DNA from: Arthrobacter sp. HY1533
Lineage (GTDB): Bacteria > Actinomycetota > Actinomycetes > Actinomycetales > Micrococcaceae
Assembly (NCBI RefSeq): GCF_027568515.1
Contig: NZ_JANKZF010000022.1
Coordinates: 1 to 64,000 of the forward strand
DNA length: 64,000 nucleotides
Direction: 5' to 3'
Shown here: positions 1 through 64,000 of the stretch, piece after piece
Position numbering within the stretch: the first letter of the stretch is position 1
Layout: the number at the start of each line of letters is the position of its first letter
Notes under the pieces: model-generated
The model's input: only the letters and a program-made list of their open reading frames with translations
Database searches by the model: none
Told to the model about the DNA's origin: nothing
Made by a program: the position numbers and the translations under genes

Positions 1-152
1 GACAAATCACACACCATCACCACCTCAGAACCCAGGCCCGGACGATGCACCTGCTTCCACAACGAGGCCCGCAAACCAAAACCAACAATCCCCACCCGCA
101 TATCCCGCACAGGAACACCCGAACCGGTTGCGAATTCCAGCAATTCAGTCAC
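1..152 (-). CDS. Gfo/Idh/MocA-family oxidoreductase, N-terminus only
   Basis: This is the start of an open frame that leaves the window at base 1. About 18 residues in, it reads MRVGIVGFGLRASLW, the beta-strand and glycine-rich loop of an NAD(P)-binding Rossmann fold as found at the N-terminus of Gfo/Idh/MocA sugar oxidoreductases. I place the start at the GTG at 152 because AAAGGA lies 9 nt upstream (162-167). The ATG at 101, directly before the Rossmann strand, is an alternative with a weaker ribosome site. The gene is the fourth member of the sugar ABC operon, 49 nt after the last permease, which suggests it oxidises or reduces the imported sugar or a derivative. The catalytic domain is outside the window, so the substrate is unknown. 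Confidence 0.75.
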   Translation of the reverse strand, partial: MTELLEFATGSGVPVRDMRVGIVGFGLRASLWKQVHRPGLGSEVVMVCDL

Positions 153-201
153 TTCATCACGTCCTTTGTTTCAATGCCCTGAAAATTATTGAAAAGCAGC
201 C

Positions 202-1050
202 CTACTTCAGTCCCGAGCGTCCAATCCCGGCCATGACCTTCTTCTGCAGCGCGATGAAGAGGACCAGGATCGGGGCCATGGCCATGATTGAGGCGGCCAT
301 GAGGATCGGGTAGTTGTTGGAGTGTTCGCCCTGGAGGTTCGCCAACCCGACACTCAAGGGCGCGGCGTCCTGGGTTGATGCAATGACCAGTGGCCACAGG
401 AGGTCGTTCCAGGACCACAAGACGGTGATGATGGCCAATGCCCACACCCCGTTGGCGGCAAGTGGCAGCATGATTTTGGTGAAGATCTGGAAGGGGTTTG
501 CCCCGTCCATGCGTGCTGCGTCCTCGAGCTCGTCCGGCAGCCCCATGAAGAACTGGCGCATGAGGAAGACGCCGAAAGCACTGAAGATGCCAGGCGCCAC
601 AATGCCGGGGATGGTGTTCAACCAGCCCAGGCTCTGGATGATCTGGAACTGCGGAATAAGGAACAGCTGTCCCGGCACCATGAGCAGCGAAAGAATCAAG
701 GCCAGGATCAGTCCGCGCCCGCGGAAATGCATTCTGGCAAAGGCGTACCCTGCCAGGGAGCAGAGGACAACCTGTCCCACCACCCGGATGACAGTGATCA
801 GGATGGAGACCTTCAACGATGAGCCGAAGTTCATCATGGTGAACACATCCGCGAAGTTGTGCCACTGGATGACAGAGGGCCAGATGATTGGCGGGGTGCT
901 CTGAACCTCCTCATTGGTGGAGATGGACATGACCACCTGGTAGAGCAGGGGCATGATCATCAGCAGGGCTCCGCCGCCCAGGACAATGTGGGCCAGGACG
1001 TGGCGCCCGCGCTTGACGGGCCGGCCCACCGGAATGGCAAGGCTAGACAT
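202..1050 (-). CDS. Carbohydrate ABC transporter permease (MalG-like)
   Basis: This 282-residue inner-membrane permease of the binding-protein-dependent sugar importer family (CUT1) has about six hydrophobic segments. The cytoplasmic EAA loop that docks the ATPase is visible around residues 175-195 (EDAARMDGANPFQIF). The open frame extends 17 codons upstream of my start. I chose the ATG at 1050 because AAAGGTGG precedes it at good spacing and it overlaps the end of the upstream permease by 8 nt, the usual arrangement for translational coupling. It pairs with the 1043-1996 permease. No ATPase gene is present in the operon, so a shared MsiK-type ATPase encoded elsewhere probably energises it. 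Substrate unknown. Confidence 0.9.
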   Translation of the reverse strand: MSSLAIPVGRPVKRGRHVLAHIVLGGGALLMIMPLLYQVVMSISTNEEVQSTPPIIWPSVIQWHNFADVFTMMNFGSSLKVSILITVIRVVGQVVLCSLAGYAFARMHFRGRGLILALILSLLMVPGQLFLIPQFQIIQSLGWLNTIPGIVAPGIFSAFGVFLMRQFFMGLPDELEDAARMDGANPFQIFTKIMLPLAANGVWALAIITVLWSWNDLLWPLVIASTQDAAPLSVGLANLQGEHSNNYPILMAASIMAMAPILVLFIALQKKVMAGIGRSGLK

Positions 1051-1996
1051 AGTTGACCCACCTTTTCTGGACTCGGAACTGGATGAAGGTAAGGATGGCA
1101 ATGACGGCCAGGATCAGGATGCCGATTGCGGCAGCGTAGCCCTTGTCGTTTTGCAGGAATGCCTGGTTGTAGAAGATGTACACAAGGCTCTGTGTCTGCG
1201 GCATGGCCAGGTTGGACTTGCCCATCATGATGTACAGCAGGTCAAAGAGCTGGAATCCGCCAATGACTGTCAGCACCGAAACGAAGAAGATGCTCGGGGT
1301 CAGCAACGGCACGGTGATGGAAAAGAACTGGCGCAGGCGCGAGGCCCCATCCATTTCCGCAGCCTCATACATTTCCCGCGGGATCTCGCGCATGCCGGCA
1401 CCCATGATGATCAGGTTGAAGCCCATGGACATCCACAGGCCCACGAGTGCGACGGCGACGAGTGCAAATCCCGGCGTTGAGGTCCAGTACGGCCCCTGAA
1501 TTCCAAAGAGGCTCAGGAACCAGTTGATGGGGCCAAAGTCCCCGTTGAAGATCAGCCGCCACACAATGCCCACCGCTGCGGGCATGGTGATGTACGGGAT
1601 GAAATACAGGGTCCGGTAGAAGCCCGCCAGTTTCATGCCGGGAGTTTCCATCAATGCCGAAAGAACCATGGCAATCGGGATGCCCAGCAGGACAATCGCT
1701 GTGTACAGGGCCGTGTTCAGCAGCGATTGCGGAATTTCGGAGTCGCTGAGCAGGCGCACATAGTTTTCGATGCCAATGAATTTTGATCCGCCGAAGACAC
1801 CCCACTTGGTGAAGCTGTAGTAGAAGGTCTGCAGGACCGGCCACACATAAAACAGGCCCATGCCAAAGACGGTGGGGCCAATGAAGACCCAGGGCCAAAT
1901 TCCGTCCCGCTTGATGCTGCGGCGCCGCACAGCCTTTTCCGAGGGATCCCGTGGCGGTACCGCAGCCTTGGGCGGGGCGGTCAGGACGCGGCTCAT
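1043..1996 (-). CDS. Carbohydrate ABC transporter permease (MalF/UgpA-like)
   Basis: This 317-residue permease carries a charged cytoplasmic N-terminus (about 30 residues), then about six transmembrane segments beginning with WPWVFIGPTVFGMGLFYVW. The EAA loop (EAAEMDGASRLRQFF) lies near residue 230. Sequence style and length match MalF/UgpA-type CUT1 subunits. Its ATG overlaps the stop of the substrate-binding protein by 4 nt (ATGA), and its own stop overlaps the next permease, so the three transport genes are translationally coupled. Confidence 0.92.
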   Translation of the reverse strand: MSRVLTAPPKAAVPPRDPSEKAVRRRSIKRDGIWPWVFIGPTVFGMGLFYVWPVLQTFYYSFTKWGVFGGSKFIGIENYVRLLSDSEIPQSLLNTALYTAIVLLGIPIAMVLSALMETPGMKLAGFYRTLYFIPYITMPAAVGIVWRLIFNGDFGPINWFLSLFGIQGPYWTSTPGFALVAVALVGLWMSMGFNLIIMGAGMREIPREMYEAAEMDGASRLRQFFSITVPLLTPSIFFVSVLTVIGGFQLFDLLYIMMGKSNLAMPQTQSLVYIFYNQAFLQNDKGYAAAIGILILAVIAILTFIQFRVQKRWVNYV

Positions 1997-3312
1997 GCTT
2001 CCTGGGCCAATGCCTCGTTCATCTTTGTTGCCAATTCCTTGGCCGAGTCAGCCACGGGCTTGGTTCCAGCAAAGGCCGGGGGAAGCAGGTCCTGCTCGTA
2101 CTTGCCCCAGGCACCTGAATTCTTCGATGCCGGGTACGGCGAGGCCGACTCGGCAGCGTCAAGGAATGCCTGCGCGCCCATGCCCGGCAGGGCATCAACC
2201 CATGCCTGCTGGGTGCCCTTGAATGCGGAGATGACCTGGCCGCTGGCGGACTGCAGCTCTGCGGCCTTTTTGCCGGCCAGGAAGGCAACAAATGCCCTGG
2301 CGGCATCCGGGTTCTTCGAGTTTGCGGGAATGACGTTGGCAAGTCCGTGGATGACGCTCTGGTTGCTGACCGGTCCCTTGGGAAGCGGCACGACCTTGAC
2401 GTCGTCGCCCATGGCCTCGAAGGTGGCGCCGGCCTCGTAGGAGGCCTCCATCGTGATGGCGGCCTTGCCCGAGCGGAAGAGGTCGGCCGAGTACGTTTCG
2501 GTGATCTGCTGCATGCTCGGCGATGCACCTGCTTCGATCAAGTCGCGCCAGAACTGGACGCCTTCGATGGCTTCGGGCGAGTCGTAGCCACTCTTCTTCC
2601 CGTCCTTGGTGATGACCACGCCGCCGGCGCCGAGGATGGTGTTGTAGTAGCTGGTCTGGCCGCCGGTCAGATCGGCCGTGACTCCGTGGATGCCCTTGCC
2701 CTCATAGAACTTGGACAGCTCCACCGAGTGCTTCTTGAGGTCTTCCCAGGTCCAGTCTGCGGTGGGTTCGGGCACCCCTGCGGCCGCTACCAGGGACTTG
2801 CTGTAGAAGATGGCACTTGAGTCGTAGTCCTTCGGAATGCCGTACACCTTGCCATCAACTGTGTACAGGTCCACGAGCCCCTGGGGGTAGTTGGCCAGGT
2901 CCACGGCCTTGGCGGCGACGATGCCATCCAACGGCAGCAGCTGGTCGTTCTGGGCGTAGAGCTTGATCTTGGGTCCGTTCATCCAGAAGACGTCCGGGAG
3001 GGTGTTGCTCGAGGCCAAGGTCTGGATCTTGGTCCAGTAGGCCCCGCCCTTGGAAGGAGTCACATCAATGCTGATCTTGATGTTGGGATACTCCTTATTG
3101 AACTCATCAATCGATTCCTGCAGGAACGGCTTCTGGGCGGCGCCCCAGATGGCGTAGGTCAGCTCTGCTGAAATGTCCTTGGGCGGCGCCGCATAGTCCC
3201 CGGCTGCCGCTCCGGAGCCCGGGGTTCCATTGTTGCCGCACGCGGCCAAGGTTGCCGTTGCCGTTGCCAGGGCGGCCACGGACAGGAACGTTCGACGATT
3301 CAGATTGGTCAT
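1993..3312 (-). CDS. Extracellular sugar-binding lipoprotein (Tat-exported)
   Basis: This 439-residue solute-binding protein of the family-1 (MalE-like) class is the receptor of the importer encoded downstream. The N-terminus has a twin-arginine signal (NRRTFLS, residues 5-11), a short hydrophobic stretch and a lipobox LAAC with the lipidated cysteine at residue 25. It should therefore be exported folded by Tat and anchored to the outer face of the membrane. Mature-protein motifs such as YAIWG near residue 53 and the alternating Gly/Trp-rich binding lobes fit the family. GGAGG lies upstream of the ATG. It is the first gene of the operon, and two inverted repeats upstream are candidate operators. 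The ligand cannot be read from sequence. Confidence 0.92.
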   Translation of the reverse strand: MTNLNRRTFLSVAALATATATLAACGNNGTPGSGAAAGDYAAPPKDISAELTYAIWGAAQKPFLQESIDEFNKEYPNIKISIDVTPSKGGAYWTKIQTLASSNTLPDVFWMNGPKIKLYAQNDQLLPLDGIVAAKAVDLANYPQGLVDLYTVDGKVYGIPKDYDSSAIFYSKSLVAAAGVPEPTADWTWEDLKKHSVELSKFYEGKGIHGVTADLTGGQTSYYNTILGAGGVVITKDGKKSGYDSPEAIEGVQFWRDLIEAGASPSMQQITETYSADLFRSGKAAITMEASYEAGATFEAMGDDVKVVPLPKGPVSNQSVIHGLANVIPANSKNPDAARAFVAFLAGKKAAELQSASGQVISAFKGTQQAWVDALPGMGAQAFLDAAESASPYPASKNSGAWGKYEQDLLPPAFAGTKPVADSAKELATKMNEALAQEA

Positions 3313-3390
3313 GGGCTTGTCCTCCGTTGGATTTCACTTGCCTGCTGCGGGCTGCGTGGAAGCCCGCCGGCTGCACCTTTGCGGCCGAGG

Positions 3391-3404
3391 GTGATACGCA
3401 TCAC
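3391..3404. promoter_or_regulatory. Inverted repeat, possible operator of the sugar ABC operon
   Basis: GTGATACGCATCAC has perfect 5-bp arms (GTGAT/ATCAC) around a 4-nt centre. It lies 79-92 nt upstream of the start codon of the sugar-binding lipoprotein, between the gene and a second inverted repeat. No regulator gene is adjacent, so assignment to a repressor family is open. Confidence 0.4.
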
Positions 3405-3415
3405 AGCTGAACACA

Positions 3416-3427
3416 TTAAACGGTTAA
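3416..3427. promoter_or_regulatory. LacI-type operator candidate TTAAACGGTTAA
   Basis: TTAAACGGTTAA is a near-palindrome with a central CG step, the usual form of LacI/GalR-family operators in sugar operons. It sits about 105 nt upstream of the lipoprotein start, 11 nt beyond the neighbouring GTGAT...ATCAC repeat. Sugar-responsive repression of the ABC operon is inferred from family habit. The cognate repressor is not in the window. Confidence 0.45.
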
Positions 3428-3512
3428 GTACAACGAAGTTTCTGAAGCTTTCTGATTGTTACCTGAAATCTATCCGCATGATTGTTCGGTTCCTTGCCCG
3501 CCGCCAGGCAGC

Positions 3513-3570
3513 AAAAAGCGCCCGGTACCGGGTTCCGCACCGTGATGGTGCGCAACCCTGTACCGGGCGC
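3513..3570 (-). terminator. Rho-independent terminator of gatCAB
   Basis: Read on the minus strand, 17-nt arms (3554-3570 and 3518-3534, one mismatch) enclose a second hairpin with GCACC/GGTGC arms. Five T residues (3513-3517) follow at once. It lies 35 nt after the gatB stop and should separate gatCAB from the downstream sugar transporter operon on the same strand. Confidence 0.9.
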
Positions 3571-3605
3571 TTGGCCCCGGTCAGTCCGGGACGGCTGCGG
3601 GAATG

Positions 3606-5113
3606 TTAACCTTCGACGCCCAGCGTCTTGAGGATCAATTCACGCACGCGGGCCGCATCTGCCTGTCCGCGGGTCACCTTCATGACGCCGCCAACAATGG
3701 CACCAACGGCCTGGATCTTGCCGCCGCGGATCTTCTCGGCCACGTCGGGCTGTGCCGCCAGGGCCTCGTCGATTGCTGCCTGCAGGGCGCTGTCGTCGGA
3801 AACCACGGCGAGGCCGCGCTTGGCCACAACCTCGGTGGGTGTTCCTTCACCCTCGAGGACGCCGTCGAGCACCTTGCGGGCCAACTTGTCGTTGATGGCA
3901 CCGGAAGCGATGAGCTTTTCGATTTCAACCACCACGGCCGGGCTGACGCCCAGCGCTGCGGGGTCCACATCGGCAACCTTGGCGCGACGGGCGATCTCGC
4001 CCATCCACCACTTGCGGGCCGCGGCGGCCGAGGCGCCGGCGGCAACCGTCTCCTCGATCTCGTCCATGAGGCCGGCGTTGACCACGTCGCGGAACTCCAG
4101 GTCGGAGTAGCCCCAGTCGGCCTGCAGGCGCTTGCGGCGCTCGGCCGGCGGCTCAGGCAAGGTGGCGCGCAGTTCCTCAACCCATTCGGCCGTGGTGACG
4201 ATGGGCACCAGGTCCGGTTCCGGGAAGTAGCGGTAGTCGTCGGCGTCTGACTTGGGCCGGCCGGAGGTGGTGGACTTGGTGTCCTCGTGCCAGTGGCGGG
4301 TTTCCTGCGTGATGGCCACGCCGGAGTCCAAAACCGCAGCGTGGCGCTGGATCTCGAACTTCACGGCGTTTTCGACGGCGCGCAGCGAGTTCACATTCTT
4401 GGTTTCGGTGCGGGTGCCGAACTTCTCGCGGCCATGCGGGCGCAGGGAAACGTTGGCGTCGCAGCGGACGTTGCCGTGCTCCATCTTGGCGTCCGAGACA
4501 CCCAGGTTCTTCACGATTTCCCGGATGGCGGCCACGTAGGCCTTGGCCAGCTCGGGGGCACGGGATCCGGCACCCTCGATGGTCTTGGTGACAATCTCCA
4601 CCAGCGGCACGCCGGAGCGGTTGTAGTCCACCAGGGAGAAGTCGGCGCCCTGGATGCGGCCCGTGGAGCCACCCATGTGGGTCAGCTTTCCGGCGTCCTC
4701 CTCCATGTGTGCGCGCTCGATTTCCACGCGGAAGACGGTGCCGTCCTCGAGCTCAATGTCGATCCAGCCGTCGTAGCAGATGGGGTCATCGTACTGGGAG
4801 GTCTGGAAGTTCTTCGGTGTGTCCGGGTAGAAGTACTGCTTGCGCGCAAAGGTGCTGTGCGGTGCAATCTTGCAGTTCAGCGCCAGGCCGATCAGGATCG
4901 AGGACTCGACGGCCTTCTTGTTCACCACGGGCAGCACGCCGGGCAGGCCCAGGCACACCTCGTTGACGTTCGTGTTCGGGGCGTCGCCGAAGGCGTTGGG
5001 TGCCGAGGAGAACATCTTGGTCTTGGTGTTCAGTTCAACGTGAACCTCGAAGCCCAGGACGGGGTCGTACTTTTCCATGGCTTCTTCGAAGCTGAGAATG
5101 GTGTCAACGCTCA

Positions 5114-5114
<1 letters not shown>
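3606..5114 (-). CDS. gatB: Aspartyl/glutamyl-tRNA(Asn/Gln) amidotransferase subunit B
   Basis: GatB is the kinase/tRNA-binding subunit of the GatCAB complex. It phosphorylates the side chain of mischarged Glu-tRNA(Gln) or Asp-tRNA(Asn) before amidation. The 502-residue protein has the expected length and the family N-terminus ([15 protein letters not shown] near residue 16). The cradle domain and the C-terminal helical YqeY-like tail (from about residue 350) are intact. I start at the ATG at 5114, preceded by AAGGAGG, not at an upstream in-frame start that would overlap gatA deeply. The start shares one base with the gatA stop (TAATG), indicating tight coupling. Confidence 0.97.
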
Positions 5115-6664
<1,550 letters not shown>

Positions 6665-6667
6665 GGT

Positions 6668-6964
6668 TTAGCTTTCCTCCAGAATTGCGGGCACCTTGAA
6701 GCGGCCGTCGGCCGAATCGGGGGCACCGGAGAGTGCCTCTTCCACCGTGAGCACGTGGCCCACAACGTCTTCACGCATGACGTTGGTCAGCGGAATCGGG
6801 TGCGAGGTGGTGGGCACGTCGTCCCCGGCAGCCTCGCTGACGCTCTTGACGGAATCCACAATCACGGCCAGTTCAACGGCCATGCGGTCCAGTTCTTCGT
6901 CACTCATCTCGATGTGAGCCAGTTGCGCCAAATGCGCCACGTCGTCACGGTTGATCGCAGCCAT
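6668..6964 (-). CDS. gatC: Aspartyl/glutamyl-tRNA(Asn/Gln) amidotransferase subunit C
   Basis: GatC is the small subunit that wraps around GatA and stabilises the GatA-GatB interface. The 98-residue product has the typical opening (INRDDVAHLAQLAHIEMSDEE), with helical N-terminal and extended C-terminal halves. It is first in the gatC-gatA-gatB order. A GGGGAG ribosome site precedes the ATG. Only 67 nt separate it from the upstream membrane-protein gene on the same strand, so read-through from that gene is possible. Confidence 0.95.
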   Translation of the reverse strand: MAAINRDDVAHLAQLAHIEMSDEELDRMAVELAVIVDSVKSVSEAAGDDVPTTSHPIPLTNVMREDVVGHVLTVEEALSGAPDSADGRFKVPAILEES

Positions 6965-7031
6965 GGATCTCCCCTGTTAAAAAGAAAAAGTTGTCTTGTT
7001 CCTAGCTTATCGGTCGCAGCACAGGATCAAA

Positions 7032-8387
7032 TCACCGGGACACTGAGATGCCGGTCTCCGAGCGGGGCCGCCTTGCCCACTCCCGGGTGCTGCGGGCCGA
7101 GAGCGCCAGCAGCACCAGGATGTCCAGCGGCAGGCCGAACAAGTTGTTGGCGAGCGTGATGGACTCCCCCTCAACGAAGGAGACCGCCGAGACGGCAACC
7201 AAAAGTGCGCTGTAGGCCATCGTGGCAATCCTTGCCCAGTTGCTGCCGCGGAACACCAGGTAGGCCAGCCACAGGTACAGGGCAACGCCCAGGGCAGCCA
7301 GCACGGTGACCACCACCAGGAAAATATCCAGCGCCCGGGTCTCGTCGGCGCTCACGCTGGCGGCCGAGACCCCCAGAATTTCCTGGCGGTCGGCCAGCAG
7401 GGTGGCCACGGTGGCGGCGCCGACCACCACACGAATCGCCATCAGCAAAACGCCCAGGCTGGTGGAGGTGGGCCTGCGCCGGGCCTGCGTGTCCCGTCTG
7501 GCGTCCAGGTCCGGCCCCAGGGGGTTGCCGTCCGCGGGCACGTCGACGCCGGACAGGTCCACCACGGGCAGGTCCCCGTCGGTGACAATGCTGTCCCCGC
7601 CGCCGTTGCGGGAGTGGTAGCCCGTGGCGAAATCCTCAATGATGCGCACCTGGATGCCGGGGCCGCCTGCCTGCAGCGTTGCAACGATGTGGTCGCGCTC
7701 GACGTCGGTGTCGGCGTCGATCTTGTGGGTGACCTGGAGGGTGAACAGGGAGAAGCCCACGGCCCGGTCAAAAGTGCCCGCCGCCATCCAGTCCGCCCTG
7801 TGCCCTCCGGGCAGCAGCCAGCCGTCCGGGCAGCGCCAGAACCGCACGTGGTGGCGCTTGGCCGGATTGCCGGCCACTTCCTGCTGGTAGGCCAGGTCCT
7901 GCTGGTGGCCGAACAGCAGCAGCGGGCTCACGGGTGCCTCGTCGTAGCTGCGCCGAAGGATCGTGGAGGTGACGATGCGCCAGCTAGAGGCGAGGGTGAC
8001 GGCGTCGGCCCTGATCCAGCCGGCCCGGGTCATGGCCTCATGCAACTGTTCCTCGGTGCCCATGACGGCAAGGTTGACGGGGTCGCCCAGCAGGCCGTCG
8101 CTGGTGCGGGCGCGACCAATGAAATAGTCCGGGACGTAAATGGAGGTCAGGATGCGGTGCAGGCGGGGCAGCACCAGGTAGGCCAGGACCAGCCAGAATA
8201 GCACAAAGAACAGGACCAGGTACCAGCCCAGGGCGAATCCCTCGGACAGCACCAGCCAGGCCAGCCACACGGCCGCGACCCCGCTGAACACGAATACGAG
8301 GTTGTCCACGAAGGCATTGACCGAGCGGCGCCGGGCGCTTTGCACACGCGCAGGCTTGGCGCGCTTAATGTGTGTTCGGGTCCCCAT
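7032..8387 (-). CDS. LssY C-terminal-domain membrane protein
   Basis: The 451-residue protein has two transmembrane segments near residues 28-70. A soluble segment of about 200 residues follows (from about residue 105). It resembles the LssY C-terminal domain: an N-terminal GTEEQLHEAMTRAGW strand-helix, then WRIVTSTILRRSYDEAPVSP and the RFWRCP and HKID motifs. Three or four more hydrophobic helices come after residue 320. The LssY name comes from a Legionella type I secretion-associated gene, but the biochemical role of the domain is unknown. It lies between the tandem-hairpin terminator and gatC and could be co-transcribed with gatCAB. Confidence 0.75.
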   Translation of the reverse strand: MGTRTHIKRAKPARVQSARRRSVNAFVDNLVFVFSGVAAVWLAWLVLSEGFALGWYLVLFFVLFWLVLAYLVLPRLHRILTSIYVPDYFIGRARTSDGLLGDPVNLAVMGTEEQLHEAMTRAGWIRADAVTLASSWRIVTSTILRRSYDEAPVSPLLLFGHQQDLAYQQEVAGNPAKRHHVRFWRCPDGWLLPGGHRADWMAAGTFDRAVGFSLFTLQVTHKIDADTDVERDHIVATLQAGGPGIQVRIIEDFATGYHSRNGGGDSIVTDGDLPVVDLSGVDVPADGNPLGPDLDARRDTQARRRPTSTSLGVLLMAIRVVVGAATVATLLADRQEILGVSAASVSADETRALDIFLVVVTVLAALGVALYLWLAYLVFRGSNWARIATMAYSALLVAVSAVSFVEGESITLANNLFGLPLDILVLLALSARSTREWARRPRSETGISVSR

Positions 8388-8406
8388 GGGGCAATCCTAG
8401 ACGGGA

Positions 8407-8474
8407 TGCACAAGCCCCGGCAGGGGGCTGGGGCTTGTGCACCGGGCGGCCGCCCCACATGGCGGCGCGCCCGG
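8407..8474 (-). terminator. Tandem hairpins after ridA-like gene
   Basis: Two adjacent stem-loops lie here. Arms 8407-8418 and 8430-8441 (GCACAAGCCCC type) form the first. Arms 8442-8454 and 8461-8474 (CCGGGCG/GCCGCC type, one bulge) form the second. They begin 11 nt after the RidA stop and end before the next gene on the strand. There is no T-run, so this is a GC-rich hairpin terminator of the kind often seen in actinobacteria. Confidence 0.6.
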
Positions 8475-8485
8475 TGCCGGGCCAG

Positions 8486-8863
8486 TCAGCGCTGGGCGAC
8501 GAGTTCGATCTCGACCTTCATGGCGGGGTCCAGGAACGGCAGCACGTGGACAAGCGCCATGGTGGGGCGGATTTCGCCAAAGACTTCGCCATGGGCCCGG
8601 CCGGCCTCTTCCCACGCGGCGATGTCGGTCAGGTAGATCTTGGACTGGACCACGTCGGCGAAGGAGAATCCGGCCTCGGCCAGCACGGCCTCGAGCTTGC
8701 CCAGGATGTAGGCGCTCTGGTCATAGAAGCCCTCGCCCACAACCGTGCCGTCCGGACCGGCGGCCGAGGTCGCGGAGATGTACAGGGTGTCGTTGACCTG
8801 CACGGCGCGGGAGTAGCCGAGGGTCTTTTCCCAGCTGGAGCCGGAACCGTAGATTTTACGCAC
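8486..8863 (-). CDS. RidA-family (YjgF/YER057c/UK114) protein
   Basis: This 125-residue trimeric-fold protein is from the RidA family, whose archetype hydrolyses reactive enamine/imine intermediates from PLP enzymes. The sequence keeps the family pattern: a YSRAVQV...LYISATSA strand, a central helix containing QSAYILGKLEAVLAEAG, then QSKIYLTDI and the RPTMALVHVLPF strand. The C-terminal element is MKVEIELVA. It has Pro-Thr-Met-Ala where catalytic RidA proteins carry an Arg-centred motif (the Arg of RPT is present). The start is set at the GTG at 8863 because AAAGGA lies 7 nt upstream. The frame is open further upstream without a ribosome site. Confidence 0.85.
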   Translation of the reverse strand: MRKIYGSGSSWEKTLGYSRAVQVNDTLYISATSAAGPDGTVVGEGFYDQSAYILGKLEAVLAEAGFSFADVVQSKIYLTDIAAWEEAGRAHGEVFGEIRPTMALVHVLPFLDPAMKVEIELVAQR

Positions 8864-8995
8864 GTGGATGTCCTTTGCGTCGTGGGGCGCTGTGCCCGGA
8901 TGGTGGAGCCACCACCCTATGGGCAAGGGGTCCTGCCCGTGGAATTCATTGCGTTTGTTGCACGGCCGGGTGGCGGTGCCGCGGCGGAGCGGCCC

Positions 8996-9493
8996 CTAGA
9001 GCACCATGCGGTAGACACGCAGCATCTTGCCGTTTTCCGGGATGGGCCAGTCGCGTTCGGGTACGCGGGTGAAGCCCAGCTTGCGGTACAGGGCGTGGGC
9101 CGTGTGCCAGTTGTCGCCGGTGGTGAGGCTGACGGCCGCAATGCCCTCTGTGTGGCGGGCACGGTCCAGGATGTACTCCACCATGGCGCGTCCGGCGCCG
9201 CTGCGCTGCACGGCCGGGTCCACCACGAGCAGCCGGAATTCCATCTCATCCGCCAGGGCAATGTCCGCCCATTCATCCCCGTGGACGGCCAGGGTGGCCG
9301 AGCCAACCACCACGCCATTGCGTTCGGCCACGATCATGGGTGCCACGGCTGCCCGCTCCCTCACGCGCATGATCTTTTGCATGTACGGGTATTCAACGCT
9401 GTCAAAATACCCCGCCCCGAGATAGGCGTCGGCCGTGATCCGGGCGACGGCGTCATAGTCGGCTTCGGTGATGGGGCGGACGGCAATGCTCAT
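8996..9493 (-). CDS. GNAT-family N-acetyltransferase
   Basis: This 165-residue acetyl-CoA-dependent acetyltransferase begins IAVRPITEADYDAVARI. The acetyl-CoA pyrophosphate loop, QRSGAGRAMVEYIL, lies near residues 97-110. The C-terminal LYRKLGFTRVPERDW (about residue 140) is typical for family motif B. I chose the ATG at 9493 because upstream in-frame sequence shows no protein-like character and AAAGGA lies upstream. It is followed after 132 nt by the RidA gene on the same strand. Substrate unknown. Confidence 0.88.
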   Translation of the reverse strand: MSIAVRPITEADYDAVARITADAYLGAGYFDSVEYPYMQKIMRVRERAAVAPMIVAERNGVVVGSATLAVHGDEWADIALADEMEFRLLVVDPAVQRSGAGRAMVEYILDRARHTEGIAAVSLTTGDNWHTAHALYRKLGFTRVPERDWPIPENGKMLRVYRMVL

Positions 9494-9796
9494 GCGGAGG
9501 CGGCTTCCTTTGCTTCGATCTGGGGCAAAGTGCTCGCGGCATACCTTGCCATCCCAGTCTTCCGCACCCGGGCGGCGCGAAGGAAATCCGCCGTTCCTGC
9601 ATCGAAACCACAGTTGGTGCGATCCAGGAGCCCGGAACAAATCCAAACGGCAGCACATGCGGCGGAATCGCTGAAATCATGGCTCGTGCTGTGGTTTGGA
9701 ATCGGCGTCTGGGCTCCGGATCGCATGAACTGCTGTTTGGATTGCCTGGCAGTGCGCAGGCCGGCTCCCAACTGTGGATAAGTCCCGACGCGATGG
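9494..9796. other. Divergent intergenic region, no gene seen
   Basis: These 303 nt separate the start of the GNAT gene (minus) from the DUF559-like gene (plus) and should contain both promoters, but I cannot pick convincing hexamers. The only recognisable word is TGTGGATAA at 9773-9781, identical to a DnaA-box consensus read in reverse. A single box without clustered copies is not evidence of an origin. Confidence 0.5.
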
Positions 9797-10744
9797 ATGG
9801 AATTGGACCAGACTTTATTCATGGTCGCCCGATCCCGCGCCTTCGAATTCCTTGCCCGGCGGTCCTTCACACGCGGAGAGGGCCTCGCGGCCGGTGCCAC
9901 CAACAGCCGTCTTCGCGCAAGGTCATTGTGCACGCCCAGCCGGGGAATCCGCGTCCCCATCGGGAAACAACAGACGCTTTTGGACCGGGTTCGCCCCTAC
10001 ACGGTCCTGAATCAGCGAAGCTGCATCTCCCATGTCACTGCCGCACAACTGCATGGCCTGCCCCTGCCGTGGTTTGACGAAGACATCAGGTCGATCCACC
10101 TCACCAACCCTGCCCGGGAGGCCCAGCCAAGGCGCAGGGGCGTGGTTGGGCATACCACGGACCTCGACCGGTCCGAGATCACGTACATGGAAGGCGTCCC
10201 TGTCACCTCGCCGGCCCGCACTTTCCTGGACCTGGCCACAATCCTCACCTTGGACCAGCTGGTGGCCGTTGCGGATTTCCTGATTTGTGAACATGACCGC
10301 CCCTTTGAACCGCCCAAGGTGGCGTTTGTCCCGGCGGCCACGCTGCGGAGCTACGTGGAAGGCAAGCACCACCTCCGGGGCCTTGCCAAGGCCCGGGCAG
10401 CCGTGGACCTCATGCGGATCGGCGTGGATTCCCCTCCGGAAACCCAGCTGCGGCTCATGCTGCACCGTGCCGGCCTGCCCGTGTTCCTCACGAACTACGC
10501 CATTGCCGGAGATCCCGACGTCTGGCCGGACCTCGCCTGCGAAGAGTACAAAACCTGCAGCGAATACGAGGGCGAGATCCACAAGACCACGCAGAAGCAG
10601 CTCTTCGACAGGACCCGCGACCAGCGAACAGCGGAACGCGGCTGGATTCAGGTCAAGGTGTACAAGGCCGATATGCGGCGGGGCGACGCCTACGTGGTTG
10701 AAATGTTCAAAAAGGCGCTGCGCCGGCAGGGCTGGAACGGTTAG
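9797..10744 (+). CDS. DUF559-like / AbiEi-like hypothetical protein
   Basis: This 315-residue cytoplasmic protein has no signal or membrane segment. The N-terminal half contains a SHVTAAQLHGLPLP motif near residue 78 and VTSPARTFLDLA near 135. These resemble the antitoxin-like N-terminal region found in many actinobacterial DUF559 proteins. The C-terminal part (from about residue 205) has PPETQLRLMLHRAGLP, PDLACEEYKTCSEYEG and HKTTQKQLFDRTRDQ, similar to the Vsr/PD-(D/E)XK-like fold of DUF559, with Asp, Glu and Lys-type residues still present. No partner toxin is adjacent. The start could also be the ATG at 9821. It ends 8 nt from the convergent CoA-transferase gene. Function unknown. Confidence 0.75.
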   Translation: MELDQTLFMVARSRAFEFLARRSFTRGEGLAAGATNSRLRARSLCTPSRGIRVPIGKQQTLLDRVRPYTVLNQRSCISHVTAAQLHGLPLPWFDEDIRSIHLTNPAREAQPRRRGVVGHTTDLDRSEITYMEGVPVTSPARTFLDLATILTLDQLVAVADFLICEHDRPFEPPKVAFVPAATLRSYVEGKHHLRGLAKARAAVDLMRIGVDSPPETQLRLMLHRAGLPVFLTNYAIAGDPDVWPDLACEEYKTCSEYEGEIHKTTQKQLFDRTRDQRTAERGWIQVKVYKADMRRGDAYVVEMFKKALRRQGWNG

Positions 10745-10752
10745 GGCGGGGG

Positions 10753-12114
10753 CTACTGCCAGCGGGCCGGCGCGCTGCCGAAGCCCCGGGCCGGCAACTC
10801 CGTGCGCAGCGGCAAGCCGGCAATGTGCACTGCTGCCGGCAGGCGCAGCCCCGGCCCCCACTCGGTTTCCTCGGGCAGCAACAGGGATTTCCCCAGCACC
10901 GGCGCCGGAGCTTGCGGGTCCGAGGGCCCGGTCCGCATGAGCTCCACGGCGGTCCTGGCCAGTGACAGCCGCGGGTTGCGCACGGTTCCAGCCAGCCGGT
11001 CCCGCCAGGCGTCGATGGCAGCCGCCGCAGCCAGGTAGCCGGTCGCATGGTCGAGCGCCTGGACGGGCAGCGGATGTGGGCGCTCCGAGGCAAAATGCCC
11101 CATTCCCGTGTCCGCGATCCCGCAGCTCATCTGCACGAGCGAATCGAAGCCGCGCCGCTGCGCCCACGGCCCGCTCCAGCCGTAGGCATCCAGCGCCACG
11201 TTGACCAGGTGCGGGTGGCGCACGGCCAGCTCCGCCTCCGAAAGGCCCAGCCGGTCCAGGGCATCGGGGCGGTAGCCGTGGATGAAAATGTCCGCCCCGG
11301 CCAGCAGCTCGTTGAGCACTGCCATGCCGCCGGCCGATTTCAGGTCCAGCCGGGCGCAGCGCTTGCCCACCGTCAGCTCAACCTCCAGCCCGGCCTCCTC
11401 CCAATCCGGCGGATCGATCCGCAGCACCTCGGCCCCCAGCATGGCCAGGAAGCGCGTGGCCACGGGGCCGGCGATGATGCGGGTCAAATCCAGCACACGG
11501 ACCCCTGCCAGCGGCCGCCCGGAGGTGGCGGGCCGGGCGCCTTGCCGGGTGCCGCCGTCGTCCGCCTGCCGCGCGGCACCCCAGGCAACGAGCGGTTCGG
11601 CCGCCACGGCGCCTCCCTGCGGATGCGCCAGCCACCGGGCCTGCGAGCGCATGAGGGCCGCGCACCCGTTGGCCGCAACCACGGCGGCCTCAAGGTCCTC
11701 CCCCGCCCAGCGTTCGACGGAGTGGGCAACGGTTGTGCGGTCGGCGCCGTCGCCCAGCCCCAGCACTTTGAGGGACGCGGCCCTGTGGTGCGCGGCGTTG
11801 GTGTGGAGCCGGATCCAGCCGTCGGCGCAGCGGTAGTCACCGGCTATGGCGTCCCAGACCGGCGGCAGTTCCCAGCCCACGGGCGTGAAGGAGGCGCCGA
11901 ACCAGAGCGACGCTAGGTCCCTGTCCACGGTGATGCCTGCCGGGCCGGGGACTGGCGGGCCGGGCAGCCCGGCGGCCAGGTCAGCCGCGGCGCGGGCGGC
12001 CTCGCCCATGGCGGCAACGGCCAGGCCACTGACGTCGAAGGCGGAGGGCAGGGTTCCGGGGCCGGCGGCCTTCACCGGCTCCGGGGGCAGGAACAGTCCA
12101 TGGGCCACATGCAT
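10753..12114 (-). CDS. CaiB/BaiF family III CoA-transferase
   Basis: This 453-residue enzyme is predicted to move CoA between carboxylic acids through an aspartyl-CoA thioester intermediate. Its recognisable core lies in the C-terminal half: LAGVRVLDLTRIIAGPVATR (about residue 205), the Rossmann-like LGAEVLRIDPPDWEE, then KSAGGMAVLNELLAGADIFIHGYRPDAL and the LVNVALDAYG segment. The N-terminal 190 residues correspond to the other swapped segment found in split-order members. It follows the ROK regulator by 27 nt on the same strand and may share its transcript. Substrates are unknown. Confidence 0.8.
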   Translation of the reverse strand: MHVAHGLFLPPEPVKAAGPGTLPSAFDVSGLAVAAMGEAARAAADLAAGLPGPPVPGPAGITVDRDLASLWFGASFTPVGWELPPVWDAIAGDYRCADGWIRLHTNAAHHRAASLKVLGLGDGADRTTVAHSVERWAGEDLEAAVVAANGCAALMRSQARWLAHPQGGAVAAEPLVAWGAARQADDGGTRQGARPATSGRPLAGVRVLDLTRIIAGPVATRFLAMLGAEVLRIDPPDWEEAGLEVELTVGKRCARLDLKSAGGMAVLNELLAGADIFIHGYRPDALDRLGLSEAELAVRHPHLVNVALDAYGWSGPWAQRRGFDSLVQMSCGIADTGMGHFASERPHPLPVQALDHATGYLAAAAAIDAWRDRLAGTVRNPRLSLARTAVELMRTGPSDPQAPAPVLGKSLLLPEETEWGPGLRLPAAVHIAGLPLRTELPARGFGSAPARWQ

Positions 12115-12141
12115 GGCACCACAGTACGCCTGGGTTGCTCG

Positions 12142-13374
12142 CTACGCCTGCGCCAGGATGTCCAGGGCGTGGGTTTCCACGTGGTCCAGGGCCAGCCGGA
12201 CGGCCCCGAGGTTCACAATCGCATCCCCCAGCGTGGACACCTCAACCCGGGGCGGGGTGGGCATAAACCCAGCCAGCTCGGCCTGCAGCGGCGGGAGCAG
12301 GACCGCCGCCGATTCCGCGACGGCTCCGCCAATGACCACCAGTTCGGGGTCCATCAAGGTGGCCACCAGGGCGATCACGCGGGCCATGCGCCGGGCAATG
12401 GCGTCCAGGATCCCCTTTGCAACCTTGTCTCCCTGGGCCGCGGCGGCGAAGACGGCCTCGGCGGTGATCCCACCGGTCTGCCGTGCCAGGGCGGCCAGGC
12501 TGGTTGCGGGCGAGCCCTTGGCGCAGGCCGCCACGGCCATGTCGCGGGCCAGGGCGGCAATGCCCTCGGGGCTCCCCACGCCCTCGACCAGGTGCAGGAG
12601 CCCCACCTCGCCTGTCCGTCCCGAGGCACCGTGCAGCAGCCGGCCCGATTCCATCAGGCCAAATCCGATCCGCTCCCCCGCCAGCATGACGGCGAGGTCG
12701 CCCGTTCCGGCGCCAACCCCCATCCAGGCCTCGGCCAGCGCGGCCAGGTTGGCGTCGTTGCCCAGGATCACGGGCCAGCCGTACTGTGAGCGCAGGCTTT
12801 CCTGGATGCCAATGTCGAAGTTTTCCCAGAACGCCTGGCTGTGGGAAATGTTGCCTTCCCTGTCAACGGGGGCGGCGATGCCCACACCCGCCGCGAGCAC
12901 CGACTGCGGCTGCACCCCGGCTGCGGCCAGGGCGCCTTCCACGGCCTTGCCGATGCTGGCCAGCCGCTCGGCTTCGGGCACCGTGAAGTCGCCGAGCCCC
13001 TCGGTTGCCTTGGCCAGGATGGTGCCGCGAAGATCCGCCACGAGCGCCGTTGTCTTGGCAACGCCCACGTCTAGCCCCACCACGACGCCGGCCTTGGCAT
13101 CAAATTCAAACACGCGTGCCGGGCGCCCCTTTTGCACGGCACCCTTCTGGGCCGGCAGCTCCCGGACCCACCCGGCCCTGATGAGGTCGTCGCACACGGC
13201 AATCACGGTCGCCCGCGCCAGTCCCGTGGCCTCCATGAGGTCCGTGCCCGTGACGGCCCCGGTGCGGCGCATGATGGCCAGGATCGCCCCCATGTTGGTG
13301 TGCCGCAGCTGCTGGGGCGTGCTTGCCGTGAGTTCCAATAAGTGCCCCTTGACGTCTGGCCGTGTGATGTACAT
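12142..13374 (-). CDS. ROK-family transcriptional regulator (NagC/XylR type)
   Basis: This 410-residue repressor-type protein has an N-terminal winged helix (residues about 20-80: ILAIMRRTGAVTGTDLMEAT and GLARATVIAVCDDL). A sugar-kinase-like ROK domain follows from about residue 95 (VVVGLDVGVAKTTALVADLR). The ATP-loop motif is imperfect, and the CxCGxxGCxE zinc site of typical ROK proteins is replaced after GRTGEVGLLHLVEG by a cysteine-free stretch. The domain is therefore probably a ligand sensor and not a kinase. It is divergent from the alpha-glucoside ABC/GH13 operon with a perfect palindrome in the shared promoter region, so it is the likely local regulator. No ribosome site precedes the ATG, so a short or absent leader is possible. 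Confidence 0.9.
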   Translation of the reverse strand: MYITRPDVKGHLLELTASTPQQLRHTNMGAILAIMRRTGAVTGTDLMEATGLARATVIAVCDDLIRAGWVRELPAQKGAVQKGRPARVFEFDAKAGVVVGLDVGVAKTTALVADLRGTILAKATEGLGDFTVPEAERLASIGKAVEGALAAAGVQPQSVLAAGVGIAAPVDREGNISHSQAFWENFDIGIQESLRSQYGWPVILGNDANLAALAEAWMGVGAGTGDLAVMLAGERIGFGLMESGRLLHGASGRTGEVGLLHLVEGVGSPEGIAALARDMAVAACAKGSPATSLAALARQTGGITAEAVFAAAAQGDKVAKGILDAIARRMARVIALVATLMDPELVVIGGAVAESAAVLLPPLQAELAGFMPTPPRVEVSTLGDAIVNLGAVRLALDHVETHALDILAQA

Positions 13375-13392
13375 AATACTAACAGCGCATAA

Positions 13393-13407
13393 ATTTAGAC
13401 TCTAAAT
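13393..13407. promoter_or_regulatory. Perfect 15-bp palindrome, ROK operator candidate
   Basis: ATTTAGACTCTAAAT consists of perfect 7-bp arms around one C. It lies between the ROK regulator start (13374) and the start of the sugar operon, within an AT-rich island in a GC-rich region. For the regulator gene it would fall just downstream of a possible -35 (TTGCGA on the minus strand), suggesting autoregulation. Binding by the adjacent ROK protein is inference from position. Confidence 0.65.
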
Positions 13408-13486
13408 ATAACTCGCAAATAATTACCCGAGGCGGCCATCACGGCACCGCAGCCACGCCGCCCGAAAGAACAAGGGAGTTTTTTTC

Positions 13487-13528
13487 ATGTTGGATGTTCC
13501 ACGCACTGCGTCAGGACGCACCCTTTGA
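13487..13528 (+). CDS. 13-codon leader ORF coupled to sugar-binding lipoprotein
   Basis: An ATG at 13487 has a strong ribosome site (AAGGGAG, 13473-13479) and encodes MLDVPRTASGRTL before TGA at 13526-13528. That stop overlaps the TTG start of the lipoprotein gene in the sequence TTGA. This is the best ribosome site in the leader. Ribosomes finishing the short frame would be placed directly on the weak TTG. It may be a coupling or attenuation peptide. The alternative is that the lipoprotein has a different true start. Confidence 0.45.
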   Translation: MLDVPRTASGRTL

Positions 13529-14796
13529 GCCCGTCCCACCTGACCCGCCGGCGGCTGCTGTCCCTCGCGGCCGTTGCAGCGGCAGGCCTGGCACTGCCTG
13601 CCTGCTCCAGCGCCAACGCCGGCGCCGTCACCACGATCCGCCTGCAGCAGGGCAAGCCGGAGGTTGTGGATTACTTCAACGGCCTCATCAAGGACTTCGA
13701 GGCGAAGAACCCGGACATCCGCGTGGTGCAGGACTTCAACGGCGGCAACTGGGTTCCCGGCCTGATCCGCGACGACCCCGCCGACGTTGTGACCAACGCG
13801 TATTCGGTCACCACGGCAGACTTCGCCAAGAAGGGCATCTTCGCCGATCTTTCCGGCCTGCCCGCGGCAGAGATGGCCGATCCCAAGGCGCTGGAACTCA
13901 TCAACTCCTTTGGCCAGTACAAGGGCACCGAGCTCAGTGCACTGCCGTTCTCCCTGGCAGCGGCCGGCGTCATCTACAACAAGGACTTGTTCGCCAAGCA
14001 CAACGTGGAGGTGCCCAGCACCTGGAGCGGGTTCGTGGCCGCCTGCGAAACTTTCAAGGCCGCCGGTATCACCCCGATCTACGGGACGTTCAAGGATTCC
14101 TGGACCCTGGGCCAGCCCTACGGCTACGTCTCGGGCGGCACGGTGGATTTGGCCGACTTCTTCTCCCGCATGCCCATGACCGCAGCGGATCTGTTGGCCA
14201 ATCCTGAGGTTTCCTTCACCGGTGACTTCAAGGTGGCCACCGAGAAGTTCCTGCAGGTGCTCGGATTCATGCAGAAGGACGCCGGCAGCCGCGCCTACAC
14301 CGATGGGAACGCGGCCTTCGCCAAGGGCGGTTCGGCCATGTACATGCAAGGCCCGTGGGCGCTGTCGGAACTGACCACCATCAATCCCGCCATCAAGGTG
14401 GGCACCTTCCCCCTGCCCATGACCGAGGACCCGGGCGAAACCCAGGCCCAGGTCACCCTGGACATGACGTTCTCGATCGCCCGCTCCACACCGAGGATGG
14501 ACGCCGCCAAGCGCTTTGTCAGCTACCTCATGGACCCGGCCGTGGTGAACGCCTACAACAACAAGTTCTCCGCCTTCTCCCCGCTCAAGGGCGCGGCGAA
14601 AACCACCAATGAACAAGTTGCAGGCCTGCAGCCGTTCATCACCGACGGCCAGTACTACCTCAACGTGACCAACTACTTCCCGCCGGCCATCACGCTGAAC
14701 AACTACTTCCAAACGCTGGCACTGAACAAGAACGCCGACGCATTCCTGACCACCCTCGACGACTCCTGGCACCGTGTTGCCGCCCGCAACGCCTAG
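13525..14796 (+). CDS. Extracellular alpha-glucoside-binding lipoprotein (Tat-exported)
   Basis: This 423-residue family-1 solute-binding protein is the receptor of the importer encoded by the next two genes. A Tat signal (TRRRLLS, residues 7-13) leads to a lipobox LPAC with the lipidated cysteine at residue 27. The mature part starts TIRLQQGKPEVVDYFNGLI. The best start is the TTG at 13525, with AGGA about 9 nt upstream and a 4-nt overlap with a 13-codon leader ORF. No in-frame ATG precedes the twin arginines. Linkage to a GH13 glucosidase and a polyphosphate glucokinase points to a maltose-, trehalose- or isomaltose-like ligand. That is inference. Confidence 0.9.
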   Translation: MSPSHLTRRRLLSLAAVAAAGLALPACSSANAGAVTTIRLQQGKPEVVDYFNGLIKDFEAKNPDIRVVQDFNGGNWVPGLIRDDPADVVTNAYSVTTADFAKKGIFADLSGLPAAEMADPKALELINSFGQYKGTELSALPFSLAAAGVIYNKDLFAKHNVEVPSTWSGFVAACETFKAAGITPIYGTFKDSWTLGQPYGYVSGGTVDLADFFSRMPMTAADLLANPEVSFTGDFKVATEKFLQVLGFMQKDAGSRAYTDGNAAFAKGGSAMYMQGPWALSELTTINPAIKVGTFPLPMTEDPGETQAQVTLDMTFSIARSTPRMDAAKRFVSYLMDPAVVNAYNNKFSAFSPLKGAAKTTNEQVAGLQPFITDGQYYLNVTNYFPPAITLNNYFQTLALNKNADAFLTTLDDSWHRVAARNA

Positions 14797-14815
14797 ATCT
14801 TCAAAGGAGAAAATC

Positions 14816-15748
14816 ATGACTGCCCCCGCCAGCGTCCGCGCAGCCGCCCCGGCTGACAGCGACACCGCCATCACGATCAACCACAAGAAACGCAAGGTTG
14901 ACCCCACCTACTACTGGATGATCATTCCGGTCCTGGTCCTTTTCGCCATCTTCAGCACCATTCCGGCCCTGATTGGCGGATTCTTCAGCTTCACCAACTA
15001 CGCCGGCTACGGCGACTGGAAAATGGTGGGCCTGCGCAACTTCCAAAACATCTTCACCGACCCCGAAATCCTGGCGTCCTACGCGTTCACCTTCTTCTTC
15101 GCCATCGTGGCAACCGTTGCGGTGAACGTGGTTGCCCTGCTGCTGGCCCTGGGCCTGAACTCGAAGATCAAGTTCAAGACCGGCATTCGCGGCATCTACT
15201 TCATCCCCATGGTGCTCTCCGGGCTCATCATCGCCTACGTGTTCAACTACCTGTTCTCCAACACCCTGCCCGGCATTGCCGAAGCACTGGGCATTGCACC
15301 CCTGGCCACGAGCATCCTGGCCAACGAGCAGTGGGCGTGGGCGGCCATCGTGTTTGTCACCGTCTGGCAGGCGGCACCCGGCGCCACCATCATTTACCTG
15401 GCCGGGCTCCAAAGCATCTCCGAGGACGTCTATGAGGCAGCCTCCCTGGACGGCGCCGGGCCCTGGCGCCAGCTGCGCAGCATCTCGCTGCCGCTGATTG
15501 CCGGCTACATGGTCATCAACATCATCCTGGGCTTCAAGGGCTACCTGGGCACCTACGAAATCATCGTGGCCCTGACCGGCGGCGGCCCCGGCACGGCAAC
15601 CCAGTCGGTGGCCATGCGCATCTTCTCCGGCTTTGCCGGCGGCGACTACTCGTACCAGATGGCCAACGCGATCATCTTCTTCATCATCACGCTCATCATT
15701 TCGCTGCTGCAGCTGCAAATCCTGCGCCGCCGGGAGGTTTCACTGTAA
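14816..15748 (+). CDS. Carbohydrate ABC transporter permease (MalF-like)
   Basis: This 310-residue inner-membrane protein has a polar N-terminal 40 residues followed by six hydrophobic segments, the first being YYWMIIPVLVLFAIF. The EAA loop reads EAASLDGAGPWRQLRSI, near residue 205. I use the ATG at 14816, which follows AAAGGAGA by a normal distance, not the upstream in-frame start inside the preceding gene. Its stop overlaps the next ATG by one base (TAATG). Confidence 0.92.
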   Translation: MTAPASVRAAAPADSDTAITINHKKRKVDPTYYWMIIPVLVLFAIFSTIPALIGGFFSFTNYAGYGDWKMVGLRNFQNIFTDPEILASYAFTFFFAIVATVAVNVVALLLALGLNSKIKFKTGIRGIYFIPMVLSGLIIAYVFNYLFSNTLPGIAEALGIAPLATSILANEQWAWAAIVFVTVWQAAPGATIIYLAGLQSISEDVYEAASLDGAGPWRQLRSISLPLIAGYMVINIILGFKGYLGTYEIIVALTGGGPGTATQSVAMRIFSGFAGGDYSYQMANAIIFFIITLIISLLQLQILRRREVSL

Positions 15749-16662
15749 TGACTTCAACCTTGACGAAATTGCCCCCGAAACCCGCCAATCCCCAGGCGCC
15801 GGAGGATCCCCGCCCCGCCAAGGCCCGGCGCATCAACCGCGAGGGCTACAAGATCAACTGGTGGATGACGGCGCTGCTGCTGGTGGCATCGCTGACCATC
15901 CTGGTGCCGCTGTACTTCACCATCAGCATGGCCCTGAAATCCCCCGAACAAGCCGCTTCCGGCACCGGCTTTGCCTGGCCCAGCGACCCGCACTGGGAAA
16001 ACTTCGCCCAGGCGTTTGAACTGACCAACTACCCGGCCGCGTTCATGTCCACGGCATTCATCACAGTCATCTCGGTGCTGGGCGCCCTGGGTGCCAGTTC
16101 CATGGTGGCGTATGCCATTGTGCGCAACTGGGACAAGAAGTTCTTCCGGCTCTCCTACATTTACTTCCTCTCCGCCATGTTTGTGCCGTTCCCCGTGGTG
16201 ATCCTGCCGCTGATCAAGCAAACGGCCATGTTTGGGCTGGACAACCCGCTGGGTGTTGCCTTCATCCACATTGTGGGCGGCATTTCCTTCAACTCTCTGC
16301 TGTTCATTGCCTTCCTGCGCTCCATTCCGGTGGAACTGGAGGAGGCTGCAAGGCTCGACGGCGCCAGCACCTGGCAGACGTTCCGCAAGGTCATCTTCCC
16401 CCTCCTTGCCCCGATGAGCGCCACCGTGGGCATCTTCGCCTTCCTGGGTTCCTGGAACGACTTCCTGCTCCCCCAGATGCTCATTGCCGACCCCGCGCTG
16501 CAGACCCTGCCGGTGGTCCAGCAACTGTTCCAGGGCCAGTTCAACACCAACTACTCCCTCGCCTTTGCCTCCTACCTCATGGCACTGGCACCCACCCTCC
16601 TGGTTTACCTGTTCGCCCAGCGCTGGATCATGTCCGGCGTGATGCGCGGCGCCGTCAAATAG
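15748..16662 (+). CDS. Carbohydrate ABC transporter permease (MalG-like)
   Basis: This 304-residue CUT1 permease has a cytoplasmic N-terminus of about 40 residues, six membrane spans, and an EAA loop EEAARLDGASTWQTFRK near residue 195. It is translationally coupled to the preceding permease. As with the first transporter in this window, no ATPase gene follows. In actinobacteria several such importers commonly share one MsiK ATPase encoded elsewhere. Confidence 0.92.
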   Translation: MTSTLTKLPPKPANPQAPEDPRPAKARRINREGYKINWWMTALLLVASLTILVPLYFTISMALKSPEQAASGTGFAWPSDPHWENFAQAFELTNYPAAFMSTAFITVISVLGALGASSMVAYAIVRNWDKKFFRLSYIYFLSAMFVPFPVVILPLIKQTAMFGLDNPLGVAFIHIVGGISFNSLLFIAFLRSIPVELEEAARLDGASTWQTFRKVIFPLLAPMSATVGIFAFLGSWNDFLLPQMLIADPALQTLPVVQQLFQGQFNTNYSLAFASYLMALAPTLLVYLFAQRWIMSGVMRGAVK

Positions 16663-16708
16663 CGCCCCACCCACTTCCAAAACCCGCTCTACCCGTAAGG
16701 AAAACACC

Positions 16709-18385
16709 ATGACCGCTTCCCCGCTTTCCGTTCTGGACGCCGACAACCTGGCCGCAGACCCCAACTGGTGGCGCCAGGCCGCCGTCTACCAGATCTACCC
16801 GCGCAGCTTCTACGACGCCAACGCCGACGGCCTCGGAGACATCAAGGGCATCACCGCCAAGGTTGACTACCTCAAGGAACTGGGACTGGACGCCGTCTGG
16901 CTCAGCCCGTTCTACCCCTCCGAACTGGCCGACGGCGGCTACGACGTTGCCGACTACCGCAACGTCGACCCCCGACTGGGCACCCTGGCCGACTTCGACG
17001 AGATGGCCGCCGCCATCCACGACGCCGGCATGAAGATCATCGTGGACATCGTCCCGAACCACTCCTCGGACCAGCACGCCTGGTTCCAGGAGGCCCTCGC
17101 CGCCGAAAAGGGCTCCGCAGCCCGTGCCCGCTACATCTTCCGTGACGGCCAGGGCGCCAACGGCGAGCTGCCGCCGTCGGACTGGGGCTCCATCTTTGGC
17201 GGCCCGGCCTGGACCCAGGTGCCGGACGGCCAGTGGTACCTGCACCTGTTCGCCTCCGAGCAGCCCGACTTCAACTGGGACAACCGCGAAATCCGCGACG
17301 ACTTCCTGAAGACCCTGCGTTTCTGGTCGGACCGCGGCGTTGACGGCTTCCGCATCGACGTGGCCCACGCGCTCTCCAAGGACCTGTCCGAGCCGCTGCC
17401 GAACAAGGCCGAACTGCAGCGCCTGGAGAAGCTGCACAATGGCTCCAACCCGCTGTGGGACCGCGATCAGGTCCACGAAATCTACGCCGAATGGCGTGCC
17501 CTGTTCAACGAGTACAACCCGCCGCGCACGGCCGTGGCCGAGGCCTGGGTGGACCAGTCCCGCCGCGCCCGCTACGCATCCCTGGACAGCCTGGGCCAGG
17601 CCTTCAACTTCGACCTGCTCATGGCCGATTTTGAGGCCAAGTCCTTCGCTGAAATCGTGACGAAGAACCTGGCCGAGTCCGCCGCAACCGGCGCCTCCTC
17701 CACCTGGGTCTTCTCCAACCACGACGTGGTCCGCCACGCCACCCGCTACGGCCTGCCCAAGCTGGCCGACGCCGAGAAGACCCAGGACGGCAAGGCCTGG
17801 CTCCTGAACGGCGGCGACGAAACCGAACTGGACCGCGAGCTGGGCCTGCGCCGCGCCCGCGCCGCAACCCTGTTCATGCTGGGCCTGCCCGGCTCCGCAT
17901 ACCTGTACCAGGGCGAGGAACTGGGCCTGCACGAGGTGGCCCACATTGCCGACGCCGACCGCCAGGACCCCGCGTTCTTCCGCAACACGGGCATTGAAGT
18001 TGGCCGCGACGGCTGCCGCGTTCCCCTGCCCTGGACCAGCGCCGACAAGTCCTTTGGCTTTGGCGATGCCCAGGCGCACCTGCCGCAGCCGGCCTGGTTT
18101 GCCGAGCACGCAGCGGACGCCCAGGACACGGTGGAAGGTTCAACCCTGAACCTGTACCGCAACGCCCTGGCCCTGCGCCGCCAGCTGCAGACCGGCGAGG
18201 AACTGGAGTGGATCAGCAACACCAACCCGGACGTGCTGCACTTTGCCCGCCCCAACGGCTGGAACGTTGTCACCAACTTCGGCGAAACCGCCGTCGCACT
18301 CCCCACCGGAACAGTTGCCGTGAGCAGCGTTCCCCTGGAAGACGGCAAGCTGCCCGCCAACGCCACGGCCTGGCTGGTTTCCTAG
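16709..18385 (+). CDS. GH13 alpha-glucosidase / oligo-1,6-glucosidase
   Basis: This 558-residue cytoplasmic glycoside hydrolase hydrolyses alpha-glucosidic bonds with retention. The (beta/alpha)8 barrel begins WWRQAAVYQIYPRSF (about residue 22). Conserved regions appear in order: DIVPNH (about 112), the nucleophile Asp in GFRIDVAH (about 216), the acid/base Glu in AEAWV (about 277), and the transition-state Asp in SNHD (about 338). There is no signal peptide, so it acts on imported sugar. The calcium/loop sequence DANADGLGDIKG is present. Specificity among maltose, isomaltose, sucrose or trehalose cannot be settled by reading. It is the fourth gene of the operon and is followed by a terminator. 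Confidence 0.93.
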   Translation: MTASPLSVLDADNLAADPNWWRQAAVYQIYPRSFYDANADGLGDIKGITAKVDYLKELGLDAVWLSPFYPSELADGGYDVADYRNVDPRLGTLADFDEMAAAIHDAGMKIIVDIVPNHSSDQHAWFQEALAAEKGSAARARYIFRDGQGANGELPPSDWGSIFGGPAWTQVPDGQWYLHLFASEQPDFNWDNREIRDDFLKTLRFWSDRGVDGFRIDVAHALSKDLSEPLPNKAELQRLEKLHNGSNPLWDRDQVHEIYAEWRALFNEYNPPRTAVAEAWVDQSRRARYASLDSLGQAFNFDLLMADFEAKSFAEIVTKNLAESAATGASSTWVFSNHDVVRHATRYGLPKLADAEKTQDGKAWLLNGGDETELDRELGLRRARAATLFMLGLPGSAYLYQGEELGLHEVAHIADADRQDPAFFRNTGIEVGRDGCRVPLPWTSADKSFGFGDAQAHLPQPAWFAEHAADAQDTVEGSTLNLYRNALALRRQLQTGEELEWISNTNPDVLHFARPNGWNVVTNFGETAVALPTGTVAVSSVPLEDGKLPANATAWLVS

Positions 18386-18398
18386 TCCCGACCCCGCT

Positions 18399-18417
18399 GG
18401 TCGAGCTTGCCGAGACC
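18399..18417 (+). repeat. Short dispersed intergenic repeat, copy 1
   Basis: GGTCGAGCTTGCCGAGACC lies in the 35 nt between the GH13 stop and its terminator. A second copy in inverse orientation, two bases different, lies at 47673-47691. Similar GGTCGAGC...GAGACC words are common in intergenic DNA of Arthrobacter relatives (from memory). Function unknown. Confidence 0.5.
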
Positions 18418-18419
18418 CC

Positions 18420-18466
18420 GCTGCCGCCCGTCCCGCATTCAGGGGCGGGCGGCAGCCCCCGTTTTT
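18420..18466 (+). terminator. Rho-independent terminator after GH13 operon
   Basis: Arms 18420-18434 and 18442-18456 pair over 15 positions with one G-T wobble and a 7-nt loop. CCCCG and five T (18462-18466) follow. The T-run ends only 7 nt before the ppgK ATG, so it both closes the sugar operon and occupies the place where a ribosome site for ppgK would be expected. Confidence 0.85.
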
Positions 18467-18473
18467 GAACCAC

Positions 18474-19259
18474 ATGATTGGACACACCTTGGACACCCTT
18501 TCCCGCGATGCCCTCCGCCTCGGCATTGACATTGGCGGCACCTCCATCAAGTACGGGGTGGTGGACATTGAATCCGGTGCCCTGGCCGGCCCCCTGGCCC
18601 AGCTGCCCACGCCGAATCCGGCAACGCCGCGGGCCATGGCCGAAGCCATGCGCGAACTGCTCGCCGCGGTGGAGCTGTGGGACGCTGCCCCGCTCCCCCA
18701 CACCGCCGCGGGCATTGCGTTCCCCGCCATCATCCGCCATGGCACGGCCCACTCCGCCGCCAACATCAGCGACGACTGGATCGGCCTGCAGGTCAACGAA
18801 CTGCTCGGGGAAGCCCTGGGCCGGCCCGCCACCACCATCAACGACGCCGATGCCGCCGGGCTCGCTGAGGCCTCCCGCGGGGCGGGACGTGGGCAGGGCG
18901 GCACGGTACTGGTCCTGACGCTCGGCACGGGCATAGGTTCGGCCCTCGTGGTGGACGGAACACTGGTGCCCAATTTTGAGCTGGGCCACCTGGAACTGGG
19001 AGGCGGCAAGGCCGAGGCCAGCACCTCGGCCGTGGCCCGCGAACGCGAGGGCCTGGACTGGGCGGGCTACGCCGCGCGGCTGCAGGACTACCTGGCCCAT
19101 GTGGAGTTCCTCTTCTCCCCGGAGCTGATCATCTTGGGCGGCGGGATCTCGGTGCGGCACGCGGAGTTCCTGCCGCTGATCAGCCTGCGCACACCCGTGG
19201 TGCCGGCGCAGCTGCACAATTCAGCCGGAGTGGTGGGGGCGGCGCTGGCCGCCGCATAG
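18474..19259 (+). CDS. ppgK: Polyphosphate glucokinase
   Basis: PpgK phosphorylates glucose to glucose-6-phosphate using polyphosphate (and usually ATP). The 261-residue ROK-fold protein shows the phosphate loop LGIDIGGTSIKYGVVD (about residue 16), the glucose-site segment TAAGIAFPAIIRHG with NISDDWIG, and NDADAAGLAEA with the catalytic Asp. The actinobacterial PpgK signatures LTLGTGIGSALVVDG and ELGHLELG are present, as is FLFSPELIILGGGIS near the end. I start at the ATG at 18474; a TTG three codons upstream lies in the terminator T-run. No clear ribosome site is present. Its position behind GH13 suggests it captures the glucose released there. Confidence 0.9.
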   Translation: MIGHTLDTLSRDALRLGIDIGGTSIKYGVVDIESGALAGPLAQLPTPNPATPRAMAEAMRELLAAVELWDAAPLPHTAAGIAFPAIIRHGTAHSAANISDDWIGLQVNELLGEALGRPATTINDADAAGLAEASRGAGRGQGGTVLVLTLGTGIGSALVVDGTLVPNFELGHLELGGGKAEASTSAVAREREGLDWAGYAARLQDYLAHVEFLFSPELIILGGGISVRHAEFLPLISLRTPVVPAQLHNSAGVVGAALAAA

Positions 19260-19260
19260 C

Positions 19261-19304
19261 TACCCGCTCTGCGCGCATGTCCCTACATGCGCGCAGAGCG
19301 GGTA
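19261..19304. terminator. Bidirectional terminator, perfect 20-bp stem
   Basis: A flawless 20-bp inverted repeat (19261-19280 with 19285-19304) encloses a CCCT loop. It begins one base after the ppgK stop and ends 12 nt from the stop of the convergent phosphatase gene, so it serves both strands. It lacks a T-run. Confidence 0.8.
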
Positions 19305-19316
19305 CGTACGCGGCGG

Positions 19317-20159
19317 CTACTGCTCCGGGGCGAAGCTTCCTTCCAGCCCCGGCACGCAGGCGCCTGTCCACACCGAAAGCACCTCTTCCCGGCTGGGCAG
19401 CCCGTTGACCGCCGGGCTCAGCACTGGCCGGTGCACCCACGCCCCGGCCTCTTGCGCAATGAGCCCGCCGGCGGCAAAGTCATGCTCAAACAAGCCAAAT
19501 TCCAGGTACGCGTCCACGGACCCTTCAGCCACGGCGCACAGTTCCAGCGCCGCCGAGCCGAGCCGGCGCAGGTCGCCAAAGTGGTCCATCCGCGCGTCGA
19601 GCTCGGAAACCAGGCGGCGGCGCACATCGGCGTCGTACGTCAATGCCGTGGACAGCAGCGTTCCGCCGCGGGCCTCGAGCGGGCCGCGGAGGGCTCGCAC
19701 GCCCTGCACTCCGTCGGCCCGGGTCTCATCGAGCCAGGCCCCGCCGCCCTGAGAGGCGAAGTACACGCGGCGCAGGGCCGGGGCGTTGACCACCCCGGCC
19801 AGCCATTCGCCGTCGGGCCCGGCAACAGCCACCGAGGTGCCGTAGTAGGCAATGTTGCGGATGAAGTTCATGGTCCCGTCCAGCGGGTCAATGCTCCAGC
19901 GGTACCCCGACGGTTCGGCGGGCAGCTCCGGCGCCAGCTCCTCGCCCGTGATGACGTCGTGCGGGCGGGCGTCGGAGATGACGGCCCGCACCGCCCGTTC
20001 CGCAGCCACGTCAAAGGCCGTGACCCAGTCGGCGTCGGAGGATTTTTCCGTGGCACCAAAGCCTTCCGGGTCCCGGGCGGCCAGCACGGCGGCCCCTGCG
20101 GCTGCGGCCCGCAGGGCCACCTCGAGGAGTTCGTCAACGGTCACGGCGTGCGCAGTCAT
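19317..20159 (-). CDS. Inositol monophosphatase family protein
   Basis: This 280-residue Mg2+-dependent sugar or inositol phosphate phosphatase keeps the metal-binding signatures: TGEEL (about residue 71), WSIDPLDGTMNF (about residue 88) and EHDFAAGGLIAQEAG (about residue 225). In the last motif the usual Trp of WDxAAG is His but the Asp is retained, so activity is plausible. Candidate roles in this family include inositol-1-phosphate, histidinol-phosphate and PAP phosphatases. AAAGGA lies before the ATG. It starts 18 nt after the ligA stop on the same strand, so the two may be co-transcribed. Confidence 0.88.
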   Translation of the reverse strand: MTAHAVTVDELLEVALRAAAAGAAVLAARDPEGFGATEKSSDADWVTAFDVAAERAVRAVISDARPHDVITGEELAPELPAEPSGYRWSIDPLDGTMNFIRNIAYYGTSVAVAGPDGEWLAGVVNAPALRRVYFASQGGGAWLDETRADGVQGVRALRGPLEARGGTLLSTALTYDADVRRRLVSELDARMDHFGDLRRLGSAALELCAVAEGSVDAYLEFGLFEHDFAAGGLIAQEAGAWVHRPVLSPAVNGLPSREEVLSVWTGACVPGLEGSFAPEQ

Positions 20160-20177
20160 GAATTTCCTTTGCTTGGT

Positions 20178-22604
<2,427 letters not shown>

Positions 22605-22871
22605 TTAGGCCGAGGCGCGTTCCTGCTCGGACTTCTGGCGGTTCACCAGGGTCTTGACGTCGTTGAGGTCGTTGATGACCCGGTTGAGCTGCTGCTTGGA
22701 CTGCGGCCACTGGGTGCCCTTGAAGCGCTCCGCGTCCGGGCCCTTCCAGTTCACGGAGTTGACCTTGCCATCCAGGGTGCCCATGGCCGACTGGATCTGG
22801 TCAATTGCCGTTCCCAGCTTGGAGATCAGTTCCGCCATGTCCTGGGGATCGCTGCCGAGCATACCTGCCAT
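22605..22871 (-). CDS. WXG100-family protein (EsxA-like)
   Basis: This 88-residue helical-hairpin protein is of the ESAT-6/WXG100 superfamily, whose members are small substrates or co-factors of type VII secretion. The central turn carries the W-x-G signature in NWKGPDAERF (about residues 45-54), flanked by helices rich in Gln, Ile and Leu. I use the ATG at 22871 because AAAGGA lies 8 nt upstream; earlier in-frame starts add a cysteine-rich stretch unlike the family. It ends QKSEQERASA with no clear YxxxD/E export motif. It is the last gene of the locus, 110 nt downstream of the FtsK/SpoIIIE ATPase. No second Esx partner is present, so it may homodimerise. Confidence 0.92.
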   Translation of the reverse strand: MAGMLGSDPQDMAELISKLGTAIDQIQSAMGTLDGKVNSVNWKGPDAERFKGTQWPQSKQQLNRVINDLNDVKTLVNRQKSEQERASA

Positions 22872-22981
22872 GATGCACATCCTTTTTTCTAAGGTGGGGC
22901 CCGCCGGTGATTCCAACCGGGCTACTGAAATCAATCTAACAACACCCGCCGCGCAGGGCGATGGGCACATCTACCCACCCG

Positions 22982-25900
22982 TTACCGCGCGTGGTCCATG
23001 GTGTTGGCCACCTGCAGCTTGAATGCCTTGCCTCGACCCACCACATAGCCGCGGCCGGGGATGAACTTGTTGTGGTTCACGCGGCCCAGCGAGGTGTTCA
23101 TCAGGGTGTCGCCCTCAATGTCGCTGGGGTTCATGAGCAGGCCGCGGCGGCCGGCCTTGAACAGCCCGGACAGGCTCCAGGCGCCGGACCAGGTGGAGGT
23201 CTCGGCCTCGCCCACCACAAACAGGTTCGCCTTCACGGCGGCCTTGATGAGGTTGACCAGGTCCATCTCGGCCTCGGAGTCGGCAAACTCGGTGACGCCC
23301 TCGATGAAGAAGGCCACGGGCTCGCTCTCACTCTCCACGAGGTCGATGAAGCGCTGGAGCTGCGGTTCAAGCGCGCCGGCGGTGACGATGGCCTCGTCCC
23401 AGACCGGCAGGTTCGCCACGGCCGAGCGACGCGAGCCGAAGTACACGCGCCGGGTGCCCGGCGTCGAACGTTTCAGTGCCTCGGCGAGCGTGACCAGGGC
23501 CGTGGTGCGCCCGGACGACGGCGGTCCGGTGAGCATGAGCGCGCCGGTGGCCGGCAGCCCGGCCGGTTCCAGGTTGTGGTCGTCCACGCCGATCATGACG
23601 TGTCCCGGCGTTGCCGCGGGCAGCACGTCCAGATCCAGCAGCTCCGGCAGCGACTCCATGCGCGGGGCCTCCGGCACGCCCTGGCGGCGCATGGTCTCGG
23701 CCAGGCTGGCCACTTGGCGCGCCTGCAGGGCCAGGTTGGAGGTGCCGCCGAAGATGGCCATCTGGATTTCGCCGCCGTCCACCATGCCGCGCCCGGGGGG
23801 CGAGGCGGCCGTGAGCACGTCGCGCGGCAGGCCCAGGTTGGAGTAGTCCTCGGCCGTGGCCAGGCGCAGCACCAGCAGGCGCTGCACGGAGGACGCCAAC
23901 GACGCCGGCAGCGACTTCGGGCTGTCACCGGCAATGACAAGGTGGATGCCCATGGGACGGCCGTCGGTGGCGATTTGCTGCAGGGTCTCGAACTGGTTCA
24001 TGCCGGTGCGGAACTCGTACAGTTCACGGAAGGCGGCCAGGCCGTCCACCATGAGGATGATGCGGGGCTCGGCGGGCTTGTTGGCCAGGCGGCGGTATTC
24101 GGCGATGCTGCCGGCCTTGACCTGCGCAAAGCTCTCGGCCCGCTCCTCGATGAGTCCGCGGATGTGGCGCAGCAGCCGGCCCACACGCTCGGCATCCTCG
24201 GCGTTGATGATGCCGCCCACGTGCGGGAGCACCTCAAGCATCTGCAGGCCGTTGGAGGCCGCGTCGATGCCGTACACCTGCACGGGGCCGCCGCGCGGGG
24301 TGATGGCGGCGGCGATGGCAATGGTGCGCAGCGCCGCGGACTTGCCCGAGCCGCTGGCGCCCAGGATGGCCATGTTGCCGTCCCTGTCAGGTTCGAAGAA
24401 CACCGTGGGCTGGGCCTGGTGCTCGGGGTCGTCCATGACACCCAGCAGCAGGCGTTCGTCGGTGCGCGGCGTGGGCAGCTTGGAGAAGTCGTAAATTTCC
24501 GACAATTCGCTCAGCCACGGCTTGCGGGGCGGCTTGACGCCCAGCTCGACGGCGGCCAGGGAGATGTTGGCGACCACCTTGGCTATGTCGTTCGGGCCGG
24601 CCGATTCCTCCACGGGAACCGCCTCAAGCTCCTGCTCCCAGGGGGTGCCGGCGCCGAAGTCCATCTCCACAATGTCGATCCGGGGGCGCTGCGGGGTGCG
24701 GCTGGTCCAGCCGCCGGCGTAGCCGGTCTGGAAGCCCTGGATGCGCCCGGGCCCGGTCTTGGCGGCGCCGCGGCCGGGGATGGACGGGCTGAAGTACGCG
24801 GCAGTGCTTTCGCCCAGGATGTCCATGGAATCGTCCACGTCGGCCATGCGCAGCGCGATGCGCATGTTGGTGTTGGCGCGCAGGCTGTCCTTGATGACGC
24901 CGGAGGGGCGCTGAGTGGCCAGGATCAGGTGCAGGCCCAGGGAGCGGCCGCGCGCGGCAACATCCACCACGCCGTCCACAAACTCGGGCACCTCCTTGGC
25001 CAGCGCGGCAAACTCGTCCACCACAATGATGAGCGACGGCGGCGTCTCGGGGTCCGCCTCACGCTCCATGGCCAGCAGGTCCTTGGCCTTCTTGCGGTTG
25101 AGCAGGTGCTCGCGGTGGTGCAGTTCGGCGCGCAGCGAGGTCAGCGCCCGGCGCACCAGGTGCGGGGACAGGTCGGTGACCAGGCCCACCGTGTGCGGCA
25201 GCTGGACGCAATCGGCAAAAGCGGCCCCGCCCTTGTAGTCAACGAACAGGAAGGAGAGCCGGTCCGGGCTGTAGGCGGCGGCCATGCCCAGCACCCAGGC
25301 CTGCAGGAACTCTGACTTGCCGGCACCGGTGGTGCCGCCCACGAGGGCGTGCGGGCCCTCGGTCTTCAGGTCCAGGTACATGGGTTCCACGCCCTTGGAA
25401 CCCACCAGGGCACGCAGGGAGCCCTGGTGCTTGCGGTTCTTCACGGCGCGGGAGGCCACGGAGTTGTTTTCCAGCCAGCGGTCGGCAATCCCGGAGGTGC
25501 CCTCCACGATGTCGTGCCCGGCCAGGGCAACGTAGGAGACGCTGCGCGGCAGGTCGGAGTCGTCGTCGACCGGCTTGCCCGCGTCCACCACGGGGGCCAT
25601 CATGCGGGCCAGCTGCCCCGCCAGCTCGGCGCCAACGCTTTCGCAGCTGACGGGGTACGTGAGCTGGCCCAGCCGGACCTGGCCCGTGGTGGCGGTTTCG
25701 GCAACGTGCACAAAGTCGCGGCACGGTGCGGGCAGGGCCTCCACGGAGGTGGCCACCCACAGGATGTGCACGCCGACGTCGGCTCCGTGCTCCACGAGGC
25801 GGGTGAGCCGGGCGCGGTCCGCCTTGACGTCGTCCTCGATGATGACCAGCAGGGCGGGGGTGGCCGGCGGGGGCACTTCCCCCTTCTTGGGGTCCTGGGG

Positions 25901-27418
25901 TCCGCGGTGGGCGGCGCCGTGGGCGTTCATGTTGGCCCCGCGTGTCACCAGCAGGTCCTCCAGGGCGGCCAGCAGCACGCCGGCGGCGCCGTGGCCCGAG
26001 GCCAGGTGTTCGCCTGCCAGGGGCGAGTGCACTGAGCCCACATGCGGCAGCCACTGCAGCCATTCCCAGCGTTCCTTGGATTCGGTGGAGGTCATGGCGG
26101 CCACAGCGAGCTCCGCCGGGGAGTGCAGCCCGGCGGCCTGGAGCACCAGGGCACGGGCCACGTCGTCCACCACGCCGCGCGGTCCGGCCACGCCCAGGGC
26201 GCCGCTGTTGCGCAGCTGGGCCACCACGGGAACGGCGTCAATATCCTCGAACTCGGCCTTGAGGTCCTGAATCTCGGCCATGTATTCGGGCAGGGTGTTG
26301 TTGTCGCTGGGTGCCTTGACGGGTGTGCGGGACGGCTGGCGGCCGATGCCCAGGCGCATCGACAAAAACGCCCTGTGCTCGGGGCGGTGGGTCCACATGA
26401 GCGGGCCCAGCTTGTAGATGGCGTCCACTGTCTCGGCGGTGGACGGGCTTTCGGCCAGGCGCACGGCCCGCTCCACCTGCTGGCGGGCGGTCATTTGCCG
26501 GCGGAATTCGGCCGCGGCGCCGCGGAACTGCTCAATCGAGTCCCGCAGCTCCCGCTTGACGTTCATGTTCTGGTCCACCCAGCTGCCAATCATCATGACA
26601 GGCATCATGGCCATGAAGATCAGGCTGAACAGGCTCTTGGTGACGCCGAACATGATGGCGCCCATCAGGATCGGGGCCATCAGCATGACAATGGGGAAGG
26701 GCTGGCGGCGCGGCCGCTGCGGGCCGGCGGGCACCACCTGCTCCTCCACCTTGAAGTGCGGCACCACGCGCGGGGAACGGTTGAACTCCACGAGGGGCCC
26801 GGTGGGGCCGGACTGCGCGCCGCGGCCAAGGGCAACGACGGAGATGGTGGTTTCGCCCAGCGTCACCTCGTCGTAGGAGCCCAGGACTGCACGGGAAATC
26901 TGGGTTCCCTCCATCATGAGCCCGTTGGCGGAGCCGGTGTCCACAATTTCCACGGTGTCCCCCACCGTGATGCGGGCGTGCCGCTTGGAGGTCATGGGGT
27001 CGCTGAGGCGCACATCGGCGTCGAAGTCGCGGCCAAGGTAGCTGGTGCCTGCCGGCAGGGCAAACTCCTTGCCCGTGTCCGGGCCGGCCAAGACCCGCAG
27101 CGTGGCAACGGCCGGCCCGCGCTCGGCCTTGGCCAGTGTGAAGCTTTCGGAGACCTGGGTCAGGGACACCGTGGCGCCCGGGCGCAGCCCGGATTCGAGC
27201 AGGTTGGCCTCGGGCGGCAGGGTCCGCCCGCGCACACCGCCCACCATGGATTCCTCCACGAGCAGGGACAGGTTTTGCGGCGCGGCCGCCCCCTTGCGTG
27301 CGGGGTCGGCCAGGTACAGTTCCGTGGCGATGTCCCCCACCGAGGCGAGTCCGTCAACAGTGACGGCCAGGTTCGTCTCTGCCTGGGGTCCGCGCCGCAG
27401 CGTCAGCCTGATCCTCAT
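22982..27418 (-). CDS. FHA-FtsK/SpoIIIE secretion ATPase (EssC/EccC-like)
   Basis: This 1,478-residue membrane ATPase is predicted to be the motor of a type-VII-like secretion system. An N-terminal FHA- or ubiquitin-like region (1-95) is followed by a canonical FHA domain (about 105-200, with YLGRDFDADVRLSD, SKRHAR and SANGL). Two membrane helices lie at about 240-285, then three FtsK/SpoIIIE domains. Walker A motifs are GTTGAGKS (about 695), GASGSGKS (about 1020) and GPPSSGRT (about 1300); in the third the lysine is arginine. Domain 1 has a canonical Walker B (IIVVDEF). Domains 2 and 3 have MVDGL and FIEGV. The FHA-first layout is that of Firmicute EssC more than mycobacterial EccC. It overlaps the upstream FHA-wHTH gene by ATGA. 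Confidence 0.93.
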   Translation of the reverse strand: MRIRLTLRRGPQAETNLAVTVDGLASVGDIATELYLADPARKGAAAPQNLSLLVEESMVGGVRGRTLPPEANLLESGLRPGATVSLTQVSESFTLAKAERGPAVATLRVLAGPDTGKEFALPAGTSYLGRDFDADVRLSDPMTSKRHARITVGDTVEIVDTGSANGLMMEGTQISRAVLGSYDEVTLGETTISVVALGRGAQSGPTGPLVEFNRSPRVVPHFKVEEQVVPAGPQRPRRQPFPIVMLMAPILMGAIMFGVTKSLFSLIFMAMMPVMMIGSWVDQNMNVKRELRDSIEQFRGAAAEFRRQMTARQQVERAVRLAESPSTAETVDAIYKLGPLMWTHRPEHRAFLSMRLGIGRQPSRTPVKAPSDNNTLPEYMAEIQDLKAEFEDIDAVPVVAQLRNSGALGVAGPRGVVDDVARALVLQAAGLHSPAELAVAAMTSTESKERWEWLQWLPHVGSVHSPLAGEHLASGHGAAGVLLAALEDLLVTRGANMNAHGAAHRGPQDPKKGEVPPPATPALLVIIEDDVKADRARLTRLVEHGADVGVHILWVATSVEALPAPCRDFVHVAETATTGQVRLGQLTYPVSCESVGAELAGQLARMMAPVVDAGKPVDDDSDLPRSVSYVALAGHDIVEGTSGIADRWLENNSVASRAVKNRKHQGSLRALVGSKGVEPMYLDLKTEGPHALVGGTTGAGKSEFLQAWVLGMAAAYSPDRLSFLFVDYKGGAAFADCVQLPHTVGLVTDLSPHLVRRALTSLRAELHHREHLLNRKKAKDLLAMEREADPETPPSLIIVVDEFAALAKEVPEFVDGVVDVAARGRSLGLHLILATQRPSGVIKDSLRANTNMRIALRMADVDDSMDILGESTAAYFSPSIPGRGAAKTGPGRIQGFQTGYAGGWTSRTPQRPRIDIVEMDFGAGTPWEQELEAVPVEESAGPNDIAKVVANISLAAVELGVKPPRKPWLSELSEIYDFSKLPTPRTDERLLLGVMDDPEHQAQPTVFFEPDRDGNMAILGASGSGKSAALRTIAIAAAITPRGGPVQVYGIDAASNGLQMLEVLPHVGGIINAEDAERVGRLLRHIRGLIEERAESFAQVKAGSIAEYRRLANKPAEPRIILMVDGLAAFRELYEFRTGMNQFETLQQIATDGRPMGIHLVIAGDSPKSLPASLASSVQRLLVLRLATAEDYSNLGLPRDVLTAASPPGRGMVDGGEIQMAIFGGTSNLALQARQVASLAETMRRQGVPEAPRMESLPELLDLDVLPAATPGHVMIGVDDHNLEPAGLPATGALMLTGPPSSGRTTALVTLAEALKRSTPGTRRVYFGSRRSAVANLPVWDEAIVTAGALEPQLQRFIDLVESESEPVAFFIEGVTEFADSEAEMDLVNLIKAAVKANLFVVGEAETSTWSGAWSLSGLFKAGRRGLLMNPSDIEGDTLMNTSLGRVNHNKFIPGRGYVVGRGKAFKLQVANTMDHAR

Positions 27419-28119
27419 TCATCATCCGTTCCGCGTTGCGTGTCCAGCAGGGGCAGGTCATCCGGGGTGACCAGGTGGGAGGTGACGGCGTGCTCCACGA
27501 GCCGCGCCCGCCGGTTGGTGGCCAGCTTGCCGCCGCCGCCGCGCAGGCCCACCACGCCCACGCGGTCCAGCTTGTCGCACACATTGTCCAGCTTGCGGTT
27601 GAAGCGGGTCAGCGCCCAGCCCAGCCGCTTGGCGGCCTGCGCCGAGGACGGGATGGAGCTGAAGCCTGTGCCGCCGCGCCGCAGCATGGGCTCGGCGAGG
27701 GCCACGATGAGGGCCTTCTGCGAGGCCGTGAACACGACCGGGCCAATCGTGGTGGACCCGGCGGCGTCCTCCTCGCGGCTCTGCGACATGAACGACGGCG
27801 CGTCCAGGTGCACCGACAGCTCGTAGGTGGTGGGCCCTGCCGTGAAAATCACGTTGGTCTGGCTGAACACGAGCGGGATGCGCGCGCCCGGAGCCATCCA
27901 CGCCTGCATGCCGCCGGCGGCATCGGCAATCGTGGCCGAGAGCATGGTGCCGGCGTTGGTGAGCCACCAGATGCCGTCGTACTTGCTGACCTCCAGGAAC
28001 TTCCTGTGCAGGTACGGGTTGTCGTCCACCTCAATGTCGCCCTCGCGGCCGATACTGAAGACTGCATCGGGTGATGGCTCGTACCATTCGCCGCAAAAAT
28101 CAATGGTCAATTCAGCCAT
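27415..28119 (-). CDS. FHA-like domain plus winged-helix protein
   Basis: This 234-residue soluble protein has an FHA-like beta sandwich in residues 1-115 (FSIGREGDIEVDDNPYLHRK then ISSSH-like strands around WWLTNAG). A C-terminal segment of about 85 residues (SQKALIVALAEPMLRR, AAKRLGWALTRFNRKLDNVC, DKLDRVGVVGLR) reads as a winged helix. I do not know a named family for this pairing. It sits between the Ser/Thr kinase (54 nt upstream) and the secretion ATPase (4-nt overlap), so a phosphothreonine-dependent adaptor or regulator of the locus is likely. DNA binding is inferred from fold only. Confidence 0.7.
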   Translation of the reverse strand: MAELTIDFCGEWYEPSPDAVFSIGREGDIEVDDNPYLHRKFLEVSKYDGIWWLTNAGTMLSATIADAAGGMQAWMAPGARIPLVFSQTNVIFTAGPTTYELSVHLDAPSFMSQSREEDAAGSTTIGPVVFTASQKALIVALAEPMLRRGGTGFSSIPSSAQAAKRLGWALTRFNRKLDNVCDKLDRVGVVGLRGGGGKLATNRRARLVEHAVTSHLVTPDDLPLLDTQRGTDDE

Positions 28120-28173
28120 GATGGCGTCCCCCTGTTGGTGTTGCGGTTGTGGTGCGGTTGGCGGTCGGTGCCT

Positions 28174-29913
28174 CTAGGAACACTTCTTGCTCGCCTCCGA
28201 GGTGTGCCCGTTCTTGCGCACCAGCTGCACGGCAATGCATGACTCGTCGTTGGGTCCGTTGACCACAAAGACCCTGGTGTCGGTGGTGGGCTTGAACTCG
28301 CCCGAGTCCACGGCGCTGACCGGGGCCCACAGGTACTTGTCGCCCTCCTGCGGGTCCGGGTTGCTCCAGCTCCATTCGGCGCCGCCGTTCTTGGGCGTGG
28401 CGGTCAAATCCGTCACGGCCGGCACGGACACGTCCGCGCCAATGACCAGGGCCGGCGGCGGCGTGGTGGCCTGGGTTTGCAGCGCGTCCGGGTTCTTGGG
28501 TGCCCCCGTGTTGGTGAACACCACAATGCCCACCACGACGGCGGCCACAAGCACCAGCCCCGAGCCCAGTCCCAGCCACAGGCCTTTGCGGCCGGCAGGG
28601 GCCGGCTGTGCTTCCCCGGTGTGGGTTTCCACCGATCCGGCTGGCGGGGCCGGCATGAGGTCGCTGCGCTGGAGCGTGGTGTCAAGGACGTGGGGCGCCA
28701 GCGCGGGCGACGGCAGCGCGGGGCTGCCGGGCGCGGGTGCGTCGTTCCACTGGGTGGGCGAGGCGACGTTGGAGAATCGGCTGCGGACAGTGGGCCCGCC
28801 CACTGTGTCGCCGTCTGCCTGGGGCGCTGACGATTCCGTCGCCGGTGCCTGGGAGGGGACCGTCTGGCCGTTGCGGACAAGACCCGTGGTGTTTCCTGTG
28901 GAGCCGGTGGTTCCGGGCACGGTGCCCCGGTGCGTGGGGAAGCTGGGATTGGAGGTGGAGGCGTCGGGGTCGATCGAGACGATGCTGCGGACCCGGGTGG
29001 CCTCGGCGTGCTCCTCGGGACGGGCCTCCGCGGTTGCCACCTCCTGCTGCACCTCAAAGGGCGTGACGGAGAGGTTCAGGTCGGCCTGGATGCGCATGAG
29101 GGCACGGGCAAAGTCCTTGGCCGTGCTGTAGCGCGAGCTGGGTGACTTGGCCATGGCCGTGGCCAGGACCAGTTCCAGTGCCTCGGGGATGTCGGCGCGT
29201 CCCAGCCGGGGCAGGGGCGCGGCGTTGATGCGGGCCACGAGCTCGCGCTGGGAATTGTCGGCACCGGGGATCACGAAGGGTGAGTGGCCGGCCAGGAGCG
29301 AGTAGATGGTGGCGCCGAGCGACCAAATGTCCACCTTGACGCCGTCGGTTGCACCCGTGCCGAAGGACTCCGGGGGCGACCACGGGATGGACATGCCGCC
29401 GCCTTCCTCCTGCACGGCGTCCATGGTCCCCGAGATGCCAAAGTCGGTCAGGGCGGGGCGGTTGTAGTCGGTGATGAGGATGTTGGCGGGCTTGATGTCG
29501 CGGTGGGCGATCCCGGCCCGGTGCGCGGTTTCCACGGCCGAGGCCACCTGGATGCCGATTTCCAGTGCCCTGTCGGCGCTGAAGCGGCCCTGCCGGTACT
29601 GCATGTCCAGGCTGGGGCGGGAGCAGTACTCCATGGCCAGGTAGGAGTGGCCGGAATCGGTGATTTCGGCCTCGTAGATGGTCACAATGTACGGGTGTGC
29701 CGAGAGCTGGGCCATGAGGTTGGCCTCGGACTCAAAGCTGGCCCGGGCGCCCTCGGTTTTCAGGTCGGCAGTGAGGACCTTGACGGCAACCTTGCGCCGG
29801 GGCCGGTCCTGCTCGTACAGGTACACATCGGAGAATCCGCCCGAGCCCAGGACGGAGACAAAACGGTAGCCCGGCAGCGCGGGGGGCGCCGCCGGTGCAC
29901 GCCTGCTGCTCAC
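28174..29913 (-). CDS. Transmembrane Ser/Thr protein kinase (PknB-type)
   Basis: This 579-residue eukaryotic-type kinase has its catalytic domain in residues 15-280. It has the glycine loop VLGSGGFSDVYL, the ATP lysine in VAVKVL, the catalytic HRDIKPANIL (about 140), DFGISG (about 160) and SLGATIYSLLAGHSPF. A long Pro/Thr-rich juxtamembrane linker (about 290-440) leads to one membrane helix (about 441-464). The extracellular domain of about 115 residues looks FN3-like (VPAVTDLTATPKNGGAEWSW) and has two cysteines near its end; PASTA repeats are absent. It starts with a GTG overlapping the FHA gene stop. It likely phosphorylates the FHA proteins and secretion ATPase of the locus, with the PP2C gene as antagonist. 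Confidence 0.92.
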   Translation of the reverse strand: MSSRRAPAAPPALPGYRFVSVLGSGGFSDVYLYEQDRPRRKVAVKVLTADLKTEGARASFESEANLMAQLSAHPYIVTIYEAEITDSGHSYLAMEYCSRPSLDMQYRQGRFSADRALEIGIQVASAVETAHRAGIAHRDIKPANILITDYNRPALTDFGISGTMDAVQEEGGGMSIPWSPPESFGTGATDGVKVDIWSLGATIYSLLAGHSPFVIPGADNSQRELVARINAAPLPRLGRADIPEALELVLATAMAKSPSSRYSTAKDFARALMRIQADLNLSVTPFEVQQEVATAEARPEEHAEATRVRSIVSIDPDASTSNPSFPTHRGTVPGTTGSTGNTTGLVRNGQTVPSQAPATESSAPQADGDTVGGPTVRSRFSNVASPTQWNDAPAPGSPALPSPALAPHVLDTTLQRSDLMPAPPAGSVETHTGEAQPAPAGRKGLWLGLGSGLVLVAAVVVGIVVFTNTGAPKNPDALQTQATTPPPALVIGADVSVPAVTDLTATPKNGGAEWSWSNPDPQEGDKYLWAPVSAVDSGEFKPTTDTRVFVVNGPNDESCIAVQLVRKNGHTSEASKKCS

Positions 29914-31812
29914 AGCAGCCCGTCAAAGAGCAGGGACACGCCGTCGCCGAGTTCGGCGATGTCGCCGTTGAGCAGGATTGCCTCCTCGCCCTGGCTCAGG
30001 CGGCGCGGGGGCTGGCCCTCGCGCACCAGGACGGTGCCGTTGGTGGCCTTCAGGTCAACCAGGAGCACGTCCCAGCCGTCGAGGCGGACCTCCACGTGGG
30101 AGCGGGAGATGTCGCCGTTGCCGCTCTGGACCTGGACCAGGCGCGGCATGGCCCCGCCCATGACCCGGGAGACGGAGGGCTGGCGGCCAATGATGAGCGA
30201 ATGGTCCAGCTCCACCACCTCGCCGCTGGAAATGTGCATGGTGCCCAGGCGCGGGCGGCCCACTTCACGCGGCTCGGAGTTGATGGCGGCACCGCAGTCC
30301 GAGCACACGGCACGGCTGGGCGGGTTGGCATGGCCGTTGGGGCACATGCGTGCCAAAACCATGGGGCCCGTGGGCGGGCGAGGTTCCACATGGGCGGCGG
30401 CGGCCTGCTGGTCCGTGTCGAGCTCGCTGCGCATGATGGTCTGGCCGTCGTGGTCGGGGTCCCAGGGGGCGTCCGACGGCGCATCCGGCTGTGCGTCCAG
30501 CGGCGCGTCAGCCTGGGTGCCCACGGCGTCGCTGGCCGGAAGGCCGGCAACCGGGGTCTGCGCGCCGGGCTCGGTCTCGTGCCGGGCCCACGGCACGGAG
30601 TCAATCATGAGGGATTCACCGTCGCTGTCCTGCGGCTGGGCTGCCGCTTCCCCTGCGGCTTCATCCTGGGCTGCTGTGTCAACGGGTGCGGCCCCGGCTG
30701 CCGGCGGCATGGGGGGCAGCGGCGGCAGGGCGGCTTCCGCCGCTGCCTGCTCCTCCGGCTGGCCCTCCCCGTCAAGGCGCACGGCGGCGGACTCGACGCT
30801 TTGCGCCACTGTTGCGCCAAACAAGTAGTCGTAGTTGATCGTGAAGCCGTTGTCGGCGGCGTCCTCGGCCGACGGCGCGGCCTCACCCGTGCCGACGACG
30901 CCGTCCTGCCCAGCTGCAGCGTCTGCCTCCTGGTCGTCGTCGAAGGCGTTCCCTTCCGGGTCCGGCTCCGCGGAGGCATCGGCGGATGCGTCCTGGGCTG
31001 CTTCGTGCGCTGCAATGCCGGCGTCGGACTCTTCCTCCTCGAAGGGGCGGATGGTGAGGTTCAAGTCCGATTCGGCCCCGGCATCCAGGCCTTCCGGTTC
31101 GGTGAATTCCTCGAAGTCTTCCTCGGCATCGTCCTGCGGGAGGGCCACGGGTGCCAGCTGGGCGTTCCACTCGGCGTCGGCTGCCTCGGCGGCCATGGCA
31201 AACACTGCGTAGGCGTCCTCGTCCTGCCCGTCGTCAATGGGTTCCCCGGTTTCGCCGTCCACCTCGGTGTCCTGGCCCGTTTCCTGGGCCAGGGGACCAT
31301 CTGGCTCCTGCTCCGCCGCGAACGTGACGGGGGCAGCGGCGGGGGTGACGGCGTCGTGCATGGCGACGGGCACGGCGGGGGCGCCCATGGACAGGGACTG
31401 CAGGCACACCACGGCCTCGGAAAGGGGCAGGATCCGCGGGGATGCGCTGCCGCCGGGCTCGGCCAGGGTCAGGACCAGGGAGTCCGGCAGGGGCAGTGAG
31501 CGCTCGCTCCAGGTGGTGACGTCGCGGCCGGAGACGGTGTCGGTGCCGTCGGCCGAGGCCGCCACGAGGCTGATGTCCCCGCGCAGGATTGCGTGCAGGC
31601 GGTCGCTGCGGACCAGGATCGCAAAATCGGGCATGCCGGTCAGGCCGGTGCCGAAGCTCTCCGTCAGCTCGTTCAGGACGCCGTGGATGGTGGGGGTCTG
31701 CCCGAGGAAGTCCCAGAGGTGGTTGACAATGGCCGGGTCGGTGCGCCCGTCCAGTGCGATGACCGAGCCGGAGCGGACAATGCCAATCCATGAACCGGTG
31801 CTGTAGGTGCTG

Positions 31813-31820
<8 letters not shown>
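29910..31820 (-). CDS. Zinc-ribbon FHA protein with acidic linker
   Basis: This 636-residue protein has an N-terminal domain of about 190 residues with no family I recognise (STGSWIGIVRSGSVIALDGR at the start). A strongly acidic, Ala/Glu/Asp-rich linker occupies about 200-460. A short zinc-ribbon-like motif (CPNGHANPPSRAVCSDCG, about residues 490-507) precedes a C-terminal FHA domain (LIIGRQPSVSRVMGG, ISRSHVEVRLDGWDVLLVDL, KATNG). The FHA keeps the Arg, Ser-His and Asn residues that read phosphothreonine. The gene overlaps PP2C by 8 nt upstream and the kinase by 4 nt downstream, so kinase, phosphatase and reader are made together. Predicted cytoplasmic. Confidence 0.85.
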
Positions 31821-32807
<987 letters not shown>

Positions 32808-32811
<4 letters not shown>

Positions 32812-33512
32812 GCCCGGCCCACCACGAAGGAGCGGTCGCCAAAGTGAACGCGTGAGCCAACCTCGGCCAGGGCCGGGCTGCCGCCGGAAAGCGCGGTCCG
32901 CCCGCCTGCCGGGCTGGTGATGGCGCTGCCGTTGGTTGAGTTCCTGTCGGTCACCCACAGCCCCTCGGCGCTGGCGCGGACCAGCAGGTGTGTCTTGGAC
33001 ACGGACCGGCTGGTGTCGTGGACGGAAATGAGGCGCGAAATCATCTCCCCATCGTATCCGGCGGGGTTGCGCCCGATCAGCGCCAGGGCGCCGACGTCCT
33101 CGCTGCGGCCGTCGTCAAAGACCAGGCGCAGCGGCTGGACCGGGGCGCCCACGGGACGGACCCGGGTTTCCCCGGCGTCGTCGTCGGCCTGGGCCGCGGC
33201 CGCGAGCGTCTCCGGTGCCGGGGGCTGGAATTCACGCGGAGGTTCGGGCAGGGTCGGCTGGGTCACGCCGGGCACGGAGGTGATGGGGCCCTGCTGCATA
33301 ACAGGCTGGGCCGCGGGTGCGGCGGGCGGCGGGGCAAAGCCGTTGCCGGGCTGGGCGGGGCTGAACTGGCCCGACTGGATGGGCTGGTTGTGGAACTGCA
33401 CGGCCGGCGGCGCGAAGGGATCCACCTGCTCGGCCTTCTTCCGGCGGCGGCTGCCGCGGGCAGGGGCCTCCGGTGCGGCCGGCGCGGGAGGCACCGGCTG
33501 GTTCCACTGCAC
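32808..33512 (-). CDS. Proline-rich FHA protein, possibly split from the RDD gene
   Basis: This frame encodes about 234 residues. A Pro/Ala/Gln-rich segment of 120 residues precedes a C-terminal FHA domain (ALIGRNPAGYDGEMISRLIS, SVSKTHLLVRASAEGLWVTD, RNSTNGSAI). It has no credible ribosome site at its GTG. The frame is open back to a TAG at 33573-33575, and that TAG is the stop of the RDD gene in the same reading frame. The text on both sides of the TAG is a continuous proline/glutamine linker, so the two genes look like one RDD-FHA protein interrupted by a CAG-to-TAG change. Either it is translated separately, by read-through, or the fusion is broken. Confidence 0.75.
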
Positions 33513-33572
33513 GGGCTGGACGGTCTGGTCCGGCTGTGCCCACTGCGGCTGGGCCGGGGCCGGTGCCGGGAC

Positions 33573-34439
33573 CTAGGCAGCGCCCTGGGCCGGGCGGGCC
33601 ATGGGCGAGGAGACCTGTGAAACGGCGGGCATGCCGGCCGGAACAAAGTTGGCGCGCTCGGCGATGCCGCCGGTTTCCAGCGGGTCGCGGCCGGTGCGGA
33701 CGTTGAAGACAAGCGTGTGTGCCACCTTGTCGTGCCAGCCCTGCGCCTTGCCGTTGGAGTCCCAGGCGTTGGAGAGCACAACGAGCAGCGGGCCAATGGT
33801 GGGCACAATGGAGCTGACGTAGACGATCAAGTTGCGCAGGAAGATGGCCAGCACGCCGGCGGGGGTGCCCTCCATGCTGGTGGTGCGCAGCCCCAGCAGC
33901 AGGTTGCCCACGGTCTTGCCCGTCTTGGCTTCCCACAGCCACTGGAAAATGGCCCAGCCCAGCGACAGGACCGCGCCGATCCCCAGCAGGACCAGCAGCC
34001 AGGTCAAGTCCAGCACCTGTGAGTTGCCGGACGGGGTCACCTTGATGAGGGCGGCGCCCACTCCCCCGGCAACGCCCAGGATGATGCCGGGCACAAGGCC
34101 GTCAATGACCCAGGCGGCAAGCCTGCGGCCCGCGCCGCCTGGCACCAGTGCCGTGGCCGCGGCAATGCGCGGGTCCACGCCTACCTGGACGGGGGGCAGC
34201 ACCGCGGCGGCAGGAGAGGCCGCCACCGGGATGATCCCGGGAACGCCGGCCACGGGCGCCGCAAAGCCGCCAGCTCCGGCTGCTCCGCCCTGTCCGCCAG
34301 ACCCGCCGAGGGGCACCGTCGATGGCGCAGGGGAAGCCGCCCGGTTGGCCACCGAGGTTCCGCACAGGGTGCAGAAGGCCGCCCCTGGGGCCAGTGCCGC
34401 CCCGCAGTTCCGGCAGGGATCGGCCGCTTTTTGCGCCAT
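33573..34439 (-). CDS. Zinc-ribbon RDD-family membrane protein
   Basis: This 288-residue protein has an N-terminal double-CxxC zinc ribbon (CRNCGAALAPGAAFCTLCG, residues 9-27). A Gly/Pro-rich linker follows, then an RDD domain with three or four membrane helices (RRLAAWVIDGLVPGIILGVA from about 105; GWAIFQWLWEAKTGKTVGN near 160). The family signature Arg, Asp and Asp residues are partly visible. Function of RDD proteins is poorly defined; some transport ions or compatible solutes. The frame continues past its TAG into the downstream FHA gene, so the full product may once have been a membrane-bound FHA reader of about 543 residues. Confidence 0.85.
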   Translation of the reverse strand: MAQKAADPCRNCGAALAPGAAFCTLCGTSVANRAASPAPSTVPLGGSGGQGGAAGAGGFAAPVAGVPGIIPVAASPAAAVLPPVQVGVDPRIAAATALVPGGAGRRLAAWVIDGLVPGIILGVAGGVGAALIKVTPSGNSQVLDLTWLLVLLGIGAVLSLGWAIFQWLWEAKTGKTVGNLLLGLRTTSMEGTPAGVLAIFLRNLIVYVSSIVPTIGPLLVVLSNAWDSNGKAQGWHDKVAHTLVFNVRTGRDPLETGGIAERANFVPAGMPAVSQVSSPMARPAQGAA

Positions 34440-34456
34440 GTGCTTGTGTACCCTTC

Positions 34457-36967
34457 TTAGGACTTCTTCTTGAACTTCTCCAGGAGGGAGCGCATGCGCG
34501 CCCCGCCCTGGCCGTTGTCTTCGCCGCCGGCACGCAGGCTGCGCCCGCGTGCCTTGTCCCTGGCGTGCGCCTTCGCGTCCGCCAGCAGCGACCTCGGGGA
34601 GAACTTTGCCCGCTGCCGCTTCCAGAATCCTACCGAGCCGGTCATGCCGGTGACGGAATGTTCCACGTGTTGCCAGTAGAAGGCGACTTCCTCCTCCGTG
34701 GGCTGGCCCGGCCCGAAGATGGCGGCGTCGGCCCTCTCGGCCAGCAGTGCCGTGGTGGCCTGGCTCTCGGGGAAGGCGCCGTAGAGGGCCACGGCACTCT
34801 CGCGGCGGGTGCCGTTTGTGTCGATGCCGGCCCCAAGGTCGGTGGCCAGGCTGATGACTTCAGACCAGCCGCCGCCCACCCGGTCGGTGGGCTGCCCGGC
34901 TGTCAGGCGCCGCTTGCGCCGTCGTGCCTTGAGCACCACAACCAGGATCAGCGGGATGGCAATGACCAGGATCGGGATGGCGGCGACGCCCACGATCATC
35001 AGGATTGCGCCGAGGATGCCGGCAATCTTGTCCTTCTTGCCGTCGGTGTCCAGCGCGTCGGGGGCGCTGTCCGGGGGAAGGTCGGCCGGTTCCTGCGGCG
35101 GGGGCGGGGGCTGGAGCACCTGCGGCTTGGGCTTGGAGGCGTTCTGCGGCTCCGGCGGGTTGGGCACGTTGTCCTTGTCCGGCGTCGGGTTGAAGGGGAC
35201 CCAGCCCAGGCCGGCGAAGTTGACTTCCACCCAGGCGTGCACGTCGGCACCCTTGAGCTGCACCTTGGCGGCGCCGTTGTTGGGGTCCTTCTCATCGAGG
35301 TAGAAACCCATGACGACGCGTGCCGGTATGCCCATGTGGCGGGCCATGAGGACCATGGCCGTGGCGTACTGTTCGTCGTCGCCCACCATTTCCTTGCCGC
35401 TGAGCAGCTTGGTGATGCGCGCGGCGCTGTGGCCGGAGGTGGACGGCGCCTGCCCCTCCAGCCCGTTGCTGAACTTGCCTTCGCGCTGCAGGGCGCCCTC
35501 GAGTGCCTGCACCTTTTTCAGCGGGGTGTCGGCCTCGCCCACAATGTCATTGGCCTTGGTGCCCACCACGGCCGGGACGTTTTCCAGCTTGGGCAGGCGC
35601 ACGGAGCCGAAGTCGGAGCCGGCCAGCTTGTTCCCGTCGATGTTGGGGAACTGCACGTCCAGTGAGTAGGAGTCGCCCTTCCCGACGCCGGAGAGGTTCA
35701 GGGCGGTTCCGGATTCCTTGTTCAGGTACAGCGTGGGGGTCTGGCCCCCGGCGCTGTTGTAGCTCAGGCTCTGGGGTGACTGGACGGTGGGGATCCAGAC
35801 GCCGCCGTACCCGTCGATGGAAAGCCCGACGGCGGAGCCGCCTGCGGTGCCTCCGTGGCCCAGCGACTTGGGGTCGCCGATGGGGGCAAAGGATGCGGAG
35901 CTGTTGGGGTCCACGTTGAAGACCACGCCGTCGTAGTTGTCCATGGCGGCGATGCGGACCCGGCCGTTCTTCGGCAGCCCTTCCGCATCGAACAGGACAG
36001 TGTCCTTCTGGTTCTTGACGTAGTCACGGAACTTGGTCAGCGGCGACGGCAGCTCGTGCAGGTCCGGCGGCGGGACCACGGTGTCGCGCAGCACCTCGCG
36101 GCTGTTGCTGCCGGTCAGTGCCGGGGCGGCGGCCATGGTGAGCGCTCCGGCCACCACAATGACGCCGGCGGCCATGCCGATGCGGCGCAGCAGTGAGGTG
36201 CGGGCACCGGCCTTGTCCTGGACGGGCTGGTTGGCGGAGATGGAACCGGCCATTTCGCGTCGCAGCAGTTCATGCCGGTAGGCGAGCCAGGCAACGGCAC
36301 CGACGGTGATCAGCGAGCCGCGCAGCACGGGCAGGAAAAGCTCGGCCGTGCCGAACATGATGGCCGTGACGAACAGGACCAGCACGGGCAGCATGGCCCA
36401 GTAGGCGTTGCGCACCCGCCAGGCCAGGGTGCCCGCCGCAATGGCCGTGACAAAGGTCGCCAGGTACGGCACCACCATGACGTCAACGCTGCTGCCTACG
36501 GGTGCGGCCAGCGTCAGCAATTGCTTCCAGGAGAGCATGATGCCCAACAGCAGCCCGCGCAGCGATGCCAGGCTGGGCAGGAACCCCAGGACCGCCTCGT
36601 CGCGGGCGGCCAGGGCGCTGCCAAAGAGCATGTACACCAGCAGCGACAGCCCGGAGATGGTGACCAGGCCCAGGCGCCAGTGCGCACCGAGCGCGGCCAC
36701 CCCCAGGCCCAGGATGATGGCGCCAAAGCCTGCCAGCAGGTAGGCGGGGTCGTGGCCGAACGTGGGGCCGAAGCCGAGCACGGCGATGCCGAGCAGCACG
36801 GCCAGCACGCCGCCGTCGAGCGCAAAGTGCCACCAGGGGCGGCCGCCGGAGAACGCCGAACGCTTCCTGGCGGGGGCGCCGCCGGCGCGGTTTGCCGCGC
36901 GGTTGGCGGCACGGCTGGCGGGCTGGTTGTGCGGCGGTTGCCCTGCCGCGCTTCTGCGGGCGCTCAC
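34457..36967 (-). CDS. Transglutaminase-like membrane protein, catalytic residues lost
   Basis: This 836-residue TgpA/DUF3488-type protein has a basic N-terminus, about six membrane helices in residues 45-300, and a long extracytoplasmic part. That part contains a transglutaminase fold (about 505-600), one more helix near 665, and a cytoplasmic tail of about 150 residues. In the fold, the motif that normally reads GxCxxFA is GDDEQYATAM, so Cys is Asp. HAWVEV keeps the His. The normal DPTP is FNPTPD, so Asp is Asn. Two of three catalytic residues are therefore gone. It starts with a GTG overlapping the DUF58 stop, and MoxR, DUF58 and TGc genes usually travel together. Confidence 0.9.
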   Translation of the reverse strand: MSARRSAAGQPPHNQPASRAANRAANRAGGAPARKRSAFSGGRPWWHFALDGGVLAVLLGIAVLGFGPTFGHDPAYLLAGFGAIILGLGVAALGAHWRLGLVTISGLSLLVYMLFGSALAARDEAVLGFLPSLASLRGLLLGIMLSWKQLLTLAAPVGSSVDVMVVPYLATFVTAIAAGTLAWRVRNAYWAMLPVLVLFVTAIMFGTAELFLPVLRGSLITVGAVAWLAYRHELLRREMAGSISANQPVQDKAGARTSLLRRIGMAAGVIVVAGALTMAAAPALTGSNSREVLRDTVVPPPDLHELPSPLTKFRDYVKNQKDTVLFDAEGLPKNGRVRIAAMDNYDGVVFNVDPNSSASFAPIGDPKSLGHGGTAGGSAVGLSIDGYGGVWIPTVQSPQSLSYNSAGGQTPTLYLNKESGTALNLSGVGKGDSYSLDVQFPNIDGNKLAGSDFGSVRLPKLENVPAVVGTKANDIVGEADTPLKKVQALEGALQREGKFSNGLEGQAPSTSGHSAARITKLLSGKEMVGDDEQYATAMVLMARHMGIPARVVMGFYLDEKDPNNGAAKVQLKGADVHAWVEVNFAGLGWVPFNPTPDKDNVPNPPEPQNASKPKPQVLQPPPPPQEPADLPPDSAPDALDTDGKKDKIAGILGAILMIVGVAAIPILVIAIPLILVVVLKARRRKRRLTAGQPTDRVGGGWSEVISLATDLGAGIDTNGTRRESAVALYGAFPESQATTALLAERADAAIFGPGQPTEEEVAFYWQHVEHSVTGMTGSVGFWKRQRAKFSPRSLLADAKAHARDKARGRSLRAGGEDNGQGGARMRSLLEKFKKKS

Positions 36968-38295
36968 GCGACGGCCTTTCGAAGGACTATGGCCAGATCG
37001 TTCAGCTCGCCCAGGGTCAGGACGGTGAGATCGGCAATGTTGGCGCGGGCGGACTGTGCGCCCGTGAAGCAGCGCACGGCAAAGGCGCGCACGCCCGGCG
37101 GCACGGAGGCGGCCGCGCTGCGCAGCTGGGCGGGCGTCACCTTCGAACCCACCACGAAGAACACGACGGAGGCGTTGGGCACGGCGTCGGAGAGTGTGCG
37201 GGCCAAGTCCACTGAGGTGCCGCGGCGGCTGTGGCCCTCCAGCCGGGTCATGTCATCGAGCAGGTTTTTGCCCGTTTCGCAGCGGATGGGGCCGCGCTGG
37301 GTGATGACGCTCAGTTCCCGGTTTTCCTTGATGGCCTGCCGGCCCAGAGACGCCGCGGCGGAGATGGCCATCTCAAAGTCGTCATCCGACTCGTACTCGT
37401 CGGTGTTGACCGACAGGGCCACGGCCATGTGCGAGCGGCGCGTTTCCTCAAACTGGCGGACCATGAGCTTGCCCGTGCGGGCCGTGGTCTTCCAGTGGAT
37501 GTGCCGGCGGTCGTCGCCCGGCACGTAGTCGCGCAGTGCGTGGAAGGCGATGTCCGACGTCGACAGGTCCCGTGTGGTGAGTCCCTCAAGGTCCTTGAGG
37601 AAGCCGGCGGCCGGGCCGTCGAGCGAGGTGGTGCGCGGGTGCACGTAGAGGTCGGTGGGTTCGGTCCACAGCACCTGGCGGCGCAGCAGTTGCAGCGGGT
37701 CCGCGCGCACGGAGCGCACGGGGCCCACGGTGATGACGGCGCGGCGTGAGGTGGGGATGGTGAACAGGTCCTCGTGGACCTGCGAGGGCTTCATGCGTGG
37801 CAGGTGGAACAGCGCGGTGGCCTGGCCCACGGGCAGTTCCAGGGCTGCCGGCAGCACTGTGCGCGAGGACGTGTTGGCCACGGCAATGCTGCCCACGGCG
37901 TTGTCGCCCACGGCCACGCGGGTGCGTGCCAAATCCAGCTTCACCGCGTACATGGACGTGCCCAGGATGAATCCGACGGCGATGAGCAGCAGCACCAGGG
38001 CCAGGAGGGCCGCCACCTTGGCCTCCTGCCAGCCGAAGCTGGCGCCGAGGATCCACAGCACCAGGGCCGCGGAAATGACCACGATGCCCAGGGTGCTGAT
38101 GCTAGCCAGCGCCGGCACCACCCAGCGGCGGGTCCATGCGGCGACCTTTGACCAGACGGGGCCAACGTAGATGTTGGCCACCTTGGCCGCCTCACGCCAC
38201 AGGGACGTGGGGTGCAGCCTGGTGGGTGCCCCGTCGCGGCGGAAGGGCCGGGTGAGGAACTCCCCGGCCTTCCGTGCTCTGGATTTGATGCTCAT
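36964..38295 (-). CDS. DUF58 domain protein (VWA-like, MoxR-associated)
   Basis: This 443-residue protein has two membrane helices at about residues 60-115 and a C-terminal DUF58 domain. The hallmark is RDYVPGDDRRHIHW followed by KTTARTGKLMVRQFEE (about residues 255-285). The rest has a von Willebrand A-like fold (AVALSVNTDEYESDDDFEMA). DUF58 proteins work with MoxR ATPases in assembling or activating envelope or enzyme complexes. It starts 43 nt after the MoxR stop with AAAGG upstream, and overlaps the transglutaminase-like gene by 4 nt. Confidence 0.92.
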   Translation of the reverse strand: MSIKSRARKAGEFLTRPFRRDGAPTRLHPTSLWREAAKVANIYVGPVWSKVAAWTRRWVVPALASISTLGIVVISAALVLWILGASFGWQEAKVAALLALVLLLIAVGFILGTSMYAVKLDLARTRVAVGDNAVGSIAVANTSSRTVLPAALELPVGQATALFHLPRMKPSQVHEDLFTIPTSRRAVITVGPVRSVRADPLQLLRRQVLWTEPTDLYVHPRTTSLDGPAAGFLKDLEGLTTRDLSTSDIAFHALRDYVPGDDRRHIHWKTTARTGKLMVRQFEETRRSHMAVALSVNTDEYESDDDFEMAISAAASLGRQAIKENRELSVITQRGPIRCETGKNLLDDMTRLEGHSRRGTSVDLARTLSDAVPNASVVFFVVGSKVTPAQLRSAAASVPPGVRAFAVRCFTGAQSARANIADLTVLTLGELNDLAIVLRKAVA

Positions 38296-38338
38296 GATTT
38301 ACCTTTTGCTGAAAGTGCTGAAGCTGGGGGGCGCAGGC

Positions 38339-39316
38339 TTAGGCGGATGCGCGCTGCTGGGGTGCGGCAACCTCGGCCAGGACGCGGCTGAGGACCACCT
38401 CGGGGGTGGCGCCGGCGAATTCCGCTTCCGGGTCCATGACAAAACGGTGCGTCCACACGTAGGGCGCCAGTTCCTTGATGTCGTCGGGCAGCACATAGTT
38501 GCGGCCCTTGGCTGCAGCCCAGACCTTGGCGATGCGGACCATGGCGATGGCGCCACGGACGGAGACGCCCAGTCGGGTCTCGGGCGCGTTGCGGGTCTCT
38601 TCGCACAGGCGGGAGATGTATTCCAGCACGGCTGCGTCGGCGTGGGTGGTCGAGGCCAGGTCTGCCATCTCGGAGACGGCCTGCGGGGTGATGATGGCCT
38701 GCAGCGTGGAGGTGCGGTCGCGCTGGCTGGAGCCCGAGAGCAGCTGCACTGTGGAGGCGTGGTCCGGGTAGCCAATGGAAGTCTTGACCAGGAAGCGGTC
38801 CAGCTGGGCTTCGGGGAGGCGGTACGTTCCGGCCTGCTCAATGGGGTTCTGGGTTGCCAGCACCATGAACGGGCGGCCCGTTTCGTAGGTGGTGCCGTCC
38901 ATGGTCACGCGGGACTCCTCCATGACCTCCAGCAGGGCTGACTGGGTCTTCGGGGAGGCGCGGTTGATTTCATCGGCCAGCACAATGGTGGCGAAGATGG
39001 GGCCCTTGTGGAATTCGAATTCCTGGACCTTCTGGTCGTAGATCATGACGCCGGTGACGTCGGAGGGCAGCAGGTCAGGTGTGAACTGGATGCGCGAGTG
39101 CGTGCCCTTGACGGTTGCCGAGAGGGCGCGGGCCAGCATGGTCTTGCCGGTTCCGGGTGCATCCTCGAACAGGACGTGACCTTCCGCGAGCATGGCCGCC
39201 AGCGTCAGGCTGATGACCTGGGACTTGCCCAGGATGGCCTGGCCTACATTGGCGACAAGCTTTTCAAAGGTACCTGCAAACCACGTGGCCTGTTCCGGCG
39301 TCATGGACATAGTCAT
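38339..39316 (-). CDS. MoxR-family AAA+ ATPase
   Basis: This 325-residue cytoplasmic chaperone-type ATPase shows Walker A EDAPGTGKTMLARAL (about residue 50), Walker B VLADEINRASPKTQSALLE (about residue 110), sensor 1 ATQNPIEQ (about 148) and the lid-domain arginine region ETRLGVSVRGAIAMVR (about 255). MoxR proteins use ATP to mature partner complexes together with DUF58/VWA proteins. It follows the most downstream giant Ig/FN3 gene by 100 nt and opens the block of tightly spaced regulatory and membrane genes. Alternative ATGs lie two and four codons downstream. Confidence 0.95.
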   Translation of the reverse strand: MTMSMTPEQATWFAGTFEKLVANVGQAILGKSQVISLTLAAMLAEGHVLFEDAPGTGKTMLARALSATVKGTHSRIQFTPDLLPSDVTGVMIYDQKVQEFEFHKGPIFATIVLADEINRASPKTQSALLEVMEESRVTMDGTTYETGRPFMVLATQNPIEQAGTYRLPEAQLDRFLVKTSIGYPDHASTVQLLSGSSQRDRTSTLQAIITPQAVSEMADLASTTHADAAVLEYISRLCEETRNAPETRLGVSVRGAIAMVRIAKVWAAAKGRNYVLPDDIKELAPYVWTHRFVMDPEAEFAGATPEVVLSRVLAEVAAPQQRASA

Positions 39317-39378
39317 TCTTCTTTCGATCGTGTTTGTTCATGCACTGTCTGCAGCAAAAACCTGCCACAGTTTATCCA

Positions 39379-39402
39379 CTAATTGGCGTTACTCGCCATT
39401 AG
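39379..39402. other. Hairpin upstream of moxR-like gene
   Basis: CTAATTGGCG and CGCCATTAG pair over nine positions with one bulged T and a 5-nt loop. It lies in the 100 nt between the giant gene ending at 39417 and the MoxR start. There is no adjacent T-run, so it could be a weak terminator, an operator or an mRNA processing site. Confidence 0.4.
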
Positions 39403-39416
39403 GGGCCGGATTCCGC

Positions 39417-42400
39417 TCAACAGGGCGGCGGACCGGTGACGTTGACGCTGCTGGGCAGCACGTAGTAACCCGTGAGGCGGCCGCTGCTGATGCGGTACCA
39501 GTTCCCGGAACTAGGCCAGACGTTGGCGCAGCTGTCTATCTGCACCTCACCGTCACCATAGGAAAGCCACTGCCCGCCGGGGTCCGCCGAGGTGTTCTGG
39601 ACCTTGTTGCATTCCTCGGGGTTGGCCGAGGGGCGCCAGTGGAAGTCACCGCCGACCAGCGGGACGGTGCAGCTGTTGCCGCCAATCCCGGGATCCGTCC
39701 GTGCCGTGGTTGGCCTGGGCGGGCCGCTTCGGGCCGTCGCCGTGGCAATGGGGCCCCAGTCGCCGCGTGAGTTCCTGGACTGGATTTGAATGTCCCGGCT
39801 CCGGTTGGGGCCGCCCAGGTCCACTGACCCGCTGCCGTTCTTGGCCGGAATCTCGGCACCGAAACCGCCGCCGTCGTTGATGCGCACGGCCACCGAGTCG
39901 GTGTTGGCCCCGGGTGCATCCCACGAGTAGTAGGCGCGCGTGTCGCCGGTGCCGCTTCCGCCGGCTGCAATGCCGGGTGTCCCGGGAACCCCATAGGGCG
40001 TGGCTGCATTGGAGGTGGCCGGCCCGCTCTTCTCGGTGGTGGCACTGGAGGACACCACAATGGTGACGGTGGTCCCTGCCCCGTTGGTGGCCGGGAGGTA
40101 CATGCCGGGCGTGATGATGCTAGTGCCGCCGATGCCTCCGTTGACGGTGGCCGTGTAGCTGAGCTCGCCGGGCGCGGAACCGCCCAGCGCTGCACCCTGC
40201 GGCGGGGTGAAGTCCACCAGGATCTGCCGTCCGGCAGCTCCCGTGTTGGCCTCGGTGATCCGCAGCCCCGTGACCGGCCCGGGCTTGCTGACCGAGCGGC
40301 GCGGCGCGGACTGCGCCCCCAGGTCGGAGATGTCCACCTCGGTGGAGACGGACACGGCGAAGGTGTAGTTGCCGGCCCCGTTGGGCAGCGACACAACTGT
40401 GCTGGTGCCGCCTGCCGCAAGCGTGCCTTGCACGGCCCCGTCAAGGAACCTTGTCACGGTGTAGTTTTTCAGGCCTCCGCCGTTGAGATCGGGTTGCACC
40501 CAATCCAACTGCACCTGGTTCTGGCTGCCGAGCGTGTCCAGGACCGTCAGGGTCGGTGCGCCCGGCGTGAACGGCTTGCCTGCCGGCTTGCCCAGGGCGG
40601 AGTAGCGGCTCCACGCCGATGGTTCCGGCGCATTGTTCACGGCCTGGACCCTGAAGGCGTATTCGGTGCCGTTGCTCAGGCCTGTCCAGCTCAGCTTGTT
40701 GCCGGCCGTGACGCTCTGCTGCGGGTTCTGCCCGGCAGGGGCCGGGGAGATCTCCACATTGAAGCTCTTCACCGCCGAGTACTCCCCCGTGGGCGTTTCC
40801 CAGCTGACGTCCAATTGCTGGTCCCCCCGCTTGACCACGGGGGCCGCGGGGGTGTCCGGCGCGGCGTCGGGGGTGGCCTTGGCCGATGCCCGGGAGAACT
40901 CCGAGCTGCCCACGCTGTTGGTGGCCTTGACCGTGAAGGTGTAGGCCGCGCCGTTCTTGAGCCCCGTGATGAGGCAGGTGTTGGTGGCACATTCCTGGGT
41001 GCCGCCGTCGCTCTTGCTGACTGTGTACCCCGTCAGTGTGGCGCCGTTGTCGGCCGGGGTGGTCCACTGCAGCATCACCTGCTTGCTCTTGACCTCCTGG
41101 ATGCGTGGCGCGGCGGGGGCGGCGGGGCGACCCTTGACGTTGAGGGTGATCTTGCCGTCCACCCAGCGGTTCCTGTCTGCGGTCTTGTCCTCAACCGTGT
41201 ACCCGACCACCACGTTGCCGGTAAAGTTTTCCGGCGCGGTGACGGCCACGGACCCACCGTTCTTGGCCACGGCGGTGCCCGCGGCGCCGGTGATGAGCTT
41301 GACGTCGACCAATTTCAGGGGCGTGTCGGGGAATGGGTTGGTGTCATTGCTGAGGACGTCCACGGTTTCCAGGCGCCCGGCATGGGCGTCCGGGACCCTG
41401 TCCTCGTTGGCCACTGCCAACGGCTTGGTGGAGGAGGTGACCCGCAGTGTCACGGTGGCGGCGACCGGCCCGTTGCTGCCGTCGCTGGCCTCGATGCCAA
41501 GCTCGAGCGTCTTGCCCAGTGCTGCATCCTTGGACGCCTCGACCTTCAAGCGCGCGCCGTCCACGGAGGCTGACACCCCGGCGGGACGGGTGCCTGCGAG
41601 CTTGAAGGCCAGCGGGTCCCCTTCGGGGTCCGAGGCCAGCTTGGACAGGTCAAGGGTGGCTGACCCAAGCTGGGCCACGTCGAGCTGGGTGCCGTTGAGG
41701 GTGGGGGCCAGGTTCTTGGCCGGCGACGGCGCCACCTCGGTCATGACCGTCAGCGTCGACTTCAGGCCCTCCATGTCATCGGGGCCCGTGCCGTCGGTGA
41801 CTTCAAAGGTGATGGACCCGGGGCCGAAGAAGTCCGTGTTGGCAGCGTACTTGATGCCGGTGCCGGCGGAATTGACGGCACCGGCCGGCGCGGCCCCGAT
41901 GAGCTTGATCTTGTCCGCCTGCGTGATGCGCGGGGTCCGCCCGTCCCTGACCTTGACGTAGTCGTTGAGGTCGAGCGTTGCTGAATTGCCCGCCTGGACC
42001 TTGATCGGATCACTCTTCTTCAGGACCGGGTACTGCTGTCCTGTGCCGGGCACCCAGACCACGGCGGTGGCCTCGAGCATGTCCTGGTCCGTGACCGTGT
42101 ACGGGATCATCTGCGCCGTGGCCGCAAGCTGGACGCGCAGTGTGCCGTCCGCCCCGACGGAGGCGTTTTCCGTGGGCCGGGCCAGTGAGACCTGCATGTC
42201 CTCGGCAACGCCGTCGGGGTCTTCATCATTTTTCAAGACGGGGACGTCGACTGTGTTCTTGCCCAGGGCCTCCTGCACAGTGACGGTGTCGTCCCGGGCA
42301 ATGGGGGCACGCAGCGGGGCGTCAGGGGTGACGCTCATGCGGAGGGTTCCGCGGGCAGTTGCCCCCGAGGGATCGGCCACGGTGTAGCTCAAGGTGGCGA

Positions 42401-45400
42401 CGCCGGCCTCCTGCGGCGAGGTGACAAGCACCCGGCCCTGCTTGGTGACGGACGGCTGCATCTCTTCCGGGCCGGCAAAACCGTCGGCAACCACGGCCAG
42501 CGGGTCGCCGTCGGGGTCTGCGTCGTTGAGCAGCAGGTCCAGGGCCACATGGCGCCCGGGCCTGATGGTGATGAAATCGTCCTGAGTCTTGGGTGGGTGG
42601 TTGCTTTCCTCAGCGGGGGCGATGCCGATCCGCACCTGGCCCACGGCTTCGGCGCCGAGGCGGTCCCTGACTTTGTAGCTAAAGGAGTCCGTGCCCGCAG
42701 AGTTGCCCGCAGCCGTGTAACTGATGAAACCGTTGCCCACCGTTGCCGTGCCGAGGGCCGGGGCAAGGTCGATGCCCACGAGCTGGACGGAGTCGCCGTC
42801 GGGGTCGATCCCGTCCAGCGGGACCTGCACGCGTGTGCTTGATCCGGCGATGACGCGGCCGTGGATGTTCTTCGGTGCCGGCGGCAGGTTGCGCTCGGGG
42901 TCCTCCGGGACCACCGTGATGCTGACCTGGGCGGAGCTGGACTGGCCGGAGCTGTTGCTGATCTTGTAGACGGCCGACACTGTCCCCGGTGTGGGTCCGG
43001 CCAGGAAGCGGAGGCTGTTTTCATCCACCCACAGCTTCCCCATTGATTCTTCGGGTGCCTGGGTGATCTCGGGGTTCTTGAGAACTTCCCCGTTGGGGTC
43101 CAGGTCGTTGGCCAGGACGGGGATGCGGACCACGTCGCCGGCCCGCACCACGGCCGAATCCTCCTTGGCCACCGGCGGCTGCACGGTGGCGGGTGCGGGG
43201 ATCTGCACCACGGAGATGCTGCCGGAGGAGCTGGCGTGGCCGTTGGAGATCGAGTACTTGATGGCCACGGGCTGGCCGTTGCTGCGCAGGTCGGTGACCT
43301 TGACAATTTGGTGGTCCAGGACGGTGACAGACAGCCCCGAATCTTCCGGCACGTCCACGGAGCGCACCACCAGGATCCCGCCGGCAGGGTCGGAGTCGTT
43401 CTCCAGGACATCCACCAGGGCTGTGCCGCCCGTGGGCAGCATGGCGATGTCCTTCACGGCAACGGGGGCCAGCGCTTCATCCGGGGCGACCACCTCGATG
43501 CGGATCAGGCCGGTGGAACTCTGCGGCCCATTGGTGACTTGGTAGGTCAAGTAGACCGAACCCACAGTCGTGGCCGTGTAGCTGAAGGTGTTGTTGTCGG
43601 AGATTGTGGACACGGTTCCGGCCGTTGCCTTGTCCACGCTGGCCAGGCGCAACTCTCCCCCGGCCGGGTCCTGGTCGTTCTTCAGCGGCGCGACGACGGC
43701 CGACTGGCCTGACACCACGCGCACGTAGTCGGCGTTAGCCACGGGCGGGACCGAGCCGGCGGGCTTGACCGAGACGGCAATCGTCTTTTCCACCGTGGTC
43801 CGGTTGTCCGACACCGTGACGGTCACCTTCTTGGGTCCGCTGTCCTTGCCATTGTCGAGGTAGCTCAATTGGCCGTCCGGGGTGAATTTCACCTCGGCAC
43901 TGTCGTCACCGGCGACGGCTTTCACCAGAAAGATGTCATCGCCGTCGGGGTCGATCATGTCGGTGAGGACGTTTTGGCTGATGGACGCCCCCTGGGCGAC
44001 CACCATGGTGGTGGGGCGCAGGGACACTGGCGCGGAATTCTCATCCTGGGGAACCACACGGACTGTGACATTGGCCTGGCCGACGCCGCCGCGCCCGTCA
44101 TTGGCGGTGTAGACAAACGTTTCTGAAATTGCCGGAGCGCTTGCCGGCACCACAAGCTGGAGACCCGTGCCTCCGTAGATGGTTTCAATCTCGCCGCTCT
44201 GGAGCTTGCCCTCGGCCCCGCGGACGGTGAGGACGTCGCCGTCGGGATCGGAATCGTTGTAGAGGACCGGCAGGATGGAAGTTGCCCCGGGGCGGACCCC
44301 AAAGCTGTCCAGAACTGCAAGCGGTGGCCTGTTGGGCTTGGTCCGGTCGGGCAGCGTGTTGACCACATTGGGATCTGCCGAGTCCTTTTCCGGATTGTCG
44401 GACTTGTTCATGTCGGCCTTCAGGTCGTCCCAGTTGTTGACGAGCCTGAGGTTGTCATTGACCAGCCAGACATTCCCGCCTGCCGTGTCGTTGAGCACCA
44501 CCACGTCGCGGTTCTGCCGGAAGGCCAGGCGTGAGGCCGCGCTGGCGCCCGGTATGGTCTGGAATGCGGGGTCCTGCCCGGCGCAATGGAAGAGGTATTG
44601 GTTGGAGCCGCCCCATGCCGCGTGAATGCACCCGCCTTGCTGGATGGGGGCAATGGGCTGGCCGGCCGTTTTCATGGGAACTTCAGTGGCTGCCTGCCCG
44701 TCCAGGGGTTGGAGCACCATGCCAGCTGACGTCTCAATGGCCACGGCGTCTGCGTCCACGCTGGGATGTTGGAGGCGGGCGCCCTTGCCGCCTGCCAAGG
44801 CAACCTTTTTGTTGCCGGGCAGGAAAAGGGTGCCTGTGGCGGGGTCAAGGACCACGGCATTGCCGCCCACACTGCTGAGTTCGAGGTCGGCGGAATCCGG
44901 CAGCCCGGCCACCACATCCGTCTTCTTGTCCACCACATGGCCGCCCGGCTCAACGCTCAGCGTTGTCAGCTGGGCGGTTTCGGGGTTCAGTGCAAGAACC
45001 GTGCTGACCTCGCCTTTGCCTGACTGGGCAACCACGGCCTTCGCATTGGGCATGGCAGAGAGCGTTGCGGCCGTGGTCTTGTCGCTGAAGGAGCTGACGG
45101 CTCCTGGCTGCATGACCCATACCTTGCCCGCGACGGGATCGGAGATGGCAACGAGTGAAGAGCCAAGGGACAGCGACTTCGCGCCCGACATGACGGTGTC
45201 CTGGGTCAGGGCCATGGCTGGCACGTCCACCTGGTTCATGAGGGTTCCGGCGTCGTTGTCCATAAAAACGGTGGCCGCGTTTTGAAGTACGTCGAAATTG
45301 TCGGAAGAGGCGGCGAACCCGCCGTCGAGTTCCTTCGATTCCGAGTTTAAGTGCGCCACCATGTTCAGGCTGCGGTTTGTCACCCATACGCTGCCGTCGT

Positions 45401-45533
45401 TCAGGTCGACGTCGGCTGTTGCGAACCCCGGGTAGACAACTGCCCCGGCCACGACGGCGGCGACGACGCCCAACAGGCCCACCGAGCTCAAAAGTCGCTT
45501 GTTTCGGAGAGCCCTTGTAGACAATGACGCCAA
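39417..45533 (-). CDS. Giant Ig/FN3 repeat surface protein, paralogue 1
   Basis: This 2,038-residue protein begins with a basic segment and one hydrophobic helix (residues 13-36), ending in GFATADVDLNDG, which could be a signal-peptidase site or an uncleaved anchor. Residues about 45-390 have recurring VWVTN, VLALNPET and NVWLVND strands, a beta-propeller-like head with a conserved Cys pair. About ten Ig/cadherin-like modules marked by NDxDPDGD motifs follow to about residue 1430. Five FN3-like modules come next (first: RIQEVKSKQVMLQW), then a tail with four cysteines, the last being the C-terminal residue. No LPxTG motif. The start is TTG with AAGGGAAG upstream. It is colinear with the other two giants over its whole length. 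Probable role: long cell-surface fibre; ligand unknown. Confidence 0.9.
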   Translation of the reverse strand: MASLSTRALRNKRLLSSVGLLGVVAAVVAGAVVYPGFATADVDLNDGSVWVTNRSLNMVAHLNSESKELDGGFAASSDNFDVLQNAATVFMDNDAGTLMNQVDVPAMALTQDTVMSGAKSLSLGSSLVAISDPVAGKVWVMQPGAVSSFSDKTTAATLSAMPNAKAVVAQSGKGEVSTVLALNPETAQLTTLSVEPGGHVVDKKTDVVAGLPDSADLELSSVGGNAVVLDPATGTLFLPGNKKVALAGGKGARLQHPSVDADAVAIETSAGMVLQPLDGQAATEVPMKTAGQPIAPIQQGGCIHAAWGGSNQYLFHCAGQDPAFQTIPGASAASRLAFRQNRDVVVLNDTAGGNVWLVNDNLRLVNNWDDLKADMNKSDNPEKDSADPNVVNTLPDRTKPNRPPLAVLDSFGVRPGATSILPVLYNDSDPDGDVLTVRGAEGKLQSGEIETIYGGTGLQLVVPASAPAISETFVYTANDGRGGVGQANVTVRVVPQDENSAPVSLRPTTMVVAQGASISQNVLTDMIDPDGDDIFLVKAVAGDDSAEVKFTPDGQLSYLDNGKDSGPKKVTVTVSDNRTTVEKTIAVSVKPAGSVPPVANADYVRVVSGQSAVVAPLKNDQDPAGGELRLASVDKATAGTVSTISDNNTFSYTATTVGSVYLTYQVTNGPQSSTGLIRIEVVAPDEALAPVAVKDIAMLPTGGTALVDVLENDSDPAGGILVVRSVDVPEDSGLSVTVLDHQIVKVTDLRSNGQPVAIKYSISNGHASSSGSISVVQIPAPATVQPPVAKEDSAVVRAGDVVRIPVLANDLDPNGEVLKNPEITQAPEESMGKLWVDENSLRFLAGPTPGTVSAVYKISNSSGQSSSAQVSITVVPEDPERNLPPAPKNIHGRVIAGSSTRVQVPLDGIDPDGDSVQLVGIDLAPALGTATVGNGFISYTAAGNSAGTDSFSYKVRDRLGAEAVGQVRIGIAPAEESNHPPKTQDDFITIRPGRHVALDLLLNDADPDGDPLAVVADGFAGPEEMQPSVTKQGRVLVTSPQEAGVATLSYTVADPSGATARGTLRMSVTPDAPLRAPIARDDTVTVQEALGKNTVDVPVLKNDEDPDGVAEDMQVSLARPTENASVGADGTLRVQLAATAQMIPYTVTDQDMLEATAVVWVPGTGQQYPVLKKSDPIKVQAGNSATLDLNDYVKVRDGRTPRITQADKIKLIGAAPAGAVNSAGTGIKYAANTDFFGPGSITFEVTDGTGPDDMEGLKSTLTVMTEVAPSPAKNLAPTLNGTQLDVAQLGSATLDLSKLASDPEGDPLAFKLAGTRPAGVSASVDGARLKVEASKDAALGKTLELGIEASDGSNGPVAATVTLRVTSSTKPLAVANEDRVPDAHAGRLETVDVLSNDTNPFPDTPLKLVDVKLITGAAGTAVAKNGGSVAVTAPENFTGNVVVGYTVEDKTADRNRWVDGKITLNVKGRPAAPAAPRIQEVKSKQVMLQWTTPADNGATLTGYTVSKSDGGTQECATNTCLITGLKNGAAYTFTVKATNSVGSSEFSRASAKATPDAAPDTPAAPVVKRGDQQLDVSWETPTGEYSAVKSFNVEISPAPAGQNPQQSVTAGNKLSWTGLSNGTEYAFRVQAVNNAPEPSAWSRYSALGKPAGKPFTPGAPTLTVLDTLGSQNQVQLDWVQPDLNGGGLKNYTVTRFLDGAVQGTLAAGGTSTVVSLPNGAGNYTFAVSVSTEVDISDLGAQSAPRRSVSKPGPVTGLRITEANTGAAGRQILVDFTPPQGAALGGSAPGELSYTATVNGGIGGTSIITPGMYLPATNGAGTTVTIVVSSSATTEKSGPATSNAATPYGVPGTPGIAAGGSGTGDTRAYYSWDAPGANTDSVAVRINDGGGFGAEIPAKNGSGSVDLGGPNRSRDIQIQSRNSRGDWGPIATATARSGPPRPTTARTDPGIGGNSCTVPLVGGDFHWRPSANPEECNKVQNTSADPGGQWLSYGDGEVQIDSCANVWPSSGNWYRISSGRLTGYYVLPSSVNVTGPPPC

Positions 45534-45654
45534 AGAAATGCACTTCCCTTATCTAATAATTAGCCCATCGAATTGTTCAGGAAACTCCACGTCATGGCAA
45601 CCTAGGGTGCCCGTACGTCTGGGAGATTTGGGCCACCCTTCTTGGCGGCAACGT

Positions 45655-47580
45655 TCAGGCCGCTTTGGGGTGGGCGTCGGGGTCGCCGTCCTTGGTGGTT
45701 CCCTGGCGTTGTTGGAGTGCCTTCAGGGTGGCGTCGATGAGGGTTTTGAGGGTTTCGTTGTAGACCGGTGGCTGGGTGTCCGGCTGCTCGGGTGGGTGTT
45801 GGTGGCCGGTGGGGCTGGTCCATTCGATGCCCTCTTCGGTTTTGCGGGGGCTCCAGGCGCGGGGGTGGACCGACTGACGTGCAAAGGACTGCTCGGTGCG
45901 CACATGGCCGTTGCGGGTTCTGTCGTCCTTGTGGTGCTTGAGCCGGTGATGCAACCGGCACAACGATTCGAGGTTGTCGTAGGTGGTGGGCCCGCCCGTG
46001 GCGAAGGCGTGGAGGTGGTCGGTTTCGCAGTTCACGGCCCGGGCGGTGCAGCCCGGGAACACGCAGTACTCATCGCGCATCAGTAGCCTGGTCTGCATGG
46101 CCTTCGTCACCCGGTGGATGTCCGGTGCCGCGTCCAGGGGCTGGTTGCTGATGGGGTCCACCAGGACCCGGTAGAAACTGGGTGCGTTGGCGGTGAGGTA
46201 CTTGGCGACCTCGATGCTGATCGGGCCTGCTCCTGGCATCCAGGCCGGCTCGTCCGTGAACCCGAGCAACGACAACGCCGGCACCAACAGGATCGGGGTG
46301 ACCTGTGGCAGGGGCGGCCACACCCCACACCCGAATCCGGTCACACCAGTCCCGTTCTGGCTGGTTCCGGGCCCGGCTGCGCCCACGATTCCAACAGGTG
46401 TGAGGTGTGGTGGTTGGCCGGGCACCTGCCAGTCGGGCAGGTTCCGCGGGTCTGGCTCCTTGAAGCCTGGGTCCTGGTAGTCGGGGTCGTCAAAGACGGG
46501 GACTTGCCAGGGGTGGAAGCGGGGGCCGAGGCGGTCGGGGTCAGGGAACGCCCCGCCCTGGCAGGGATCCGGTTCCTGCTCCACCCGACTGAACCACGAA
46601 CCTGGCCCTGCGAGGCTGTCGGAACCGCTGCCGCCGCTGTCACCGGCGGGTGCTGGTGCGTGGATGTTGTTGGTCTCGAGGGTTTGGCAGAGGAGGAGGG
46701 CGGCGGCGATGTCGGCCCTTAGTTGGGTCAGGGTGCGGTTTTCGTGGGGGCCTTGGGCCGCCTGGGCGGTGGCGGTGCATTGGGTCCAGATCGCCTCGAT
46801 GGTCGGTGAGGGGCCGTAGAGGTTGAGCCAGGCCATCCCGTCCCGGGACCGGCTGATCCCCAGTTGCCGGCGCTCATAGGCCTGCCTTGTTTTGGGGACC
46901 AGGGTTTCCGGGTAGGCGCGTTCCCGGGCGCGGCGGGCCTTCTCCCGGAAGCTGTGCAGCGTGGCGTGCTCCGCCTTGCCCAGCAAGACTTCCTCGAAGG
47001 CGTCAATCACGTTCTGGGGTAGGTGGGCGGCGCGGAGCAGGCTGGTTTCTTCGGCGATGATGACCGCATGCTCCCACCCCAACACCCCCGCTGAGAGCTG
47101 CTCCATGGTGGCGGGGAGGTGGCGGACCAGGGTGGCCGCATCGATCATCAACGCCCCCGCGTAGCCTTCGGTGATGGTGAACAGCGCGGCGATCTCGGCC
47201 CGCACCCCGGCCCGGGACGTTTCTCGCTGCCACGGATCCAACTCCAACACGGTGGCTTCGGCCTCGGCCGCGGAGACCATCCGTTCCACCAACACGGCTT
47301 TCAACGCGGTGGCCTGGTTTTGGTGCCGGGACAGGGCTGACAGGGCTGTTGCGGTGCTGTCCTGAAGGGCACGGAGCCCGCCCAGGCGGGAATCCGGGAC
47401 CTCGTTGTCCGGGTGGCCGGGGTGCAGTGGCTCGGGATAATCCGGCAAACCCTCCAGGGCGGCGATGTCGGTGGCCAGGGGAATGATGGTGGGAAAGGTG
47501 AAGGCATCCAGCAGTTCCGCCACAGCACCTGTGGTGGAGGAACCTTCCCGATCAGCCGGGAAATTCACCGAACCGCCCAT
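45655..47580 (-). CDS. DUF222 / HNH endonuclease (13E12-like)
   Basis: This 641-residue protein has the all-helical DUF222 region in residues about 60-330 and a Pro/Gly-rich middle. A C-terminal HNH nuclease module follows (MRDEYCVFPGC, NCETDHLHAFATGG, LCRLHHRLKHHKD, about residues 535-590) with all metal-site residues intact. Such genes occur in many copies in actinobacteria and behave like mobile or selfish elements; a function is not established. It interrupts the row of giant genes. A TATAAT box lies exactly 6 nt before its ATG, so its mRNA should be leaderless and its expression independent of the locus. Confidence 0.9.
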   Translation of the reverse strand: MGGSVNFPADREGSSTTGAVAELLDAFTFPTIIPLATDIAALEGLPDYPEPLHPGHPDNEVPDSRLGGLRALQDSTATALSALSRHQNQATALKAVLVERMVSAAEAEATVLELDPWQRETSRAGVRAEIAALFTITEGYAGALMIDAATLVRHLPATMEQLSAGVLGWEHAVIIAEETSLLRAAHLPQNVIDAFEEVLLGKAEHATLHSFREKARRARERAYPETLVPKTRQAYERRQLGISRSRDGMAWLNLYGPSPTIEAIWTQCTATAQAAQGPHENRTLTQLRADIAAALLLCQTLETNNIHAPAPAGDSGGSGSDSLAGPGSWFSRVEQEPDPCQGGAFPDPDRLGPRFHPWQVPVFDDPDYQDPGFKEPDPRNLPDWQVPGQPPHLTPVGIVGAAGPGTSQNGTGVTGFGCGVWPPLPQVTPILLVPALSLLGFTDEPAWMPGAGPISIEVAKYLTANAPSFYRVLVDPISNQPLDAAPDIHRVTKAMQTRLLMRDEYCVFPGCTARAVNCETDHLHAFATGGPTTYDNLESLCRLHHRLKHHKDDRTRNGHVRTEQSFARQSVHPRAWSPRKTEEGIEWTSPTGHQHPPEQPDTQPPVYNETLKTLIDATLKALQQRQGTTKDGDPDAHPKAA

Positions 47581-47586
47581 ACATCA

Positions 47587-47592
47587 ATTATA
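47587..47592 (-). promoter_or_regulatory. Consensus -10 box of a leaderless HNH transcript
   Basis: TATAAT on the minus strand ends 6 nt before the HNH ATG, which places the expected transcription start at or next to the A of the start codon. No ribosome site is present, consistent with a leaderless mRNA. A matching -35 box is not evident. Confidence 0.6.
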
Positions 47593-47672
47593 GATCAAAT
47601 AGACTAGTAGTGACATGGTTGTGGACAAGTTCTCAGAGATATTTTCCCATGACGGGGACGGGTCGCACCGGG

Positions 47673-47691
47673 GGTCTCGACAGGCTCGACC
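47673..47691 (-). repeat. Short dispersed intergenic repeat, copy 2
   Basis: GGTCTCGACAGGCTCGACC (plus strand) is the inverse complement of the 18399-18417 repeat with two differences. It lies in the gap between the HNH gene and the second giant gene. Confidence 0.5.
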
Positions 47692-47778
47692 ACCGGGCAC
47701 AGGCCCGGCGTCAAAGGTGATGCAGCGTTGGCAAAAAACCAGCATTAAGTGATGCGGCGTCGGTAGTGGCTTGGACAG

Positions 47779-47804
47779 GCCCGGCCACCGAATGATGGCC
47801 GGGC
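47779..47804 (-). terminator. Hairpin after giant paralogue 2
   Basis: Perfect 9-bp arms (GCCCGGCCA/TGGCCGGGC) around an 8-nt loop lie 4 nt after the stop of the giant gene. It lacks a T-run. It could terminate transcription before the HNH gene or protect the 3' end of the giant mRNA. Confidence 0.55.
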
Positions 47805-47808
47805 ATGC

Positions 47809-50800
47809 CTAGCAGTGGACGTTGCCGGAGGTCACAGTCACGTTGGTGCCCTTGACCCAGCGCCCGGCGATGCCTGGACGTGCGCTGCCGGCAATCTTGT
47901 ACCAGCCGCCGCCGCCCCAGGGGTTGCCGCAGCCGGTGACCGGAATGTTGCCGTCGGAGGTGCTGGCCCAAGCACCACCCTGGTTCGGCCCGCCCGTGGA
48001 GTTGGTTCCCGCACAGGACTTGGGTGGTCCGTCCGAGTACGCGCCACCAGTTGATTCGGTGCAGCTATTGACATAGATGCCCTTGACCTGCACGAAATCC
48101 TGCGGGGCAGGCGGCGTTTTGGCCCCGCTCCTGGGCGTCACCGTCTGCACCGGGCCCGGCGTGCCAACCGAGTTGATGGCCCGGGCATCGATGGTGGCCG
48201 TGGTGCTGTAGCCGCCGGTGTCGAATGAGGCACTGCCGTTGCCGTTCTTTGTGGACCAGCCGCCGCCGTTGATGCGCACTTGGACGCTGGCGGTGTCAGT
48301 TGCCCCGCCCGGGAAGCTCCACGAGTAGGAAACATTCTGGCTGTCCTGCGCGCCGTTGCTGCCGCTGAGGCCAGCCGTTCCCGGATTCCCGAAGGGCTTC
48401 ACGGCGTTGGAGGGTGCCGAGGCATTGCCGGCCGTGGCGAAGGCCGATGACTTCGCATAGACAGTCACAGTGGTGTTCTGGCCGTTGGCGGCCGCCACCG
48501 CCTGGCCCGGAGCCACGGGGACATTGGAGGCCCCCGTGGAGACATTGGCGTAATAGCTGATCTCGCCCTCGCTCGAGCCACCCATCTCGGCGCCGCTGAG
48601 CGCCGTGAAGTTGACGGTGACCTGCCCGCCCGCGGCGCCGGTGTTGGCCGGGGCAATGCTCACAACACCGACGGTTCCCGGCCTGCTCACGGACCGCCTG
48701 CCGGCCGAGGGGTCGCTGGGGTCTGACGGGGCAACTTCCGTGGCGACAACCACCCGGAAGGTGTAGCTCCCTGTGCCGTTGGGCAGGCTTACGGTGGCCG
48801 TGGGCGCCGTGGTTGTGGTGGACTTCTGCGCCGCCCCGTCAAGATAGGTGGTCAAGGTGTAGGACTGCAACTCGCCGCCGTTGAGGTTGGGCTGGGCCCA
48901 GTCCACGCGCACCTGGTTCTGGTTTCCCAAGGTGTCCAGGAGCGTGATGGTCGGAGCCGCCGGCGTAAACGGCTTCCCCGCAGGCTTGACCGGCCTGGGC
49001 GAGTACCCGCTCCAGTCGGACGGCTTGGGTGAGTTGTTGACCGCCTGGACGCGGAAGGTGTATTCCGTGCCGTTGACCAGGCCCGGCCACGTGATCTTGT
49101 TGCCCGCGGATGTCCTCTGCGGATTCTGCCCGGCAGGCACGGGTGAAATCTCAATGTTGAAGGACTTCACGGCCGAGTATTCACCCACAGGCGTCACCCA
49201 GCTGACCTCCAGCTGCGTGTCACCGCGCACGATGGTCGGCGGGGCCGGCTTGTCCGGTTGCTGGTCGGGCGTTGCGGAGGCCGAGGCCTTCGAGAAGGCC
49301 GACTCCCCCACGGCATTCTTGGCGCTCACGGTGAACGTGTACGGCTTGGCGTTCACCAGCCCGGTGATGAGGCAGGTGTTGGTGGCGCACTCCTGTGTGC
49401 CGCCGTCGTTCCTCTTGACGGTGTATGCGGTGATCGGGGAGCCGTTGTCGACGGGAGTGGTCCACTTCAGCAGAACCGCCTTGCTCTTGACCTCCTGCAC
49501 CAGCGGCACGGAAGGCACGGCCGGCTTGCCCTTGACGTTCAGGGTGATGCGGCCGTCCACCCAGCGGGCCTTGTCGTTGGTCTTGTCCGCCACTGTGTAG
49601 ACCACGACGACGTTTCCGGTGAAGTCCTCCGGTGCCTGCACGGTGACCTTGCCTCCGGCCACGGCCACCTGCGTGCCGGGCGCACCCGTGGTCACCTTGA
49701 CGTCAACAATGTCCAGCGGGGTGTCCGGGAACGGGTTCACGTCGTTGTCCAGCACAGGAACGGTTTCCAGTCGTCCGGCGTGTGCGTCCGGCACGGAATC
49801 GGCGTTCGCCACAGCCTTGGGCTTGGTTGAGGACGTCAGCGTCACCGTGATCTCGGCCGTCACTGCCGGGTTGTGCCCGTCCTCGACGGAGATGCCCACC
49901 GACTGCACGGAGCCAAGGGCAGCCTCCTTGCCCGCCTCAAGGGTGAGGTTGGCGCCGTCGAGCTTTGCCTTCAGGCCCGGCACCCCGGGGTCCTTCACGG
50001 AGAACTTGAGCGCGTCCTTCTCCGGATCGCTGGCCAACAAGGACAGCTTGGTGGTGGAGGATTCCAGCTGTGCCACGGTCAACGAGGTGCCCTGCAACGT
50101 GGGCGGCAGGTTCTTTGCCGGCGCCGGGGCCACCTCGGTCATGATGGTCAGGGTCGACTTCAAGCCCGCGGGATCGTCGGGGCCGCTGCCGTCGGTGACC
50201 TCAAAGGTGATGGAGCCGGGGCCGTAGAAGTCAACATTGGACTTGTAAACGAGCCCGGCGCCATCCTTGGTCACCGCATTCAGGGCCGGGGCGCCAATCA
50301 TTTGGACCTTGTCGGCCTGGGTGATGCGCGGCGTGTGCCCGTCGCGGACCTTGACGTAGTCGGCCAGCTTGGCCGTGGCCGATTCTCCCGCCTGGAGCTT
50401 GATGGGTTCGTTGTTGGACAACACGGGGTACTGGGCGTCCAGCCCGGGCACCCACACGACGGCGGTCGAGGCGAGCCCGTCCCGGTCCGTCACTGTGTAG
50501 GGCACCATCTGCGGGGCAGGCGCCAGGGGTATCTGCAGGCTGCCGTCGGACTTCACCGACGCGCCCGACGGCGTGGCGGAGCCCGTGTCCACGAGGGTCA
50601 CGTTCAGCTGCTCGGCGACACCGTCGGGGTCCTCGTCGTTCTTCAGGACTGGCACGCTGACGGTATTCTTGCCCAGCGCCTCCCGGGCAGTGACCTCGTC
50701 GTCGCGGGCGATGGGCGCCCGCAGCGGGGCATCGGGGCTGACGGTCATGCGGATGTTGGCAGTTGCGGTGGCACCCGAGGGGTCGCTGATGGTGTAGCCC

Positions 50801-53800
50801 ATGGTGGCCGTGCCCGCCGCGGCGGGGCTGGTGAGCAGCACGCGGCCCAGGTCCGTGACGGAGGGCTTCATTTCTTCAGGTCCCGCGAAGCCGTTCTTGT
50901 CAACGAACAGCTTGTCGGCGTCCGGGTCGCTGTCATTCAGCGCCACGTCCAGGGCCACCTGGCGGCCGGGGCGCATCGCGATGAAGTCATCGGATGCCGC
51001 CGGGGGCCGGTTCACGGAGTCCTCGGGGGCGATGCCCACATGGACCGAGCCCACGGCCTCTGCGCCCAGGCGGTCCCGCACGCGGTAGGTAAATTTGTCG
51101 GTGCCGGCGGAGTTGCCGGCCGCCGTGTACAGGATGAAGCCGTTGCCGGCCACGGCGGTGCCAAGGCTGGGCGGAATGTCCACGCCCGCCAGTCGCACGG
51201 AGTCGCCGTCCGGGTCAATGCCGTCCAGCGGCACCTGGATCTTGGTCTGCCCGCCGGCGATGACCCTGCCCTCAATATTCTTGGGCGCCGGCGGCAGGTT
51301 GCGTTCCGGGTCCGCGGCAATGATGTTGATGGTCACGGAGGCGGAATCCGGCTGCCCGGAATCGTTGGTGACCTTGTAGATGGCCGTCACCGTGCCGGGG
51401 GTGTCCCGGGCCAGGAAGCGCAGCGAGTCCTGGTCAACCCAGAGTTTCCCGCTGGCCGCATCGGGGGCCGTGGTGATCTCGGGGTGCTTGAGGACGTCGC
51501 CGTTGGGGTCGTAGTCGTTGGCCAGCACCGGGATGCGGGCCACGTCGCCCACCCGGACATCCACAGTGTCGGGGCGCGCCGTGGGCGGCTGCAGCGTGGA
51601 GGCTGCCGGAATGCGGACGACGGCGATGCTCCCCTTGGCGCTGCCCTGGGCGTTTGAGACTGTGTACTGGATGGCGACAGGGCGGCCGGGGTCGCGGATG
51701 TCGCTGATCTTGACAATGTTGTGCTCCAGCACGGTGACCGAGACGCCTGAATCCTCGGACACGTCCACGCCGCGCACCACCAGGACGCCGCCGGCGGGGT
51801 CGCTGTCATTGCCCAGCACGTCCGCCAGGATGGTGCCGCCCAGGGGCAGCAGCGCCATGTCCTTGACCGCGATGGGGGCCAGCTCCTCCGCGGCCGGCAC
51901 CACGTCAATGCGGATGAGCCCCGTGGCGCTCTGCGGCCCGTTGGTCACCTGGTACGTCAGGTAGCTGGCGCCAACGGTCTGGGACGTGAAGGTGAAGGTG
52001 CCGTTGTCGGCAATGGAGGATGCGGTGCCCGTGGCAGGCTTGTCCACGCTGGCCAGCCGGAGCTGGCCGCCCAGGGGGTCCTGGTCGTTCTTCAGCGGGG
52101 CGATGATGGCGTCCTGCCCCACCACCACGCGCATGTAGTCGGCGTTGGCAACGGGCGGCACTCCCCCGGCCGGTTTCACGTTGACCTTGATTTGTTTCTC
52201 CGCCACCTCGCGGGTGTCGGAGACCTTGACCGTCACGGTGCGCAGGCCGTTGGAGGAGCCGTCGTCGGTGTAGCTGAGCTCGCCGTCGGGCGTGAACTTC
52301 ACCTGGCCTGTGTCTTCCCCGGAGGTGGCGCCCACGAGGTAGATGCTGTCGCCGTCGGGGTCGATCATGTCCGCCAGCACGTTCTGTGTGATGGTCTGGC
52401 CCTGTGCCACCACCATGGTGGTGGGCCGCATCGAGACGGGCTTGGAGTTTTCGGCCTCCGGCACAACGCGCACGCTGACCGTCCCCTCGTCGGTGCCGCC
52501 GCGTCCGTCGTCGGCCGTGTAGCTGAAGGATTCCGTGCCGCCGGGCGCATCGGCTGGCACGGCAATTTGCAGGCCCGTGCCGCCGTAGACGGCCTGCAAG
52601 GTGCCTGCGTTGATTTCGGTGGCGCTGTCACGCACGGTGAGAACGTCGCCGTCGGGGTCGGAGTCGTTGTAGAGCACAGGCAGCAGGGCGGTGGAGCCTG
52701 CGCGCACGCCGAAGGAATCGGGCTCGGCAACGGGCGGCCGATTGGGCTTGGTGCGGTCCGGCAGCGTGTTGACCACGTTGGGGTCGGTGGAGTCCTTGTC
52801 CGCGTCCTCGGCGTTCTTCGTGTCCGTCGTGAGGTCGTCCCAGTTGTTCACCAGCAAGAGGTTCTGGTTGACGAGCCACACGTCCCCGCCGGCCACGTCG
52901 TTGAGCACCACGTTGTCGCGGTTCTTGCGGAACACGAGCTGCGAGGCGGCCGTGGCCTTGGGGATGCTGACGGGCTTTGAGTCGCCGCCGGAGCAATGGA
53001 ACAGGTACTGGTTGGAGCCGTTCCACGCCGCATGGACGCAGCCGCCCTGCTGCACGGGTGCGATGGGCCGGCCCACCGAACCGGCGTCAACAGAAGTTGA
53101 ATCACCACCGTTGAGCGGCTGCAGCACCAGGGCGTTCCCAGTCTCCAGCGCCACAAAGTCGCCCGATTCGCTGCGCTGCTGCAGCGCCGCACCCTTCGCC
53201 TCGGGCACCGTGGCGCGCTTGTTTCCGGGCAGGAACAGGGTCCCGGTGTCGGGGTCGAACACCACGGGCTTGTCCCCCACGGTGGTCAGCAGCAGCTTGC
53301 CCGAATCCGGCAGCCCCTCAATCTTGCTTTCCTTGCTTTCGGCGACCTTGCCGTCGGCCGTCACGCGCGCTTCGGTGAGCACGGCGTCACGGGTGTTGAG
53401 CGCGAAAACCCGGCTCGCGCCGTCGTCCGTCTTAAGGGCGACGGCGGCCTTGGCGTTGGCCAGTTTCGTCAGGATGGGCTTGCTGGTCTTCTCATCGAAC
53501 GATCCAGCCGCCGATGTGGGCAGGGCCCAGACCTTGCCGGCGGCGGAATCGGCAACCACTGTGATGGCCGGGCCCAGCGAGATGGACTTGCTGCCGCCCA
53601 GCGGGGTGTCCTGGGTCAGGGCCATGGCCGGGACGTCAACCTGGTTCAGGAGGGTGCCGGAATCGTTGTCCATGAAGACCGTGCCGGCGTCCTGGAGCAC
53701 ATCAAAGCCGGTTGAGGTGGCAGTGAAGCCGCCGTCCAGGACCTTGGAGGGGACGTTGAGGTGGCCCACCATGTTCAGGCTGCGGTTGGTCACCCACACG

Positions 53801-53946
53801 CTGCCGTCGTTGAGGTCAACGTCGGCCGTGCTGAAGCCCGGGTACACCAAGGCCCCCGCCACGACGGCGCCGGAGACCAGCGTTGCCGCGCCAACGGAGT
53901 AAAACCGCTTGCGTGAGGACCTGTTTGCAAAAACGTTCAAAGCCAT
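47809..53946 (-). CDS. Giant Ig/FN3 repeat surface protein, paralogue 2
   Basis: This 2,045-residue protein has the same order of parts as its two neighbours. An N-terminal membrane segment ends GFSTADVDLNDG, followed by a propeller-like head with the Cys pair in GGCVHAAWNGSNQYLFHC. About ten NDxDPDGD-type Ig modules come next, then FN3-like modules (first: LVQEVKSKAVLLKW, with CATNTC). The tail is the four-cysteine module ending in TSGNVHC. It is clearly closer to paralogue 1 than to paralogue 3 in many segments. AAGGG lies before the ATG. It starts 171 nt after paralogue 3 and is followed by a hairpin and the HNH gene. No sortase motif or C-terminal anchor. Probably an extracellular, membrane-tethered fibre. 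Confidence 0.9.
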   Translation of the reverse strand: MALNVFANRSSRKRFYSVGAATLVSGAVVAGALVYPGFSTADVDLNDGSVWVTNRSLNMVGHLNVPSKVLDGGFTATSTGFDVLQDAGTVFMDNDSGTLLNQVDVPAMALTQDTPLGGSKSISLGPAITVVADSAAGKVWALPTSAAGSFDEKTSKPILTKLANAKAAVALKTDDGASRVFALNTRDAVLTEARVTADGKVAESKESKIEGLPDSGKLLLTTVGDKPVVFDPDTGTLFLPGNKRATVPEAKGAALQQRSESGDFVALETGNALVLQPLNGGDSTSVDAGSVGRPIAPVQQGGCVHAAWNGSNQYLFHCSGGDSKPVSIPKATAASQLVFRKNRDNVVLNDVAGGDVWLVNQNLLLVNNWDDLTTDTKNAEDADKDSTDPNVVNTLPDRTKPNRPPVAEPDSFGVRAGSTALLPVLYNDSDPDGDVLTVRDSATEINAGTLQAVYGGTGLQIAVPADAPGGTESFSYTADDGRGGTDEGTVSVRVVPEAENSKPVSMRPTTMVVAQGQTITQNVLADMIDPDGDSIYLVGATSGEDTGQVKFTPDGELSYTDDGSSNGLRTVTVKVSDTREVAEKQIKVNVKPAGGVPPVANADYMRVVVGQDAIIAPLKNDQDPLGGQLRLASVDKPATGTASSIADNGTFTFTSQTVGASYLTYQVTNGPQSATGLIRIDVVPAAEELAPIAVKDMALLPLGGTILADVLGNDSDPAGGVLVVRGVDVSEDSGVSVTVLEHNIVKISDIRDPGRPVAIQYTVSNAQGSAKGSIAVVRIPAASTLQPPTARPDTVDVRVGDVARIPVLANDYDPNGDVLKHPEITTAPDAASGKLWVDQDSLRFLARDTPGTVTAIYKVTNDSGQPDSASVTINIIAADPERNLPPAPKNIEGRVIAGGQTKIQVPLDGIDPDGDSVRLAGVDIPPSLGTAVAGNGFILYTAAGNSAGTDKFTYRVRDRLGAEAVGSVHVGIAPEDSVNRPPAASDDFIAMRPGRQVALDVALNDSDPDADKLFVDKNGFAGPEEMKPSVTDLGRVLLTSPAAAGTATMGYTISDPSGATATANIRMTVSPDAPLRAPIARDDEVTAREALGKNTVSVPVLKNDEDPDGVAEQLNVTLVDTGSATPSGASVKSDGSLQIPLAPAPQMVPYTVTDRDGLASTAVVWVPGLDAQYPVLSNNEPIKLQAGESATAKLADYVKVRDGHTPRITQADKVQMIGAPALNAVTKDGAGLVYKSNVDFYGPGSITFEVTDGSGPDDPAGLKSTLTIMTEVAPAPAKNLPPTLQGTSLTVAQLESSTTKLSLLASDPEKDALKFSVKDPGVPGLKAKLDGANLTLEAGKEAALGSVQSVGISVEDGHNPAVTAEITVTLTSSTKPKAVANADSVPDAHAGRLETVPVLDNDVNPFPDTPLDIVDVKVTTGAPGTQVAVAGGKVTVQAPEDFTGNVVVVYTVADKTNDKARWVDGRITLNVKGKPAVPSVPLVQEVKSKAVLLKWTTPVDNGSPITAYTVKRNDGGTQECATNTCLITGLVNAKPYTFTVSAKNAVGESAFSKASASATPDQQPDKPAPPTIVRGDTQLEVSWVTPVGEYSAVKSFNIEISPVPAGQNPQRTSAGNKITWPGLVNGTEYTFRVQAVNNSPKPSDWSGYSPRPVKPAGKPFTPAAPTITLLDTLGNQNQVRVDWAQPNLNGGELQSYTLTTYLDGAAQKSTTTTAPTATVSLPNGTGSYTFRVVVATEVAPSDPSDPSAGRRSVSRPGTVGVVSIAPANTGAAGGQVTVNFTALSGAEMGGSSEGEISYYANVSTGASNVPVAPGQAVAAANGQNTTVTVYAKSSAFATAGNASAPSNAVKPFGNPGTAGLSGSNGAQDSQNVSYSWSFPGGATDTASVQVRINGGGWSTKNGNGSASFDTGGYSTTATIDARAINSVGTPGPVQTVTPRSGAKTPPAPQDFVQVKGIYVNSCTESTGGAYSDGPPKSCAGTNSTGGPNQGGAWASTSDGNIPVTGCGNPWGGGGWYKIAGSARPGIAGRWVKGTNVTVTSGNVHC

Positions 53947-54067
53947 GAAAAACCCTTAGCTCAGCCGGCGGATAGTGACCGGCTGGATGAAACCCCTGGT
54001 GCTGCCTGCAAACTGCTTGCCCAGGTGCACCAACTGCCAGTGTTCCCGATGTGGCCGGGAACGGCAA

Positions 54068-54098
54068 TGGGGAGCACTCCCCTGAAGGAGGCTCCCCA
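54068..54098 (-). other. Hairpin between giant paralogues 3 and 2
   Basis: Arms TGGGGAGC and GCTCCCCA (8 bp) surround a 15-nt loop, 20 nt after the stop of paralogue 3. Without a T-run it may be a partial terminator or an mRNA-stability element that sets the ratio of the paralogues. Confidence 0.45.
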
Positions 54099-54117
54099 CG
54101 GCCGGCTGCCAAGCTGG

Positions 54118-57100
54118 CTAGCAGCGGATGTTGCCGCCGTGCTCATCGCGGACGTCGACGGTGTCGCTGCGCACCCACCGGCCGGCAACGGGACCATCGG
54201 CCATGACGTACCAATTGCTGCGGCAGCCGGACACCTTGATCCAGCCGTCCGCGTAGTCAAGCCAGTTCCCGCCCAGGTTGACGTTGCCACCCGGTGAGAC
54301 CGCCCCATCGCAGCGGGCGGGGTTGCTTTGGAACACGCCACCGCCGTTGGGACCCATGGTGCAGGAATGCCAGGTGCCGGCTTCGACGCGAACATAGGTG
54401 GCCGGCGGGTCCGGCGGCGGCGGGGCCGAACCGGCCCATGACGTGGCCGGCGCCGATGCCGGGCCGCAGCCGCCGGCGTTGCAGGCCCTGACGCGCAGGT
54501 TTGCCGCGTCCCCGAAGCCGGCAGTTCCGGTGGAGTAGCTCATGTTCATGCCCCGGCCTTCCCAGCCGGCGCCGTTGAGGCTGCTCTCATAGCGGGTGAT
54601 GGCACTGCCGTTGTTGTTGGCCGCGGACCACGTCCAGCGCACGGTCTTGTCCCCCTGCCCGGACCGGCTTCCCGACACCGAATTCTGCAGAGGAATGCCG
54701 TAGGGCGACACCGTGGCGGAGGCGCCCGAAGCGTCGCCAACCGACCCAGCGGCCCCTGCCGAGGCCCGGGCGTAGACAGTGGCGTAAACATTGGCGCCAT
54801 TGGGTGACGGCAGTTTCACCCCGGAGCCCACGCCGCAGCGTTCACCCGTGGTGGACAGCTTTACGCAGTACGTGACCTCGTTGGCTGCGTAGCCGTTGAG
54901 CTGCGCCGCGGACAGCGGCTGGTACGTCACAGCAACGGATCCGCCCGCACCGTTCTGGTCCTGGATGCTGATCCCCGGGGCGGCCATGGTCCCCACCTTG
55001 CCCACGGCACGTTGGGGTGCCGAGTTGGGGCTGGCCGCACCCTCCCCTGCCTTGTTGGTGGCCGTCACGGAGTACGTGTACGGGCTGGTGGACGTGCCAA
55101 CCGTGACGGTGTGGCTGGTCCCGGACACGGGAATCGCCTGGGTGGCTGCACCTCCGCCGGACTGCGTCAAGGTGTAGCTGGTGATGGCGGCGCCGTTGTT
55201 GTACGGCTCGTTCCACTGCACCGAAATCTGGTTCTGGTTGCCCACGCTGTCGAGCAGCTGCACCGTGGGTGCATTGGGGGCAGACGGCAGGCCGGCCGGC
55301 ACCACCGAGGCCGAATAGGGGCTCCACTCCGAGGGGTCAGGGGCATTGTTGATGGCCTGCACCCGGAACTGGTACTCGGTCCCGTTGTCCAGGCCGGTCC
55401 ACGTCACCGAGTTGCCCACGTAGTCCGCCTTCTGGGCGTTTTGGCCGGCCGGGGCCGGGGAAATCTCCACATTGAACTTGGTCACCGCGGAGAACTTGCC
55501 CACAGGAGTCACCCACCGCACGGTCACGGACTTGTCACCGTATTCCGTGGTGGGGGCGGCAGGGGCATCCGGCATGGTGTCCGGGGTGGCCTCCACGGAC
55601 TCCGGCGATGCCGGGGAGGCACCCACAGCGTTGGTGGCCGTGACCTTGAACTTGTACGTGGTGGCGTTCGTCAAGCCCGTGATGGTGCAGGTGTTGGTGT
55701 CGCAGTCCTGCGTGCCGCCGGCCCAGGCCACCGTGTACTTGGTGATGGGCGAGCCGTTGTCCGCCGGCGGATCCCAGGTGAGCAGCACGGCCTGGTCCTT
55801 TTCCTCCATGACCTGCGGCTTGGCCGGGGCGTCGGGGTGGCCCTTGATGGTGATCTTGATGCGCCCCGTGGCGTTGCGCGCCTCGTCCTTGGTCTTGTCC
55901 TGGACCACATAGCGCACCACCACCGTGCCCTTGTAGTCGGGCTCGCTGTTGACCGTCACGGCACCGTCGGTGTGTGAAACGCTCACGCCTGCACTGCCCG
56001 TTTCCGTCATGGTGTCCACCACGCGCAGCTGCGTGTCGGGGTAGGGGTTGACGTCGTTCTTCAGGACATCCACCACCTCGGCACGGCCGGCATGGGCGTC
56101 AAGAACAATGTCCTCGTTGGCCACGGGCAAGGGAAGCGACGACGACGTGGCGCGCAGCACCACATCCGCCGTCACCGGGGCGTTGCTCCCGTCGGTGACG
56201 GTGAGCTGCACCGTGGCGCTCTCGCCCACCTTGGTGCCGTCCTTCTGCCGCACCTTCAGCACGGTGCCGGAGAAGTCAACGTCAAAGTTGGCGGGCCTGT
56301 CCCCGGCCAGGGCGTACTTGAACTTGTCCTTGTCGCCGGGGTCGATGTCAAAGGCGAGCGGGCCGACGTCGAGCGTCACCGACTCCTGCTGGGGCACGTC
56401 AAGGGATGAGCCCGTGAAGGTGGGAGGGGTGTTCTTCTTTTCCTCGGGCTTCTTCTCGCCGTCCTTCTTCGGCTTGGAGCCCGCGGGGGCGGGATCCACA
56501 AGGGTCATGACAGTGAGGGTGGACTTCAGCCCGTTGGGGTCGTCGGGGCCGGAGCCGTCGGTGACCTCGAAGGTGATGGAGCCGGGGCCGTAGAAGGTGA
56601 TGGTGGCGGCGTAGTTGACGCCCTCGCCGTCGCCAACGATCACCTTGTCCCGCCCGGCCCCCACGAGGGAGATCTTTGAGGCTTCGGTCAGGCGCGGCTT
56701 GCGGCCCTCGCGGACCTGGACATAGTCGGCGAGCTTCATGACGGCGCTTTCACCGGCGGTCAGGCGGATGACCTCGTTGCTCTTGAGCACGGGGTACTGC
56801 TTGTCCAGGCCCGGCACCCAGATGACGGCCGTGGATTTCAGGCCGTCCTGGTCGGTGACTGTGTACGGGATCATCTGGTCCTGCGGGGCCAGGACCACGC
56901 GCACGGCACCGTTGCCGGTGACCGAGGCATTGTCAGTCTTGGTTCCGTTGACGGCTTCGATGCTGAGCTTGAGTTCCTCCGTGACGCCGTCGGGGTCGGC
57001 GTCATTCTCCAGCACGGGCACATCCACGGTGTTCTTGCCCAGCATCTGCTTAACGGTGACCCTGTCGTCGCGGGCGATGGGCGCCTTCAGCGGGGCGTCC

Positions 57101-60100
57101 GGGGTGACAGTCATGCGGATGTTGCCGGTGGCGCGGGCGCCGAACTTGTCGGCCACTGTGTACAGCATGGTGGCGATGCCCGGCTCCATGGGTGACGTCA
57201 CCAGGACCTTGCCCTTGTCGGTGACGCTGGGCAGCATTTCCTCGGGGCCGTCGAATCCGTCCTTGACCAGGCCCAGCAGGCCGCCGTCGGGGTCGGAGTC
57301 GTTGAGCAGCACGTCAAGGGCAACCTTGCGGCCGGGGCGCATGGTGATGTAGTCGTCTTCGGTCACGGGCGGGTGGTTCACGGCCAGCGGCGGCGCGATG
57401 CCCACGTCCACGCGTGCCACGGCCTCGGCGCCGAGCCTGTCCCGCACCCGGTAGGTGAAGGAATCCGTGCCGGCGGAGCTGCCGCCGGCCGTGTAGAAGA
57501 TGTAGCCGTTTCCGGTCTCGGCGGTGCCCAGGGCCGGGCCCTTGTCGATTCCGACCAGCTGCACGGAATCGCCCTCGGGGTCAATGGCGTTCAACGGCAC
57601 GGGGATCCTGACCATGTCCCCGGCAATGACGCGCCCGGTCAGGTTTTTGGGTGCCGGGGGCAGGTTGCGTTCGGGGTCGGCGGCCACGATCGTGATGGAT
57701 ATGGGTGCCGAGTTGAACTGGCCGGTGCTGTTGGCAACCTTGTAGACGCCCTGCACCTTCTTGGGGGTGGGCCCGGCAATGAAGCGCAGCTGGTTCTGGT
57801 CTGTGAACAGCTTGCCGAACGCCGCATCGGGCGCCTCCACCACCACGGGGGACTTGAGCACCTCGCCGTTGGGGTCGGTGTCGTTCTCCAGCACGGGGAT
57901 GGTGACCACGTCGCCCACGCGCACAATGGCGGTGTCGGGTTCCACGCGCGGCGGCAGGAGCTTGTCCGGGGCGGGGATGCGCACCACTGAGATCTCCCCC
58001 GTGGCGTTTCCGGCCCCGTTGGAGATGGTGTACTTGATGCCCATCTTGTCCTTGAGCCCGCGCAGGTCAGTGAGCTTGATGATGTTGCGGTCAATGATGG
58101 TGGCCGACACGGGCGAACCCACGGGCAGGTCCACGGACTGGATGACCAGCACGCCGCCTGCGGGGTCGGAGTCGTTGCCCAGCACGTCCACGAGCGCCGA
58201 ACCGCCCGAGGGCAGCATGACGAGGTCCTTCACGGCGACCGGCAGGCCTGCCTTGTCGGCCTCGGACACCTTGACGCGGATCAGGCCCGTTGCGCTCATG
58301 GGGCCGTTGGTCACCTGGTATTCCAGGTAGACGTCGCCCACGGTGTCGGAACTGAACGTCACGGTGCCGTTGTCGGCTATCTCCGAGACCGTGGCATTGG
58401 CCGGCTTGGAGACGCTGGCCAGGCGCAGCTTGCCGCCGGCCGGGTCCTGGTCGTTCTTCAGCGGTGCCAGCACCACCGGCTGGCCGGCCACGGCGCGCAC
58501 AAAGTCCGCGTTGGCCACCGGCGGCACCCCGCCGGAGGGCTTTACATTGACCTTGAGCTTCTTTTCGGTGATTTCCCGGCCGTCGGAGACTGTGATCGTC
58601 ATGGTCTTCATGCCGACGTTCTCGCCGTCGTCCGCGTAGCTGAGTTCGCCGTCGGGCGATGTCTTGATGATGGCGGACCCGTCGTCGGACACGGCACTGT
58701 TGAGGAAGATGTCGTCGCCGTCCGGGTCAATCCAGTCGGTCAGGACATTTTGCTTCATGACCTGGCCCAGTTCCACCACGAAAGTGGTCTCGCGCATGGT
58801 GCGGGGCTTGGTGTTTTCACTTTCGGGCACCACGCGCACATCCACGGAGCCCTTGGCTGTGCCGGAGCGGCCGTCGTTGGCTGTGTACTGGAAGTTCCCG
58901 GCGCCGGCCTGGCCCTCGGGCACGGCAATTTGCAGTCCCGTGCCGTCATAGATGGACGCCACGGCACCGAAGGCGGGTTCGACGGCGGGCGGCTCCACAG
59001 TGAGCACGTCGCCGTCGGGGTCGGAATCGTTGAACAGCACAGGCAGGATGGTGGTCCGCCCGGCGCGGACGCCGAAGGAGTCGGGGGCTGCCTCCGGCGG
59101 GCGGTTGGGCTTGGTCCGGTCCGGCAGGGTGCTGACCACATTGGGGTCGGCGGAGTCCTTGTCGGCGTTGTCGGCGTTTTTCAGGTCTGTCTTGAGGTCG
59201 TCCCAGTTGTTGACCAGCAGCATGTTCTGGTTCACGAGCCACACATTGCCGGAGTTGACGTCGTTCAGGACAACCACGTCGCGGTTCTTGCGGAACACAA
59301 ATTCGGAGTTCGCGGCGGCCTTGGGGATGTCCACAAGCCCGCCGGTACCGTTGCAGGCCAGGGCGTACTTGTTGGCCCCGGACCAGGCGGCGTGGACGCA
59401 GCCGTCCTGCACCACGGGCGCCGCCGCCCTGCCGGTGCTGCCAAGCTGCAGGACCTTGGCGGCCGATCCGTCCAGGGGCTGGGTGAACAGTGCAGTGGCG
59501 GATTCCAGGGCCACAAAGTCGCCCTCGGCCGTTGGCTGGGCCAGCAGGGCGCCCTTGGCCTCCGGGAGCGTGGCCGACTTGCCGCCGGGCAGGAACAGCC
59601 TGCCGGTTTCCGGGTCCAGGACCACGGGCTTGCCGCCGGCCACTGTCAGCCGGGGATCGGCCGTTCCGGCCAGCCCCTCGAGCTTCACCCGCTCCTGGGA
59701 GGCTGCCTTGCCGGTGCCGTCCACCACCGTGGTGATGAGCTCCCCGGCCTTGCCGTCAACTGTGTAGATGGTGTCGTCGGGGGCCACGGCCGAGACGGCG
59801 CTGCCCAGCCCGGACAGGATGGGCTCGCTGGTCTTGTCGTTGAAGCCGGGAACGGCGGCATTGTCCATGGCCCACACCTTGCCGGCGCCGGAATCGCTCA
59901 GGGCAACGATCCGGGTGCCCTGGGCGGCTTCCTTGCCGCCGCCCAGGCTGGTCTCGGCGGCCATCGCCATGAGGGGAACGCTGACGGGGTTCAGGAGGCT
60001 GCCGCCGTCGCCGTCCATGAAGACGTTGTTGCCGTTTTGGATGACGTCGAACTCGGTGGTGGTGGCGCTGAAGCCGCCGTCGAGCACCTTGGACTGGTCG

Positions 60101-60294
60101 TTGAGGTGGCCCACCATGCCGTCGGCGCGGTTGGTGACCCACACGCTGCCGTCGTTGAGGTCCACATCGGCGGTGGTGAAGCCCGGGTACACCACGGCAC
60201 CAGTGACCACTGCGGCAGTGAGAACAGCCGCTGCGGACGCTGTGAACATCTGCTTTTTGTTCGAGGACTTGCTGAAGAGATCGCTCAAAGCCAT
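54118..60294 (-). CDS. Giant Ig/FN3 repeat surface protein, paralogue 3
   Basis: This 2,058-residue protein, promoter-proximal among the three, has a membrane segment ending GFTTADVDLNDG. The propeller-like head carries the Cys pair DGCVHAAWSGANKYALAC. About ten Ig/cadherin-like modules (NDSDPDGD motifs) and five FN3-like modules (first: VMEEKDQAVLLTW, with CDTNTC) follow, then the four-cysteine tail ending in GGNIRC. It differs from its siblings by a charged Lys/Glu-rich linker near residue 1275 (SKPKKDGEKKPEEKK) inside the Ig array. Its ribosome site (AAAGG) can pair with an upstream segment, see the element at 60295-60411. Expected location: cell surface. Function in adhesion or as a wall-spanning fibre is inference. 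Confidence 0.9.
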   Translation of the reverse strand: MALSDLFSKSSNKKQMFTASAAAVLTAAVVTGAVVYPGFTTADVDLNDGSVWVTNRADGMVGHLNDQSKVLDGGFSATTTEFDVIQNGNNVFMDGDGGSLLNPVSVPLMAMAAETSLGGGKEAAQGTRIVALSDSGAGKVWAMDNAAVPGFNDKTSEPILSGLGSAVSAVAPDDTIYTVDGKAGELITTVVDGTGKAASQERVKLEGLAGTADPRLTVAGGKPVVLDPETGRLFLPGGKSATLPEAKGALLAQPTAEGDFVALESATALFTQPLDGSAAKVLQLGSTGRAAAPVVQDGCVHAAWSGANKYALACNGTGGLVDIPKAAANSEFVFRKNRDVVVLNDVNSGNVWLVNQNMLLVNNWDDLKTDLKNADNADKDSADPNVVSTLPDRTKPNRPPEAAPDSFGVRAGRTTILPVLFNDSDPDGDVLTVEPPAVEPAFGAVASIYDGTGLQIAVPEGQAGAGNFQYTANDGRSGTAKGSVDVRVVPESENTKPRTMRETTFVVELGQVMKQNVLTDWIDPDGDDIFLNSAVSDDGSAIIKTSPDGELSYADDGENVGMKTMTITVSDGREITEKKLKVNVKPSGGVPPVANADFVRAVAGQPVVLAPLKNDQDPAGGKLRLASVSKPANATVSEIADNGTVTFSSDTVGDVYLEYQVTNGPMSATGLIRVKVSEADKAGLPVAVKDLVMLPSGGSALVDVLGNDSDPAGGVLVIQSVDLPVGSPVSATIIDRNIIKLTDLRGLKDKMGIKYTISNGAGNATGEISVVRIPAPDKLLPPRVEPDTAIVRVGDVVTIPVLENDTDPNGEVLKSPVVVEAPDAAFGKLFTDQNQLRFIAGPTPKKVQGVYKVANSTGQFNSAPISITIVAADPERNLPPAPKNLTGRVIAGDMVRIPVPLNAIDPEGDSVQLVGIDKGPALGTAETGNGYIFYTAGGSSAGTDSFTYRVRDRLGAEAVARVDVGIAPPLAVNHPPVTEDDYITMRPGRKVALDVLLNDSDPDGGLLGLVKDGFDGPEEMLPSVTDKGKVLVTSPMEPGIATMLYTVADKFGARATGNIRMTVTPDAPLKAPIARDDRVTVKQMLGKNTVDVPVLENDADPDGVTEELKLSIEAVNGTKTDNASVTGNGAVRVVLAPQDQMIPYTVTDQDGLKSTAVIWVPGLDKQYPVLKSNEVIRLTAGESAVMKLADYVQVREGRKPRLTEASKISLVGAGRDKVIVGDGEGVNYAATITFYGPGSITFEVTDGSGPDDPNGLKSTLTVMTLVDPAPAGSKPKKDGEKKPEEKKNTPPTFTGSSLDVPQQESVTLDVGPLAFDIDPGDKDKFKYALAGDRPANFDVDFSGTVLKVRQKDGTKVGESATVQLTVTDGSNAPVTADVVLRATSSSLPLPVANEDIVLDAHAGRAEVVDVLKNDVNPYPDTQLRVVDTMTETGSAGVSVSHTDGAVTVNSEPDYKGTVVVRYVVQDKTKDEARNATGRIKITIKGHPDAPAKPQVMEEKDQAVLLTWDPPADNGSPITKYTVAWAGGTQDCDTNTCTITGLTNATTYKFKVTATNAVGASPASPESVEATPDTMPDAPAAPTTEYGDKSVTVRWVTPVGKFSAVTKFNVEISPAPAGQNAQKADYVGNSVTWTGLDNGTEYQFRVQAINNAPDPSEWSPYSASVVPAGLPSAPNAPTVQLLDSVGNQNQISVQWNEPYNNGAAITSYTLTQSGGGAATQAIPVSGTSHTVTVGTSTSPYTYSVTATNKAGEGAASPNSAPQRAVGKVGTMAAPGISIQDQNGAGGSVAVTYQPLSAAQLNGYAANEVTYCVKLSTTGERCGVGSGVKLPSPNGANVYATVYARASAGAAGSVGDASGASATVSPYGIPLQNSVSGSRSGQGDKTVRWTWSAANNNGSAITRYESSLNGAGWEGRGMNMSYSTGTAGFGDAANLRVRACNAGGCGPASAPATSWAGSAPPPPDPPATYVRVEAGTWHSCTMGPNGGGVFQSNPARCDGAVSPGGNVNLGGNWLDYADGWIKVSGCRSNWYVMADGPVAGRWVRSDTVDVRDEHGGNIRC

Positions 60295-60411
60295 GGGAAA
60301 CCTTTAATCATCCGAATCTTGTGGGCATTCGGGTACGAACAACTGCCCGCCCGCTAAAGGCGCCGCTGCAATCCTACCGGATTGATCCACATGATGGGCT
60401 AAAGGTTTCCC
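60295..60411 (-). promoter_or_regulatory. Leader with 12-bp pairing that masks the giant-gene ribosome site
   Basis: On the minus-strand RNA, GGGAAACCUUUA (60411-60400) is perfectly complementary to UAAAGGUUUCCC (60306-60295), which contains the ribosome site of paralogue 3 and abuts its AUG. The intervening loop of 93 nt holds a smaller hairpin (CCGAAT/ATTCGG, 60312-60332) and a second CCUUUAGC copy (60360-60353) able to pair with the same UAAAGG. This is the layout of a translational switch. No known riboswitch class is recognised. Confidence 0.45.
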
Positions 60412-60433
60412 GGCCCTGGCTTCAGGCCCCGCC

Positions 60434-60673
60434 CTACCTCTCGGGAACCCAGGATGGTGCCGTGGCCCCCGCCCCCGTGAGGCTGTCGCAACGGATCAAC
60501 TGCGGGCCGATCCGTTCCATGGCGCACTGCTGGGTGGTTGACGGCAGAATGATGCCGCCGCTGGTCCCCGGATCCAGTCTCGCTGAAGCGGGTGCTGTGA
60601 CGGCGAAAGCCAGGAAAAGGACGATGGCGCCCACCCCTGCCCGCCGCGTTGCCTTGGTGCTGGTTAGTGACAT
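60434..60673 (-). CDS. Small secreted two-cysteine protein
   Basis: The 79-residue product has a basic start, a hydrophobic core (GAIVLFLAFAVTA) and an AxA signal-peptidase site near residue 31 (APASA). The mature peptide is therefore about 48 residues, with two cysteines 12 apart (QQCAMERIGPQLIRCDS). GAAAGG lies 7 nt before the ATG. I recognise no family. It is the first gene of the minus-strand locus, 139 nt upstream of the first giant protein, and divergent from the LuxR regulator. A secreted signal, inhibitor or fibre accessory peptide is possible; the two-cysteine pattern recalls the Cys-rich tails of the giants. Confidence 0.65.
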   Translation of the reverse strand: MSLTSTKATRRAGVGAIVLFLAFAVTAPASARLDPGTSGGIILPSTTQQCAMERIGPQLIRCDSLTGAGATAPSWVPER

Positions 60674-60734
60674 TTCCTTGCCTTTCGTTGCGGGAAGGCC
60701 CTGCCGGCCTGCCCGTCCGCGGCCCTTGTGGCCT

Positions 60735-60746
60735 GTGTTTCAACAC
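60735..60746. promoter_or_regulatory. Palindrome between the locus and the LuxR gene
   Basis: GTGTTTCAACAC has perfect 5-bp arms around TC. It lies in the 190-nt divergent region between the small secreted protein and the LuxR-type regulator, 62 nt upstream of the secreted-protein start, and is a plausible site for a dimeric regulator. Confidence 0.4.
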
Positions 60747-60862
60747 TCCTCCGCAAGGGTCGCTCCGGGCATCGGGAATGCCTCCCCAGAAAGCACCCAA
60801 ATGCCCTGATCTTTTTGCTGCGATTCCGCCCCCGCGGACTGCCACGGTGCGAAACTTGTAGG

Positions 60863-63790
60863 GTGGCCGAGATTGCAGGCGCCCCGGGCGCTGTGATGGT
60901 GGGACGGGCGGCGGAACTGAATTCCCTGCGCGCCTTTCTGGCAGGGGCAGAAACGGGCACGGCAGGGACCCTTGTGGTCACGGGCGATGCCGGCGTGGGC
61001 AAGACTGCGCTGGTCCAGCACGCGGCGGCCTCCCCCGCCTTTGCCGGCTGGGCCTTTGCCGGCGCATGCCTGCCCCTGTCCACCGTGTCTGTCCCGTTCC
61101 TGCCCCTGATCTCGGCGTTCCGCACAGCCCCCACGTTTGACGGCGGCACGCTCCCCCCGCTGCGGGTGGCCGCAGGCATGCCCAACGACATGCTGCCGGC
61201 CATTGACGAATGGCTGCAGGGCCTGTGCGCCCACCGCCCCGTGCTGCTGGTCATCGACGACCTGCAGTGGGCCGACCAGGGCACCCTTGATGTGCTGATG
61301 TACCTGGTGGCCGGTCCGGGTGCCCGAAAGCTCGCCATCGTCGCCACCCAGCGCACGGGTGAAATCGGCGAGGACCACCCCCTGCAGCGCTGGCTCGCCG
61401 ACATCCGGCGCATGCCACGGACCCATTGGCTGGACCTGGGCCCCCTGGACCGCCCCGACACCGAAACCCAGCTGACCCATTTGCTGGGCGCACCCCCGCA
61501 CCAGTCGCTGCTCGAGGAGGTCTACGGGCACACCGGGGGCAACGCGTACCTGAACCGGCTGGTGGTTGCCGGCCTGGATGCGGATGCCCGCCACCTGCCG
61601 GCCCGGCTGCCCGCCGACTTGAAGGGTGCCGTGCTGCGTTCCTGGCGCAGCCTTTCCGGCAGTGCCCGGCGGCTGACCCAGCTCATGGCCGTGGGCGGCC
61701 GGCCGTTGTCCTCGCCCGACCTCGCGGCCGTGTCCCGGCTGGATGGAAACCACGACGGCGTGCTGCCGCCGCTCCAGGAGGCCGCCGCCGCAGGAATCCT
61801 GGAGTGCAGTGCAGCTGGGGCCCTGTGGTGGTTCCACCACCCGCTCATTGCCGAGGTGCTCCAGCAGGGCCTGGACGGCGACTCGCGCAGGCACTGGCAT
61901 GCCCTGTTTGCCGCCCATGCGGAAGCACACCCGCCGGACACGGCAGGGTTGTGGCCAGACGGCGGCGGCGGCCCTGGTTGGATTGCGGCACTGGCCGACC
62001 ACCACTTCAATTCCGGCCATGCCGCCGACGCCTATCGCTGGGTGCTGCGCGGCTCGGCCGCCGCCGGCCAGGCCGGCGGCGGCGCGGAGACGCTGCCCCT
62101 GCTGCGCCGAGCCCTGGCCCTCCACGGTGAACTCCCCGAAGCACCCGAAAGCCAGCTGGAGCTGTGGCAGCGGTTGCGCGATGCGGCGGAAAAAGCCGGG
62201 GCTGCGGAAACCGAGCTTGAGGCGGTGGAGGCCCTGCTGGCGGGGATGGACCGGCTTGGGGAACCCCTGGACGTTGCAGAACTTTTGGTGCGGCGGATGC
62301 TGTTGCGCATGTCCACGGGACGGGAATTTCTTTCCCCCGCCGCCGCAGAGGAGGCGGTGGAGCTGTCACGGGCCCACCCCGGCAGTTGGCAGCACGCATA
62401 CGCCTTGGCGGAGCAGGCCCACGCGGCACTGTGGATGGCCGACCCTGCCGCCCCGGGCATGGCCGCCCGGGCCCTGGACAAGGCCAGGGCGGCTGGCAAT
62501 CCCAGGGCCTTGTCCTTTGCCCTGACCGCGAACTCCATGGCCGCACTGTTTGCCGGGCAGGAGGGCAGCGCACTGGACTTGGCCTCGGCTGCGGCCGACG
62601 CCGCAGCCCAGGTCCGCGACTTCTGGGCCATGGTGCATGCCATCATGTGGCAGGCCAACGCGGCCGAGGCATGGACGGGCCAGGCCTACGCCGAGCTGAT
62701 GCGCGCCGGCAGGGAACGGCTGACAGTGCTGGGGGCCCCGCACGCCTACCTGGCCAAACTGGCCGCCGATGAGGCGTCCAGCTACCTCGCCGTTGGACGG
62801 TGGCGGGAGTGCATGGCCGCCCTGCGCATTGCCCTCGGTTCAGATCCCGGCGGCCTGGGTGATGTGGCCGCCCGGCTGACGGCGGCCCGGCTGGCCGCCT
62901 GGCAGGGCAGGCAGTCGGAGGCCGAGGCGCACCTGGCCCGGGGTGGGGAACTGTTCCCGCCCTCCTCGACGTTCACGAACCTTTGCTTCGATGCCGTCCG
63001 GGCCGAGGTCCTGCTGGCTGCGGGCAGGCCGGCGGATGCCTGCACGGCAGCCATGGCGGGGCTGGCGGCAGCGGGCCAACCGCCCACCATGTGCGAATGG
63101 CTGGTGCCGCTGGCCGCCCGTGCGCTGGCGGACCAGGTCCAGGCAGCCCGCGACGACGGCCTGCCCACGGCCCCATTGCTCGCTGACCTGGGGCGGCTGC
63201 AGCTGAGCTTTCCTGCGGCACTGCGCGAACCTGGCAACAACACCCCCCTGCACCTGGCCCAGGTTGCCGCCTTCGATGCGCTGTACCAGGCGGAGCTGGG
63301 CCGGGCCCGGGGAGGTGCCGCCAACGCCGCACAGTGGACGGATTCCGCCGACGCATGCGGTGCGGCTTCCCTAAGGTGGGAGGAGGCGTATTCGTGCTGG
63401 CGGGCCGCCGAATCCATGCTGCTGCACGGCCACTCGGGGCGGCAGCAGGCAGTTCCGGTCCTCCGCCGTGGCCTGCAGCTGGCCACGGAACTGCAGGCCA
63501 CTCCCCTCCTTGACCAGCTGAATGCACTGGCCACGGGCGCCCGGATCACCTCCGGAACGGCTGCGGCGGCAAACGGGACCGGAGCGGCACGGCTGCAGGG
63601 GCTCACGCGACGCGAGAGTGAGGTGCTGGAGCTGGTCATTGCCGGGTTCAGTTACTCGGAGATTGCCGCGGAGCTGGTGGTCAGCGAGAAAACCGTCAGC
63701 ACCCACATCTCCAACCTGCTGCGGAAGTCGGGGGCGGCAAACCGCATTGACCTGGCGCGGCTGGCGACGCGTCCCGCCGGGGCCCGCTAA
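60863..63790 (+). CDS. LAL-type LuxR-family transcriptional regulator
   Basis: This large regulator of about 975 residues has an N-terminal AAA/STAND ATPase: MVGRAAELNSLRAFL, Walker A VTGDAGVGKTALV (about residue 42), Walker B VLLVIDDLQWAD (about residue 130). A long helical TPR-like middle leads to a C-terminal LuxR helix-turn-helix (LTRRESEVLELVIAGFSYSE, EKTVSTHISNLLRKS). Such proteins bind a ligand and ATP and usually activate adjacent promoters, often of sugar or surface functions. The start is uncertain: GTG 60863 or ATG 60896; a TAGGGT -10-like word at 60859-60864 would favour 60896. It is divergent from the giant/secretion locus and is its best candidate regulator. It ends 5 nt from a convergent gene. 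Confidence 0.88.
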   Translation: MAEIAGAPGAVMVGRAAELNSLRAFLAGAETGTAGTLVVTGDAGVGKTALVQHAAASPAFAGWAFAGACLPLSTVSVPFLPLISAFRTAPTFDGGTLPPLRVAAGMPNDMLPAIDEWLQGLCAHRPVLLVIDDLQWADQGTLDVLMYLVAGPGARKLAIVATQRTGEIGEDHPLQRWLADIRRMPRTHWLDLGPLDRPDTETQLTHLLGAPPHQSLLEEVYGHTGGNAYLNRLVVAGLDADARHLPARLPADLKGAVLRSWRSLSGSARRLTQLMAVGGRPLSSPDLAAVSRLDGNHDGVLPPLQEAAAAGILECSAAGALWWFHHPLIAEVLQQGLDGDSRRHWHALFAAHAEAHPPDTAGLWPDGGGGPGWIAALADHHFNSGHAADAYRWVLRGSAAAGQAGGGAETLPLLRRALALHGELPEAPESQLELWQRLRDAAEKAGAAETELEAVEALLAGMDRLGEPLDVAELLVRRMLLRMSTGREFLSPAAAEEAVELSRAHPGSWQHAYALAEQAHAALWMADPAAPGMAARALDKARAAGNPRALSFALTANSMAALFAGQEGSALDLASAAADAAAQVRDFWAMVHAIMWQANAAEAWTGQAYAELMRAGRERLTVLGAPHAYLAKLAADEASSYLAVGRWRECMAALRIALGSDPGGLGDVAARLTAARLAAWQGRQSEAEAHLARGGELFPPSSTFTNLCFDAVRAEVLLAAGRPADACTAAMAGLAAAGQPPTMCEWLVPLAARALADQVQAARDDGLPTAPLLADLGRLQLSFPAALREPGNNTPLHLAQVAAFDALYQAELGRARGGAANAAQWTDSADACGAASLRWEEAYSCWRAAESMLLHGHSGRQQAVPVLRRGLQLATELQATPLLDQLNALATGARITSGTAAAANGTGAARLQGLTRRESEVLELVIAGFSYSEIAAELVVSEKTVSTHISNLLRKSGAANRIDLARLATRPAGAR

Positions 63791-63794
63791 GGGA

Positions 63795-64000
63795 TCAACC
63801 CGCTCCTTCGGCCGCCAACGCCCGCTCAATGGCGGCCAGCGATGCCGCCACATCGGCGCTGTCCGTGGACCAATTGCTCACGGAGATGCGCAGGATGTCC
63901 CGGCCGGCCCAGTGGGAACCTGACATCCATGTGGCGCCGTCGGCCAGGATGCGGGCAGTGACCCGCCGGGTCCGTTCGTCGCTGCCAAAGCTGACGCACA
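63795..64000 (-). CDS. PLP-dependent decarboxylase, C-terminus only
   Basis: The last 68 codons of a minus-strand gene enter from the right edge. They read CVSFGSDERTRRVTARILAD, then ATWMSGSHWAGRDILRISVS and NWSTDSADVAASLAAIERAL. This is the small-domain C-terminus of group II pyridoxal-phosphate decarboxylases and related aspartate-aminotransferase-fold enzymes: the G-x-x-W/LR-SV-N-x-x-T pattern. The PLP lysine lies outside the window, so the substrate and activity cannot be judged. It converges on the LuxR gene with a 4-nt gap and no visible terminator between them. Confidence 0.75.
   Translation of the reverse strand, partial: CVSFGSDERTRRVTARILADGATWMSGSHWAGRDILRISVSNWSTDSADVAASLAAIERALAAEGAG

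Follow-up and report, generated by a model that had tools for sequence, protein, structure and literature searches.

A co-directional run of genes in Arthrobacter sp. HY1533 may represent a previously undescribed type VII secretion system (T7SS) variant of Actinomycetota, merged with a surface-protein operon of the PFNA type, in which a kinase would gate export of a WXG100 protein and Sec-exported giant proteins would span the envelope, a reading to which we give about even credence. The stretch analysed, referred to here as the window, comprises positions 1–64,000 (64,000 nucleotides) of contig NZ_JANKZF010000022.1 (assembly GCF_027568515.1). The locus is real, and its neighbourhood is more than chance, since gene content is conserved across families and the ATPase and DUF58 genes share presence or absence in 22 of 22 congeners: 18 carry the ATPase, the same 18 carry DUF58 on the same contig, 9.2–10.6 kb away, and the remaining four lack both. 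Beside ATPases of the window clade, a MoxR, DUF58, or transglutaminase (TGM) gene (thresholds 300, 200, and 200 bits) is found at 12 of 16 loci versus 1 of 59 others, in a count that leaves out 5 of 80 loci (L191, L201, L224, L229, and L231). Based on this enrichment and the congener linkage, a chance neighbourhood was rejected. An earlier sequence-only reading had described a co-directional minus-strand locus linking a type-VII-like motor with phospho-signalling in a non-ESX layout, and to this extent it is borne out.

That reading counted sixteen genes; we support 15, all on the minus strand between 22605 and 60294, where the last giant begins (Table 1). Frames 60399–60845 and 60664–61461 look spurious by eye and were rejected, as was ORF 28112–28579, which is similarly spurious-looking and has no Pfam match. 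Overlaps of 4–8 nt, said to be many, do exist, but at only 5 of the 14 junctions; the remaining gaps are 11–228 nt. The strong terminator and the divergent regulator placed at the two ends are both confirmed. The regulator also adjoins the locus in G016 (64% identity), and was not seen in the stretches of six other relatives compared. Neither a sigma-70-like promoter in 60200–60800 nor an RNA element over the gathering score in an Rfam search was found. The reported absence of EccB, EccD, EccE, and mycosin, and hence the non-ESX layout, holds for the 31 window proteins searched with Pfam. Ten of these form the left flank, where ESX core genes, if present, would have told against the sequence-only reading by its own account; they are of ABC transporter, GatB, amidase, LssY_C, and CoA-transferase types or have no match, and include no ESX genes. 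For EccE and mycosin the absence refers to window proteins, and a genome search with EccB was uninformative, its control being silent. The DUF222-HNH gene between the giants is probably a passenger, because no counterpart exists in the operons of seven relatives compared. HNH-type matches of 59–62 residues occur elsewhere and on the other strand in the stretches of three of these seven.

Table 1. Features of the locus and its borders, in window positions
Feature	Position	Strand	Remarks
Intrinsic terminator of the run	22548..22583	-	16-pair stem, T-rich tail
WXG100 protein, TsxA-like	22605..22970	-	PF06013
FHA-FtsK ATPase, TsxC-like, 1478 aa	22982..27418	-	Ubiquitin-like (Ubl-like), FHA, two TM-like segments, FtsK/AAA domains
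Ubiquitin-like (YukD/EsaB-like) stretch of ATPase, ~aa 1–92	27143..27418	-	Likely, from profiles
FHAwH protein, 234 aa, conserved, adjoining ATPase	27415..28119	-	No Pfam match
Ser/Thr kinase, Pkb2 homologue	28174..29913	-	One TM-like segment, ~110-aa ectodomain, weakly FN3-like
636-aa protein, C-terminal FHA domain	29910..31820	-	Pfam, clear
PP2C phosphatase	31813..32811	-	Pfam; longest ORF to 32958, ATG at 32811 chosen
234-aa protein, weak FHA domain	32808..33512	-	18.5 bits, cut-off 20.7
Zinc-ribbon and RDD membrane protein	33573..34439	-	Pfam
TgpA-type membrane protein, transglutaminase core (TGM)	34457..36967	-	Pfam
DUF58 protein	36964..38295	-	Pfam; two TM-like segments
MoxR AAA+ ATPase	38339..39316	-	Pfam
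Giant 1, 2038 aa	39417..45533	-	N-terminal signal/anchor, conserved head, 11 Big_9 and 2 fn3 stretches
DUF222-HNH gene	45655..47580	-	Pfam; probable passenger
Giant 2, 2045 aa	47809..53946	-	11 Big_9 and 2 fn3 stretches
Giant 3, 2058 aa	54118..60294	-	9 Big_9 and 3 fn3 stretches
Divergent AAA_16-LuxR regulator, 1020 aa	60728..63790	+	AAA_16 and LuxR/GerE

The FHA-FtsK ATPase claimed by the sequence-only reading is recognized by Pfam (FtsK_SpoIIIE, 1.6e-52; FHA, 3.2e-10), and provides the EccC/EssC-type FtsK ATPase expected of a type VII locus. In its FHA domain, G129 R130, S144, H147, and N165 G166, which we take to be the phosphothreonine site, are invariant in 13 orthologues. The N-terminus matches YukD in a profile–profile comparison (E 4.7e-4, probability 32.5%, 81 columns, 7% identity) with a score of 24.8, where 100 column shuffles reached 12.9 at most, and its best match among PDB profiles is a redesigned ubiquitin (E 0.0037). 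The YukD model run on the window ATPase itself gave no reported match, and a genome search with the YukD family PF08817, which presumably also covers EccD, returned nothing above the cut-off. The N-terminus is likely a fused ubiquitin-like component, the one reported missing from T7SSd, and perhaps supplies the function of EsaB/EccD-type ubiquitin-like proteins; the fusion would suggest an answer to the stated puzzle of why T7SSd lacks such a protein. A fused ubiquitin-like stretch is hinted at in a bifidobacterial TsdC too.

The claim of one WXG100 protein holds insofar as the product matches PF06013 (E 1.3e-4) and has a WKG motif, but its 22.6 bits stay under the cut-off of 27.3; judged by eye, the true start is likely near 22871 (MAGMLGSD..., about 88 residues). 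In favour of export, some relatives have longer proteins with weak WXG100-type matches, all under Pfam cut-offs, encoded downstream of the ATPase within a few kb; one of these proteins also carries an alpha/beta-hydrolase domain. No EssB/EccD/EccB-like membrane partner was identified, which counts against an export machine.

The proposed Ser/Thr kinase (4.7e-42), PP2C (1.6e-12), RDD, MoxR, DUF58, and transglutaminase genes are all recovered by Pfam. For the three further FHA frames also proposed, the outcome is mixed: 29910–31820 is clear, 32808–33512 is under the cut-off, and 27415–28119 has no match. The last of these encodes the protein for which we coined the label FHAwH, being FHA-like and winged-helix-like by eye, and which adjoins the ATPase or the kinase in several families, including a Bifidobacteriaceae MAG (L224). 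In G006, MoxR is fused in frame with DUF58. The kinase profile gives 256–322 bits for four PFNA kinases versus 94–99 for two TsdD-type kinases, and the kinase ectodomain aligns with that of bifidobacterial Pkb2; Pfam fn3 was not reported in the kinase at E 0.1.

The Bifidobacterium PFNA operon is given as pkb2-fn3-aaa-atp-duf58-tgm-prpC-hyp-fha in the accessible part of PMC8430577. Sensing of host immune signals has been proposed for bifidobacterial FN3. It has in common with the window a homologous kinase including the ectodomain, a giant FN3 protein including the head, MoxR, DUF58, TGM, PP2C, and FHA. The five core genes pkb2, fn3, moxR, duf58, and tgm run in one direction in the window, and both kinase and giant are homologous to bifidobacterial Pkb2 and FN3. 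The PFNA order, with pkb2 before fn3, is not kept: the window has its kinase at the opposite side of the core, in a position downstream from both TGM and PP2C. Relative G031 retains the PFNA core order. Beyond PFNA, the window has the FHA-FtsK ATPase, WXG100, FHAwH, further FHA and RDD genes, and three tandem giants, and the terms "FtsK" and "WXG100" are absent from the text of PMC8430577 and from that of PMC6803598. The mycobacterial moxR1-DUF58 operon, compared with PFNA by PMC12067865 itself, resembles the window in that MoxR adjoins DUF58, but no giant, kinase, or FHA-FtsK gene is mentioned in the accessible part of that source.

The three Ig/FN3 proteins of about 2,040 residues that the sequence-only reading had noted are found at the expected length, with the predicted repeats. 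They have a Sec-type N-terminal hydrophobic segment, which in giant 2 falls under the 1.8 threshold used, and are without a C-terminal TM-like segment; the C-terminal tip of giant 1 carries a cysteine. The head aligns with the bifidobacterial FN3 head at 25% identity, the best PDB match has E 0.5, and a Pfam search on the head led nowhere. By eye, the head looks beta-propeller-like. That reading went on to propose a kinase-controlled FtsK-type motor that exports or assembles the giant fibres itself, which would agree with the close linkage of motor and giants in most genomes having both. Because the N-termini are of Sec type, however, export of the giants by the ATPase is unlikely. Homologous giants with MoxR, DUF58, and TGM also occur without a window-type ATPase, in four Bifidobacteriaceae genomes with PFNA and on a plasmid of Actinomyces oris (41 kb examined and free of the ATPase, the chromosome being outside the search), and 27 of 76 genomes have giant and ATPase at separate places. 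For these three reasons the proposal is not supported, and we regard it as improbable.

The 76 genomes are those of the order having both genes, counted with one row per genome (E 4e-253 or better) and leaving out second copies or fragments in G659, G688, G564, and G394. Giant and ATPase lie within 45 kb in 49; in the other 27 they are far apart on one contig (12) or on different contigs (15), some of these genomes being drafts. Among 104 genomes with the ATPase, a further 28 lack a giant to which a place is assigned, four of them having a weak match, in a search that misses divergent heads such as that of G031. A phylum sample of 346 genomes yields only 20 that pass E 1e-130, some of them outside the window ATPase clade. 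Unlinked giants and motors in relatives, which the sequence-only reading had named as evidence against itself, are thus found in part. They weaken a one-machine reading, as do the four bifidobacterial genomes with PFNA and no window-type ATPase, and would suit two independent modules, one type-VII-like and one PFNA, held together by shared regulation or chance. Such modules are also seen in Bifidobacteriaceae G441, where a T7SSd cluster lies about 13 kb from a separate PFNA operon. Against independence, the two parts are linked in all 18 congener carriers and both missing from the other four, and FHAwH sits beside the ATPase or the kinase across families, L224 included, so we consider the absence of a joint machine unlikely as well.

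The kinase, FHA-ATPase, and Ig-like giant of T7SSd and T7SSe (Garrett et al. 2024; PMC11217815) provide the closest parallel among type VII systems. The window shares with both an FHA-FtsK ATPase with conserved phosphothreonine site, a membrane kinase, a giant Ig-like protein predicted to be secreted, and probably a WXG100 protein, as in TsdA, TsdC, TsdD, and TsdI; with T7SSe it further shares a PPM phosphatase together with an FHA protein (PMC11217815). Unlike these systems, it has MoxR, DUF58, and TGM and a likely ubiquitin-like stretch fused to the ATPase, and its ATPase forms a separate clade (support 100/99) in a tree of 44 of 116 rows. Grouping with a bifidobacterial T7SSd ATPase (AU p 0.004) or the coriobacterial T7SSd-like L228 (AU p 1e-74) was rejected, in a tree without Olsenella uli TsdC whose rows were chosen, and tested groups named, after a first, larger tree that left out 7 of 122 rows (L164, L179, L219, L224, L226, L229, and L231). 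No kinase is present among six proteins scanned at the L228 locus. T7SSd also features TsdH and, in TsdI, a giant with signal peptide and C-terminal TM segment; no TsdH-like small one-TM protein is found among the 15 genes, the window giants do not end in such a TM-like segment, and a giant-profile search of bifidobacterial TsdI gave no match. Membership in T7SSd as defined was rejected from the tree and AU tests, and is very improbable. With T7SSb (EssC/YukD) and T7SSa (ESX), the window has the EssC-type FHA-ATPase layout and a probable WXG100 protein in common; it differs from T7SSb in that the YukD family is not above the cut-off in the genome and the ATPase falls outside the Bacillota clade, and T7SSa EccC is not knowingly in the tree. 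Least credible of all is a PFNA-type locus chiefly sensing host immune signals, since the homologous kinase ectodomain and giant head, and parts of the locus in oral Actinomyces and a Bifidobacteriaceae MAG, are set against ATPase-clade carriers in Pseudarthrobacter, Cellulosimicrobium, and Nocardioides, which we take to be environmental genera.

For a type VII variant merged with a PFNA-type operon, we infer the mechanism, including secretion of the WXG100 protein, from sequence. The giants would be exported through Sec and form long stalks in the envelope, with an N-terminal anchor or a cleaved signal, conserved heads, and variable C-terminal tips, and MoxR, DUF58, and TGM would mature or install them. 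Through its ectodomain, the kinase would sense either the envelope or the giants. Its phosphorylation signal, which PP2C would undo, would be recognized by the FHA proteins as well as by the FHA domain of the ATPase, and in this way export of the WXG100 protein, along with partners headed by WXG100, may be switched on. More tentatively, the locus could define a new type VII subtype, common in one order and scattered beyond, in which the ubiquitin-like EsaB/EccD component has become the N-terminal part of the motor, gating is by a Pkb2-type kinase via FHA domains, MoxR-matured giant Ig/FN3 stalks form an envelope-spanning contact arm or conduit, a role proposed for TsdI/EsaA, and bifidobacterial PFNA is the surface half left over once the motor was lost or separated.

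The assertion that no such system has been described holds for the union of the two parts, of which a literature search found no report, but not for the halves, both of which are published (PFNA in the accessible part of PMC8430577; T7SSd/e in PMC11217815). The locus joins two literatures not mentioning each other's parts, that on PFNA and host immune sensing and that on kinase-bearing type VII systems, and it opens phospho-control of type VII motors to testing in laboratory actinobacteria that are not pathogens. The functional slot of the ATPase can be filled from elsewhere: at the L173 locus of Microbacterium sp. SZ1, the FHA, kinase, and FHAwH genes are directly followed by an ATPase from a different lineage.

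The locus unites a type-VII-like, kinase-linked gene set for putative export with a surface operon of the PFNA kind, the bifidobacterial pkb2-fn3-aaa-atp-duf58-tgm-prpC-hyp-fha arrangement. It lies in a 4.3-Mb genome of 68 contigs (the window is on contig C8), and both its composition and its conservation are solid. Of the sixteen co-directional minus-strand genes claimed by the sequence-only reading, the minus-strand run stands and 15 genes are supported. The left flank encodes ABC-transporter, GatB/amidase and other proteins, with no ESX gene among the ten proteins scanned there. As the longest ligA frame overlaps the operon terminator, the true ligA start is probably further downstream.

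Features of the locus and its borders (window coordinates)
Feature	Coordinates	Strand	Description
Locus	60294 to 22605	minus	15 supported genes
Gene order, first half		minus	three giants (DUF222-HNH gene between two), MoxR, DUF58, TgpA-type transglutaminase (TGM), RDD
Gene order, second half		minus	FHA protein, PP2C, second FHA protein, Ser/Thr kinase, FHAwH, FHA-FtsK ATPase, WXG100
FHAwH (our label)		minus	conserved 234-aa protein between Ser/Thr kinase and FHA-FtsK ATPase
DUF222-HNH gene	45655-47580		inserted between giants 1 and 2
Terminator, 16-pair		minus	3' of WXG100 gene, before ligA
ligA, longest ORF	20178-22565	same as locus	beyond terminator, which it overlaps
LuxR-type regulator		divergent	other end of locus

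The ATPase is closely tied to the surface genes within the genus. A full-length ATPase (79-89% identity) is found in 18 of 22 same-genus genomes, and DUF58 accompanies it in every one of these, 9.2-10.6 kb away on a shared contig; the other four (G005, G010, G018, G021) have neither, the sole ATPase match in G005 being 33% identical and of another type. MoxR, DUF58, TGM and a giant are present in all seven relatives' stretches, with the ATPase just outside the fetched stretch in G016. One of these relatives, G006 (L071 region), has MoxR and DUF58 in a single fused frame of 784 aa, which supports that they are direct partners. Six of the seven stretches hold one giant and that of G017 two, compared with three in the window; two giant matches are common in Micrococcaceae of the order-wide sample (e.g., G002, G045, G443). 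Among twelve further genomes, the whole set occurs in G495 and, outside the class, in G244, a partial set in G256, G207 and G133, and the kinase-bearing type VII subtype T7SSd of bifidobacteria in G617 and G441, while G170, G379, G214, G068 and G272 have little besides the ATPase within the fetched stretch. In a named set of 80 loci (5 set aside), counted over the DNA fetched per locus, MoxR, DUF58 or TGM is near the ATPase in 12/16 window-clade loci vs 1/59 others.

The proposed linkage of giants and ATPase holds only in part across the order. Among 347 genomes, 104 have a window-type ATPase, defined by score and not by tree (E 4e-253 or better), and the position of a giant head is listed for 76 of these: at most 45 kb from the ATPase in 49, elsewhere on its contig at a distance of 0.1-3.2 Mb in 12, and on different contigs in 15, so that linkage is seen in 49/76 and fails in 27/76. 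The remaining 28/104 are without a listed giant, although four (G408, G512, G548, G564) have a weak genome-table match and the giant-head search missed G031, which has a giant. The distant and unlinked cases, with those lacking a listed giant, indicate that the two halves are separable. In a phylum-wide sample, 20/346 genomes have an ATPase match past E 1e-130, and the tree places several of these ATPases outside the window clade.

In the surface half, the order kinase-giant-MoxR-DUF58-TGM in G441, G510, G573 and G550 is that described for PFNA in PMC8430577, and in G573 it is followed by PP2C and FHA. We infer that these genomes (family f4) are Bifidobacteriaceae because G510 has an fn3-moxR fusion, which PMC8430577 reports for B. 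breve. As judged by score, all four lack a window-type ATPase. The family does not lack the motor altogether, since contig L224, from a Bifidobacteriaceae MAG, encodes FHA, kinase and FHAwH together with an incomplete ATPase (1099 bits). G031 combines the PFNA core order with the ATPase. Giant heads can be aligned from the window to bifidobacteria (alignment A6), and the kinase ectodomain is common to both, many copies showing paired cysteines and an NPDP-GD-Y-W motif. Its resemblance to FN3 is only weak (E 0.0027, probability 11%; it scores 20.5, where 60 shuffles reached 13.5 at most); Pfam fn3 gives no match on the kinase at E 0.1. Among PMC open-licence papers, none was found that combines WXG100 and FtsK with an operon of the PFNA type. 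The terms FtsK, WXG100 and type VII are absent from PMC8430577 and PMC6803598, as are fibronectin, MoxR and transglutaminase from PMC11217815.

Several individual layouts were also noted. A near-full copy of the locus lies on the 1.35-Mb megaplasmid of Arthrobacter sp. StoSoilB13, with ATPase and TGM each split over two frames (decay or sequencing error). A 415-kb plasmid of Actinomyces oris WVU627 (L121) carries PFNA-type giant, MoxR, DUF58, TGM and RDD, with kinase and FHA on the opposite strand; no match to an FtsK-type ATPase was found in 41 kb. In the Bifidobacteriaceae genome G441, ~13 kb separate the PFNA operon from a T7SSd gene set on the opposite strand (C2, ~391-405 kb; L103, L104), and MoxR-ATPase distances suggest the same layout in G617 and G496.

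The ATPase carries an FHA domain, two TM-like segments and FtsK/AAA domains. The FHA residues GR...S..H...NG, which we take to be the pThr site, are invariant in 13 orthologues. In a tree of 44 ATPases, not knowingly including T7SSa EccC, the 17 window-clade rows are united (support 100/99), and eight Bacillota ATPases with that of the coriobacterial locus L228 are set apart (100/100). The named row closest to the window is Pseudarthrobacter, also of the Micrococcaceae. Grouping the window clade with the bifidobacterial T7SSd ATPase (p 0.004) or with L228 (1e-74) was rejected, the p-values being weakened as the constrained groups were named after an earlier quick tree. The T7SSd set was identified in G441 by gene content against PMC11217815, the tree row being its counterpart in G617; it comprises a WXG100-like protein (97 aa), a kinase (577 aa), a one-TM protein (147 aa), the ATPase TsdC (1523 aa) and a 1798-aa protein with hydrophobic segments at both termini. 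L228 resembles T7SSd in encoding WXG100, an FHA-ATPase and an Ig-like giant; a scan of six proteins there found no kinase. In Microbacterium loci L173 and L166, the slot beside FHAwH holds an ATPase of a different clade, which may mean that these loci have exchanged their motor.

According to PMC11217815, no ubiquitin-like protein was found in T7SSd, unlike other subtypes. In the window-clade ATPase, the first ~92 residues match a YukD profile built from nine proteins, three under the Pfam cut-off, over 81 columns (E 4.7e-4, probability 32.5%, score 24.8; controls: maximum 12.9 in 100 column shuffles, FHA 12.7, FHAwH 15.3). Against PDB profiles, a redesigned ubiquitin comes first (E 0.0037; next 0.49). 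Of 20 members scanned singly, two match UBX and one YukD, all weakly, the window itself has no match, and five single-member family matches look like chance. Streptomyces-type N-termini match the window clade strongly (E 7.9e-11); the bifidobacterial TsdC N-terminus matches the Streptomyces type (1.1e-5) and the window clade (8e-4 over 28 columns), with no match to YukD directly (0.11). The coriobacterial N-terminus gives no match (0.29), and the window's genome has no YukD member above cut-off (best E 0.197). On these profile comparisons, the window-clade N-terminus is a candidate ubiquitin-like stretch.

Gene content, homology, linkage and FHA residues are observed directly; the joint mechanism is our hypothesis. 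At their N-termini the giants carry a short positively charged segment, then a hydrophobic one that ends in (A/S/T)TA-D, which points to export by Sec. Pairwise identity of the window's three giants is 53-62% overall but drops to 29-38% over roughly the final 240 residues, suggesting conserved stalks with varied tips. MoxR-DUF58-TGM may mature or install the giants, since their genes still accompany giants in the loci lacking the ATPase. The kinase would report on the envelope via its small ectodomain, PP2C would reset the signal, and the phospho-mark would be read by the FHA proteins and the ATPase FHA domain.

The putative cargo is WXG100 proteins. Some relatives encode, close to the ATPase, a 378-aa protein that pairs a weak WXG100 match with an alpha/beta-hydrolase one, a 423-aa protein with a weak WXG100_2 match, and a 407-aa protein whose longest frame has WXG100 at its C-terminal end; every one of these WXG100 matches is under cut-off. 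The window's genome has a second EssC-like ATPase, another candidate exporter, on contig C31 and, away from the locus, two longer WXG100-headed proteins, one above cut-off. These (317 aa, L239/L257, G000:C43:338165; 291 aa, L240/L258, G000:C43:94929) have hydrophobic, glycine/alanine-rich, effector-like C-termini, and their genes adjoin, by eye, thyA/DHFR-like and typA-like genes. A solo second WXG100 gene with terminator lies at G000:C57:151607-151949 (L256 7607-7949), where no secretion genes were recognised by eye in 16 kb; compared with window 22542-22885, it shows 95.9% DNA identity over 344 columns and encodes an identical 91-aa protein.
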